A DNA stretch of 64,000 nt, taken from Lumbricus terrestris (taxonomy: Eukaryota; Annelida; Clitellata; Crassiclitellata; Lumbricidae). This document shows, piece by piece, positions 1 to 64,000 of this stretch (position 1 is the stretch's first letter; every line of letters begins with the position of its first letter). The notes beneath the pieces were generated by a model, which worked only from the letters and a program-made list of their open reading frames with translations, searched no databases and was not told the origin of the DNA. The stretch covers positions 85,292,987-85,356,986 of the forward strand of contig OX457036.1 of NCBI GenBank assembly GCA_949752735.1, given 5' to 3'. The translations under genes and the position numbers were made by a program.

Positions 1-240
1 CCCGCAAACCCTAGGGCCGGGCCTGGTCACGGAAAGCGAGAGAGCCACGGGGAGCTATTCCAGATAACTGCACCCGATATGCTCGTCGTTGCATGGTCAC
101 AATACGGTACTCGAAAAAGAACAAGGAATTCTCCACGAGCAGCTGAGCGCAGTGAACGGTTGTCCAGAGAGACATACACCGGGGTGAAAGCTCACACCAG
201 CAGGATGGAGGGCCAGGGCCTACTACTGGCATAGCCGCGA
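1..240. other. Unassigned GC-rich start of window
   Basis: A GC-richer patch than its surroundings. A 73-codon reverse frame exists but shows no domain or splice context. Possibly the edge of a repeat. Confidence 0.3.
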
Positions 241-639
241 AAATATATTTTAATAAACAGTGTATATATATTTAATTTAATAAAATATATTTTAGTAAAC
301 AGTGTGGGTGCCATGCACAGCAAGGCAAATCAGGCCAAATGCCCTGGTAAGAACCCTGGCCGTTATTCTGCCGCAGGTCTACCAGATATTTTCATAGCCA
401 AGAATTTATTTGGGGCATAAAATCGCTTCTGCACTGATTGCTTGTCTGCTTGTACGAGTGTTTTGCGCTGGTCAGGAGAATGACTGACCATGAATCACTT
501 TAATATTCTTAAACCGTAATATATAAATATATATATATATATATATCGGTTATCTAATACTGTTAAAAGACCTGTTGACAATTAGTGTTAAAAGTAATAT
601 AAGTAATGAATTAATAATAGACGAATGTTGATTCGTTGA

Positions 640-745
640 ATATAACACGTTTTGTGGGTAATTTTGTCGTGTTTCTGTAAGGTTCGGGCCCCCACAGTTT
701 TACCGAATAGGGCCCCCACATTTGTTAATCCGGCTCTGCCCATCT
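640..745 (+). repeat. Dispersed repeat, copy 1
   Basis: Shares 'CACGTTTTGTGxGTAATTTT', 'GTCGTG' and 'TTCTGTAAGGTT', then 'CACATTTGTTAATC', with 21598-21690. Family not recognised. From 746 to 1390 I see only AT-rich sequence. Confidence 0.55.
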
Positions 746-1394
746 GGCAAACCTTCCTCCTTTGTCCGGGCTTAGGACCGGTACAGGGAAGTTGTTGGTT
801 CCTGTGGCGTAGGATGGATGCAGACATCATGCAGTTTAACGTCGTGCCCAGGACCACATCATGGTTAATTATATGGTTAATGATATGAAATTTTTATTCC
901 TGAACAAACTGAAAAGAAAATAACCTTCATCAAAACGTTAAAATAACTTATCTTGAATTTCATCTGATGTGTGAGTGCTTTTATGGAAAGACATTCAATG
1001 TTGCTTATTGATGTAGGCTATTGGGTGCAATGAGAACCACTCGTGATCGCTTCTATGCGATCTGAAATGAGAGAATATTAATGAATTTCCTGCGATGCTT
1101 TGGGTCTCGAAGTCGAGGAAAGTTACCGAAGAAATAATATATTTAAATAACCGATCGCTTCCATGTGAAAGGATCACGGTTGCCACATTTGATGTCTGGC
1201 ACCTTCAGCTCTTTGGGGGCTTCCTCGTAATGTTTAAAAGGTGCATCGCTGTAGATCTGCTAAAAACCGATGTTCATATTTGCATCTCATTTTCAATCTG
1301 GAATTTGACATCCAAGATATAGGCTATTATTTCTCAAGTCGATCCCCATTTTTCAGAGGGCTGCAGACGCTTAATTCACCATGTGCTGACACAC

Positions 1395-1520
1395 ACACTC
1401 TCTTTCCCTCTATCTCTCTCTATCTCTCTGTCTCTCTCTTTCTGTCTGTCTCTTGTCTCTGTCTGTCTATGTTTGTATTCTGTCTGTCTTTCTCTCTCTG
1501 TCTCTCAGTCTCTCTCTCTC

Positions 1521-1600
<80 letters not shown>
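1395..1600. repeat. CT-rich then TA microsatellite
   Basis: Long imperfect (CT)n followed by (TA)n. Open frames across it on both strands (Leu/Ser or Arg/Glu runs) are artefacts. Confidence 0.95.
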
Positions 1601-1601
<1 letters not shown>

Positions 1602-2273
1602 GTCAAGAGGTTTCTGTTAAGGGGGATTGCTTCCAGCTTACAAGGGGATAGTACTATAGGCCCTAATTGTGCGTAATTATTGTTAATTGATGTTTGTGGA
1701 TATGTAAGAGTATGAAGCAATTAATTTAAGAGTGACGTATAACTATAAAAATCCTGTGGCGCGATAATAAAGTACGGCACTTAATCAGCTGGCTATCAGA
1801 AATATGGAGACTTGACTCTATCCTATGTGCCTTGGCAATGTTCACCCGTTACAAATGCACCGATATTTAAACAAGGAACTAATAAGATTCAAAGATATTG
1901 AAATACGAATATGAACGTTCCCTATTAAGTAAAAAAAAGAAGAGAAAAACTGACAAACAAGAAGTCAGATAGGAATACAGTAATAGATCTTGAACGCCAC
2001 TATTATAGGCAGAGTACGGTTTATTGCACGATTGTAAATGTTTGACATTCTATTCTTCTACCTAATGCCTAGTATCGATGAATGTAAATCTTACTTAATG
2101 CGATGTAACGCACCTCTTGCTCGGGCATAGTATAGGCATATATGCCTAAAAGTCTATAGGCTGTCTACTAAGATTATGATAACGTGCAAGGCTCTTAGTC
2201 TGTTTAGCGGAAACCTTAGGCTATAATTATTGTAACGTGATTGAATTAAGCGTTATACGTTTGCTTGATGTAG

Positions 2274-2406
2274 GCCTCTGGTGAGTGTTACTGTGGAGAA
2301 TCCTACGCTAAACATGGTCCATTGCCGGATTCTAGTTGCAACTTACTATGCCTTGGCGACGCCAGCGAAATATGTGGCGGCAATTGGGCGCTAAGCGTAT
2401 ACCTGG
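2274..2406 (+). CDS. Gene A exon: C-terminal half of WSC domain
   Basis: The acceptor is TGATGTAG and the donor GTGAAT; phase 0 to 1, 133 nt. It encodes the Cys-rich second half of a WSC domain, with GECYCGESY, a central CxxxC and the closing ICGG..SVY. It matches the gene B exon at 35517-35649 at about 35 of 45 residues, with the same length and phases. The partner first-half exon would lie upstream; I found none between 1 and 2273. Confidence 0.85.
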
Positions 2407-5400
2407 GTGAATATCTATTTATGTTATATTTACCTCCATTAAACTCAGTAATAGTTTAAATTCATCCTGTGTTTGCTCGAATAAACAAATTCAAGATGCC
2501 GATCACTAGATCTAGTTTTTCAACCGACAAAGGAACGAGGACAATGAGAGTGAATGAATTCATTTTCCATTTGAATACTGGATTTATAGGAGATCAACAA
2601 CTAAATCGATAGGTTCTACGTAACATCTTTGTGTCGCAAGGGTGACAACAATTTCAACGCTACTCGCCGACCTGCGAGCGCTTGCGGAAGGTAAAAGTTG
2701 AATATCTGACTGTTCTCACATGATATTGAAAAGAATAGGCTACTTTCTCGATAGATAAAATCGTTACGTGAGAGTCAAAGCAACAGAAAGTCTCATTTGG
2801 TGCGGTGGTCATGTGACCGTGGGCAAAGAATTGGCCCCGCACTCATAGTTGTTCATACCATAATATGGCATGCCGGTCAGGATGATCTGTTGACATGAAA
2901 TTGGTATGTGAACGTAATGATCAGCAATCAAAAGTGTGGAGTGGATATGGAACGTTAAAGAAACAAACGATCTTACAAGCTTAGCCTACAAACAAACTTA
3001 CTTTCGTTTTAATAGGTTATTCATATCGCACTTTTCCATGTCGTTAGCAACAATTCCAGAAACAAGAAGCTGGCCTACATAATCAGCCTATGATGTGAGC
3101 CTGACGTGTTGAAAAGTGAATGGAATTGGAACTGGTATTTTAAGTTCAGCAAAATTATTGCAGTCAAATGAGTAAGTTTCCTCAAAGTTGATGCATCATG
3201 AAAAGTCCATGTGCTGCATACACTACAGAGCAAAAACCTATAATAACAGTTGCCATTATTGGGGTTCATTTATCCAGCTAAGATCACTTTGCTTAATACA
3301 TGCTTTTAAATGACTGGGTCTGTTGCCAATGTTTCCTTACGCGCATAACTACCGCTGTGCATCTCTCTCTCTCTGTGTCTGTCTCTAGCCGTCTCTATCT
3401 TTGTCTGTGTTCTCTTGTTCCGCCTAGTCAGTGCTTTGTGTTTTGGAACTTATAATTCAAGTGAAGTCTGTGTTGGCTACATAGGCAGCATGGCTGTGCA
3501 CATGCTTACCATCAATCTATAATTGGAGTCAAAGAAGTCAATCATATAATAGGCCTACGTATAGGCCCACCTGAGTGCAACTAAAGGAATGATATAGTTC
3601 CAGGCCTACATGTGCTCGTTAAATTTATCATTTCAAAATGATAATTTTTGGATATTTTATGGTTTTAAACTTCATTAGTTATTTAAGTTCTGGATCAAGT
3701 TTTGAATTGCGATATTTTCAGCGTGTCCAGTCGGTTATTTCGGGAGTGGTTGCATGTCGCGGTGCAACTGTAAGAACGAGCAAAACTGCACTTGTGCAAA
3801 TTGCACTTGTTCATCAGGATGTAAAGCTGGCTGGATGGGCAACCGGTGCGAATTCAGAAGTACGTTTTAACTTTATCAGTAAATAATGCCTACCACTTTC
3901 AGAAGTTAACTTATTGAACATTATAATTTATTATGGCGTTGCTTCACGCAGGATTATAGCCTACATACTACATTTTCCCTATTATATTGACGGTGTACGG
4001 ATTAATGGTCATAGGAGATTGGTCATACGACTATCGGTCGATTGGGCATAATTTACAAGGATAAATTATCAATCAAAGCTATAATCATTTACTAGATCAT
4101 TAGCATGTATTGTAAAGTAAAATGCGTTAATCTCTATTAAACTTCTTGATTTACACTAATTATATAATTATGTCTAAAAATGCTGAATATGTAATGTAAT
4201 GTAAATCTTCGAGAATTTCTCAGCGCCCACAAAAGTCACATCAGGGAGACCAGCTTATTCACCGGCGCTATATCAAGTCAAGTCCGCAATAGCCAGAGCT
4301 GCCTTTTTCGTTCCGGTGCCAGGGCAAAATCCGAGGAGGTCAAGCCGAGGAGACAGCATGGTGCTACGGTGGTTGTCGGTTATTGTGGTAGTTGGGTGGA
4401 ACGGTTGGAACCTGATTAGAATCTGGATAGCATAGCTTGAAGAGTTCGGTTTTCAGTCGTGAATGGAAAGCAGCAGAGGAGAGTGCAAACGGGGGGAGAG
4501 GTTGAATTTGAAGGGGAGATTGGAGAGATAGGAGGATGAGCGAACAGTCGGAGGTATGTTGGGAGTCCGTTGTAATTTGTTGGTTTTAACTAGTTATTTT
4601 TGTGCACCATTCTGCTTATAGAAGATTCTTAATGACTAATAGCCCTTTGAGCGATAACTGAAAGCAATATAAATATTACAAAAACTAATATTATTAATCC
4701 AGAATTGATCAAATCTAGGACTAACAGTAATATAAAAAACTTGATCATAATTAAGTAATTAGTGGGTCAGGAAATTATATACTAATATCATCATTGATAT
4801 CGAAGATGGTTCTATAATCTATAATGATTGGATTCCCAGTCCCATTTAACACATCTAGATCTAATGGTTGATGACACGGGTCTCCAACTCATCTAATAAG
4901 TCGTAATAACAAGGGAACTGGGGAAAGACTAATCCACTTAAATATAATGAATGCCTCGATAAATGCGGTTAAGTCAAGGTGAACTCAACAAGCCATTGTA
5001 ATTATCATGACATTTAATCGTACAGAAATAATAGATATTAAGATAATAAGTGTTTAATAATAATAGCAAGTAAACCTTACAATATTATTGAAGATTCCAC
5101 TAATCTTCCTCCAATCTACAAATCCCTTTATTCTACTAATCACCGATCACATGCTAACCCAGATATGAGAGATTAAAGTTAATATTACGAACCTCTCTAT
5201 CCAGCAAGCACGGAACCCAAACGATGTCAAATTGTAGTCGAGTCCGTCTGTATATTGTCGTGTCCTTAGTTGCACGGACCGTGTCCAGTCTATAGGTCCA
5301 GGTTGGGTTGATTATGCAAGGTAAGGCGCTTATATAGTAGAGTCGGTAGGAGGCGATAGCAACTTCCAACCAATCGCATCCGGAAGGTCTATCCTTCTAG

Positions 5401-8400
5401 GCTGCAATGGTACCTGTCTGGAGACAGGTACCATTAATGTATGATTGAACTCTTCCCTTGACCAATGGATCTATCCATATACTAATCCTTAGCTTAGGCA
5501 TTAATATATATATATGCAATGTATATATATAGATATGTATTTTCTTCCTATGATAGTTCTACAGACACAGGTCAATCCGCCGTTGATGAAAGCTTTATCA
5601 ATAATCTAATGAACCAGCTTATACTCCAGAATTATTTTGATGTCATGGCTATTTTCTTGTTGCATCTGTCTGTGGCTACGTAGCCAAGGACAAACAATGC
5701 TTGCTTGGAATTTGGTCTCACAGTTTGCTTGAGAATGCTCTCCGCAACGGATATTTCAAATAATAATAATAATAATTACGGCAATTTATATGGCGCAGTA
5801 ACACAGAAGTGTAATAAGGTGTATGAGTTGCTTTATCAGGCCTATCCAGCGAGACTGGGTCTCTTTTGGGCTTTCCCTTTTGCAGCCATCAGAACGTTTT
5901 AGCTGCTAATTTGATAAATTGATGTGTACCGATTTTTTTAAAACTGTTCAATGCATTCATTTTATCGCTCTGCTACTTTTCTACACTCTAGAATGACAAT
6001 ATCGCAAATTGATTGATAAGTCAATTTCAACAGATAGTAGGCTAAACGCATGATTATGTGAGTAGTAAGAGCATAATTTTTAAAAGATTGCAGTGAGAAC
6101 AACGGAGACTGCTCACTAAACGAGACATGTGTCACAATTGACCTGAGCTTCGCATCTGTATCCCGGTGTAGCTGCAAACAAGGATATCATAAGAGACGAC
6201 TGTGGGATGAATGCACAGGTTGGCGACAACAAACACTATGTAGCCTACTCTGTGGAGTTCTTGACAAAAGAGTGACTAATATATTTTAGCGGTCGTCGAT
6301 CAGGAATGTAGGTCTACTCTTCGCTGTAAAGTCTGTCGATTGAAATTTTAAAAGAATTTGAAATAGTTATTATTAGTGCAATATTGTGTTGCTACTTATT
6401 TCAAAGATTTAGCCATGTCATCGAGTTCTGTGAGTTTTTTTCTCTTGCTCAATATCCGCATCGCGTTTACGAATAATGTACCATACGTAAGTGATTCTCT
6501 ACTTATTCCAAACAAAATCAATGTATTAAAGTTATTATCTTGCTAACTGTTTGTTCCCCTAGTTGGCTACAAATGTTTGTGAAATGCGTTAATTCACATT
6601 CTCATTCATCTTTCCGAGTAACACAATTAACAGTAGCGATGTTGCTTTAAGTATGGATAAAAAGTCGGTGGCTATGCTTATCGCCTCTTTCTTCTAACAA
6701 GAATTGAAGCTAGGCAAAGGTGTGAAAAAGCAATTTATTGTGAATACTAGGCCTATACTTGATTACTGTCAACTCCAGATTTAGACGAGTGCGGCATTGA
6801 CATGTGCGACCCTAATACTACGAAGTGTACCAATACCATTGGTAATTTCACCTGCGACTGTCGACCTGGATATGAACGAGTAAACTCGACACACTGCAGA
6901 GGTGGGCAAGCGTAAAACCAATGGTAATTCCTTGGTTTATCTGCGAAGTAGTTTTGTCAGATTTCAAGCCTACAGTACTATTTGGCCTAAACGTATAATA
7001 TAAGTCAAGCCCAATAATATTACACGTGATAAACGTTACGTTTGGTATCGCTTGTTTGGTTTCTCATTGGAGATGAGCTTTATTCCGACCGAAATTAGTT
7101 GATAAGTGTATGATCCAGCGAACTGTTTCAATGGGCCCAAACTCATACGGAATTCAGCCGTTTCCATATGCTGTCTCTTACAACAGAATTGTATTGTATC
7201 GTATTGTATTGTATTTGACCATTTATGAAAGTTTCTCGCAGTAAGTGCCTTTCAGAAGCGCTCCCAGTGCGTGCAACCTCGAGAGAAAAAAGCAGGTTTT
7301 ATGGCGAGAGAAAGATGATTATAGACTACTAGAAAGGATAACAGAGCTAACTGATGGTGAAAGTGCATTCCATAGGGAGGGACAATGATACAGGATAAAG
7401 TATACATTTCTATGAAAATATCTTGATGCATGTTTTTCCATTAATCAAAATGTGTATGCCAGGGTTCAAAATATAATTGAAGTTCCAACCATTACCTTTA
7501 TCGCCTGCCATCTTTACTCAACAATAATTGAACATTTGGCTCAAGAAATTACAATGAGTTGTCTGTTTCAACTTGCAGATATAGACGAGTGCATCGTTGG
7601 TCTGTCGCAGTGCGACCCTGATACTACGAACTGTGTCAATACCGTTGGAAAGTTTACTTGCAACTGTCAAGCTGGGCATGAACGTGTCAACATGACACAT
7701 TGTAAAGGTAGGCATATGACATTCATAGATTATAATACAGGGTGGGCCAGCATAAATGTCCCGACTTTGCAGGCGTATAACTTCGCCAATTTTTAACATT
7801 CATTTATACCTAATGCATCAAATTAAAGGTATTTCACTCTAATATTAACTCTAAAAAGTCGAACTGATACTAGTTTAGGTTTTAATTATATACTTGGAAC
7901 AGCGCAAGCTACCCTTTTTTGGTCATTACTGACGCATTGTGACGCCGTTTCCCTGGGAAATTCTATCGTTTTTTGCTAAAACGCGCGTAGACACGATCAT
8001 TTTGGATGTTTGTAGGGTCCCTGCCATGAATATCTTCTAATCGCAAAAACCACGTCCTTTCAATTTTGCCAACAGCCGTGCACTGCCATGCGCTGCTTCA
8101 GACGCTTGCACGCTGCCAGCCGTTTCTTTGCGTAAGAGTTGGAGAGCTCGTTGGACTTCTCGTCGACGAATTACTTTAACTTTACGTCTATAATCTTTTC
8201 CAATACGTTATGCAGTGCTTCTAAGACTGCCTGTTTTGCGCTGAATTTGCATGCAGGGCCTGCCCTGGTCATTGTCTTGACTGCACATGTACGCGGACAC
8301 ACGAGCAATGTTAGCGGATGTCGTGCGCTCCGTTTTCCATGGTTGCGAGTAGAAAGTCCTGTTTTATCAATTTTCCGTAGCAGATAATACAAGGTATTGT

Positions 8401-11400
8401 TTATTCCATCCTCTGTTAGAATATTTTTTAATCATTTCAAATGAATTAGATCCCTTATCAGTTCGTAAAATTAAGATCGAAACGCGATCATCGTCTGTCA
8501 ACGGCGCCAGGTTGCGTCACAAATGACAACAAAATATGATAGCTAACGTTGCTCCGGGCATAATAATTAAAGCCTAGACGAGTATCAGTTAGACTTTTTT
8601 AGAGCTAATACTAGAGTGAAATACCTTTAATTTGATGCATTAAGTATAAACAAATGTTAAAAGTTGGCAAAGTTATGCGCGTGTAAAGTCGGGACATTTA
8701 AGCTGGGCCACCCTGTATATAGGCCTAATGCCTATCAATTCAATATAAATAACTGTTTCGCATACGAAAAATGGTTATCGATATGTGTTGTGCCTGATTT
8801 TTGCGTTGGAAAACTAAATAATTAAATTGGGCTATGTAATCGGGAAACATCTATAATCGTGATCTTTCTGCTAATGTATTTGTTATGACAGTCTTATTTC
8901 GGCGGTTTTGAGTTGCAAGAGTGAAACCCACATCATACGGCATACATCGGGTCAGCACCCAAGCCACTTGAGATCGTGGCTCCTACTGAGAATTTAAATA
9001 GCAGGAAAGTATAGCTACAATCGAAAACTTCAACACGACATATAACATAGCAATTTCGTCCCATATCTACACTCAACTCAACTGCATTCATTTTCATGTT
9101 GAGACCTGTTTTAAACAATGACGTGTTTGTCTTTTTAGATATTGACGAATGCGAAATAAATCCTAAACTATGCAATTACACTAATAGAGAGTACTGCAGT
9201 AACACCATTGGGGGCTATCTCTGTATCTGCTATATTGGATATAGCAGAAGTGAAATAAACAATACATGTGAAGGTATTTTCAGATTGAATCGTGACTGTT
9301 CTTAGATCTATCTTCATCGCACAATAGAATTTCGCATTAGGCATAATAGCCGATAACAGTATAGGCTAAAAGTTTTCTTACTTTGAGTTTTTAACTTCGA
9401 TAGGTTAACAGTCAAATGCTTTCGAAGAGACTTCTCTTCTAATGTACACAAATGTGCCTACCAGTTTCGATGATTTTCACCGAATTGTCCCTGTGTCAAA
9501 TTTTTGTCCCAGCAACAAATCATCCCTGCAACAAATTTCCTCTCGCCAGATTGTCGCTGCGACAAATTGCTCTGCTCCAGTCGTGAGATAGGCTTCAATA
9601 ACATAGACCTATTAAGCTTTCTGTGTTATTAACTGAAATGAATTAATGCGTTTTTGTAAATATGCACATGGTCTATAATTAGCCTTATCTTTCCAGGAAT
9701 ACCTCCTACAACCTCATCCACAGGACTTCAGAGATCATTGGATAACTGCCAACAAGGTTACGAGCGACACTTTGATAAACTCTGATTAAACTGATCATCA
9801 GAACTAACAAAGGAGAAAACGCAATAATTGCTAGGACAGAGCCTATATCTAATATAACCCAGTCAATATTTTTTTTAATAGTTTATAATAATATAAATGT
9901 TTTTAATATGTCTATAAAAGAAAATTTGATTCCAAATTTAGGCCTATCCGAGTCATGTTATGATAGACTAAACAATCATTTCAGAGGCATCTCAAACGTG
10001 ACAGCACAAAACTACGAAGCTACGATCATAGCATTAATGATATTCAATCACCTATACGAAAACCGGTAAAAGATATGAAAAAAGAAAGAAATAATTATCT
10101 GCGTCCAAGTTTTACATTCGTATGTGTAAAATTAATAGTCTAAGTAATTCATTTCCGTACCCGGTTCTCTATGAGCTTCAAAACATTGGACATGAATAAA
10201 ATCATAAATTGATATATGGTAGTACAGTCCTATACTTTAAAATCAACTCTCAATAAGGTTGTGTAACAAAGCAAAAAATAATTTTAGTGTATTCTGTTGG
10301 AGTCGTCATCGGTGCTGCAGTTGGTTCAGCGGTTGGATCGATCGCCATCTTTGCCATCATCCTCGTCGCTGTCGTTTTATGCAGGTAAGAACAGTTGAGA
10401 TAATTAACACAGCGTTTCTTTTTAAATAGGCCCACACATGTAGGCTCTATATTTTTTATAAACGCCTGTAGGCCTATTTAGGAATTTTGGGCCTATAGCC
10501 CTATAGGCTATATCTAGATCCATGAAATTGAATAATTATATAAGTATACATGTGTGTGGAGTAGAGTTTTTTATTTGCTGTTTTGCTATTTTTATTTATA
10601 CTTTAATTAGGTCCTACGCCAATTTTATACTTGGTTTTCAATTATTGTGGAAACATACGAGTCGTATTCTAAAGACGATGTTGATATTATATAGGCGTAA
10701 TTGCAAATATCTACTGAGATAAGAGGCTAACAGACGCATTTAAATTGACTTTTATGATCCAATCTGAGTCGACTTGAATTAAGTTAACAACAGTTAAAAT
10801 GTTTAAGTTTTTGGCGCAGGCCTTTTAGGCCTACGAAAGCAAAGATTTCATTACTTCAACATCTAGATTGCCTAGGTCCCCTGTAATGATATTATTAATA
10901 AAATGCAGCTAATAAGAGATTGAAATTGGCAGCGAAAAGGTCTAAATTCGTTTGTCCAAATATATCAATTGATTGGTCAACAGAACAGTGTCATAGGGAA
11001 AGTTTCAGAAATGTGAAATAACGAAATAGGCTAATAACCTCACCTCAAGTTTATTTATGTTTGGAGCAGAACTGTTTACATAGCTTTGAAATTTTACATA
11101 TTGGATATAGGCTAGATTTGCATGTCATTGACCGTCGCTGATCAAATAATAGGCTACACTGCGCCATTTCGAAGGCTCATTTCGTCTACAACTCTTCATG
11201 TAGAACATGTTTTGAAATTTCAAACATTTTGGAGTTTGCTGGCATTTAGGTTTCCGTACCAGACTTAATTAGGCCTATTCATCGTTCTTACCAAGGCTGT
11301 TAACAATTTGAAATTGTTCGCAGGTAACCAGTGTCGAGGTAACTGCTTCTTTTCTGATCTGTAATCGAGTCTAGTATATATATATATTGTAGCGGAACTA

Positions 11401-14400
11401 GGTTTGGGCAATTAACACCAGGGACCGAACCCCAAACCCTAGTCCTGTCGGAATCGTCCGTCTGTGCAGTCCGGCGTCAACTGAAGATTGACGACTAGCC
11501 CGTCAGGCTTGAAACTCATTTATTCACGACGTCAAAGAAGAAACTCGTACTGCAGTTCTCGTTCGACTTCTATAGCGCCAGCAATGTTCGGAGCAATGTT
11601 CGGAGCAATGTTCGGAGCACTACCGTCTCCAACCACTGCACTACTGTTCACCGCAATTGTCACTGTAGGACGCCGAGTCGTCTTCCTGTAGATCACCGCT
11701 GCCTCGCCAGCGCACGCAGAGAGTCCGTGAAGCGGGTCGGGTTTCGAACCCGATCGTCGTCAGATGCGGAAGGTCGCCAAACCTTCCGTCCTCACCAGTC
11801 GGCAGCGTCGGCAGGTCCGGAAGCTGAACCACTGCGCTCACCCGGTCGGAAGCGTTGGCAGATCCGGCGTTGAATCCTGCCCGTCGTGGCACAGCGACGA
11901 TCACCGATCCTTCGGTCGTCCGTAGGCGTCGGGTTGCAGAAGAGCACGACCGCGGGTCAAGAATCGAACCCGAGTCGACAGTGTTGCACCGCAAAGGCCT
12001 CCAAGCCTTTCGTCGTCGGCAGGCGCTGAATTTCGGCAGCGTCGTCAAATCGTCGTCCTGCTCTCCAAAGCGTTTTTCCTCAGACGATTTCCTGCTGACT
12101 GCACCGCGATTCGATCCCGCAACGCTCGACCGACTCGTCTTTCCACTGTGTCACGGCGATTCACTGACTGTTTCTTCCGATCACTGTGTTCCTCGAAGAC
12201 TGACGGCGGCTGACTCGAAGACTGTTTCCTTCGATGACTGACGTTCGATGACTCACTGCGGCTTGCGCGCACACGTACTTATGTGTCACGAAGCCACGCC
12301 CAGTACATGTAGACATAGGCTAGAGGTAGACATGGGCTAGAAGTAGACATAGGCTAGGTAGACACAGGCTAGAGGTAGACATGGGCTAGAAGTAGGCATA
12401 GGCCACGCCCATTTCATGTAGACACGGGCTAGGTAGACACAGGCTAGAGGTAGACACAGGCTAAGTAGACATAGGCTAGGTAGACATGGGCTAGGTAGAC
12501 ATGGGCTAGGTAGACATAGGCTAGGTAGACACAGGTACCCAGGCGGACACGGGGACGGTCATTCGAATAAAAATTAAACCACATGACCCTGATTTCCAAC
12601 AATATTAATAGGCTATATATTAGGCTACTAGGCTAGGTTTACACAGACCTATGGAACGTGTAGGCCTACGTCTGCAACTGGGTATTTTGTCTGGTGCGGA
12701 CTACAGACCTAGGTCATAATAATAGCCTAGGTCTAATGATAATAACATCATTCTTAGATTTGAATGCCATTATAAGTTCGTAGCAGCGGTGAGAGACTAG
12801 TGTTCGGTTTATCGGATGAGCGCATGTTCCTGAGGGCATAATATGGTTTTGAATGAGATCGCAGATGCATAAAGGAGTCACTGGAGACACATCGACCGTT
12901 AGTGAATAAGCTGGTGCCCTGCGTCTGGCTTTCGAGTAGCGCTCTAGAAATTTGCAGGTTGGCCACTGGTGACGCTTCACCCTGCCGATCTGTGTTAGCC
13001 TAGGCCTATATAATAATCATCTAAGAGGTTCTTTTTACGTATGGCGACTCAATGGGCTAATATAATTGCAATATTAATCTATTTTATTTTAGACGAGGCC
13101 AGCAGAGGAAAAACTCTGAAGGTAGGATTTCTTTTAACATAAACAGGCCAGGGCCATAGCTTAATAGTCATTTTAATAGCAAACCGAAACATTGATCCAG
13201 CAGGCGTAAAAAGCCCTGATGTTTCATTCGCGTTAAAAGGCCTACTCGTACAATGTATAGTGCCATTTCCTTTTTTCACTCTCATGACTTTCGACTTCAT
13301 AATCAGGCCTTTGACCAAAGACGTAACATTGCTTCACAATGCCGTGGTGAACTAGTCTATCCATCCCTCCGTCCACTTCCCCCTATGGGGCCGTCCATAA
13401 AGTACGTCACGCTCCAGGAGGGGGGAGGGGGTGTAAGAAAGTGTGACAGTTTGTGACGGGGGGAGGAGGGGTCAGGCCATATGTGACGTCACATATTTAT
13501 TTTTTAAATTCTTTTATATTTTTTGTTCTTAGTACCTAAAATCCGACCCGGCCCGGCCAGGCGTGTCTAAAACCCGGCCTGGCGGGATAAAAGTTGATTT
13601 CCCGTCACTATCAAAGCGTTTAGGGACACACGTCTCTATCAGAGGGATTAGGGATAGTATCCTAGGGTTTAGAGGGTTAGGTAAATGGTTATGTTTTTAA
13701 AAAAATTCCCGAAAGTGTGACGTACTTTAGGGGGGGTCCGAGATTTGTGACAGTTTGTGACAGGGGGGAGGGGGGGTCAAAAGTAAAAAATGGTCAAAAA
13801 TAGCGTGACGTACTTTATGGACGGCCCCTATCCTCTTTTCCTTCTTCCACTTTCCATCTCTCACCATTACTCAAAACACCCCAGTAGTCCTATGTGAATT
13901 TTATACTCTTTGTTCGTCACTTTAAAGTCACTCGTTGAACTATCAGACAACAAAGTACAGGTAGGTTAGACATCTACATTCTGCTTGAAACATAGCATAT
14001 TGTGGACGACACTGATAGGCTTACCACTAATTAAAGGCCTGCTTGTTTCAACTCAAATAACGGGACAGCAGGCTTAACAAAACGGTTACGACCAAACACC
14101 ACTCTCATTACAAAAGTGGGGTAGGCTATAATACGCCTGTGCTTTTAGCCATCATCAATATCTCACTCAATTGCTCCTCATTATATAGACCTGACTATAC
14201 TTTGTTCAGCATTTGGTCTACGTCATTTACATGTAGCCCAAATATTTTTGTCTTTAGAGAAAGCTGTAATATTATTGAACAATGATCTGTGCAGATGAAA
14301 CAGAAAATCGCCCAAAGGAAGTGACTGATGCGAAGGCGGAACAACCAATTTCGTTATCCACATATGAAGCATTGAACAAAATGCCCAAAGAATACGACTC

Positions 14401-14482
14401 TACTTACACAGAACTAACTGGTAACGGCCATCGACCGGAAACAACTGAAACCAGGAAGAGATATGAAACTGGCACTCCATAG
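2274..14482 (+). CDS. Gene A: WSC/EGF single-pass receptor with short tyrosine-motif tail (5' part outside window)
   Basis: Ten exons assembled by eye (2274-2406, 3722-3859, 6087-6218, 6779-6901, 7579-7707, 9139-9273, 9697-9756, 10288-10384, 13093-13121, 14295-14482) join in frame to 1164 nt, 387 codons plus stop. Order: C-terminal half of a WSC domain, MEGF-type EGF, a second EGF, three Ca-binding EGFs, a Thr/Ser stalk, a membrane helix, and a tail of about 70 residues. The product should be a type I cell-surface receptor; WSC domains are generally thought to bind glycans. There is no kinase or phosphatase domain. The tail has four tyrosines, two in STYEAL and STYTEL. The first half of the WSC domain and a signal peptide are not visible upstream. 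The ectodomain is a tandem duplicate of gene B. Domain calls are seen in sequence; the signalling role is inferred. Confidence 0.85.
3722..3859 (+). CDS. Gene A exon: MEGF/Tie-type EGF module
   Basis: 138 nt, phase 1-1, acceptor TTTTCAG, donor GTACGT. It encodes ACPVGYFGSGC followed by a CNCKNEQNC stretch and GCKAGWMGNRC, the Cys spacing of MEGF, SREC or Tie-like EGF repeats. The predicted protein is identical to gene B exon 36636-36773, with only two synonymous differences. Confidence 0.88.
4210..4560. repeat. Repeat with ACCAGCTTATTCAC motif, copy 1
   Basis: Shares 'ACCAGCTTATTCACxxGCGCT' with 62500-62700, and a shorter match near 41340-41420. Probably LINE-tail derived; family uncertain. 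Absent from the aligned intron of copy B. Confidence 0.5.
6087..6218 (+). CDS. Gene A exon: EGF-like module
   Basis: 132 nt, phase 1-1. It encodes a six-Cys EGF-like module (CSENNGDC, NETC, CSCKQGY, DEC). The acceptor TTTTAAAAG has a weak pyrimidine tract, but the gene B counterpart (38034-38165) has the same boundary and length. About three residues differ between the copies. Confidence 0.82.
6779..6901 (+). CDS. Gene A exon: Ca-binding EGF 1
   Basis: 123 nt, phase 1-1. It begins DLDEC and contains NTIGNFTCDCRPGYE, the classical Ca-binding EGF signature: acidic N-terminus, Asn hydroxylation-type site, aromatic residue. Acceptor CTCCAG, donor GTGGGC. Two Asn-X-Thr/Ser sites suggest N-glycosylation. 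Confidence 0.9.
7190..7440 (-). mobile_element. LINE 3' tail fragment
   Basis: Starts with a (GTATT)n/(GTATC) tail and then 'CAGAAGCGCTCCCAGTGCG', the reverse of the conserved LINE 3' end seen at 33176-33250. Also present in copy B (39500-39590 and 39735-39850). Confidence 0.7.
7579..7707 (+). CDS. Gene A exon: Ca-binding EGF 2
   Basis: 129 nt, phase 1-1. It starts DIDEC and carries NTVGKFTCNCQAGHE. It corresponds to gene B 40074-40205, which has one extra codon. The donor GTAGGC is followed 30 bp later by a mariner element absent at the matching place in gene B. Confidence 0.88.
7738..8715 (-). mobile_element. Mariner/Tc1-type element with N-terminal transposase remnant
   Basis: 978 bp between TA duplications, with inverted ends of about 100 bp starting CAGGGTGGGCC. 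The - strand holds a broken N-terminal transposase region (ACKFSAKQAVLEALHN, KKRLAACKRLKQRM, then KHPK and QNDRVYAR) with stop codons. The C-terminal catalytic half is missing. The matching place in copy B is empty. Confidence 0.85.
9139..9273 (+). CDS. Gene A exon: Ca-binding EGF 3
   Basis: 135 nt, phase 1-1. It starts DIDEC and carries CSNTIGGYLCICYIGY. It matches gene B 40688-40822 in length and pattern but is clearly diverged. It is the last EGF of gene A; gene B continues with two more. Confidence 0.88.
9697..9756 (+). CDS. Gene A exon: Thr/Ser stalk
   Basis: 60 nt, phase 1-1, acceptor TTTCCAG and a weak donor, GTTACG. It encodes a PPTTSSTG juxtamembrane stalk between the last EGF and the membrane helix. 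If the donor is not used, the frame reads nine codons further to a TGA at 9783-9785, giving a secreted form. The boundary rests only on phase agreement with the next exon. Confidence 0.55.
10288..10384 (+). CDS. Gene A exon: transmembrane helix
   Basis: 97 nt, phase 1 to 2. It encodes VYSVGVVIGAAVGSAVGS and then a run of Ile/Ala/Val/Leu, ending CR: one hydrophobic segment of about 28 residues with a small-residue GxxxG-like face. Acceptor ATTTTAG, donor GTAAGA. Same phases as the gene B membrane exon. Confidence 0.85.
10385..11387 (+). other. Intron sequence without recognisable features
   Basis: AT-rich, many TAGGCCTA/TAGGCTA words. No exon or repeat family recognised. Confidence 0.5.
11388..12601. 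mobile_element. Candidate solo LTR or composite GC-rich element with tRNA-like boxes
   Basis: Begins TGTAGCGG and ends CCAACA, flanked by ATAT on both sides, which is weak evidence because the left side is a TA run. GC content is far above the flanks. On the - strand there are four box B-like cores (near 11738, 11865, 11950, 12110), an A box-like GAGCGCAGTGGTTCAGC (about 11823-11840) and stem-loops resembling anticodon arms. ORFs across it show no domain. It could equally be a pile of tRNA-derived SINE heads. Confidence 0.45.
12309..12535 (+). repeat. Minisatellite of about 14 units of GTAGACATAGGCTAG
   Basis: 15-17 bp units differing at CATA/CACA/CATG and ending GCTAG or GCTAGAG. One unit is interrupted by a CCACGCCCATTTC segment. 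It lies inside the element above. Confidence 0.9.
13093..13121 (+). CDS. Gene A micro-exon: basic stop-transfer segment
   Basis: 29 nt, phase 2 to 1, acceptor TATTTTAG, donor GTAGGA. It encodes RRGQQRKNSE, a basic segment just inside the membrane. The equivalent gene B exon (46660-46721) has the same phases and similar composition, which supports this very short exon. Confidence 0.75.
13387..13828. mobile_element. Non-autonomous TIR element
   Basis: 442 bp with perfect inverted ends GGGGCCGTCCATAAAGTACG, continuing about six more bases, flanked by TAT on both sides. The interior has G-rich arms and GTGACGTCAC. No coding capacity. DNA transposon superfamily not certain. Confidence 0.85.
14295..14482 (+). 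CDS. Gene A terminal exon: cytoplasmic tail with two YxxL motifs
   Basis: 188 nt from acceptor TGTGCAG to the TAG at 14480-14482. It encodes 62 residues, hydrophilic, with tyrosines in STYEAL (14357-14374), KEYDS, STYTEL (14399-14416) and KRYETG. Both S-x-Y-x-x-L motifs fit the ITIM consensus, and the YxxL spacing of ten residues fits the broader ITAM consensus. The second has Asp at -3. No PTP domain follows; the next similar PTP sequence belongs to gene B. Confidence 0.85.
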
Positions 14483-14719
14483 CAACTTCCTGCAAACGTA
14501 CTTGGCAGAGACACTAGCCAAATTTATGAGGATGTCGGATAACGCATACATTATTCAACAGTTCACTGAGAAAAAAATTGTTTAAAAATATGGTCTACAC
14601 TACCTTATTTGTCATAAGAATTTTTTTCTAATTATAGAAGCACCACCGTCTCTCACAACTGTAGCTTAAAATTACCATAACTTGTTAAGCTGTCATCTTA
14701 TCTAACAAAATTACTAATT

Positions 14720-15080
14720 ATTTCAGTGCTCAGAGACGAGTTCTAAGACTTCAATACATGTCTCCTCCCATTATTAAGAACTTTTTAAACTTGCACACTG
14801 CAATAGTATAAATTTAAGCTGACATCTCAATAAAATTTCTCGTAATTTCATTTATGAAAAACCATATTTAAGACTTCAACAAATGTCCCCTCATATTTGG
14901 TTAAATTTTTTAATTTCCACACTGCAATGGCAGCCTTTTATTTAAGCAGTCATCTTAACAACATTACTCATGGTTTCAGTGTTCAGAGATGTGGTTTAAG
15001 ATTTCAATAAATGTCTCCTCCCATTGTTTAACAATTTCTTGCACACCGTAACGGTGGCACTGTGAGCTGTTATCTCAATG
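14720..15080 (+). repeat. Three-unit tandem repeat of about 125-130 bp downstream of gene A
   Basis: Units begin near 14723, 14847 and 14978. Each has a TTTCA start, a 'TTTAAGACTTCAATAAATGTC' like core, 'CTCCTCCCATT' and 'CACACTGCAATGG' like segments. Sequence between units is diverged. It lies in the probable 3' UTR of gene A. Confidence 0.6.
14829..14834 (+). promoter_or_regulatory. Candidate polyadenylation signals of gene A
   Basis: AATAAA occurs here, about 350 nt after the gene A stop, and again at 15006-15011. Both lie inside a tandemly repeated 3' region, so each repeat unit may carry a signal. Actual cleavage sites cannot be told. Confidence 0.4.
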
Positions 15081-15099
15081 AATCTGTTAGTCATGGATT

Positions 15100-16620
15100 A
15101 TACAGTGGATAACATTGTAAAAATGTATACTGATATTTTTGAATATTTTTGACATATTGAGGGATATAGGCCTCTTCGTCCCCTACCTCAAACTTTGGGG
15201 ACATTCCCCTTCCCTCTAAGTTTCCTCTCATGGATTTCAATAAGTATTGTAATTAGATATGCAATAATAATTCTTTATGTATCAAGTTCATCAACTAAGT
15301 TCTTCTGCAGCTGGACAATTACATTGAATAAATGCAGATATACATGTTGATATAATTAAGCCCACATAAGCTTACTTTGTAGCACTGGAATCAGCTTATC
15401 CCTGCTGCCTAAGACGGCCTTGAATTGCTGGCCAGGAAACACTTGAAAATTCGTATGCAATCAAGCAAGAACTTCCAAACTACTAAAATTTTGAATTAGC
15501 AACGGGTCAAGTCTTCAAGACAGTTCGAATTTGAAAGATAGCATTAGAGGGAAACCATAATATACTTGCACAAAGTAACCTAGTTTTTGAAGAAAAAAAA
15601 ACAGTAAGTGATGCACATTATAATAGTGTAGCCTAATATTATGATAGTATCATAATCATATTAGGCTATAATCCTAAATAATAACATTAAAATCATATAA
15701 CAATAAACAAGATCATGGTGTATTAGCCTATAGCAATTTACGCAATACAATTATAGGTCTAACATAAACAGCAACTAAAAACTACGGTCATTTTATCACA
15801 TTTTTCTGGGTAAAAATATTTCATTTCTGCGGGCACTCTCTGCTAGCGATGTCTCGATTAAACACTGTTGAATAGCTTAACTATAATTGATTATAACTCG
15901 AATTTCAAGTAAAGCAATTCTTAACTATAATAATAGACTAGCACTCACGGTATAGTATCAATATATAAGCGTCGTACCATTATCAACAAGTTGGTGAAGC
16001 AATGTAACGTAAAGGCATAGGCCTATCGCTAAGACTTTTCATCCATCTCAGACAAACTCAGGTAAACCAACTAAACACTGAAATCTTGTGATTTAAGAAC
16101 CATGCATTTGACTAAAACTATAATACAGAGGGATGAAGGAACTGTTTGTTTGTGCAATCTGAAAGATTGAAAGACCGAAATAGAACGCCCCCCCCAAAAA
16201 AAACTCATCGGATTTGGAAAAGTTGCGTGGGTCACCTTTTACCTCCCTGCATGGTTGCGCCACTGGGCCAACCCGTCGTTAGATCGCGAGGCGGTCTGAG
16301 TTTAGATTGTGGGAGTAGTGGCTTAGCATAGTTCGTGGAAATACCGATCGTGAAAAGTAAAGGCTCACAGGTCTAATACAAGGAAAACTTCGACCAAGAG
16401 TGTTCATAAAGACCGGAAAGTGACAAAGCGAAAGCATAGGTCTGTGCAGGTATGGCGACTCTGCGACCCCGCTGGTTCGCAGATAATAGGCTACGGGACA
16501 AATTGAGAACACAGGTCTGCGTACATGTCATCCGTATCTACACTAAGCTGAACGATGCAAGTCGCGTGCGCAAGCGCAGTGGGTCGGTCGAGCCTACAAG
16601 AACTGTAGACACACAACACG
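15100..16620. other. Intergenic sequence
   Basis: AT-rich, no recognisable gene. 16180-16620 is GC-richer and may be repeat-derived, but I cannot assign it. Confidence 0.4.
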
Positions 16621-16621
16621 C

Positions 16622-17810
16622 ATGGCTGAGGTTTACATTCTTCTAGAGCGCCTTGAAACGTCGTTTGGTGTCATTGGACGCCCACTCCTATGGTTGCGGG
16701 CTTTTCGTTCTTGGCGCAGCCAGTCTGTGGTTTTTGGTTCCACCCGATCTGACTGGTCCAGGGTCTATATTGGTCTTCTGCAGGGTTCCATTTTAGGGCC
16801 TTTGCTTTACATTTTGTATACCCCTGACCTAAATAAGATTCTCTCTTCTGCATGGGTTGCTGCACATCAATATGCTGATGACACTCAGGCATATGTCCAG
16901 GGTCCAGCTTTAGAGGCTATCTCACTAGTGGAAAAAATACTCATGCCGTCGGAAACGATTGGTGCCTGGATGTCATCCAATCGCCTCAGGTTAAATCCTG
17001 GTAAAACACAATTTATTTTGGGTTGGAAGTCGCGTGCAATTTTCTAAAATTGATATGCAAAATCTGCAACATTGCTTTCCTGGCATGACTTTTTCTACCA
17101 CTATGCGTGATTTGGGTGTGACCTTGGACCAGGAATTGACCCTTTATGATCACGTGAGAAATGTATGTCGCACTTGCTTTTATCATCTTCGTCAGATTCG
17201 CTCGGTGCGTCGCTCGCTTACAACCAAAGCTGCCACTACTCTGATGCATGCATTTATATGCACGAGAGTTGACTATGGTAGTGCCATCTATGCGGACTTA
17301 ACCCTTTCACGCATCAATACGTTACAATCTGTCCTTAATGCTGCAGCTCGCCTGATTGGCGGCACACCAAAGTTTGGGCATATATCAAGTTTTATACGGG
17401 AAGAACTGCACTGGTTGCCTATGCAAAAACGTGTTGAGTTTAAGATTCTAATGTTCACGCGTAATTGCCTAGCAGACCAAGCTCCGACCTATCTTATTGA
17501 ACTCTGTGTACCTGTGCTATCCATTCCAGGCCGTAGATTCGTTCACTCTGCTACGCATGGTGACCTGGTTGTCCCTATGGCTCGATCTTCCACAGTGCTG
17601 CACAGAAGCTTTGCTGTGGTTGGTCCGTCTTTCTGGAATAAGTTACCTATTAGTCTCCGTAATGAACTTCTTTGTCTTTCTTTGCCCCTTTTCCGCAAGC
17701 GTTTGAAATCCATTCTCTTTGAGTGTGGTTTGGTGTCAGGTCGGGAGCGCCTCTGAGGAGTTCTTTTGAAGGTGCGCTATATAAATGTACGATTACAATT
17801 ACGAAGTTTT
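16622..17810 (+). pseudogene. CR1/L2-like LINE reverse transcriptase fragment
   Basis: 5'-truncated. It encodes LLQGSILGPLLYILYT, the catalytic YADD (HQYADDTQAY), WMSSNRLRLNPGKTQF, and the C-terminal RDLGVTLDQELT, AARLIGGTP and LHWLP motifs. A one-base frameshift lies near 17030-17040. It ends with GAGCGCCTCTGAGGAG and GCGCTATATAAAT. Dead copy. Confidence 0.9.
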
Positions 17811-18295
17811 TAAGTTGTCGAAATTTCCGGTCAAATTTTCTTAACAGGCCTACTTCGGCAATCCAGCTTTTAAACATGGATCTAGAACATTAATAGGCTA
17901 CTCTGCAACAAGAAGACCAATTCCTAGAGGATTGACCGATAAGGAGTGACTTTACCTCTATTGAATAAATTGTCGACACGACTTATTTCTGCGAAGATTG
18001 GGAAGTTTTAGCTTAAAATTCGTAGGGAAAAATTACACTGGACAACAAATTTTCATGAAATTTTTGTATCCTACTTGAAATTTGCACTTTCTGACAGATT
18101 TTAAGGTGCTGAACACGAATATGACAATGAAATTCAATAATTAGCTCCAGTTTCTCTGATATCATCAAGAGTTTCTATAAATAGAACAATGCGTACATAT
18201 GACATTTGTAACAGTAAATATTCACTTCTACATCCCACTATCTCTTGTATAACTGCTCAGGATTATGTCTGGCGAGCGTACAAGTAGGCTTATGT

Positions 18296-18530
18296 ATGTA
18301 AGAGCACTTGCTACACTGCCTCTTCAAGACCCTAATCCGAAGCGCTCCCGACTACAGCACGGACACTGAATAGGAGTTTCATGAAGCGCATATGCAATTG
18401 CGAGTGAAGGACTGCTCACAGTGCTTTTAAAGGGTCCCTTCGCGGTGGCCTAAGGTGGATTCAAACCCATAACCTTCCGGCTCCAAGGCACTAAACATAC
18501 CCCTACAGTCCTACACCACCGTGCGCCACA
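18296..18530 (-). mobile_element. tRNA-derived SINE with LINE-type tail
   Basis: Reverse strand. The head has A box and B box-like sequence (reverse of GGATTCAAACCCATA); the tail carries the reverse of GGGAGCGCTTCGG, which resembles the LINE 3' ends here. Related to 30066-30305. Confidence 0.75.
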
Positions 18531-18589
18531 TAGTAGGCCCATATAATTATGTAGTCAGCCAACATGAAAGCTTCCCTGGTATCGTTTTC

Positions 18590-19800
18590 CATGTCTGCAA
18601 TGTCTTCTTCAAAACGTTCGTGTGATACATAGGGTCATAGACAACATGTCCGTAACCAAATCCTTTTAGTTTTCTGCCCTGACATTCCAGTGTAAGTTAG
18701 TTAACACCAGACGAAATGAATCCTAAGCTCGTTTCTTGTCGCCCTGAAGCAGGTTGTCAAACATTTCATCTCTGACTAGCTATCTGACTGATCTGAGGAC
18801 CAGCAAAACTTCCTTCTTTAATTTCTGTTTCGCCAGGGAATTTGGCAGCCAAGTATTACACTACAGACAAGACTGTCTGGGTTTCAACCATTTCTAGGCG
18901 TTGCACATAGCCTACTTCTCTCCGGCGCCCAGAGATTTCCTCTCAGGCCAGTTTCTCCTCACTTAGTGCAAGGTCCTTGCTCGACTGTCCAATTCACATA
19001 GAAAACAGCAATACAATGTATAATCCAAGCTGTGGACTCGTCAAGAAAGCCAATATACTTTCAAGTCACAATACAGATGTCATCCATACCTGCTGTATTG
19101 AACAGAATTCAACAGGTATTTTGGGTTGTCGTAGGTTTCCTTCAAGTGGACGGGAATGGATGAAAGCTGGTTTCCAATATGCAGCAGCTCTGCATTGCGA
19201 CTCAATTTCGTGGAGTCTATGAATAGTCGCCATTCTTGAGGGTCATGTTTGATTCCGAGGGCATTCATCAGACAATCTACATTGAAGCAGAAGACAGGGT
19301 CATCTTCCTTGGTGAAATTTTCCTCAAACTGCCCATGACGAGTGTGAAACAATGTCACTCGGGCATTTTCTTGGAGAAGATTCCATTCATTTAAATCTTG
19401 ATCCAAGTAACTCCGCCTTGGCCTTGGATAGGTCCAGGAGGCGAACAAGATTGTTCAGTTTACCCTGGGTGAGAATGTGTGGCACAGATGATACACCTTG
19501 GCAGACGTAAGGATCATCCCTAGACGTCGAAGGCTGCGGAGAACCCGAAGTCGCTTCGTTTCCCTCCTCATCGTCTGAATCAATGAAAAATTCTTTCAGT
19601 GGATCCGGAACGGGAAGTCCTTCGCCATGCAGAGTGGGTCGGATTGCATATGGTATATTGGTGGTGCGCTATTGACCACTTCCATTTCCTTGTCATGAAT
19701 GCAGAAGTACGTGGAACCATGCAAAAGTAGTAGTCATATGCATGATTGCTTGGTTCTCTCCAAAGCACTCGAACAGTAAAGGTCACCGGCCAATTTCTCG
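18590..19800 (-). pseudogene. Degenerate protein of an abundant invertebrate repeat family
   Basis: Reading the - strand from 19800: YYFCMVP, SDDEEGNE, PHILTQGKLNNLVRLL, WNLLQENARVTLFHTRH, VFCFNVDCLMNALG, EWRLFIDSTKLS, VHLKETYDN and later EIKEGSFAGPQISQ. I remember this series of motifs from uncharacterised multi-copy proteins in cnidarian and arthropod genomes, presumed mobile-element derived. Several frameshifts and stops. Family name unknown to me. Confidence 0.6.
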
Positions 19801-20496
19801 TCTTTTAACTACTATGGAAATTTTCTTGCTCACTGGGGAGGGGTTGCATGGCAGGTTAATGCATTACGACACATTATTGTGTTGCAATATGTAGTTTGAA
19901 ATACAGCGTTGAGAAAATTAATGGTCATGACCCACATATGTAGGCCGACTCAATGCGTATTGAGACATTTGTACGTAACCATCTCTGTCTCTCCTGAACG
20001 AGAGCTAAGCGACAAATTTTACCATCATATTCGTGTTCAGCACCTCAAAATTAGTTAAGATTTGCTATTTTCATCTAGGATACATTTTGTGTGTTGACCA
20101 GTGTTATGTAGCAAAACCAGTTTACATTGAATTTCACTATAAATACATTGTAGGTCTACATTGCTGCTCAGTGCACATAATATTCATGCGTTGTAGATAA
20201 AAATGCTCAAAAATTATTAGGCCCTATTTAAAATAAATCCAGATTTTGCCCCAAAACAAATCAGGAACCCAGACGAAAGCAAAAACCCAGATCTAGTGGA
20301 TAAACCCATCTGTGACACCACTGGTGATTTATGGCGAGCACGGTACGCCAAATTATAGGCCCATGTAAGCCAGTGCAACCAAGCACGCGACTCGCCCTCT
20401 GCCCTGGTTAGGCTACTTATGTGACTATGCCCCGTGCTTTAAAAAGTGTCTAGCGTCGTTACTGCTTTAAATCATCCAGAAATGTTGGCTTGAGAT
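19801..20496. other. Intergenic, nothing recognised
   Basis: AT-rich sequence without coding or repeat signal I can name. Confidence 0.4.
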
Positions 20497-20720
20497 AAAG
20501 TTTTATTATTTATAGGCATAGACATGGACATAGACATGTTTTTATTTATCCCAACAATTCAATTGTACATGTATGATTAACAAGGTATAGGCCTAGACAT
20601 AATCAGCAATAAGCAAATAATCATAGTGAATAAATAGAATAAGAGTGATGGAACAAATAGGCACACCAGAAGGGACAAATCCCGCTAAGTAGGGGCCTAA
20701 TTAACAAAGTGAGGTATACA
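20497..20720 (+). repeat. Dispersed repeat, copy 1
   Basis: Shares 'TTTATTxATCC', 'CAATTCAATT', 'GAAGGGAxxAATCCCGCTA' and 'GGGGCCTAxTTxAC' with 58771-59040. Probably a retroelement 3' end. Sequence 20721-21270 is unassigned. Confidence 0.6.
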
Positions 20721-21269
20721 AGTAAAAGCTGTAGGGAGAATCGGAATGCAAAAATGTTACTTAACTAAGGAAAACCAAAAATGTCAAAAATCTAATGTAG
20801 CAAACACTAGAGGAAAAATTCAGAGAAAGAACACAAACAAAAGACAGACAAACAATTCCAAAAAATCAGCATAAGCATGAGTAACCCCTCATGCTATTCA
20901 CAGAAAACGCTACCGGTACTTAATGTATGCACATGTAAAAGGTGTTTGAAGTGAATGAAGTTAGTACGAATGACTATCGGAAGTTTATTCCATAAAACAG
21001 GGCATTGAAATTTAATGGAGAATTTTCGAACATTTGTTTTTGCAAAAATAATACTGAATTCACTGTTACCTCTAGTAAGTCCAGGATGCAGTGCAGGAGA
21101 GAAGTACTAGGAAGCAAAGGAAGAAGGGAGGAGGTAAATACTATGTATGTAAATACTTAGGCCTAATAGCTCACCCAGTCACCTGATCGGAACTCAAGTG
21201 CTGTGCGACACATTATGAAATGGCGCAGGGCTGTTACACTACAGTCCTACTGGTAAATTTGAGGTGAGT

Positions 21270-21560
21270 ACACGCCGGTCCAAGAAAAATCTCCCTTTTT
21301 TGCCGAAAAATTTCTGACGACCTTTTTTTAGTCGTCACCTTTTCCGCTTCTTACTTTTGCCAATTGCGCGTCCACGACAGTCCGAAACCACTATTTCCCG
21401 CGATTCTCCAATATTTTTTGCTCGTAATTTCATTTCTCCCACAATTTCCCCATTGAATTCTTTGTGAGGTGATTATACGCAGCGCTGTATAGGGGCCTAC
21501 TCGCGTACGGTACACCCTCGTTTTCGGAGATGAGTCTACCAGCGTATGCTCTCGTTTACA
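21270..21560. repeat. Degenerate MITE-like segment
   Basis: 'AGAAAAATCT', 'TTGCCGAAAAAT', 'TCTGACGACxTTTTTTAGTCG' resembles the interior of the element at 36148-36514. Ends not defined. Confidence 0.4.
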
Positions 21561-21597
21561 GCCCTGAAAATGGCGTCATTATAATTAATTATTGAAT

Positions 21598-21690
21598 GCA
21601 GCACGTTTTGTGTGTAATTTTGTCGTGCTTCTGTAAGGTTGGACCTAGGCTTCACTGAGCAGGGCCTCACATTTGTTAATCAGACCCTGA
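21598..21690 (+). repeat. Dispersed repeat, copy 2
   Basis: Second copy of the 640-745 repeat, immediately before a long hairpin. Confidence 0.55.
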
Positions 21691-21735
21691 TGATTGGAGC
21701 CAAAATTTATTCTATAGCCTACTTTAGATAAAATT

Positions 21736-21826
21736 TAATATCATGACTGTCCCAATACTGCATTTATAATGCTAGATATAATATATCTAGCATTATAAAT
21801 GCAGTATTGGGACAGTCATGATATTA
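21736..21826. repeat. Perfect 45-bp-arm palindrome
   Basis: Arms 21736-21780 and 21782-21826 are exact reverse complements with a one-base centre, and contain TCATGACTGTCCCAATACTG. A second smaller hairpin, GGCCCCTCC arms, follows at about 21846-21875. Confidence 0.95.
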
Positions 21827-21997
21827 TATAAACATGATAAATAATAGGCCCCTCCTTATATTATAGGGAGGGGCCATTATTTGTGCATAACCATATATTA
21901 TGTGTATGTGCGTATACTAAAGCCTACCCGTTGTAGGCTATACCAAAATGAATAAACCTTGTCATGCGAGGGTAAATAATGCCTCAGAGTAAATAAT

Positions 21998-22291
21998 AAG
22001 CTTCTTGGCAACGTGCTTATTCAAGGAGTTCACTATATTATGATCTTGCAAATAATGTTATTAGTTTCTTCCTGGTTGTTACGCTGCCTTCGACTTCCGA
22101 TCAATCCCATGACCCATGTCATGCTTGGCTGAATATTGCCATCTCTGTCAATAGTAGGCCTAGGGTCTAGGCCTAAGCTCCTTGGCTGCGGGCTTATCCA
22201 AAGAATTAACTAGGGTAAACTATGGTCGTGCAAATATAGGTTGGAGTTTCTTCCTGGTTTCTTTAAACTGCCTTGGACTTCTCGATCAATG
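21998..22291 (+). repeat. Tandem duplication (units about 108 bp, offset 186 bp) upstream of gene B
   Basis: 21998-22105 and 22184-22291 share 'AAGCTxCTTGG', 'TCGTGCAAAT', 'TTTCTTCCTGGTT' and 'CTTCxxGATCAATxC'. The second unit ends about 165 bp before the gene B ATG, so the pair lies in the likely promoter or 5' UTR. No TATA box was called. Confidence 0.55.
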
Positions 22292-22455
22292 CTTTCGGTT
22301 TTTAGTAGGCTACAGTAGTTGTCAGGAACTTGCACGTAACATAACTAGATTCTAACTTCCCGTGGGCAACTAATTTTTGCAGCACCAACGTATCTATCTG
22401 TGTAAGGAAGGAACGTCGAGAAGAGGTCCCGTTCTTGCGGTCAAACACAGAAAAT

Positions 22456-22534
22456 ATGGCGATTTGTCTGGATATGTTTACCAACATGATTTTCGTTGCA
22501 CTTTGTGTCTGTTTGCTTGCACATTGGAACGAAG
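22456..22534 (+). CDS. Gene B exon 1: start and signal peptide
   Basis: 79 nt from ATG to donor GTAGGC, phase 1. It encodes 26 residues with a hydrophobic core MIFVALCVCLLA ending HWNEG, a typical secretory signal. A is at -3 and G at +4 of the ATG. The phase matches the WSC exon at 25800, which is why this start was chosen. Confidence 0.8.
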
Positions 22535-25500
22535 GTAGGCTTGTTTTAAAGAATGCATTGCTACTGGTTAATGTTCTAGTGTACATGTAGGTCCATGTTT
22601 AGAATGCCTTATTCACACTGACAACTGATTGCTTATTACATAGTTAGTAGTTACGCTACAGAGATCCTCGGTGGCCGAGTGGGTTGGTAGCCCGCTCGCC
22701 GCGCCGGCGGCCCGGGTTCGATTCCCGGTCGGTCAGAGATTAATTTCTCGGATCTTTACTGCGGGTGGCTCGGTTGCAATATAAACGTGGAGTAGCCGTG
22801 GTGAAGGATCTCACCCTCAGGGTCGAAGCCATAACAATGATAACACAGCCGCTGTATAAATTTGCGATTACATTTCCATTTATTTTACGTTACATACGCT
22901 ACGGTAGGGCCTACCTTTGCGTATCTCATGATGCCGCTGTGGTCCTTGTCCACGCCTTCGTAACTAGCAGAATTGATCATTGCTGCTCAGTTCTTGCTGG
23001 TCACCCATCTAGCTTAAATTAGGTCGTCTTGACCGGGTCATGCGCTCTGCTGCTCGGCTTATTGGTCATATTCCTAAATGTGCCCCGATTTCTGTCTACA
23101 TGCCTGATGTTTTGCATTGGCTTCCAGTCTCGCAGCGCATCTCGTACAGAGTAGCAGCACTTGTTTGGCGGCGCCTCACTGGTAGTGCTCCTTCCTACTT
23201 ATCTGATCTCTGTCGCTCTGTCTCTGACCTAGCCTCCGTCGAGCTTTACACTCTTCGGCCAATAGGGACTGCTGGTCCTTCGAACCCGCGCTGCTACCAG
23301 ACAGCGTCGAGCCTTCTTGGTTGTTGGCCCGTCCACATGGAATGGGCTCCCGCTTGCACTACGCTTACTACCTCGGAATAATTTGCCTGCTTTCTACCAG
23401 TTGCTCAAGATCTATCTCTTTAGCTGTGGCTGGGCTGGGAGCGCCTCTGAGTAGGATTCTCGAAGGGGCGCTATATAAGTTTTTGGAATGAATGAATGAA
23501 TGAATGAATGAATACACACACCGAAATGCGGACTGCACCTGGTTCAGTAAAGACTAAAGAGTATTTTTTATGTTTTTAAGGTGAACATATTTTTGTCTTT
23601 TCTCATTGTACATGTATCATGCAACCGAGCTGCTGAATCGTATCAATCTGCCGGAGTCTGCTCTGCACAGTAGGCCCTAGAGCCTGATATATAGCCTATT
23701 TTTAGGCATTGTTGCTGTTTTGCTAAATCGTATGCTGGGGCTTAAAATATCTATAGATGATTTAAATAGACTTGGAAGGTAAAATTTATTTAGCAAAAAC
23801 CATTCTCAAGGTCAGAGATGTATGTGATTTTATAACAGCTCTTGGATTTTCGCAGTGAAAACAATAAAAAGCAGCGGCATTCCAGTAAAGGTTGTATCGA
23901 CCAAATCACATAGTAATAGTTTGCTCTAAAAGTCAGAAAAATATGTGACAAATGATGCGGTTGACACAGTATTTTACAAGCTTTTTTGTCGGTAGCCTAA
24001 ACTAAGAGTTTTGTATCAATGACTGGCATAACTTACATACCGTATCGAAAGTAGAAAATGTTTTACTGGGGTTGACCACACAATAATATTGTATCCTGAA
24101 GTCCAAACTAGAGGTTACAACAAATTTTATACATGATCGCATTCAAATGGAGTCAAAGCCAAATTAGATATTTTTTTAAGCAAATAGGCCTAAATAATTA
24201 TGATATAGAATTAATTTTTAGGCCATTGCACTAATGCAGTGGTTTATCAGAAAATGACAAATGATAGTCTTATTTATACAGGGTGGGCCATAAAAAAGAC
24301 CCCCCTAGGTATTTTGCCCATATCTTGACCAAAAGTAAGAATTTCTAAATGAAATTTTACAGACTTATAGACAATTCATATTTACACATGATGGCCAGAG
24401 TTTATAAAAAAAATTCAAACAGAACAAAAGTTACACCACTTTTAGTAAAGCCACCCACCGTTTTTCGACGATTCACAAACGCGACGCAACAAAAAGTAAC
24501 AAAAAACCAATCTAATTATTTTGGCCAATATCTTGGCCAAAAGTAAGAATATAAAATGAAATTTTACAGGCTTAAAGACAATTCATATCTGCACATGATG
24601 GCCAGATTCCATCAAAATATTTCAAACAGAACAAAAGTTATACCACTTTTAGGGAGGTCATCCACCTTTTTTGACGATTCAGAAACAAAACTCAACAAAA
24701 AAAAGTAACAAAAACACGATTTTTTTCTCATCTCGAATAATTGGAATCAAATAACCTTTGGTATTTGCAAGACGATCATTATTATTACTATTTAAAAGAG
24801 AAACAGGGTACCAGCGTAGCTGCGCGTCACTGAGAAGTCACTTAGCAAGATGACAATCAAATTGGTAAATAAGGAATCTGTCAGATTAATCAACAGGTCC
24901 ATCAAGAACTTTGCAAAGATACTCAAAAGAAGTTTTGGCACTGGTGGTGGGCACATTGAAAACAAGTTGTGAAGCTACCAAGTTTATTTGACAACATTTA
25001 TTTGAGATGAGACTTAATAAAATCGTGTTTTTGTTACTTTTTGTTGCGTTTCGTTTTTGAATCGTCAAAAACGGTGGGTGGTCTCACTAAAAGTGGTGTA
25101 ACTTGTGTTCCGTTTGAAATATTATGATGAAATCTGACCTTCATGTGTAAAGATGAATTGTCTTTGAGCCTGTGAAATTTCATTTCAAAATTCTTATCTA
25201 TGGCCATGAAATTGGCAAAAAAACTAATTTTTTTGCGTTTCGTTTTTCAATCGTCAAAAACGGGGGGTGGCCTCACTAAAAGTGGTGCAACATTTGTTGT
25301 GCTTGAAATATTTTTATGAAATCTGGCCATCATGTGTAAATATGAATTGTCTACAAGCCTGCAAAATTTCATTTCGATATTCATACTTTTGGTCAAGATA
25401 TTGTGGAAAAACCTAGGGGGTCTTTTTTATGGCCCACCCTGTATAAAGAGAGGAAGTACAGGCATGGAACAAAAATGCTTTTTGGATCCATCAGGCACCT

Positions 25501-28500
25501 GAAATTCAAATTAGGCCTACTTCAAATTTCACAAGTTTCACATTGCGGTTTTATCGAATGAAAATTGGTTGGGACACTGCAATTTTCTAACAAAGACAAC
25601 TTTAGAGCAGTGGAAATATAATGCCAGGCTTATTCAATTCGCTTAAAAAAATTTAACTTGCCTTTGAATACTTGAATAAAAAAATTTAAATTGGCACGAC
25701 CCGATTTTTACATTCGATGGTATGATGAAATTGTATTGGCGGTCCTTAGTTTACTTATGTCTTTATATAGAATATTGTGACATCTATTGTGACATCTAGG
25801 CAGCCTTCAAGAACAATACATCGGTTGTTACCACAATATTTCGAGTCCATCAAACTGGAACAACAGTATTGTGGACAACGGTGCTTTGTCCATGGAAATA
25901 CTCTGCATAACGTCGTGCAAGCAGCGAAGTACAACCTACGCAATACTTCAGGTATTTTCATAATGCTCTCTGTAGGCCTACTATAGGATCTCAATAGGCT
26001 ATGTATTCTGAAGAAAGACAGCTATCATTGAAATACTATAATTATTTAGGCGCTAAACTGGAGAGTTTTTCGCGCACTGCAGCGAAGTCAGAACCTTTAT
26101 TCTCGGTCACGATGGCTAGCCAATTTAAAACAATGCGATTTTGTTTTGAAGTAACATAAAGTGCGAATACAATGTAGTTCTCTACGCCCCACGTGCTATT
26201 CGCTCAAGTTTGAACTTCAAAGAGTTGGACATTTCTATTAATGCAGGCTATAAGTTTAAGTTATTAGGCATAGACCCTATGACATATCTTGGTCTCAAAT
26301 TTTCATGGATGAAATGCTGTGTGTTTAGAATAACAGGAACTGTCTATGCTCAAACGACTTCAATATCAGTTCGCCCGGTTACACATGTGACAGCCGTTGT
26401 TCTGGCAGCAATGTTTGCAGTGGATCCAGTAGACCAGTATCTTCGTATGTCATATACAGAGGTCTGTACTTGCAACTAATCAATGAGACAATTATAGTCT
26501 GCTAAGAATTGCAAAGTTGTCGAAAGAACTCTTTTCGTTTAATGATTGTGATAATGTTAACCCTGACATCATGCATACTTCCATGGATTTCAAATACTTC
26601 CTAAGAGGTTAAATTCAACTCAAGCGATTTGCGGATGAATATCGCCATGCCTAGGCCAACTTGAATATGCCATGTTATATTTATTTATTTCAGAAATTTA
26701 TATAGCGCCTCTTCAAGGTAGGCTACTCAGAAGCGCTCCCGGCCCAGCCACGGCTAAATAAAACAGTTTTTAGGTTCTTAAGGAACAGAGCGGAGTGACC
26801 CCTGGGAATTAAGCGCAGTGTAACAGGGAGACCATTCCAAGCTGTAGGACCTGCAACAGAGAATGAACAACGCTGTCGGATAGCAGTCCGTGAGCGGGGA
26901 ACCAGAAGCTCAGCGTGGTTCGCCGATCGAAGGGTCGATCGACGCTGAACTCCCTAGGTGGAACAACAGAATTCTCGAAGGTAGGGTGGAGCTAGTCCTT
27001 CAATGCACCGCCTAACCAGCGCACAGACCCTCTATGCAATCCGCTGAGGAGAAGGGAGCCAGTGTAAGGTATCCCGCATATAGGATGAGACATGGCCATA
27101 TTTTGGGATATGGCCAACAAGTCGCGCCGCAGAGCGGAGGACCCGTTCAAGGCAGCCAATCCGGTCAGCCGGAAGTCCATGATAGAGGGTGCTGCAGTAG
27201 TCAAGGCGGGAAACTACGAAAGAGTGAACAAGAGTAGAGGCAGCACTAAAAGACAGAGAACGGGAGACCACCTTAAGCTGACGTAACTGGTAGTAACAGC
27301 TTCGATATAGTAGGTTTATATGCCGAGTGAAAGTTAGCTCTTGGTCTAAAATAACACCAAGGTCCCGCACAAAAGGTGAGAAAGTAATCAGAGGAAACTC
27401 TAATGCTAAGGCTTTCATGTCAATTTTTGCAAGTTGTTGACGAGTCCCAAACCAGATATATTGCGTCTTGGTAGGGTTCAGTCGCAAACGTTTAGAAGAC
27501 ATCCAGGCTTCCAGGGTTTCCATAGTCCTACAAATTTCTCGAACCGCATCAGTAGCGGCAGATGCTGGGCAGTGAACATATGCCTGGAGGTCATCAGCAT
27601 AGGATTGACTAAGGATTGAATTTGCCAGTAAGAGTGGTCCAAGGTCTGCAGTGTATATTATATATAATAGGGGGCCTAGGACAGAGCCTTGGGGCAGCCC
27701 AAACGGGGCAGGTGCCCAGGATGATCTAGTAGCCCCACAAGCGACAGTGTAAGAACGGTCCTGAAGGTAGGAAGTAAGCCAGTTGAGAAAATTTCCTGAG
27801 ATGCCAAAAGAGATAGAAAGTCTAGTTAAAAGGATATCATGGTCAACCGTGTCGAAGGCTGCGCTCACATCGAACTATGCCAAAAGGGTGACCTGAGAGT
27901 TGTCTATGGCCGTATATATATATCCGAAAGAAGGCGAAGAAGTAAAGTCTCTGTGGAGTGGTCTTTCCGGAAACCTGATTGAAAAAATGGAAGAAGATCA
28001 TTTTTATTAAGGTAATGGGTGAGCTGGGCAGCTACAACTTTTTCAATTATTTTAGACAAAAAAGAAACATTTGCTATTGGCCTAAAGTTAGTTGGATCCG
28101 CCATATCCGAACTTTCGCTCTTAGGCACTGGAACAACAATTGATCGTTTCTGTGACACGGGAAGCACACCATCACGGAGAGAACTATTGCAGAGGAGCGT
28201 TAGGAAAGGGAGTAGTGTGTCAACTAACTCCTGGAGGAGGAACGTAGGGAGAGGGTCTAGTTCACAGGTCTTCGGTGCAGAGGTAAGAATGATTCGTCGC
28301 AGCTCTTGAGCTGAGACAGGATCGAAGGAAGACAGCTCACAGCTAACGGGAGGAAAAATCGGTGGTGAACAGTTAGCCGTAGCGTCTCTGACGGTGTTTA
28401 CCTTCGTTGTGAAAACGTCTAAAAATGCATCGGGCGAGAAGAGAGGCGTGTTAGTGTTGCCTCCTGGTCGGGCACGTCCAAGGAGGTCAGTGAACGTCGA

Positions 28501-31500
28501 CCAGAGCTTCCTGGGCTCTCTTGAATGGTAGGCGATCTTTTCCTCCCAATGCACTCGTTCCTTTTCTTTGTATTTTCGATGCATCTCACGGACGTATTTA
28601 ACAAAGTTGGTGCAGTCGGTAGATGATTTGGTGCGTCTGTAACGCCTCTCTAAGCAACGAGCATGGCGGCGGAAGGAGCGGCACTCGGCGTCGAACCAAG
28701 GTGTTAGAACGGAACGACGCGTCTTTGCCGGGTGTAACGGAAGTAAGGTGTTCAGAACATCCGTCATGGTTGTATCGTAGATGGCGAACAGGTCTGTGGT
28801 CGAAGCATCAGTCAGAGAAGATGGATTGGCAAAGGCAGGAACGCTCATTAAGGACTCACAGAATGCAGTACGGTCCAGTTGCCGCCAATTACGAACCTGC
28901 TTTTCAATGTGAATTGGCGCCTGATGAAGGAATGGCACAGTGGCGATGACGAGGCTATGGTCCGATATTGTTGGAGGTTGTATAATTAACTCGGTCAACT
29001 GGCAATCGTCCCGTGTAATAAGCACATCGAGTATACCTCCATATTGATGGGTTGGACCAGTCACATGTTGGACGAGGCCAAACTGCTCGGTAATGGTCGA
29101 AAAATCAACTGACGTAGGTAGCTCTGGATTCTCGAGGTGGAGGTTGAGGTCACCAGCAATAACCAACTGTGTGTTATGTAGAGCAAAGTTCTCAAGCAAT
29201 GTAGCGAGCTCACTGAAGAAGGTTGCTGACGATGATTCAGAGCCCGGACGGTAGATGGTGACAACAGTCAGAGGGCCACGCGACGACGACACTGAAACAG
29301 CCAGTACCTCGAAGGTGGTAGGAGGAACTGGTATAGCGATCCGCCGTACTGGTAAAACCACCCGATGGTAGATGACGATGCCACCGCCGGAGCAATCCCC
29401 GTCCCGAACTTCTGATCTCGGACAGTCAATATAAGTGTAACCCGGTGGTGAAGATCGACGGACCGCAACATCTGTCGACGATTTATGCCACGATTCCGTG
29501 ACAAGAAGAAGATCAATATCGTTTGTAAGTATGGCGTCAGCAACAGCAACATATTTATGCCGCAGCGAACGAATGTTCCAGGTGGCAAGGCGTATGCCAG
29601 TAGAAGTAGAAGGCAGTGGTGTAGTCAAAGGCACGGCCGACGTTGAAGCAGGCATCGCCGATGATGTAGGCGTCAATGGTGAAGCAGGCGTTGTCAAGCC
29701 ACTTTCCCCCAGTGAGGAGTTGGCAGGACTCCGTATAGCAGGAGGAAGACAATCCTTGGCTCGCTTCGATGCAGGCCGCCATAGTCCAAACTGGAAAAGT
29801 ATTTTTCGAGTGTTGCGACTAACGCGGTAATTATGCGAGTACAAAGAACGAATCTGGTCGGAAGCATGCGTGAAATGTGGCGTATCCCTGTCTTTAGTCT
29901 GACCAACCAAAAGCGCCGATGCGTCTTCAGAGTAATAATCCATAATGATGTCGAGTATTTAGACAAAAACCACTCTTAGTGCTGAATAATGTACCGTAAC
30001 GAAGAAGAAATACGAACTTCGAAATGAGAGCGAAATTCAAATTATTTACGAAAATATAAATATATGGTTGGGACGCGGTGGTGTAGTGGGTATGTTCGTC
30101 GCCTTGCAGCCGAAGTGTTGCAGGTTCGAATCCACCTCAAGTCACCGCGTACGGACCATGAGCAAGTCCTTCACTAACAATTGCTCAGCGCTTCGGCGTG
30201 AACTACGACGCAATGTCCGCTCTATATAGGTCTAATAGTCGGGAGCGCCTCTGAGTAGTGAACTTGAAGGGGCGCTATAACAAGTGCACATACAAACAAA
30301 CAAATTGATTAAATTACTCAGATTTGAATCATTGCCAGATTTAGAAAAGCGTGTAATTCGTCTAAGGAAAAAGACACATTTAATAATTATAATAATTGCA
30401 CACTGCAATTAATTAATATCAATGTAGGTAGGCCTAGGTACCTTCTATAATATATATTAACGTTAGGCTAACTGTAGTCTCGAGAGTTGAAACTTAAATG
30501 ATCGATGGAATTTGCATTGTGTGAATACGTTTAATTAGGCTATAGCCTCCTAAAATGGCGTCACAAAGAACGGTCTTTTGAGCATTATGACCTTGATTAG
30601 AAAAAGAATATAGGCCTATACTTAATTAAATGTTCTGTAGAGCTATCATTCAGGGCTGTTTTTAAGGAATTTTTAGAACTGCGCATCATCTTCTCTCCTT
30701 TCTCATCCTCCGTGGTAATTTACTCCAAATCTGAAGAAAATGATCGTTTTTACTAATTTTAACTGCACGGAACGTGACGGAAGTAGCCTACTTCTACAAA
30801 TGCACGAATCCATTTAGAGCTGCCCATTTTGTGTAGAACTGCACGTTTAAAAAGCCCTGCTATCATCGATATAGCAACATGCCTACAAGCAGGCAAGTGT
30901 ATGAGTTGTACTTTATGCCCAAACATGACCCACTGACTAATGTAACTGATCATGTAAAACAGGTCAATTGCGTGTAAGCCTACATGCATCAAACATCCTT
31001 AAGTTTCATTAGCCGCATTGCTTTATCAAGATAATAATATAGTAATCGTATTACATACAATCTGTGCAGTTTATTTAATAGTGCAGATGTTATGTTAATT
31101 CGACAGTGTGTCCAGTTGGCTACTACGGCACTGATTGTGATAAGGAATGCCATTGCAAGCAGCAGATTCCATGTGATTTTGTTAGTGGAGTGTGTCCTAA
31201 TGGATGCGAAACCAACTGGACTCTGCCAAACTGCAGCAAAGGTAGGCAAGACTTATTAGATAACAGATATAGCCTACATGTCCTTTTTATGTTTAGCCCT
31301 TCTAATGTTGCGACCGTGCCGTACTCTGGAAAGCATTCGCTGCAGGAATGTGAAGACAGGGTAGTTTGGGCAATGGCCAAGAGGAAAGGATTCGAATCCA
31401 TATGGGATCGGTTCCACACCATAAACCATGGATCTCCATTCGCATAGGCTAATCAGCACGGGGTTTATGAGGCAAACGGACGCACCATCGGAGTCCCGCT

Positions 31501-34500
31501 GCTATTGCAGCTTCTATAGCGTCACTCGATCAGCTCTTCCGATGCCAACCGAGCTTAAAGCCCATGACCTGCTTTTTCTGACAACGCTCTCCATGCTGAC
31601 TAGTCTTGTCTCCGTCCTACAACAGCACTTTCGCTAGCGTTCAGGGTTTCAATCTCTATTTGCCATTTGTCATGATGCTTAGCCTGATCTTCATAACACT
31701 GTATGAATTTCTCATATGTATTTTCTGCTCAAATATTTTTAACATGGGCAAGTATAATTAGGCCTATTACGACGTCATACGCTCTTGCGCGAACATGTTG
31801 AACAGTGGAGATTACAAGGACAGCGAAGAGAATCCAAGGTTACTTCAAAGGCATAACATAAATCCAGAAGAACACGCGTAAGCCAGACGAAAGGAAATGC
31901 AATTATTTCGAACGATGTCGACTTCAATTTACCGCCTATTCTATCGCAGAATCGTTTAATCGACAACCGCTTATTGGGATCAATCGCTCCATAAAAAGTC
32001 GATTAGCAGGCGTATTGTTAGCGGGATGTCTCTCAGGTCCTCTGACTGACACACGCAGTTCTATGTTCTAGATGGCGTTTTAGTGTGGCAGGCCCTAATG
32101 CTGGAGTGATTTTGGTGAACCTGGATAATAAATTATACTTTCTGAAGACTTATAAGCAACTGATGATCATCTCTGGTGACTCTAGGACTCAGTGGGTCCC
32201 TGTTGTGTTGGGTGTCCCTCAGGGGTCTGTCCTAGGCCCGCTCTTATTCATCCTATACACGGCTGGCGTTCCCTCCCTTTTCCCCAACCATTCTGCTACT
32301 GGCCATCTTTTCGCTGATGATGTCCAAGCCTATGTGCATGGACCCCCTTCAGCTCAACTCTTTCTTGCGAGCCAAATTGACGCTCTATCTCAAGATCTTC
32401 ATCTGTGGATGTCGTCCAATCGTCTTTCTTTGAACTCTTCCAAAACCCAGTTGATTTGGTTTGGCACTTCCAAGCAGCTCCAAAAACTTGACTACTCGGT
32501 ACTCTCTCAAACTTTTCATCACTTCAACTTTTCGTCTAGTGTTCGTGACCTAGGTGTCACCCTAGATAGTTCTCTAACTTTTACCGAACACATAGCCAAG
32601 CTTACTCGCTCTTCCTACTTCCAATTAAGGCGCCTGAGGGCTATTCGCAAATCTGTTTCATCTTCGATCTTTACTTCCATTGTCCACGCCTTCGTCTGTT
32701 CTCGGATTGACTATTGTAATTCTGTCCTTGCTGGCCTCCCTAAGGTCCGGCTAGCTCCCCTACAGTCCGTACTCAATACTGCTGCGAGGCTCATTGCCCG
32801 TCTTCCTCGATTCTCACACATATCTACATTCATGGCTGAACAACTTCACTGGCTTCCACTCTCAGCTCGCATACATTTCAAAGTTCTAAGTTTGGTTCTC
32901 AAGTCTCAACGAGGTCTTGCTCCGACGTATCTTTGTGATCTCATACTTCGCCCCATTTCGGCCACTTCGCTGCGTCCTCTTAGGTCCTCAGATCGGCTTG
33001 ACCTCTTTGTTCCTCGCGTCAGGACCGCCATGGCTCAATCCAGATCATTTGCCTGCATAGGTCCCTCCCTATGGAATGGTCTTCTCCCATCCGTTCGCTC
33101 TGCCATCCTCTCTGGTAGTCTTTCGTCATCTTTCTCTTGTCTAAAGACCTGCCTTTTCTCTCGGAGTTGCACGCACTGGGAGCGCTTCTGAAAGGCTCTT
33201 GCTGCAAGAAGCGCTTTACAAATGGTCAGATACGATACGATACGATACGAACTGCTTAGGCCTAATTGCTTAGAAATGGTACGTTACGAGGATCGCATTT
33301 GTTGACAAACCGCGTCTCAGTAACTAATTGTATTGATGATAATCTGAAGTCACAGCATAAAGCTAATTTTATGTTATTTTCTCTCGTAGAAACGAATACG
33401 TCTCTCTCAGACAGAAACATCGGATGCTACCGTGATGCGGAAGTTAGAGCAATGCCATTTCGAAAAGACTTACTCTATGATTGCACTATAGAGAAGTGCT
33501 CATCTATTTGTGCTTTAAATAACTACACGTATTCAGGGACACAGGTAATCATTAACTGCACTTTGTAGCCTACGTATTTCGTAAATATTCCATGTTTGCC
33601 CACAACGGTTATATAGCATATGGAATATCCGTAAAAAATGTTCTCACTGACTACGTAACGCGTTGACCAACCTGCATACAATCCGACCCAACAAAGGCAG
33701 AAAAATTGATTCTGATCGGTTATCGGTTACTTTATGTACACTTCCGGGATTCCTGGTAAGTTATAACCCAGATTCAACCAACACTATCTCCAGAATCGGC
33801 CTAAGACCTAAATCGCGAGGGCTTCCTACAAGATAGTGTTACGGAACTACCTTAACCTTTCAAGGCCCTTCCGCTATGAGACTCATGGTCGAATATTTCA
33901 CCAGGATGGCCCACCCTAAAGCCTTGACATTGCCCACTGGATCCGGCTCGGACGGTCTGTTCGAGACTTTAATTGAAGAAAGAAACGACAGCTCGTCTTT
34001 CCAAATATAAATCGTATACTTCGAAAATATTCGGGAAAAATGTGGAGACTCTTCTCCAGTGTAAAAATATACACAGAATAATGCAGTCAAATGGCAGCGT
34101 GTCCAGATCACCAAATGCTCAGAGTTACCACCCCTGGCGTCCGGGGGGTGATGATGCTGACGACGATGCTGAAGCGAAGCCGCTAGCAAAGCGGCTGTCC
34201 GACGGGGAGGAAAGAAGCTGACGACGACGAACCAAGCACGGGCAGTGGTGCCCGACTAGAGAAGGAGGGGTACGACGATGACGAGGACTGTCCTTCTTGG
34301 CTTCTTTGACTGAGCCTCCGACTGAGTGAGCTTCTTCACTCTCCGTTTTCACACGACGCTGAGCGCGTCCTTCTTCGCTGTCGACCGAACTGACTCTGAC
34401 GATCCCCTCCTCGACTGCCCCTCGACGACTCTAGACGACGTCGACGATTCTGACTGAACTGTGTCCGTGTCCACTGTGTCTCTCTGTCCACGCTCCTGCT

Positions 34501-37500
34501 TGTCCTCCGCGCTCCTACTGCTGGCGTCTGCGCTCCTTGTCCCTTGTTGTGTGTTGTTTCTCCTTCTTTTATAGGGTAGCTGTTTTTGGTGGAGGCGAAG
34601 TGGCTATGGAAAAATTTGTGCAGTTGCAACGTTTCAAGTGAATTAGTGTGAAACTATGCATGGCAACGGCTGAAAAAGTAAAGGAAATTAGGGTTTTTGC
34701 CCCCCACTCTGGCCTCCATGGTGGCAGAGATTCGCCGACCCCCCCATTTACCTGTGTCGGGTCGACCCCGACCCTCCTGCGAAGGATTGGGGTCGATTGC
34801 TTCAAAACTGTGGCCGTGCATAGCTAACAAACAGACAAACACACAGACTTGCTGAAATAATATTTGATCAAGTCTGTGTGTGTGTGTGTTTGATTGTTTG
34901 TTTAAAATTTAATATATTATATATACATATATATTATAATATAAGATTAATGTTTTTGGATATGCAAGAGTATGTTGGTGGCACGATAATAAAGTAGGCC
35001 TACTTGATCAGTAGGCTATCAGAAATATCAGAAATATGAAGACTTGCCTGTAGCCTGTGTGCCTTGGCAACGGTCACGCGATACATAGGCACCGATATTT
35101 AAACAAGGAACCAATAAAATTCGAAGGTATTGAAATACGAACATGGACGTTCCCTCTTGGTAAAGAATGAAGAGAAAGACGGCAAAGAAAGTCAGATAAG
35201 AATACAATAATGGATCTTAAACTCCACTAGGTCTCTAGGCTGAATTGGGTTTGTCGCACGATTGTAAATGTTTGACATTCTATTTTCAATGCGCTAAATT
35301 TTCTAATATTAATGCCTAGTATCGATGAATGTAAATCTTACTTAATGCGATGTAACGCACCTCTTGCTCGGGCATAGTAGGCTAGGCCTACATGCTTAAA
35401 AGTCTATACGTCTACTAAGATTATGGCAATGTGCAAGGGTCTTAGACTGTTTAGCGGAAACCTTAGGCTATAATTATTGTAACGTGATTGAAGCGTAATA
35501 CGTTTGCTTGATGTAGGCCGCTGGTGAATGTTACTGTGGAGAATCATACTCCAAATATGGTCGATTGCCGGATTCTAGTTGCGACTACAAATGCTTTGGC
35601 GACGCCAGCGAAATATGTGGCGGCTATTGGGCGATGAGCGTATACCTGGGTGAATATCTATTTATGTTATATTTACCTCCATTAAAGCAGTAATAGTTTA
35701 AATTCATCCTGTGTTCGCTCTAATTAACAAATTCAAGATGCCGATCACTAGATCTAGTTTTCAAGCGACAAAGGAACGAGGACAATGAAAGTGAATGAAT
35801 TCATTTTCCATATGAATACTGAATAGGCGATCAACAGTTAAATCCATAAGGTCTACGTTACATCTTTGTGTCAAATGGGTGACAACAATTTCAACGCGAC
35901 ACGTCGGTCTGCGAGCGCTTGTGGAAACTAGGTTAGATTATAGGCTAATAACTCGACAATCTCTGTGGACCCTTTGGAGGTCATTGCACACATGGTAGCT
36001 ACGGGCTGCTACGCCACTGGCTACATAGGTCTATTGTGCGAGAAATACGGCTGTGCTGGTGCATGACATCAATCTATTGGAAGTTAACCCTTACACATTA
36101 TAGGTCTACTTGTGTGCAACACCAAAAAAATAAACTGCATAGGTCTAGACTACTCTAGAGGGGCGGATACATAAATTTTCGAAGGGAGGGGCCAAAATTT
36201 TCGGCTATCTTTGCCAGAAAAATCTGACGAACTTCTTTTAGTCGTTTGGTCGTAATGTCTTGAAAATATACCATTTTCTCTATGCCCAAAAAAATCTGAT
36301 GACTTGTTTCAGTCATCAGTCGTCTGGGCGACGTCATCTCTGCAAGAAACAATAGATCTAATAATTATAATATGACCTCTCTAGTCGTCGTATCCTACTT
36401 TTATCTCCCGCTGCATTGATTTTTAATGATTGTTGAAACCCAAATGGGGGGCACGTAGCCTACTATGCACTTTTGAAGTGGGGGAAGGCCGGATTGCCCC
36501 TGGATCCGCCCCTGTAGGTCTACGTGTAGCCTAGCCCCTAAATGATGTAAAACTCGTAATTTTGCATATTTTATGGTTTTAAACTTCATTAGTTACTTAC
36601 GTTCAGGAACAAGTTTTGAATTGCGATATTTTCAGCGTGTCCAGTCGGCTATTTCGGGAGTGGTTGTATGTCGCGGTGCAACTGTAAGAACGAGCAAAAC
36701 TGCACTTGTGCAAATTGCACTTGTTCATCAGGATGTAAAGCTGGCTGGATGGGCAACCGGTGCGAATTCAGAAGTACGTTTCCATTTTAATTCAGTATAT
36801 TACATGCACTTACCACTTTCAGAAGTTAAGTTTTTGAATATTATAATTATGACGTTGCACAACGCAGGAATAGAGCCTACATAAATATTGACCCTCTTGA
36901 CTTAAGTTTTGAAAGCAGCAGGAAAGTCTGGAAAGAATCTGCTACTTTTAGTAAACTTATTTATCTAGGATTAAAGGTTATTGTTAGATTACTACACCTA
37001 TATCGTAAATGGATTTTGCGACCAAACGGTCGCCTACTCACGAATGCATTTCTTGAACGCTTTCTTTTCTGCATCTGGTTGCCCTAGGTAAACGCAACTG
37101 CTGCACAGTGCAGGTCTGTAGGCCTTCTCACGAGGGGGGAAAGTACCGGTCGCTTAGCGTTACCATGTGTTGCAAACTTTATTTTCCGCTTTTTTCATTC
37201 ATCATTGTCAATGCAGATCCCGCAATTGTTCCTGTTTTTTCAGCAATAAAACCGATATGAGATTGAACTACATTTTTGTTAGCTTTATAATCCGTGCAAG
37301 TCTGATATTGTTGGTTATGACTAGTGATTTGTGTGCACCATTCTGCTTATAGAAGATTCTTAATGAACGTTGCTCTTTTTATAAATAACTAAAAGCAATA
37401 TAAATAATTAAGAAAATTGTATAAACTGGAATTTATAAAGTCTAACAGTAGTATTAAACACTTGAGCATGATAATTATTAGCCTAAGTAATTAATGGGAT

Positions 37501-40500
37501 AGACAGTTTTGATACTAATACCCAACTATTGACTTTCGAAGATGGCTCTACAAACTCGGATAAATCAGCCATTAGTGAAGACTTTATCAATAATCTAATG
37601 AACCAGCAGTTAAGACTTATATTCCTGAACTGTTATGCTCTTGTGGTTGTTTTGTTGCTTCAGCTGTTTATAGTTAAGTAGTTAAGGACAAGCAATGCTT
37701 GCGTGGAGTTTGATCTCACTGAATGTGTTTGAGCTATCCGCAACTGATATTTAAAATGCTGGACATCATGAAGTATGATGTGGTGTATGAGTGGCCTTAT
37801 CCAGCGAGACAATGGTCTCTTGTGGGCCTTCCCTTTTGCAGTCATTAGAACGTTTTAGTTGCTAATTTTATGTGTTCCTGTTTTTGATCAACTGATCCTT
37901 GCATTCATTTTATAGCTCTGTCACATTTCCACATTCTAAGTCTAAGGTATCAATATCACAAATTGATTGATTGTTCCATTTTCAAGGTTAATACATATGT
38001 GAATGTGAGTAGTAATGGCATAATGTTTCAAAGATTGCAGCGAGAACAACGGAAACTGTTCACTAAACGAGACGTGTGTCACAATTGACCTGAACTTCGC
38101 ATCTGTAACCCGGTGTAGCTGCAAACAAGGATATCATAAGAGACGACTGTGGGATGAATGCACAGGTTGGCGACAACAAACACTATCTAGCCTACTCTGT
38201 GGAGTTCTTGACATAGCCTAAGGGCAAATAATATTAAATTTTAGCGGTATAGTCCATCAGCAGTGTACTCTCTCGCAGAAAAGTCTGTCGTGAATTTTTA
38301 AGGAATAAGACATATAATTAGGCTATTACTGTTAATATTGTGTTGTTACTTATTTTAAAGATTTGGCTATGTCTGCGAGTTTTGTGTTTTTCTTCTCTTG
38401 TCCATTATCCGCATCGCTTTTACGAATAAGTAGCCTACGTCAATGATTCTCTACTTATTCTAAACGAAATGTTTGTTAACTGTTTGTTCCAAGAGTAGGC
38501 TACAAAAGGCTGCGAAATGCACACATTCTCTTTCTTCTCTCTAAGTAAATAACTACAGAGGTGCTGCTATCAGTAGGCCTATGCCTAATAAGTCGGTATG
38601 TTTATTGCCATTAAATTTTAGTGCTCTTTCTTTTAGCAAGAATTGAAGCTAGGCCTATAATTTATGTGAGAAAGTAATTTATTGTAAATACCTAGGCCTA
38701 TTCTTGACTTCTGTCCTTCAACTGCAGATTTAGACGAGTGCGACCTTGACATGTGCGACCCTAATACTACGAAGTGTACCAATACCATTGGTAATTTCAC
38801 CTGCGACTGTCGACCTGGATATAAACTAGAAAATTCGACACACTGCAGAGGTGAGCATGCGTAACACCAATGGTACCTTGGTTTATCAGCGAAGCAGTTT
38901 TGTCAAATGTCAAGCCTTCCGTACATTACCATTAGACCTAGTCGGCTAAGCCTAATACTATTAATACACGTAACACATGACATGCGTTAGATTTGTGGGC
39001 AGCATCTGGTATCGCCCGGTTTGTTGAAATGTCATTTTTGTGACAACGGAGCAATGGAGATGAACTTAATTCCGACCGAAATTAGTTGATAAATTTGTGA
39101 TCCAGCGAACTGTTTCAATTGACCGAAACTCATACGGAATTCAACAGTTTCCATATGCAGTCTCTTACAGCAGGAGGGAATCAGAAATGAGAAGACGAGA
39201 AAAGAGCTGGACGCGGAAGAAACTGTGGTGGGCAAAATCAGAACAACAAGGCTCATATGGTTTGGTCATGTAGAGATAATGTAGAGAACAAGACTACCAC
39301 TTGCGGCCTTGCACGGGCACGTGGAAAGAGAGAGGTAGGGGAATACAAAAAATCTGGATGGACAACGTCAGGGAAGACAGGAAGGAGATTAATATTAGCA
39401 TGACAAGAGCAAAGGATCTCGTCAGAAGTAGAGAAGTCAGGAGAAGTCATTGTCGTTGCATGACTGACGGAAGAGAGCAAAGATGAAGAAAACAGGATTA
39501 TATTGTATTGCATTGCATCGGGTATCTGACCATGGGAAAAGCGCTTCTCGCAGCAAGAGCCTCTCAGAAGCGCTCCAAATGCGTGTAACCCATAGGCGCA
39601 ATCACGTCCTAAAAGTTGGGGGACCATAATGAATCACGTCCTAAAAGTTGGGGGGACTATAATAATAAAGCTAGGGGACCACTCAAAGGTTGGGGGACGC
39701 GTCCCGTGGGTCCCATAGGGTGGTTGCGCCTATGGTGTAACCTCGACAGAATACGCAGGTTTAAAGGCGAAAGAAAGATGAGGAAAGACTACCAGAGAGG
39801 ATGAGAGAGAACTGATGGTGAAAATTTATTCCCTAGGGAGGGACCTAAAAGATTAAGAATAAAGCCTAAATGTCTATTAAATATCTTGATGCATGTTTTC
39901 CATTAATCAACATGTGTGGCCTATGACAGGGTTCAAATAATAGCCACAGTTGCTACCATTACGTTTACCGCCTGTCGTTAGTCTTTCACCCTGCAATAAT
40001 AATAAAATATTGTACCTTTGACAAATAATTTATTGCGCATGCAAAAACAATGAGTTGTCTGTTCAACTTGCAGATATAGACGAGTGCATCGTTGGTCTGC
40101 CCCAGTGCGACCCTAATTATACTACGAGCTGTACCAACACCATTGGTAGTTTCATTTGCAACTGTAAACCTGGATATGAACTTGAAAATACAACACATTG
40201 CAAAGGTAGGCATGTGAAAACTAGTAATCATATATAATACCTATTACTTTATCATAAATAGCGATTTTCAAAGCGGAAAATTGTTTTCTGTTTGTGTTGT
40301 GCCTGAATTTTCGCAGTAGAGAAAAACTAAATAATTACGAAAACCTATATTGGGTTACGTATGTCGTCGGGAAAACACAGCCTACGTCATCGTACTCATT
40401 CTGTCAATCCAATATTTATGACAGTTTTGTTTCGAATTTGAGTTGCAAGGGTTAAACTCCACAGATCAACGTCATTAATTTTCAGCACTCAAGCCAAATG

Positions 40501-43500
40501 AGGTCTTTGCTACTAGACTACTTAGAATTCTAGTAGCAGACAAGTATAAATAGCCTATAATTATAAACTTCAACATGACGTAGGCCACAACATATCAATT
40601 TAGTTCCGTTATCTAACTCAACTCCTCTGCATTTGTTTTTCATGTTGAAGTCTAAATATTTTAAATATGGCAAATTGGTCTTTTCAGATACTGACGAATG
40701 CAAACTAAATCTTAGACTGTGCAATGAGACTAAAAGAGAGAACTGCAGTAATACCATTGGGAGCTACCATTGTATCTGCAATACTGGATACAGCATAAGT
40801 GAAATAAGCCATACATGTGAAGGTATTTTCAGATTGAATTGTGACAGTTCTTAGAAGTATCTTCTTCACAATAATTATATAGTTTCGCATTAGGCATAAT
40901 AGCCGACAACAGTACAGGGTAGCAGTTTTCTTGCTCTGAGTTTCTAACTTTGAGTTCCTATGAGGTTATGATAATTAGGCTATGCCTAAAATTATTTGGG
41001 AAGACGTGAGGTATTACACGTGCGAGATAACTTAGAAATGAGGTTTTAGTTGTCAATGTCTGGTTGCAGTGCACCAACCTCGGCATATTCAAGACATATT
41101 ATTTGATCTTTTGCCCTGCAGCATAGTCCTGGTCATTTGCCAAGTAGCCTACTGGCCATTTGACATCTGCGTTGCGCCTTATCTGAAACTGTTTAATCCA
41201 TTTCCAGTTCTTAAGGACTTAAAATTGGGCTACCTCCGATGTGAAACGACGCGTTTAAATTTATTGCGTTGGACAAATCTAAAATTATAGCTAAGTTAGT
41301 GGACTTACAAGTCCAGCGGTTTGACATCTTAATCTCCAATTTAATGTCTACTCTTGAGCGCCTCTCGAAAGCCAAGCGCAGGCTATACCAGCTTATTCAA
41401 GAGGTTGGACGACATCCATTGAGAAATTAAGTTTTGCATGCACAGTTTTACTTTGTATCGTTATCGTAATCTCGAGATTTCTACACGTCTATAAAAACGA
41501 TGTCGTGGTAACCAGCTTATTCACAGGCGTTTAATAAAAATAAAGTAGAGATAGGCCTACTTGCAAATTCCATGTGCTTTTGATGATCTCCAGATGATGA
41601 TGAGTGTAAGCTTGGTTACAGTAACTGTGACAAAGCATCTACTCTGTGTAACAACACGATTGGTAATTTCACCTGCAATTGCCTGTCTGGATACGAGTTC
41701 TACGATGGTACAACTTGTCACGGTAAGAAGTGCGCTGTTCTACACATTTATATTGCAGCCTTAGGAAAACATTTAGGCATTATTATGCAAAATCCAAAAA
41801 TAAATATACAGGGTGGGCCAGCATAAATGTCCCGACTTTGCACGCGTATAACTTCGCCAATTTTTAACATTTATTTATGCTTAATGCATCAAATTAAAGG
41901 TATTCACGGTACAAACTCCTACAAACACCCAAAATGATCGTGTCTTTGCTCGTGTGAGTAGAAAACGAGATGTGACACCTGGTCGGCTGCTGAAGGGGAG
42001 AAAACATTTCTCGCAAAGTGTCATGGTTTCTGTTGCCGTTCCGAAGCTGGGTAAAACGAAGCCGTTTTTTGTAACACCGCGAGCTAAAGTGAACAGTATT
42101 TACTATTGTCAGGAAGTTCTGGAGAATGGATTATTACCTGACATCCGTCGTCGGTCCGGTGACGATTACATCTTTCAACAGGACGGTGCACCTGCGCACC
42201 GATCACATTACACCGTCGCTTACTTGACTGAAAACATTCCGGAGTTCATCGAGCCCAACAATTGGCCCCCCAATAGCCCAGATCTTAATCCTGTAGATTA
42301 TTCGATCTGGGGATATTTGCAGCAACTCGTGTATCGACAGAAGATCCGTAACATTGAGCATCTCAAAGAGGTTATTGTTAGCTGCTGGTCAGATATCAGT
42401 CAGCAGTTCATTGACGGAGCGATTGACCAATGGTCTCGTCGCATAGCTGCTGTTGTTGCAGCACGTGGTAGACATATTGAATACTCATTTGATTAGAAAA
42501 TACTGCAATAGACTAGCGCTCTTAAGTAGTGATCAAAGCTGCAGTGCAGAACAACGTTTTGGCTGTAGACCCCGATGGTTTAATTTCTTGTGCAGTCGCT
42601 GTTAGAGAAACTTAGTAGCTAATTACTGAGAAAAACGATGGTTTTGGTTACGTCACGATTTACACCACGTAGGCTAAATATACAATAAAATTGTGTTCGT
42701 GTCTTAATACTAGAGTGAAATACCTTTAATTTGATGTATTAAGCATAAATAAATGTTAAAAATTGGCGAAGCTATACGCGTGCAAAGTCGGGACATTTAT
42801 GCTGGCCCACCCTGTACATAATTAATTATATAAGCGGGGATTTGCCTATATTAACTATTGACTAAACATTATAATTTCTTTGTACACTAAGTAGCTTGCG
42901 GAATCTTTGTTTCTATAAACTTTGTTCTTCCAAGCTTTGTTAAGTGTTGATTAAGATAGGTGATGTAGCCAAATCACAAAGCATATAGTTAGGCCCTATG
43001 AGCAAGTGTTAGGCTACTTCAGGGCTTACGAAATGCAGGACCTTTAGAATAATGCAACACGAATTCGACGAAATCTTTACATGTCAATTCATTCTTATGG
43101 TAATATTGAAACTGTGGTTCAAAACAGGCGAGAAGAACTAATAGCCTTATATTGAGCAATCTCTCGGTAGCGATTTTCTTATTCTCAATGGCGTGTAACT
43201 ATCCATACTGTGACAGATAAAGACGAGTGCAGTCAAGGTGAAATCTGCGAGAATGCGACTTCAAGTTGCAGAAATACAATTGGAGGTTTCGAATGTAGTT
43301 GCTTTGATGGATATGAGCCACACAACGAAACCAGCTGCAAACGTAATGGTTATCTTTATCATATAATGTGTCATAATAATAACTATGATGTCAAGGATAG
43401 AAATGTTTCACAAATACAGCCAACTGCATGGAGTCACTCTTTTCAGCCGCTATTTAATTTTAGATAGGCTACCCGTTCACATAATAATAAAACAAATCTG

Positions 43501-46500
43501 GCAAGGATTTAATCCAAGCTGTCTGTAAGCTTAAGCAAAGGTGCTATGTAGTGTAGCAATAAGAAATTACGCACCTTCTTCACTTCACTTGGCTTTCTCA
43601 CTATTATACGCCTATTGCATCTCTTCTTGTATTGCAGTATCTTGCCATCTCTTACCTTTCCTTATCAATCTTGATCATGCTCATTAGAGTTACATTACAT
43701 AGATTTGTAGATTTCACCTCACTTCGCTTTGCCTCAATTTGGTTTATGCGAGATAGGCCTATTTGAAATATCTACCGATTAATAGATATAATTGAAATAT
43801 GATCCTTATTTTTGCAACTTCTTCTAGGCCTACTGCTAGCATTAATCCTAATTATAATAAAAAATAATAATTGATATTATAAGTTCAATTATAATTACCG
43901 CCCGCATCATTATCTTCATCATCGACGCCATCAGCACGAAAAGAATAGCAGCACATAATTATAGTCAGTATGAGAAGTTTAAGGACCCTTAATTAAGCTG
44001 ATTTATAGTTGAATCTACTGCAGAAATGTCCAAATTATGTAGCACTCTTGCATTTTCTTGCATTATTTTATAGCTCAAGCCTATTGCAATGAAGTAAATA
44101 TTGACGAAGTTTCAAATTAATGTACACTAGTTCTACTTATTCATGTGACCTTCTTATGATAACCGACGCCGTAAACTTTTCAAAACAAATTAATGTCGCT
44201 GTGGTGAATTCCCGAAACTCCTGCTAATTTATATTAATAATGAAATACTTTAACCCTTTCGTGTCCGAATTATTTCTAGAGCAGCCAAAAAATATTTGAA
44301 GTGTTTTTTGAAGAGATATGACCAATATGTTGTGCCACATAAAATATTTAGTAAATAGGCAACGCCTAATTAAAATTAATTAGTGTTGCCATTTGGCAAC
44401 AACGGGAATGCATGGAAAAGTTTCCATATGGCAACAATGATAGAGTAACATATCAAATAGCATAAGAAACCTAAAAACGGCTGCATATTGCATGTCTATT
44501 ACTTCACATGACAATTTATGACATGCAATGCTAGTCTAAGTATAGCAGTTCTTTTTTAGACATGGGGCACAGATTGACATCACACTTGTCATACGTGGTA
44601 TGAATGATGGATTTCTCGCAATTTCTACAGTGCCCCTTGTCTGATCTATAAAAAAAACAGGTGCCCGATGCTGTCCAAGCTCATTTCAGTGAGTAGAACC
44701 AGCCCCCCAACCCACCCAGCCCACCCCACCTGGCCCCACCCCAGGCCACCCCACCCAACCCAGCTTCCCAGCCCACCCAACTCCACCCCACCTGACCCCA
44801 CCCCAGGCCACCCCACCCAACCAAGATTCCCAGCTCACCCAGTTCCACCCCAGCCCACCCCACCTGACCCACCCTCCCCACCCCACCCCAACCCACCCCA
44901 CCCTTTTGAGTAGTAGCATTTGTAAAGGATCCAGCCATTGACACAAGCAGCATTCAAAACCAACCAGAATATCCTGTGGTACCACTGTACACTGAGGTCA
45001 ACAGTGTCGACTCAACACCTATATGGACAACTTGTTGGGGTGCCCGGGAAATATAGGATTTGCCCCACTCCCAGCCAATACCTTACTTGTCCATCCTCAC
45101 TGCTAGCTCCCCAACCGCCCGCTCCCCATCCCACCCAGCTCCACCCCAGCCCACCTGACCCCACCCCAGGCCACCCCACTCAACCCAAGCCCGTCCCAAC
45201 CCCAACCCTCACCACCCCTCCCCCACCCCTCTCACCCGGGCCACCCATCCCACTCCATCCACCCACCCTCACCCTACCCTACCCCACCCACCGCCACCCC
45301 ACCATACCCCAACCCTCACCACCCCTCCCCCACCCCTCTCACCCGGGCCACCCATCCCACTCCATCCACCCACCCTCACCCTACCCTACCCCACCCACCG
45401 CCACCCCACCATACCCCAACCCAACCCACCCCACCTATTTCAGTCTAGCCAGTGGTACATCACCACCTTCAGACTCAGTTTCTGCATGAGGGCATCAGCA
45501 TCTAGAATGTATCAGCTGATACCAGCACCAGCCATAGCATGAAACTCTCCTGTCTAAATCGGCATCCATCGTGCTGTAAAAGCATTCATCCTATATCACC
45601 AAATATGAGTAAACCACATTCTAAGCCTTTTTCTGTAAGGACTTCACACATCCATGAATCAATCTTATTATTTTATGTTCAAACACACAAACTTTAGCTG
45701 TTTCTATAATGAGCCAAAATCAGACTACATTATGCTACACATCCATGGCTTCCCATTGTTGCCAAATGGCAACCGATATAAAACTATCCGATTTTGCAAA
45801 TTTACACAAAACAGTGAATTTATAGTAAGTCAGAGTTGAATACTGATCTATGCCTACTCTTAAAATATTTTTCACTCTTTCTTAGCATTTATAAGTAAAA
45901 AGAAATTAAATCAACAAAATTGACCTTTGAAAATTGGAAATCACACTGACTTCAAGATCATAATAGTAGAACAAAATTGCCACAATGATACTTCCTAGGG
46001 CAATAATTACCTTTAGCCATCATAGATGTAGCTAATGCTGCTTCAAATTCTGATTAAAAACGTTGGGTAAGAAAAATAATAATTTTAATTAGCTGTGTTG
46101 CCATATGGAAACAAGGGACACGAAAGGGTGCAACGACAGAAAGAAAAGCATCAATGTCGCAAACTGCTGGGAAGATCGCAGGAGCTGTGATTGGATCAAT
46201 CGTTGGAGTAATTCTAATTCTGGTCGCACTGCTTCTGTTGCTGCGATACTACAGGTAGGCTACTTATCCTGCTATCTAAAGTCAACTGTAGTGTACGGTC
46301 TATAATCGGCCAGTAGAAAATTAAGATAGGCTAATGCAACTGCAGTTTATTGGGTTATAAAACTTGCATGGGTTGTTTATGTGTAAAATAAACCCTAGGC
46401 ATACTGTGCAAGTGTGCATAATTTTATATATATTAGCCTACATTTCGCGAGAGCATAATTATTAAAGTGCTTAATTTAGACTACGAGATACCGACGGCAT

Positions 46501-47588
46501 CAAGTCCCCATCAACATTGTGTTTTAAAGGATAAAGAATAGTGATGGCCTCATTTTGTTCTTCAGAGTTCGTTCATTCGCTGATTTGAGTAGCGTGCTTT
46601 TTCTTTGTCTGTTAGTTTAATAATAAAAAAACTAAAGTTACTGCAATTTGTTTCTACAGACAAAGTCGTAAAAATAAGCCTGAAAACGATATTGCCGACA
46701 ATGTCCGAGTCAAGTCAACAGGCGAGTTACTATGTTAAAAAAGTTATTTCGGTATGAACAGCGTTGACTATGTAAAAAATTTGCTTCCGTGTGTAAAAGT
46801 GTTACTTATTGCGGGATGGTGCAGGAAGAGTAATAATTCGACATTTAACTTTGCACATGTGTTGCAATTTATCTATGCAGCCTAGGCGCTATTCTTACAC
46901 AACTTTCACTCATAAACCTATCCGTTCTCGCCACGAAAATCAAGACGGGTGATTTAGTCTTTTCGGATGGTTGGCCCACGCGCATGGACTTGTCTACCAA
47001 CACCCATTCAAGAAAGAAAACCCATCTGCGTTTCTTTCTAATTTTGCGCTTGTAGATATCGATCTCTTAGCATTTACGCTAACCGTTGACAGCATGCTTA
47101 CCGGTAGACCCTTATAAGGCATTCTGGAGTACCCTGCTACTGACGATATGGAAGTGGTCGTAAATACAATACAATACAATACAGTTTATCTATCCATGCC
47201 TCTATCAGGAACTCTGTTTATCTGCACCTGCCTAGGTATACAAATATTAGTGTTAGTCCATTCCGTTGTCATTTTTGTATTATAGGCGGGGGTTGATAAT
47301 CCCAAAACTATGTTAAGACATCAAACTGTTGGCTTAGCTGTCAATGCACTTAAAAGCTCAGACTAATCCTTGATTTCAAACATTTTCAGTGTTTTGAGCC
47401 GTTAGTCCGATCGCTCTGCAACTTGCATGTAGGTGTCACTAGGTGAATATCATGGTGTCAAAACGTCCAAATTAAACGTCCAGTCAAATTATCTGGATTT
47501 TGCGAATGATTATGTCACCTGTGTTTCTTTTATTAAAGCCATGCCATTGTTAATTAGGCTACCGTGACATCCGCCTGCAACACATTAC

Positions 47589-47632
<44 letters not shown>

Positions 47633-50600
47633 GACGTTATCAATTAGCGTATAAAGCACTCTATTATAGGACAGCGCTGAATATTTTTCTGCTTTTGCAT
47701 CAGGTTAAACCAATAATTATAGGCTTAAATATACATAGGCCTAATGCTGATGCAAGTGAAAACAAAAAATAGCATTTCAGTAACATTTAACCTATGTTTG
47801 CTTGGGAATTGCGTCACTAAGTCCGTGGTAATAATTATGTTTACAGATAACTTGCTGCGTGGCGATAAAGTGGCAACTCTTTACACAGTCAATTACACCG
47901 TATCAGCCAACAATGCTTTAAATACAATACGCAGTAAGCTGGCCGATCCTGAAAATCTGAAGAAAGAATTTGAGGTAAGATGCTAACGCACAGCATTGAG
48001 AGGTTACTTCTTGTTTTAAAAAAAGTACATTTCGGATTCTAACAATCAAGAATATTATTATTCCCGTTTATTGTATTCCTGCACCGATCTGAATTACGCT
48101 TTCAGGCATTGGTTATGACTTTCTATTAGGCTCCCTATTCACAATTACTGTATAACCCTGTAAGCGGAATTCTTCATCCCTTCTGGGTCTTCCTTTGGTT
48201 ACCAACATTAAAGTTTACTGCTAGACTACACAGGCCTATAATTTGATATCTTTGTCAAAGGACATAAGTTGGATTTGATTTTTATTCGATTTTATTTTGG
48301 AATTTAAAGAACGACGCCAGAAAAAACACCTCAGAAGTCAAACATTGTGCGTCATTCAGAGATTCCTTATAATAATTATTATTAACTTTATCAGTTTAAA
48401 ATAAGTAGAATACGATCTGTTTCTCTAATTTCTCACTGAATGTTTTGAGTGTGAAGTTACTGTAATTTTGGAAAAAAGCGCGGCTTTGTGAAGTTCAACT
48501 GGGACCACTGTTTTCTAGTACGGTGCGCAGAAAATACATACAATGAACATTAGAGTCACCAGTTTTCAACTGCACTAAACACTTAACTTCTGATTTCGTT
48601 TATTTAGCGGGTTACAATGTAATGTTCCAGGATAAAACGATATTTACTGAGTTTTCACTTAGAAATAGCCTTTGTTTCATGTAGGCCCTATCTTTCCTAC
48701 GTCATCAGACTCGTCTCATAGATCATTAGATCTACATTAGTTCATAGCTTAGGCCTACTTATTAGACTAATATGGACTGGACGGACTCGAATCAGATCGA
48801 ATTAATTGAATGATTATTGTCATTGTCGAAATAGTAGAGTTAATTTAGCACAGGAAGCGTTGTTTATATAAAATATGCTATCGATATGACATTGTCGGCA
48901 TGTAATAGCGAATGAATAAATTATGAATATTGTTTTAACATGAATAGGCTATTTAATATTTAATTGTGGAAAGTGCTATCTTATGTTTCAGCTCGTCCAG
49001 ACAAAAACGAAAGACTTCTCCGCTCTTGGTGCAAGGGACAATATGAAGACGAAAAACAGATTCGTTAACATCATTCCATGTAATAAAGTATTTACAAATT
49101 GAGTCCTTGAAGGATAATTATTTGAACTTGTTAGCAATTTGTTGTGCCCGTTCAATTTATTTAAGTTTGTGAATATTGCTGTCATGTTCCTAATCTACGA
49201 GTTAACCACATTTTTAGTGTAGAAGTTTTACGAATCTATTTACAAAGTGCCATTTCATATTTTATAGGCCTACCTAAATAGTACATTATAGGATCAAACT
49301 AAAGAGCCTAGGGACCAATGCAGAGTCAATGCATTCAACCCCAACATGTCAGTTAAACGTGAAAACAATGCCAAAAAAGCTAAAACTATTTTTTCAGTTT
49401 AAGTTAGGCCTACATAAACTGTTTACAAAGCGCCATTTAATTTCAAACGGCAATAAATGAATGTCATCATGCAAATTAGTGAATAATCGTCTCGACGAGC
49501 ATTTTAGGACACTGATGAGCGAAGAAAAGAAATGGTGATTCGCGACATTTTGCTATTTAATATAACCATTAATGAACTCTTTGATCGTGAATTCAAAATT
49601 GCTAAGGCGCTGCACTAGAGCTAAGCGAAACACCAATTTATTCACTCTTTTCAAATAAGCTCATTCCAGCTTATATATAACGGTAGGCCTGATGCTTTTT
49701 TTCTCCCAGTTCGATAAAATTATGTGAAATTGTTTTTCTCTCCCTAAGATGATTGGAATCGAGTTGTTTTATCCCGAACGACAACTGACGATTCTTCGGA
49801 ATACATCAATGCCAGCTACATTCAGGTAAAACCATAATCCGGTTTGGCGAGATAATAATAATTTATAAGTTACTATGGCCCATTAGGTGTCTAAATTTGT
49901 ACCTTTGAATAATTAGCTACCTAAGTGTAAGCTTACTCAAGCCTGCGACCTGGTCCTGCTTTTTATCTTCATTTGCAATGGTTAGTAATTCTGTTTTCCT
50001 CGTGGTACCAGTTTTATGGGTATTGATTAATTGAAAACTCTTTAACGTTCGTTATATTACGGCGCAACCAATTGTGTGAACCTTCAGATTAATGAAACAT
50101 TATTCATTGCGAAGACTAGTATTTGTGTATCTTTTTTCAGGGATATGATGACTCAGACAAGTTTATAGCAACACAAGGTAGGCTAATTCCGTTAATCGTT
50201 CTCACCTTTATTCCAGTACTTTTTGTGCTGAAACTTGTGAATGTAAATTTAAACTTCTTTCGGGACGACATCTAACCTAATGCATCAACCGATTTCGCCT
50301 AAATACAAGTCTCTCATAAAGATATCAATATGTACTTCAAGTAGGGCCTACAGATTTCAGCTGTTACGACTTCGGAAAATTCTGATCTGTTCACTTTTTC
50401 ATGGGTTAAGTCTGATTTGTATGCCGTCATTATCGATGACTTAACTGTCAGTTAAAGACGTCAGTGGCCTATATTCCTCATTCAGTGCCTCGGTTTACGA
50501 GTAGACCCAACATAATAAATTATTTGGCAAGAAATACACGAAAGTGCTTGGTGCTAATCAGCATGAATCAGAGGTCAAAACTTTGATCTAAACTACATTT

Positions 50601-53600
50601 AATATTAATATTGTTGCATTGCAGTTACAAAATTTACTGCTCACTTGCATAATAGGCATAGTCTGCTACTTGTTTTCCTCACCGATGTCTATTTTTTAAA
50701 GCATTTAAATTTATTTCCTTGGGGTTTACGTACTCATAATGTCTCTGATTAGTCATTATGCGAGAAGCAATACATGTACCATTGTACCTATAGTTACGAT
50801 ACAATTCTAGAACTCTGTTTGCTGCAGGACCTCGTGCTGAAACCGTGAAAGATTTCTGGAGAATGATTTTTGAGAAAGATATTCGGCTCATTGTAGTGAT
50901 AACGAAATTGGTAGAAAAGCAAAAGGTAGGCTAATTATAATTGTTAACTGAGTCAGGCATAAGTGACGTTGAAATTGCAGGAATAGACCTATGGCTTAGG
51001 CCTGTCTAACGCATGCTAGATTTATTAGATTGACCGAACATTTTACTTCACCGAGTTTACGCTTAACACAGATGCACAATATGTTACTATAACCCCGCAT
51101 ATGCATATATATAGACTTATATAAAATAGTCATTACATGATATGCCCTTCGCAAAGAAAATTGTGAATTTGCACATTTCTAAATTTAGCTTACTCTAAGC
51201 GCATACTTGTTACTATAGCAACATTGAATGGTCTTTCATATGCGATGCTCCTTTTTAGTTACTATTAGACACGAATATTGCAACCAATGAACCATTCTTA
51301 CATTATTGAAACTGTCGAAACTGTTCACGTCAAGTAGACCTAAGCTTACACTCATCTTTAGATTATGCCAGAGTGATTGCCTGTCCGCATAGCTGTTGTT
51401 CATCTTCAAATTGTCTCTTACCAAGTCATTATTGTATTGCATTGTATTGTATAAAAGCAACTGTAAAGGTATTAGAGCTGTGCTAACACAATTTTTCATT
51501 TATTCAATGTGTTAAGGTTAAATGTGAGAAGTATTGGCCTAATGTCGGGGAATCCGTAGTTTACGATGACATGACTGCAACAACAAAGTCCGAAGATTCT
51601 TGGCCTGATTACACTGTGAGGCAGATCGTGGCAAATAAGGTAAGCTGATTGACACTCGTTAATGATTCTGTAGATCTATAACCGTTACATAGAAAACACC
51701 TAAAGAGCCCCGTGAGCTAGAGCTTCAAGAAGCAAGTCCGAACATTTATGGCTAGCCATCAGAGAAAAAAACACTTGATTAAAAATTGTTTTCAATTAAA
51801 ATTCGCAGCTTAATGGATAATATTGGTGTCTATGTCACATCGAGTCTAGTGATTTTCCGTACATATGAAATCAATTTTTCTGCTACCTAACTGCCTTAAT
51901 TTGGTCTTGTCTGTGCAAGCACAGGTTTGCCTCAAAGTATGCATGTGCATTAAGCCTAGGTAGACTTCAGTGGTATGATGTATTTAAACTATTACCATTT
52001 AGCATGAGGTTTAGGATTACCAAGACTTTAGTATTAACCCTCAGGCTACCAAGCTTTTTTTGTAACACTGACTACCAAGGGGGGGGGGGGGTGGTTACCA
52101 CCCCCCCTGGATTTTGGGTTGGGTTTGAGATATCATAACTTGTAATACACCATTTGATTCAGCATTCATTTCTGCACAAAATGGTATATTTAGGTTTAGA
52201 AAATATGAATGCCCCTCGAAATTATGAATTTTTTACCATGGGTACCCGTCGATTCCACAAAATGTATACTTACGCATAGGAAATATATTAGATTCTGTGT
52301 GTTTTATACATGATTTATATATAAAAGGTAGTTTACATATAATAAAGTCCAATATTCAACTATAAAAACTAGTAATAAGTCTGTTTTATGTTCAATCAAA
52401 ACAAAAAACATGTTTTTGCCGCTGAAAAACGTTTACGCACACATTTCGGCTTGCGTTGTAAAAACCCCCAACATTTTCAGACATTTTAATTTATTTTGAG
52501 CACTTCCGGTCATCAAAAAACAAATTATTTAGTATCAGAAAATAACCCTAAATGCCCTCTACAGAATGGCATAATTTATTTCTATTAAAAAATAAATTAT
52601 GGATAAGTTATAATAGAAACAACATGACAATTTTATGAAAATAAAACACCTTTATATATATTTCAATTTATTTTGAGCACTTCCGGTTGTCAAAAGACAA
52701 CTCAGTGAGCATGGAAATGTAGCCCCACATTCCCTCTATAGAATGGTATAATTTGTGTATCTTAATATTAAAGGGCGGAAAAGTTACAGACGATATTCTA
52801 GGGGGGTGGTATTTACCCCCCTGGTACCTTTGGTATATCGGGTGTAACTTTTGAACGGTAGGGGGCATCATCAAAAGTTTTACCTCAAAATGTGTCCCAA
52901 TGAACCCTCTACAGCTACCAATTTTTTCAAAATTTTATTCCAGACGGAACGCGTTTGATTTGCGAAAAACCTAGGGGGGGTGGCAACCACCCCCCTTAGT
53001 AGCCCGAGGGTTAAAAAACTTGAAACTTGAAACTCGATTGCTTAAGACTGACAGATGTGTAATGCGATCTGACAAAATCAGGGTCATGTTGCACGATAGC
53101 ATTGTTGAGATAATAGTCGGTTTTATAGAAATTTTGTGTTTTCAGAATTCTCAAGTAATTGAACTGGTGCAGTGGCATTATATGGCTTGGCCAGACCATG
53201 GAGTTCCTACGGACGCCAAAGGCTTCCTGGAATTTCGTAGGAAGGTCCGCCAACATGTAATGCCAGATAAATATACCCTTGTGCATTGCAGGTAAAAATT
53301 GTTGGATTGTCTTATTTTTCTCAAGCTTTAATTATGTAATAATTAATTAAATAATTATGTAAATTAATGTTACACAAAATGTCCCTTATGTATAAAGTAG
53401 TCAATTACACCATAACATCATCATCAGCTAACAATGCTTTAAACACAATACGCAGTAAGCTGGCCGATCCGGAAAATCTGAAGAGAGAATTTGAGGTAAG
53501 ATGCTAACGCATAGCATTGATACTTCTTGTTTTCTTAATCTTCAAGCGCAACACCGGTAAGTGGACCCAACATTGAAGGAGGAACAATCTAACCTACAAT

Positions 53601-56464
53601 TATAACGTAGTTGTATGTGTGCATGTCCCATGCATGTCGTGCACATGTCAGCACATATCATTTTGCCTCATAGGAAGGTACATGTATAATATGCAATGTA
53701 CGTTTTGCACGAATGGATGCCAATCACTTGATGTCAGCGCAGCGTTCGACACCGTAGATCATGGCATCCTGCTAACGAGATTACGAACATCATTCGGAGT
53801 CGTCAGTGGGTCCATTCCTTTCTCAGTGGACGTCAAATGATGGTGGTCGTCGGCTCTGGAAATTCATCATGGGCGCCTGTAACATTCGGTGTCCCTCAGG
53901 GCTCAGTCCTTGGGCCGCTGCTATACGTGCTATACACAGCCGATTTGACAAGGATCATCTCTGCTCTTGGAGCCCGGGTCCACCAATATGCCGATGACGC
54001 TCAACTGTACTTAACGTGCCACCCGTCTGATGCACTGACCTGTGTGTCAAAAATGCAGGAAATTGTTAAAGAAGTACAGACCTGGATGTCCTCCAACCGG
54101 TTGAGGCTGAACCCGGACAAAACGGAATTCATATGGCTGGGCACAAGTCAGGCACGCTCAAGGATTGATGCTCAGGCGATTGAGGCGGCGTTTCCAAACT
54201 GGAAGACCAAGCGTGTTGTTCGGGACTTGGGAGTACTGCTGGTTGAAGACCTATCCATGGATCAGCATGTCGGATCGCTCTGCAGGTCTTGCTTCTACCA
54301 ACTGCGCCAGATCAGAGTCATTCGGCGCAATCTGTCACATGAGGCCGCTGCCACTCTTGTCCACGCGTTTGTGCTGAACCGACTGGATTTCTGCAATGCC
54401 GTCCTCGCTGGTCTCCCAAACTGCCGGATACGCCAGCTTCAGTCTGTCCTCAACTGCGCCGCCCGAGTCGTCGCTGATTTGCCCAAATTCTCGCATATAT
54501 CAGCATATATGCGTGACACGCTGCACTGGCTTCCGGTCGAGGACAGAACAACATTCAAGATCATTGTTATGGGACGAGCGTCAGTGGTTGGCCTGGCGCC
54601 AGAATACATTAGGGAACTTTGTATTCCCGTCTCCAGCCAACCAGGTCGTCGGTCTCTGCGCTCTGCGACTCGTGGGGACTTGATAGTCCCACGCTCCTGC
54701 ACAGTGATGCGGACACGCCGCGCCTTCTCTTGTATTGGACCTTCATTCTGGAACAGTCTTCCATTGGAAATTCGTGATGCTGCGTTGTGTGTTTCTCATG
54801 AAACATTCTCAAAGTTAATTAAGTCGCACTTGTTCAGAACTGCCCGGTAGCTGCGTTAAGCGCTTTCGTGAGGTTATTGTAAGGCGCTATATAAATGTTC
54901 ATATACATACATACATACATACATACATACTTGAATTGGCAACACTAGACTAGAGGATGCCAGAGTAATAAATTCTACATCCAAATGTTTCTCTTACTCT
55001 TGCAGTGCAGGCGCTGGAAGGACCGGTGCTTTCATCGCTATTGATTATCTCTTGGAACAAGAGAAATTGGAATTCGATGTTGATGTCCATAGTTGTCTAA
55101 AACAGTTGCGAGACCAACGAGCGTCAATGATTCAAAACCTGGTATATACAGATTAATAGCCATATGCTATAATAGGCCTATGTTAGAAAACCGCCTGTGC
55201 TGTTATTATATAGATTAACGCATAGTCATATTATATGCGGTGGATGAAAGTAGGATATAATTAGCCTATATTATATATTGTAAACACAGTGGAGTAGCCT
55301 ATCTATGGTATGGTTGAACCTTAATTGCGTTGTCTGACTAAATACTACATGGTTGAATGTCGAATCAGATCATTATGAAGACAATCGGTGAAACTTTTGA
55401 CAATGCCTACTGTACACTCTTAGATTTATAAGGGACTGTTTGCCACAGGAACTCTCGCTGCCCTATTTAATATTTGACTGTTGGCTCGCCAACATTTTAA
55501 TCGTTTACGATTTATCAACAGACACAATACTCAGATAACAAGCTGATATGCACACTTCCTTTTTGAAAGCGGTTTTTACGATCCGCAGTCAGAAAATCAG
55601 AGAACGTCAATTGTAGCATAGAATATATATATATAATATATATGTTTTGTGAATTATATATGATTTTATATATAATATAAATTATATGCACAGTTGCGCA
55701 CTCAGCGCCAGTTGGATGGAGAACAATCAACTTGTGAAACTTCGGATAAATTACATTTACTGTGAAGCATCTAACTTCGCATGCTTTGCTTTTACCATGT
55801 AATTTATAAGACTTCGGAATATGTTTTGTGACTTATTTAGGCGCAGTATCAATTCGTTCATACCGCCCTTCTGGTTGCTTTCACGGTTGGCGACACGGCA
55901 GTTCCAGTTGAGCGATTTCTCTCAACTTATAAAACTTGGCAAGAGAAGAAGAGTGAAAGTTCTGATAAATCGATGATAGAAATACAGTTCGAGGTAAGAC
56001 GAATTCATCTATGAACGAAGCATCGACAAAATAACATCAAATAACATCAAAATAACATCAAAATAACATCAAAATAACATCAACCAATGTTGCACAAAAT
56101 GTGCCTTTATGCACCAAACATCAACCTATGTTAAACTATCAATGGCATTTAATGTAGCAGTTAGGATAGATTTTTTTTCTTTAGACTGAAAAGTAGGCGT
56201 CCACATAATAAACTTAGTCGTAACCAAATTAGCGATTGCTTGGCGGTGCTATTCAGTCAATGTCGTGATATAAATATCTGAATAATCGTAATTAAAATAA
56301 TAAAACTGTATAATTATAAGCTTAAAAGCTTTGACGATGACTGTAATGATGATTTGCTGTAACGATGGCGCCAATGATGCGGAGAAGGAAGGAGAAGAGA
56401 AACATGATTGATGCTGAGGATGACGAAGCTATAATGATGGCATATTTGAGCATTTTGCTGCTGC

Positions 56465-56495
<31 letters not shown>

Positions 56496-56510
56496 GAAGA
56501 AGAAGAAGAA

Positions 56511-56556
<46 letters not shown>

Positions 56557-59500
56557 GTGATGGTGATGGTGATGGTGATGGTGATGGTGATGGCGATGGC
56601 GATGATGATGGCGATGATCTTGATCATGATGGGAAGCAGGAAGAAATGAAGAGGAGAAAAATAAGAAAACGGTAGTTGTGATGCTGCTGCTGCTGCTGCT
56701 GACAAAACAACTATGATGATGAGACTGAATATAATAGTACAGATATAAATTATATTAAATGCGTTGGAAAAACTATAGTTGATGTCGTGGTTATGGTGAT
56801 ATTGATGATGACGATTTGAATGTTTTAGCGACTTTTTAATAATATTATGAGAGTCTCAAATCAATTGATCATTTTGCAGACTTTAGAATCGACAGTTGAA
56901 AATCCAGACGAAATTGGTAAGTTGCTCTCTTTGCATTAAAGGCACAAACTATTGCAGACTAATAATAATTATTATGATAAGTCTTAATCACTTTTTGTCA
57001 GCATCAAATCACACTACGTGGGATAGCTTGTCGATATTATCGGTTAATTGCTGTAAATTATATGGCAAGGCATGGTGCACCACTATTTAAATTCATGCTC
57101 CAAAACGCTGGCTATATTTATTATCATGATTTTAGGCATTGAACTGCAATGCCATGCTATAAAGTTTGGGAGCCATCTATATATTTCGGTGTCGCTTCCG
57201 GTGAACTTAACAAGTACGAATTTCTTATTTTGCTTTTGTTTAGAAGTGTATTCAGGCCCGCCTACCTGTCATAATGTTTCGACAAAATTTGTTAACCGAA
57301 TTTCCCTAATAACATTCAATATTAATATTCAGTCAAAATCCAATTAGGTGGAAGCAATTTTATATAGGCCTACGACATTCTCAAAGTGTGTTTTGTAAAT
57401 GGTTTTGGAAGATCTGCTATATCAGTGCAACTCTATATAGATGGGACTTACACTTGAAAGTTACCCAAAAACATGATATTAAATTATTATTATTATATCT
57501 GTGCCTTGGCTGTTTGTCTCACCTGTGTAGCCCAACACCTCGTCTGGTCTAATTCTGTTGAGCAAAACAAGATGACTGAAATGGGAGCAGTGTTTGTCCA
57601 GGTAAGCTTGAGCATTGTGGTTGGGCTGAAGAATATAAATACTGGCATAAAAGGTGTAACAGAGTTGAACCTTGCAGTAGACCTACACAACGGCGCCGCC
57701 AGGATTTTTTTCTGTACGCACTTTTTTTCTGTACGCACAACTTCTGTACGCACTTTTTTTCTGTACGCACAACTTGCACAAAATAAGAATACGCGAAATG
57801 AAGTTATGAACTGTTATGGCGATCTTTAATGGGCATGCAGTGAGTGAGAAGTGTACGTGGTCCACTACTAAATAGAATTTCAATAGAATTTCATCGCTTA
57901 GCCTATAATATTTCACGCTTTAATTTACAATTTGTTATTTTTTTTGCCTTTCCGCGCTGTACGCACTTGCGTAAGTGCGTACGCCTAACGGCGCCCCTGG
58001 ACCTACATATATTTTAGTCTGCCAAGTTTAGGCTACGTCCAGCATACAATTTCGACTAGATTCCAAACAGATCTGGAAAAATTGAAGATTTGATTGAAGT
58101 AGGCTACAAGTAACTTACACTGACGTTGGAGATTTTAAAGGACAAGGCTGATCTCAACTAAATATGAAAAATACACCTAAACAGTATGCAGCTTTGGAAT
58201 TCGAATTCCTACTCTTTTTGAAAATAGCTGAAAAAGCAGCCTACCTCTCATAACTGCTTATCCCTAATAAATACGATATGATAGCTATGCAGTGAAAATT
58301 ATGTGCCCTGCAAACTTCATTCAAATAAGTAAGCATGTAATGTAATGTAATGTAATGTAATTAGTAATTTCTATAGCGCCGCTCACAACCAAGGCCATTC
58401 AGTAGCGCTCCCAGTGCGATAACCCCTAGAGAAAAAATAGGTCTTGAGAAGAGAGAGAGATGTAGATAACGATCCTGAAAGTAGAGTCTCACGCAGAGTG
58501 GAGGGAAGAGAATTCCACAAAGAGGGCCCAATGATGGTGAAGGATCGAGTTTGAGCAATAGAGGTCCTAGCTCGTGGAACAAACAAGTCAGCCCTGTCCA
58601 GAGAACGGAGAGGTCGATGAGAAGATGCTGAAAGAGGAGAACGAATGAGATCACTGAGATACATCGGTGCAAGACCCAGTTTGGATTTGAGTACCAGAGA
58701 AAGGACTTTATATTGTATGCGGGCAGAGAGAGGAAGCCAGTGTAGTTGGTTAATCATAAACGAGGATATATTTTTTTTAATTTTTCAATTCAATTCAATT
58801 CAATTGGTTTATTGATCCACCAAAAAAACAAAGACAAGCAGACAATTTTGCTTACAGGATAATACACACAGAGATTGATTGCGAGTTAACATTTGCGATG
58901 AATGGACAGGTGAGCAACCAATACTGAGTGAGGCAGAACCAATAGGCTACCCGAAGGGAATGATCCCGCTAGTGGGGCCTATTTACCAAAAAATTCATTG
59001 TGGTAACAATAGAAAATAAAAGGCAGATGCAATATTAATTAATGGCGGTGCTTTTGAAAGCAATGAACACATGGGAGTACTTAGGAAGGCGCGCAATTAA
59101 TCGAGCAGCAGCATTAAGGACAGATTGAATGGGTGAAAGGCGGACCTTTGGAAGACCAATAAGAAGGGAGTTACAGTAATCAATTCTGGAACAGACAAAA
59201 TCATGGACTATTGATGTCATGGTTGAAAGGGAGACAGATTTATATAGTATTATTATTAGTATTATTATTTATATAGTATTGTTATTAGTATTATTATTTA
59301 TATAGTATTATTATTATTATTATATTTATATAGTATAGTCTTTATTGTACCAATTGCATATCCGCACTTTGGCGTAGGCGTTTGCCCTTGCATACATCTA
59401 TACAGAGCGTAGAATTCTTATCAATGACTTACATGTAGGCCTACGTGTAAGATTGTCCGCCTACGGGATAATACATACGCTCAAGCGGTCGTGAAGTCTC

Positions 59501-62500
59501 GAGCTCAGTGAGTAGGTATTCGGTTTAATGGATGGAAGAATAGAGTTATCTGATTCTTAAAGTTAAACCAATGATGTAATACAGTTAAAGAACGTGGTAA
59601 ATTACAATAAAACTACAGATAAATATGGTACAGTTATCGAGATGCTTTATCTTTATCCAAGTTAGATATTTTTTATTTGAAACGTGAATTTTGGTTTTTA
59701 GTCTCAGTGATAAGCAGTAAATTGTAAATTGGCAAAAGTGAGGTGGGAACACCAGGCTACTCAGCATGTTTTGTATCATACAATAAAATTATTATGTATT
59801 TTTTTATCAGAGTTGGAACCGGAAGGATGCGTACATATCAATGAAGTTGCCAGACTCTCCTACCGATTTCTGGTCTCTGTGCAAGGAACAGAAGAGTGTC
59901 ATTGTAGTCTTTATAGGAAGTCCAACTCAGGTAAACCTTATGCAACTAATGTAGCAAATTTTTATATGGATCATATCTCTTGGTCTGACCTTACTGATTT
60001 TGCTATGTATAGTAACATTTTAAAATGCAATTGGGATTGAGCATTCCTGATAAACGTAGTGCTGTTCTAATAAAAAATATTTCGCAATCAAAGATAAAAC
60101 TCACTATTGCTATTGGTTTTTTGTGTCATAAAATTATTTGGCTGACCCAAATACAGGATTTCAAACAACGTAATGAGACCTGGTCCAGTGGTTCGCTTTA
60201 ACAATAACTGAATAAATCTTATAACATCAGTGGAACAATAGGACAATAAAGAATTGTACAGCAGTGAATTAAACACAAATTTGGGAAAATGAATCGGCAT
60301 TGTTATTAGATCTATTAGTCTGAATGAGAATTATATACAACGTATATCGGCCTGCACAAGAAAGGACATGTGAAACATGCTAATTGAACGCTGGCTGTTT
60401 CTATCTTATTCAAGGATACAGAGGTTCAGTTTTTTCCGACAAAAGCCAAGTCGATAGCTTGCAAAGATTGTACGATGATATGTGAAAGCGAAACTTCAGA
60501 GGACTTTGGTTCACGTCTCGTTGTAACGGAGCATAAGAATTCTGACGATGTCTACGCAAATGTTTCTACACAATCTACAGATATCTACGAAAACGCTGTG
60601 AGTTCAAGCTCATTAGAAAAGAAGGCACAACTGTTCACAAGTCCCCACCGAAGAACATGGTTCAAAATTATTTAAAGTTGGCACACCAGTATACGAATAT
60701 GCCTATAATAGGCCTAATATCTTACTTTTGGTCAAATAATTATTTATTTAGCAATCTACTTCAATTATCAACCATAAAATTATATTTACTAAGTATCTCA
60801 TAAAGATTCGATTTCAGAGATGCACGATATTCAGCAGCATTGATATTTATGGTTTTTCTTGGCAATGAACAGTAATGCTAATAAGTACGTCTTCTAGCCA
60901 TCATAGACAATATCCATGTTGCCTTACTAAATCGGATAATTGTGTAAGACAAATTAAATATTATTGCTGGAGAGCGGGGCTAAAGAAAGTACTTGTGGTA
61001 TAATTATTAATTAATTAATTTTGGTGGTTCTAGCCTATTGCAATTGTAATGACTGTCAACCAGGTAACGCATGTGACCCAGTACATGCATATGTTATAAT
61101 TATAGGCTAATTATAATGGCGGCAGCAGATTTTTTACTGTGACGACAATGCAACTGCCAGTAGTTATGCTAAATTAACTTTGTTGTTTTTTTCTATAACA
61201 AGGGACAGAATTCGATACCAACTCAAATTACAGTTCTACAAGTTACAGAACCGATGACTCTGAGATGTGGGGATAAAGATTCGCTCTTTTCATTGCACAA
61301 GGCCGTTCAAATCGCGACATCAGCCGATAATAATTCCTGTCCAGTTATGGTGGTCACCAGGTAGGCCATAATAAACATAATTATTTACTTTATAAGTCAA
61401 ACCATCCTTGTTGTCTCCACTAAGACGCCAGTAGACTTAGGGGTCATATTGTTTTACAATTAAGGTGGCTTTAACTGGCTTAATTCCTGTTTAATGAGCA
61501 AAACTATTACTTCTAATTGTATGCATTATATGTACATTTAATTTAGCCAACTAAATTGATATTTCAACCAGAGCACTGAATGTTACATTAAAATGTCTTT
61601 CTAGGGTTATACTTATGTTAATAAGCATTAATCTTTTGCCAGGACATCCTGATGTGAAAGTCATTACAATAAATACGGTAGTCGTAATGTTGTTTATCCT
61701 GCTTACAACGTCTTACTCAAGCGTGCTTTAATGTACTTTTTAGAACTGACTGTTCTTTGAATGGATTCTGTTTGGCTGCCTTCAACGCATTCGAAATGAT
61801 GGAGCACGACAAAGAAGTTGATCTTTACCAGATTGTACTCAACATAAGAAAATCAAAGAAGGAACTATTTCAGTCACTGGTAAATAAACATGTACGGTAG
61901 TAGACTAGGCTAAGATGTTATTCGCTTAGATCCACCTAGAAATTAGAATGCATCGTTTATAATTATACTGGAGGCGAGCGCAAAATACGAAAACTTGTCA
62001 CATTAAAAGTATGTAGCAAAACTGCAATCAAGGTTTGAAAAATAACTTAATTTTTCGAAAGCCTGCAGCGCAGTGGCGTAGACAAGGGGGGTTTCGGGGT
62101 TAAATCCCCTCCATTAGCCTAGGAAAAGTTGTTCAAAAGGTTATTTATTGACTTAAATAATTTAAAAAATTGTTGGTAGTAGCATTATTGTTTTTCTTAC
62201 TTTATTTCCTTTGTTACTTTATTCATTTTTTATTTACTATAATACTGTTGGTTTGGTGTCAGAAAGGGCATCCTGCCAGGCAAAAAAGAACAACCTCCCA
62301 TCATAAATTTCTGGCTACGCCACTGCTGCAGTGACGCCGTTGAGTAATATTAGTAAATAACCTACCTGCTCTGCTTTCTTGCTGCATATTCCAAGGTGAA
62401 GATTCAAATGTCTTGCTTATTGAAGTCGATTGCATTCAAGGATATACAGCAATAATTTATGATACATGACTGTTATTCGCAATCGTAATCTCCAAACTTC

Positions 62501-62960
62501 TGAAGCGCCACTCGAAAGTCAAGCGCGGGGCACCAGCTTATTCACGAGCGCTGTGCTGAGTCAAAAGGCAGTCCGTAAGAGTAGTCCAAAAGAGTTTCGG
62601 GTCGGTTGCCAAAGGATCAGGAGAGGGTGGAACAGCTACTAAGTTGAGTGTCGTCTGGGTCGAGAATTGGCCCAATTGGGAGGTGGTGGATAAGATGAGA
62701 CAGGATATTACAGTTCAACAGTACCATTACGGTGAAATGACGAATATCGCAAGTGCAAATCTTTTATATATTTTGAGTATTATGTAGTTTAAATGTGTGT
62801 ATTGTGTCATTTTGTATTATGTATAGGCCTACATTTAGAGAAGATCCTTTCTATGTATAATCCTATGTTTCACTTACAGGTTTCGTTTGTCGAGTTACAC
62901 GATCTAATTGGAAGTCATGTCAGAACGTCGACAGCTAATATCAGAACGTCGACAGCATAG
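22456..62960 (+). CDS. Gene B: WSC/EGF receptor-type protein tyrosine phosphatase
   Basis: 31 exons assembled by eye, all phases agreeing, total 3651 nt, 1216 residues plus stop. Order by residue: signal peptide 1-22; WSC1, EGF, WSC2, EGF, EGF, five Ca-binding EGFs to about 567; membrane helix about 580-602; juxtamembrane; PTP D1 about 640-925; PTP D2 about 940-1216. D1 has KNRF (690-693), WPD with Asp827, the P-loop HCSAGAGRTG with Cys858 and Arg864, and Q-loop glutamines 902 and 906, so it should dephosphorylate phosphotyrosine. D2 lacks the WPD Asp and the P-loop Cys and Arg. It acts at the plasma membrane with the ectodomain outside. The gene is large because its introns hold many transposons. 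Gene A lies upstream in the same direction. I do not recognise a named orthologue with WSC domains. Confidence 0.9.
22660..22870 (+). mobile_element. tRNA-derived SINE head
   Basis: GGTGGCCGAGTGGGTTGG (A box) and CCGGGTTCGATTCCCGG (perfect T-stem, B box), then a unique body and a TGTATAAATTTGCGATTACA end. The acceptor stem does not pair, so it is a SINE rather than a working tRNA. Confidence 0.75.
22925..23513 (+). pseudogene. LINE 3' fragment with (TGAA)n tail
   Basis: Broken frames encode VVLVHAFVTSRIDHC, AARLIGHIPK and VLHWLPVSQRISYR of the LINE C-terminus, ending GGGAGCGCCTCTGAGTAG, GCGCTATATAAG and a TGAA tail. 23514-24278 holds nothing recognised. Confidence 0.85.
24279..25441. mobile_element. 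Long-TIR non-autonomous mariner-like element
   Basis: 1163 bp between TA duplications, ends CAGGGTGGGCCATAAAAAAG with inverted homology for over 200 bp. Each arm is itself a rough tandem pair of about 210 bp units (motifs GTAAGAAT, TGAAATTTTACAG, CACATGATGGCCAGA). No transposase seen. Confidence 0.88.
25800..25951 (+). CDS. Gene B exon 2: WSC1 first half
   Basis: 152 nt, phase 1 to 0, acceptor CATCTAG, donor GTATTT. It encodes QYIGCYHN, then NGALSMEILCITSC and TTYAILQ, the N-terminal half of a WSC domain (GCY, MxxExC, C, Y..LQ). Same phases as the WSC2 first-half exon. Confidence 0.85.
26329..26461 (+). CDS. Gene B exon 3: WSC1 second half
   Basis: 133 nt, phase 0 to 1, exactly the length of the other two second-half WSC exons. 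It encodes NRNCLCSNDF, a CDSRCSGS core and VCSGSS...VIY. The donor GTCTGT is weak but is placed by the homologous exons. Confidence 0.82.
26680..29990 (-). pseudogene. Nearly full-length CR1/L2-like LINE with endonuclease and reverse transcriptase
   Basis: Reverse strand. The frame 29943-27904 has the AP-endonuclease motifs LATWNIRSLRHK, TESWH, GDLNLHL and SDHSLV, then RT motifs VPVPKSES and NFRPIANVSFLSK. After a frame break at a (TA)n run near 27915 the next frame continues SAAFDTVDHDILL, LPQGSVLGPLLY and SYADDLQAY. In-frame TAG codons occur near 27873, 27030 and 26955. It ends with the shared GAGCGCTTCTGAGTAG tail and an (ATTT)n run. No ORF1 seen. It sits in the gene B intron between WSC1 and EGF1, in opposite orientation. 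Confidence 0.92.
30066..30305 (+). mobile_element. tRNA-derived SINE with LINE-type tail
   Basis: A box GGTGGTGTAGTGGGTA and B box GGTTCGAATCC, a body, then GGGAGCGCCTCTGAGTAG and GGGGCGCTATAACAAG, the same 3' end as the LINEs here, and an ACAAACAAA tail. 30306-31106 is unassigned intron. Confidence 0.85.
31107..31241 (+). CDS. Gene B exon 4: MEGF-type EGF
   Basis: 135 nt, phase 1-1. It encodes VCPVGYYGTDC, CHCKQQIPC, GVCPNGC and WTLPNCSKG, the MEGF/SREC Cys pattern. It follows WSC1 as the other MEGF-type exon follows WSC2, so [WSC-EGF] is a repeated unit. Confidence 0.88.
32085..33250 (+). pseudogene. CR1/L2-like LINE, 5'-truncated, open for 368 codons
   Basis: RT second half: VPQGSVLGPLLFILYT, HLFADDVQAY (FADD instead of YADD), WMSSNRLSLNSSKTQL, RDLGVTLDSSLTF, AARLIARLPRFSHI and LHWLPLSARI. 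It ends with GGGAGCGCTTCTGAAAGG and a (GATAC)n tail at 33229-33250. The frame is intact but the N-terminal half is missing. It lies in the gene B intron before WSC2. The stretch 31242-32084 is unassigned. Confidence 0.9.
33390..33544 (+). CDS. Gene B exon 5: WSC2 first half
   Basis: 155 nt, phase 1 to 0, acceptor CTCGTAG, donor GTAATC. It encodes NIGCYRDAEVRAM, then CTIEKCSSIC and YTYSGTQ, a clear WSC N-terminal half. The next exon completes the domain after a 2 kb intron. Confidence 0.9.
34120..34820. other. GC-rich composite repeat, unassigned
   Basis: Sharp GC-rich block in an AT-rich intron, rich in GACTG/GACGACG words like those at 12060-12260, and containing a TTTTATAGGGT box near 34567. 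Frames across it show no domain. Possibly a non-autonomous LTR or other element. It is followed by a (TG)n stretch and TA runs to 34925. Confidence 0.4.
35517..35649 (+). CDS. Gene B exon 6: WSC2 second half
   Basis: 133 nt, phase 0 to 1. It encodes AAGECYCGESYSKYG, CDYKCFGD and EICGGYWAMSVYLG. It is the duplicate of gene A exon 2274-2406. Confidence 0.9.
36148..36514. mobile_element. hAT-type MITE
   Basis: Flanked by 8-bp TAGGTCTA at 36140-36147 and 36515-36522. The right end is GGATCCGCCCCTG; the left has the inverted GAGGGGCGGAT a few bases in. Absent from copy A. Confidence 0.7.
36636..36773 (+). CDS. Gene B exon 7: MEGF-type EGF
   Basis: 138 nt, phase 1-1. The encoded module is identical to gene A exon 3722-3859. 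Nearby intron sequence is also very similar, while other exon pairs have diverged. Confidence 0.9.
38034..38165 (+). CDS. Gene B exon 8: EGF-like module
   Basis: 132 nt, phase 1-1. It encodes CSENNGNC, NETC, CSCKQGYHKRRLWDEC. It is the counterpart of gene A 6087-6218. Confidence 0.85.
38728..38850 (+). CDS. Gene B exon 9: Ca-binding EGF 1
   Basis: 123 nt, phase 1-1, acceptor CTGCAG, donor GTGAGC. DLDEC start and NTIGNFTCDCRPGY signature. About five residues differ from gene A 6779-6901. Confidence 0.9.
39168..39497 (+). pseudogene. LINE C-terminal fragment of a second family
   Basis: Broken frames encode RTTRLIWFGHVE-like sequence and GRGIQKIWMDNVREDRKE, then LVRSREVRRS, the C-terminus typical of another LINE family. 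Inserted after the duplication. Confidence 0.75.
39591..39734. mobile_element. hAT-type MITE, 144 bp
   Basis: Perfect 8-bp duplication GTGTAACC at 39583-39590 and 39735-39742; inverted ends CATAGGCGCAA. The interior has repeated CCTAAAAGTTGGGGGA. It interrupts a LINE tail. Confidence 0.92.
40074..40205 (+). CDS. Gene B exon 10: Ca-binding EGF 2
   Basis: 132 nt, phase 1-1. DIDECIVGLPQC start and NTIGSFICNCKPGYE, with N-glycosylation sites NYT and NTT. Confidence 0.9.
40688..40822 (+). CDS. Gene B exon 11: Ca-binding EGF 3
   Basis: 135 nt, phase 1-1. DTDEC start and CSNTIGSYHCICNTGY. This is the last exon inside the block duplicated with gene A. Confidence 0.9.
41340..41420. repeat. ACCAGCTTATTCA repeat fragment
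   Basis: Short relative of 4210-4560 and 62500-62700 ('GAGCGCCTCTCGAAAGCCAA', then 'ACCAGCTTATTCA'). Confidence 0.5.
41594..41722 (+). CDS. Gene B exon 12: Ca-binding EGF 4
   Basis: 129 nt, phase 1-1, donor GTAAGA. DDDEC start and CNNTIGNFTCNCLSGYEF. No counterpart in gene A. A mariner copy lies 87 bp downstream. Confidence 0.88.
41809..42814 (+). mobile_element. Mariner/Tc1-type element with C-terminal transposase
   Basis: 1006 bp between TA duplications, inverted ends of about 100 bp, CAGGGTGGGCCAGCATAAAT. The open frame 41954-42496 encodes FSQSVMVSVAVPKLG, QQDGAPAHRS (second catalytic Asp) and PPNSPDLNPVDYSIWGYL (third Asp). The N-terminal DNA-binding part and the first Asp are missing, so it is not autonomous. 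The other copy (7738-8715) keeps the part missing here. Confidence 0.93.
42815..44253 (+). other. Intron sequence around EGF exon 13
   Basis: Apart from the exon at 43217-43342, AT-rich with no recognised element. Confidence 0.5.
43217..43342 (+). CDS. Gene B exon 13: Ca-binding EGF 5
   Basis: 126 nt, phase 1-1, donor GTAATG. DKDEC start and CRNTIGGFECSCFDGYEP. It joins directly to the membrane exon, so gene B has no separate stalk exon as gene A does. Confidence 0.87.
44254..46128 (-). mobile_element. piggyBac-type relic
   Basis: Inverted ends CCCTTTCGTGTCC at 44254-44266 and 46116-46128, with subterminal GTTGCCATATGGAAAC inverted repeats. TTAA lies on the left; the right flank reads TGCA, a diverged site. 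On the - strand near 44690-44530, broken frames give GHCRNCEKSI and TTYDKCDVNLC, resembling the Cys-rich C-terminus of piggyBac transposases. The middle is a CCCAC-rich repeat. Confidence 0.8.
44700..45440. repeat. CCCAC-rich minisatellite
   Basis: Two C-rich blocks (44700-44905 and 45070-45440). The second contains a 107-108 bp unit repeated almost exactly. Proline-rich or glycine-rich frames through it are not credible genes. Confidence 0.9.
46140..46254 (+). CDS. Gene B exon 14: transmembrane helix
   Basis: 115 nt, phase 1 to 2, donor GTAGGC. It encodes KIAGAVIGSIVGVILIL then Val/Ala/Leu and RYYR; the helix is residues 580-602. The acceptor GCAACGACAG has no pyrimidine tract because a piggyBac-type element ends 11 bp upstream. 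Confidence 0.85.
46660..46721 (+). CDS. Gene B exon 15: basic juxtamembrane segment, GC donor
   Basis: 62 nt, phase 2 to 1, acceptor TTCTACAG. It encodes QSRKNKPENDIADNVRVKST. The downstream splice site is AG|GCGAGT; no in-phase GT donor is near, so this is probably a GC-AG intron. Skipping this exon would break the frame. Confidence 0.75.
46722..47846 (+). other. Intron with GC donor; (TA)n microsatellite
   Basis: Holds (AATAC)n near 47165-47182 and a 40-bp (TA)20 at 47591-47630. Nothing else recognised. Confidence 0.6.
47847..47974 (+). CDS. Gene B exon 16: juxtamembrane and D1 N-terminal helices
   Basis: 128 nt, phase 1 to 0, acceptor TTTACAG, donor GTAAGA. It encodes DNLLRGDKVATLY then ANNALNTIRSK and ENLKKEFE, the helical lead-in to a PTP domain. 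A partial copy lies at 53400-53516. Confidence 0.85.
48992..49079 (+). CDS. Gene B exon 17: D1 KNRF segment
   Basis: 88 nt, phase 0 to 1. It encodes LVQTKTKDFS...MKTKNRFVNIIP. KNRF replaces the usual KNRY of the phosphotyrosine recognition loop (Phe693). Donor GTAATA. Confidence 0.88.
49749..49825 (+). CDS. Gene B exon 18: D1 YINASYI segment
   Basis: 77 nt, phase 1 to 0. It encodes YDWNRVVLS and SSEYINASYIQ, the conserved PTP motif 2 region. Donor GTAAAA. Confidence 0.9.
50141..50177 (+). CDS. Gene B exon 19: D1 FIATQG segment
   Basis: 37 nt, phase 0 to 1, acceptor TTTTTTCAG, donor GTAGGC. It encodes GYDDSDKFIATQG, the conserved Y/FIATQGP motif of PTP domains. Confidence 0.9.
50828..50925 (+). 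CDS. Gene B exon 20: D1 DFWRMI segment
   Basis: 98 nt, phase 1 to 0. It encodes PRAETVKDFWRMIFEKD and IRLIVVITKLVEKQK, conserved PTP motifs. Confidence 0.9.
51517..51639 (+). CDS. Gene B exon 21: D1 KCEKYWP segment
   Basis: 123 nt, phase 0-0. It encodes VKCEKYWPNVGE and ends with DYTVRQIVANK. KCxxYWP is the conserved PTP motif after the vxxxxE strand. Donor GTAAGC. Confidence 0.9.
52038..53010. mobile_element. piggyBac-like MITE with TTAA duplications
   Basis: 973 bp flanked by TTAA at 52034-52037 and 53011-53014. Inverted ends CCCTCAGGCTACCAAG and CCCTCGGGCTACTAAG. It contains G/C homopolymer runs next to CCACCCCCC and two copies of a segment with TTTATTTTGAGCACTTCCGG. No transposase. Confidence 0.88.
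53146..53291 (+). CDS. Gene B exon 22: D1 WPD loop and catalytic Cys
   Basis: 146 nt, phase 0 to 2. It encodes VQWHYMAWPDHGVPTDAKG with the general acid Asp827, and ends VHC with catalytic Cys858. The P-loop is split by the next intron, which contains a duplicated exon fragment and a LINE. Confidence 0.93.
53400..53516 (+). pseudogene. Duplicated copy of gene B exon 16 within the D1 intron
   Basis: Matches 47888-47995, exon end and donor GTAAGATGCTAACGC included. The 96 nt stay open in the original frame with three extra codons (ATCATCATC-type). If spliced between exons 22 and 23 it would read out of frame to a stop. Confidence 0.85.
53700..54932 (+). pseudogene. CR1/L2-like LINE fragment in the D1 intron
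   Basis: 5'-truncated. DVSAAFDTVDHGILL, then a frame break, VPQGSVLGPLLYVLYT, HQYADDAQLY, WMSSNRLRLNPDKTEF and LHWLPVEDR to a stop at 54848-54850, then GCGCTATATAAATG and a (CATA)n tail. It separates the catalytic Cys exon from the rest of the P-loop. Confidence 0.9.
55006..55141 (+). CDS. Gene B exon 23: D1 P-loop and Q-loop
   Basis: 136 nt, phase 2 to 0, acceptor CTTGCAG, donor GTATAT. It completes S-AGAGRTGAFIAIDYL, so the P-loop reads HCSAGAGRTG, as in the R2B receptor PTP group. It ends RASMIQNL, with the catalytic Gln902. Confidence 0.93.
55841..55993 (+). CDS. Gene B exon 24: end of D1 and linker
   Basis: 153 nt, phase 0-0. It encodes AQYQFVHTALLVAF, the QYxFxH motif closing D1, then a linker with TWQEKKSESSDKS. 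Confidence 0.9.
56456..56634. repeat. Compound triplet/hexamer microsatellite
   Basis: (TTG)n then (AAG)n, (ATG)n and (GTGATG)n. A (CTG)n run follows at 56683-56700. Long open frames on both strands are artefacts. A 13-bp repeat, AAATAACATCAAA-like, stands at about 56030-56085. Confidence 0.95.
56880..56916 (+). CDS. Gene B exon 25: D1-D2 linker
   Basis: 37 nt, phase 0 to 1, acceptor TTTGCAG, donor GTAAGT. It encodes TLESTVENPDEI. Small, but its splice sites and phases fit both neighbours. Confidence 0.75.
57531..57601 (+). CDS. Gene B exon 26: start of D2
   Basis: 71 nt, phase 1 to 0, acceptor TGTGTAG, donor GTAAGC. It encodes AQHLVWSNSVEQNK and MTEMGAVFVQ. The KNRY recognition motif expected here is absent. 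Confidence 0.78.
57688..57999. mobile_element. hAT-type MITE, 312 bp
   Basis: Perfect 8-bp duplication GACCTACA at 57680-57687 and 58000-58007. The ends pair around GGCGCC (left CAACGGCGCCGCC, right GGCGCCCCTG). It contains repeated TTTCTGTACGCAC. Confidence 0.88.
58330..59235 (-). pseudogene. LINE 3' fragment split by another repeat
   Basis: Reverse strand: TSIVHDFVCSRIDYCN and AARLIARLPKYSHV (59220-59050), then after the insertion at 58771-59040, INQLHWLPLSARIQYK and SFTIIGPSLWNSLP (58750-58390). Same family as 32085-33250. (AATGT)n tail at 58330-58357. Confidence 0.85.
58771..59040 (+). repeat. Dispersed repeat, copy 2, nested in a LINE
   Basis: (CAATT)n start, TTTATTGATCC, then GAAGGGAATGATCCCGCTAG and GGGGCCTATTTACC, shared with 20497-20720. 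Confidence 0.65.
59236..59810 (+). other. Intron with TTATTA runs
   Basis: (ATT/ATTATTAT)n near 59245-59335, otherwise unassigned. Confidence 0.5.
59811..59930 (+). CDS. Gene B exon 27: D2 DFWSL segment
   Basis: 120 nt, phase 0-0, acceptor TTTATCAG, donor GTAAAC. It encodes AYISMKLPDSPTDFWSL and KSVIVVFIG, recognisable as the DFWRM-like region of a diverged PTP domain. Confidence 0.87.
60415..60597 (+). CDS. Gene B exon 28: D2 insert with two YxNx motifs
   Basis: 183 nt, phase 0-0, acceptor TATTCAAG, donor GTGAGT. It encodes TEVQFFPTKAK, a Cys/acidic stretch, and then DVYANV (Tyr1078) and DIYENA (Tyr1089). Without the donor the frame runs to a TAA at 60673-60675, giving a shorter D2. YxNx is the Grb2 SH2 binding consensus. 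Confidence 0.8.
61203..61360 (+). CDS. Gene B exon 29: D2 region replacing the WPD loop
   Basis: 158 nt, phase 0 to 2, donor GTAGGC. It encodes QITVLQVTEPMTLRCGD then HKAVQIATSAD and PVMVVT. No WPD is present where it would be expected. Confidence 0.83.
61744..61879 (+). CDS. Gene B exon 30: D2 degenerate P-loop
   Basis: 136 nt, phase 2 to 0. It encodes RTDCSLNGFCLAAFNAFEMM and VDLYQIVLNIRKSKKEL. The strand and helix around the P-loop are kept, but the HCxxGxxR signature is gone, so D2 should be a pseudophosphatase. Confidence 0.85.
62071..62325. mobile_element. hAT-type MITE, 255 bp
   Basis: Inverted ends CAGTGGCGTAG, flanked by CTGCAGCG (62063-62070) and CTGCAGTG (62326-62333), an 8-bp duplication with one change. 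It lies in the last intron of gene B. Confidence 0.9.
62500..62700. repeat. ACCAGCTTATTCAC repeat, copy 3
   Basis: 'GAAGCGCCACTCGAAAGTCA', 'ACCAGCTTATTCACGAGCGC' then a G/A-rich stretch as at 4210-4560. Confidence 0.5.
62880..62960 (+). CDS. Gene B exon 31: last exon and stop
   Basis: 81 nt from acceptor CACTTACAG to TAG. It encodes VSFVELHDLIGSHV and then RTSTANIRTSTA, a small internal duplication of an AGAACGTCGACAGC segment just before the stop. Confidence 0.85.
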   Translation, partial: VSFVELHDLIGSHVRTSTANIRTSTA

Positions 62961-63152
62961 AAAATCTCAAGTTACTCTTTGACTTTGCTGAAGAGCTAGA
63001 TGTTCGACAATTTTCACGATGATCTTAATTGTTAAGTTGAATCTTATTATTATGAAAACGGGTGTTGAATGTTTAGTCGTTATTCAGTTTGCGATAGTAT
63101 TTTATAGTGGCAGGACTATGTGGTAGGCCTAGTAAAGTTTCTTGTATTTTTG

Positions 63153-63158
63153 AATAAA
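63153..63158 (+). promoter_or_regulatory. Polyadenylation signal of gene B
   Basis: AATAAA about 190 nt after the gene B stop, the first one downstream of it. The 3' UTR would then be about 62961-63175. From there to 64000 I see nothing recognisable. Confidence 0.6.
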
Positions 63159-63179
63159 TCCGCACCCGCTTTACGGGTT

Positions 63180-64000
63180 AAACACCGAGCTTCATGTTTC
63201 TAAGTATACTGCCTTGTAAGGGTTTCGCAGATGCAAACAGTTAACATAATTTAACGCTAAACAATTTAGGCCTAACTATTGTTTCTAGTTTTGTTTCTGA
63301 ACTAGCACAGTGAGGTAATTAGCTGATTGTTAACGCTCTCTGCGCACAACCAGATACTTTTAGATCAGCTTAGAACTATTGGCACTTGATCGCATTACTA
63401 AACCGAAGATTAATTATTTGACTCGTAGGCCTAATAATAGTATGTTGATACAATAGCAAACCGCTTATCATTTATTACTCTCTATAGAATTTGAATTGTC
63501 AAATGCGAACCGAGGTATTGAACACTGTGTCCATATAATTATGCCTGGATGTCAATGCCAGAATTTCTTACGAACCCTTAACCAGTATAGACCTCCGTGA
63601 TGTGGTTTTGAGATCGAAATGTCAAACTTCTGAGGTGCAAACATGACACGTCAGCACAACAACAGGACATCTTTTTTATGTATGCTCATTTTTACGTCGT
63701 TGCTGGTGAACTTACACGTGAAGAAGACCCATAGCAGCCTGACCATTTGAAGCCGAAACAGTACCCTCAGATGGGACTCTAGAAATAGAGCTGTCATCTA
63801 ATGCTGACAGAACATGGTTGAGTGGGCGTTAATTGGCGGGGGTGTTCTACAGACAATAACTGGGTATATAATATATGTTAAATTGTGTCCACGGACTCAC
63901 CGAAAGTGGATTGTTTTAGATTCAATAGGACTTTGGTCAACACCGAATAGTGTTGTAGGTTTTATCAACTAAACAAAGCTCGAGGGTACGCGTACCCTAA
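63180..64000. other. 3' flank, nothing recognised
   Basis: AT-rich, no exon or repeat family that I can name. Confidence 0.4.

Follow-up and report, generated by a model that had tools for sequence, protein, structure and literature searches.

Two neighbouring genes on contig C1 of Lumbricus terrestris raise the question of whether receptors with a common outside and opposed insides, as in the paired receptors of vertebrate immunity, have also been built from WSC and EGF domains. We analysed a window of 64,000 nucleotides (C1 85292987-85356986; positions without prefix refer to it), and genome searches were carried out on the 1.056-Gb assembly of 331 contigs. An earlier note on this DNA had described tandem genes with a duplicated ectodomain block, the first (gene A) ending in a short YxxL tail and the second (gene B) in a receptor tyrosine phosphatase with an intact first phosphatase domain (D1), and had read them as paired receptors.

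Two tandem genes with a common head

The duplicated block was confirmed by self-blastn of the window, in which 1756-9400 aligns with 34978-40953 in six collinear pieces. The exons in common encode WSC2, a laminin/Draper-like EGF domain, a further EGF domain and three calcium-binding EGF (cbEGF) domains; their phases match and they contain no stop. Outside this shared block the earlier note needs correction: gene A begins 10.6 kb 5' of the window, and gene B begins at 22456, with a second WSC and EGF preceding the block on which the note relied. The common head of A and B has the order signal peptide-WSC-EGF-WSC-EGF-EGF-cbEGF. In both gene models the phases of the exon joins fit, no inner stop occurs and the borders are AG/GT except at two weak sites in B. 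Pfam analysis of the full models found WSC in two stretches each (73.5 bits in A and 75.4 bits in B, against a curated cut-off of 27.8) and EGF_CA three times in A and five times in B. The EGF_CA matches of both proteins and the Y_phosphatase match of B also exceed their curated cut-offs. For WSC, KREMEN1 is the closest solved structure.

The model of gene A comprises 15 exons on the plus strand encoding 598 residues, with exons 1-5 located upstream of the window (C1:85282359-85290573). Exon 6 carries the second half of WSC2 (2274-2406) and is followed by the Draper/laminin-like EGF exon (3722-3859), which has 100% amino-acid identity with gene B, an EGF exon (6087-6218) and three exons for EGF_CA domains (6779-6901, 7579-7707 and 9139-9273). 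The stem exon (9697-9756, GIPPTTSSTGLQRSLDNCQQ) lies in DNA matching T6 and T4, two other genes of a tail class described below. Next come a transmembrane exon of this class (10288-10384), a basic juxtamembrane exon of 29 bases (13093-13121, RGQQRKNSE), conserved in T4 and T6, and the tail exon (14295-14482, stop codon at 14480-14482), which encodes YEAL-x10-YTEL. The tail exon was first picked by splice score and phase, and the basic exon scores 19.7, the next candidate in that interval reaching 12.3. Both exons are confirmed by homologous DNA in two other genes.

Gene B, also on the plus strand, was modelled with 23 exons from 22456, whose frame of 897 residues is uninterrupted up to the last D1 exon located. 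It was extended upstream using a related protein, P0005, which placed WSC1 at 25800 and 26329. The signal-peptide exon (22456-22534), homologous to an exon upstream of A, is the sole exon passing the filter between 14.5 and 25.8 kb and contains three alternative start codons. The head continues with the two halves of WSC1 (25800-25951 and 26329-26461), an EGF exon (31107-31241) whose relatives were used for counting heads, the two halves of WSC2 (33411-33544 and 35517-35649), the Draper/laminin-like EGF exon (36636-36773), an EGF exon (38034-38165) and five cbEGF exons matching EGF_CA (38728-38850, 40074-40205, 40688-40822, 41594-41722 and 43217-43342). The transmembrane exon (46140-46254) is uncertain, its acceptor scoring -1.8, and the juxtamembrane exon at 46660-46721 needs a GC donor at 46721. 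Juxtamembrane and D1 are encoded by eight further exons (47847-47974, 48992-49079, 49749-49825, 50141-50177, 50828-50925, 51517-51639, 53146-53291 and 55006-55141). The model ends there, exons between D1 and the second phosphatase domain (D2) and at the 3' end being unplaced. A copy of the juxtamembrane exon, 85.7% identical to 47887-48017, is found at 53399-53533, inside an intron that separates two D1 exons.

A transmembrane segment followed by a D1 with KNRY-, WPD- and HCSxGxGR-type motifs identifies gene B as a receptor tyrosine phosphatase. All catalytic motifs are intact (KNRF, YINASY, WPDHG and HCSAGAGRTG), D1 matches Pfam Y_phosphatase at 1e-69 and the best solved chain is PTPRA (4e-108), which upholds the earlier description of this domain. 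Pieces of D2, with approximate borders (59829-59930, 60421-60540, 61224-61355 and 61745-61879), match PF00102 over its second half (8e-6). The signature of an active phosphatase domain is HCSxGxGR. With TDCSLNGFC at the site of this motif, D2 of gene B is predicted to be catalytically inactive.

Database searches revealed one close relative of the complete arrangement. P0005, a JGI protein of 686 residues, is organized as WSC-EGF-WSC-EGF-EGF-cbEGF-transmembrane-phosphatase and has 42% identity to B in a shortened alignment. Among the best 120 of 846 matches it is the only protein labelled with both WSC and phosphatase. It differs from gene B in its truncated D1, and no tail-class partner is known for it. 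A profile search returned 21 proteins, with P0005 far ahead and the rest of EGF or phosphatase type. When WSC2-EGF alone was used in a protein search, none of 51 candidates reached E<=0.001.

An array of receptor genes on one strand

A receptor array on C1 has at least 50 members, A and B among them, and all those counted lie on one strand. With the exon of gene T1 equivalent to the 31107 EGF exon as query, at least 50 copies were found at E<=2e-7 within 3.01 Mb, 50 out of 50 on the plus strand and without a stop; this is a lower bound from scoring 150 of 170 candidates. Before insides were assigned, 21 of 71 rows were left out: 20 were weaker than 2e-7, seven of which lie in the array, and the remaining, stronger row belongs to contig C308. 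At least one of the omitted array rows comes from a gene that the count already included, being another of its EGF exons. The C308 exon (C308:5916-6047) scores the same as that at C1:83817639 (57.6 bits each) and perhaps represents an alternative haplotype of the array. WSC matches number at least 91 in the genome, again a lower bound (150 of 288 candidates scored), with 69 of these between 83.83 and 86.80 Mb of C1, all on the plus strand.

Phosphatase D1 was located at 18 places in the array (all 142 candidates of the genome search were scored) and tyrosine tails at nine. When each D1 or tail is assigned to the nearest upstream head, the 50 heads divide into 16 with a phosphatase, nine with a tail and 25 without an assigned inside, a split that is approximate because one assignment reaches across 107 kb and because two D1 places fell to each of two heads. 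Ten of the 35 D1 half-matches on which the 18 places are based contain a stop. Some of these stops may sit past the end of an exon; this is the case in gene C, where the reported D1 stop falls outside the exon as mapped; intactness was read in B and C only. The pair is not isolated but belongs to an array of at least 50 members. The note's reading of a shared head on different insides gains stronger support than the note itself could offer, from the chimeric structure of A and from the pairing of T2 with C shown below.

Several runs of heads (C1 83.78-83.93, 84.34-84.51 and 85.77-86.10 Mb) are free of D1 and of any recognised tail, and possibly carry a third kind of inside. At C1:85412176-85416029, the last two D1 exons of B and the following intron have been copied partially, with 83-92% DNA identity; no head exons were seen in the sequence examined between gene C and this copy, which is counted among the 18 D1 places. 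Beyond the array, clusters of WSC, EGF-exon or D1 matches occur on C17 (7.73-7.80 and 34.82-34.83 Mb, minus strand), C4 (13.95-13.96 Mb, minus strand), C5 (19.24-19.36 Mb), C10 (22.28-22.36 Mb) and C1 (13.54-13.89 Mb), which suggests relatives of the receptor family. All three features are matched near 7.73-7.80 Mb of C17, and at least one of the three in the other clusters. A WSC search of 14 control genomes gave no match, which says little on animals.

Gene A joins a B-like head to a tail-class inside

Comparison at the DNA level revealed that gene A is a chimera, its head resembling that of B and its inside that of the tail class. From -10976 to 9400 its DNA matches gene B in chained pieces that include introns (71-90% identity), and from 9401 to 14658 it matches the tail-class genes T6 and T4 in pieces (70-86%). 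The switch at 9400/9401, in a phase-1 intron that separates the stem exon from the last cbEGF, corresponds to 40953 in B and to C1:85259079 in T6. Control comparisons yielded no match between B 40954-46700 and A 9401-15000, and matches at two exons only between T6 85252000-85259100 and A 1701-9400. The exchange may have run either way, bringing a B-like head onto a tail inside or the reverse. Local identity between A and B introns ranges from 79 to 90%. As an exception, 2.4 kb of the first intron of A (-8837 to -6493, C1:85284149-85286493) match the T6 locus at 66%, while both flanks match B.

A similar association across classes was found in a tree of ten heads, where A groups with B (98/97, ultrafast bootstrap/SH-aLRT) and the tail-class T2 with the phosphatase gene C (98/98); the program warned that T2 and one other row are long branches meeting P0005. 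The starred branches of this tree force at least three class changes, against a mean of 2.8 for shuffled labels. Class changes are therefore no fewer than with shuffled labels, and head and inside are uncoupled among these ten rows. The transmembrane tree sorts the classes except for gene F, but its bootstrap is unsettled, it has no starred branch, and 76 of 500 shuffles are equally good. Gene F joins a phosphatase-type cbEGF and transmembrane segment (cbEGF DNA 74-87% like that of C) to an ITAM tail. It is nearly certain that this large array combines shared heads with two kinds of inside, and that heads have been exchanged between them.

The tail class has a conserved pair of tyrosines

The tail class consists of nine exons, that of A and eight others. 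Both tyrosines are kept throughout, and both +3 residues in seven of the eight others. The ITAM consensus Yxx[LI]x(6-12)Yxx[LI] is matched by eight of nine tails, the exception being T1 with a proline as its first +3 residue; only T6 shows the narrower x(6-8) spacing. Shuffling the A tail gives the pattern in 0.24% of cases, which is not a fair p-value, as the pattern was chosen after seeing this tail; the independent test is its recurrence. The loose pattern often arises by chance, occurring in 96 of 6462 open reading frames of at least 25 residues from both strands of 264 kb (53 of 3199 plus, 43 of 3263 minus). A stricter form ending in YTxL occurs in five of the 6462, and all five are tail exons.

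The members were collected by several routes. Queried with the A tail exon, the genome gave six matches from six candidates, which share a single region of C1 and the same strand: three strong ones (A itself, T4 and T6; to 3e-17) and three weak ones (E 0.12, 1.9 and 6.6). The weak matches are backed by open frames, aligned tyrosines and a second query, as the F tail lifts T0 to 7e-12 and T2 to 0.001. T1, T3 and T5 were missed by the A tail query and were recognised from their position, a profile or the motif (E 0.012 for T3 and 3.7 for T1); the T3 tail in turn detected T5 at 2e-20 but no additional tail in the array. Since three tails escaped the A query, the 25 heads without an assigned inside may hide more.

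The tail of A stops earlier than those of T4, T6, F and T0 and is devoid of their further tyrosine motif; a terminal YE[DN]V-type motif, present in T4 and T6, is absent from A. Since the A tail can be read as two ITIMs as well, its signalling could be of either sign. In the class as a whole the first motif is readable as an ITIM in four of the eight ITAM-fitting tails (A, F, T3 and T5) against ITAM spacing in all eight, which favours the ITAM. An idea that the A tail is the juxtamembrane part of a lost phosphatase, based on a weak match to P0005, was dropped because of the tail-class relatives.

A candidate paired-receptor system with a built-in phosphatase

Paired receptors have evolved repeatedly as a solution to the problems of self/non-self distinction and pathogen decoys. 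Those of vertebrates (KIR, SIRP, PIR, FcR-like) are clustered and have near-identical heads with different insides, the heads being exchanged by recombination. Their inhibitory partner recruits SHP through an ITIM, and the activating partner usually borrows an ITAM adaptor. All paired receptors known to us have Ig or lectin heads and recruited phosphatases. The array resembles the vertebrate systems in its clustered similar heads on different insides and their exchange by recombination. It differs from them in its WSC/EGF heads, in an ITAM-type motif in cis and in the built-in phosphatase: the vertebrate inhibitory partner carries an ITIM, whereas none was found in the juxtamembrane part of gene B, which carries a phosphatase domain instead.

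We consider it probable that A and B are members of a paired-receptor array, in which heads have been recombined onto ITAM-like or phosphatase insides. Heads, which end in one or more cbEGF domains, are joined via the phase-1 intron to either an ITAM-type tyrosine tail or a receptor tyrosine phosphatase, and recombination in that intron would have placed a B-like head on a tail-class inside to give A, or the reverse. The tail tyrosines would be phosphorylated by a Src-family kinase and the phosphorylated tail read by a Syk/Shark-type kinase, as for Draper-I (PMC8092387, PMC4503800), leading to activation. A B-type receptor engaged alongside by the same or a similar ligand would strip the tail phosphates with its D1 and so inhibit; inhibition would be exerted in cis by a built-in phosphatase, instead of by an ITIM recruiting SHP. 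Judged from the domain content, a paired activating and inhibitory function is likely, and an immune or adhesion role, a ligand, expression and opposed signalling of A and B are presumed. There are also receptor phosphatases, CD45 for example, that can act in favour of signalling, and a CD45-like promotion by the phosphatase class is possible.

More tentatively, we propose that the array is a paired-receptor complex of about 50 genes and 3 Mb that belongs to neither the Ig nor the lectin families; the receptor's own phosphatase would inhibit, a cis ITAM would activate and WSC/EGF heads would be shuttled by recombination in one phase-1 intron. It would be a candidate immune or allorecognition complex. 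We know of no such complex that uses WSC/EGF and built-in phosphatase parts. A search of the open PMC literature, with subscription journals outside its scope, gave nothing relevant by title or abstract for WSC and receptor phosphatase together. If the proposal is true, the paired-receptor design can arise from other parts, with WSC/EGF heads and the phosphatase in one class; D1 acting on tail phosphates under co-engagement would be a directly testable two-component system, and population and expression studies would have in the array a large region with a candidate role in immunity or allorecognition.

Invertebrate receptor complexes with related tails have been described. According to the accounts cited, FcoR tails of the Botryllus fester/FcoR system carry an ITIM, a hemITAM or a core Yxx[ILV] (PMC12065747), and ITAM/ITIM motifs are reported on candidates of the Hydractinia Alr complex (PMC11999971). 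In these accounts the heads are of Ig/sushi type and no member with its own phosphatase is mentioned, whereas gene B has one.

A different relationship is suggested by the engulfment receptors. An EMI domain is a feature of Draper, MEGF10 and CED-1, and we know of no WSC in these proteins. Pfam found no EMI match in A or B, and the A tail is without NPxY. As described in the reports cited, Draper-I has an ITAM and Draper-II an ITIM acting with Corkscrew (PMC8092387, PMC4503800). The group resembles the array in combining an EGF-type receptor with an ITAM and in having opposite outputs on one head, but differs in deriving them from one gene by splicing, in recruiting the phosphatase and in having NPxY. 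The genes could be a large tandem adhesion/engulfment family, with tails signalling like Draper and phosphatases regulating adhesion, and no antagonism in pairs. This is consistent with the existence of EGF receptors with an ITAM (Draper/MEGF10) and of a phosphatase eraser for Draper in the same reports, and with an oyster protein (Crassostrea P0129) that, like gene B, joins an EGF-type head to a receptor phosphatase; unlike B, P0129 shows no WSC or EGF_CA in Pfam at E<=0.1. We regard this explanation as unlikely, since exchange of heads across classes is seen in paired receptors and would be unexpected for two independent families.

Divergence of the heads and the nature of gene A

Over 466 codons the heads of A and B differ by dN 0.073 and dS 0.165, a ratio of 0.44 (bootstrap 0.29-0.66). 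Restricted to the six window exons, one method gives 0.58 (0.34-0.92), whereas YN00 gives 1.0 (0.105/0.105). Aligned introns are 16% different, with 104 indels in 3322 bases, and the six exons show a single indel in 790 bases, in frame. The absence of stops is weak evidence, having a 7% chance under drift. Two observations speak against constraint: WSC2b diverges in a neutral-like manner (dN 0.131, dS 0.136), so that a common ligand for A and B is not assured, and cb2 and cb3 have only 66-67% identity.

These data bear on what gene A is, if it is not the tail-class partner of our preferred paired-receptor reading. It would rather improbably be a phosphatase-less decoy or dominant-negative copy with idle tyrosine motifs. 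Such a copy would agree with the shortness of its tail relative to T4, T6, F and T0 and with the weak likeness of this tail to the P0005 juxtamembrane (10 of 5000 shuffles as good). Against it, the inside of A comes from the tail class, in which eight other members keep both tyrosines and tail dN/dS is 0.22-0.87 across the seven pairs computed (T0-F: dN 0.34, dS 1.53), and with D1 as query no remnant was detected in the window near or downstream of A.

The earlier note had itself raised the possibilities that A exons splice into B and that A is a decayed copy. We judge it very improbable that A and B are one transcription unit, with A exons as alternative 5' exons of B. Ectodomain exons run mostly from phase 1 to phase 1, which makes splicing from A to B possible; at the sequence level, however, it is disfavoured by the signal-peptide exon of B, homologous to that of A, owing to which A need not splice into B. 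A also has its own transmembrane and tail exons, followed by a polyadenylation-type signal near 14829. Decay is likewise disfavoured at the sequence level, by the open frame of the head and by the tail class in eight further places. The signal exon of B and the open head of A (dN/dS 0.44) thus argue that A is neither the 5' end of B nor a product of plain decay.

That A is neutral birth-and-death debris, with no maintained function, is hardly credible: array members turn over, as exemplified by the partial D1 copy at C1:85412176-85416029, but no frameshift occurs in 790 exon bases, where one neutral branch would give about ten (about 12 indels; P about 5e-5), the cysteines from WSC2b to cb1 are identical in A and B, and P0005 agrees with A at three and with B at two of 18 sites that differ between them.

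Rfam and tRNA scans of the window were empty. Long open reading frames resembling non-LTR reverse transcriptases, named by eye, sit both within and between genes A and B (16547-17753, 22744-23378, 27035-29958 on the minus strand, 32046-33188 and 53732-54847), and a mariner-type transposase-like frame, likewise named by eye, lies in an intron of gene B (41885-42493).
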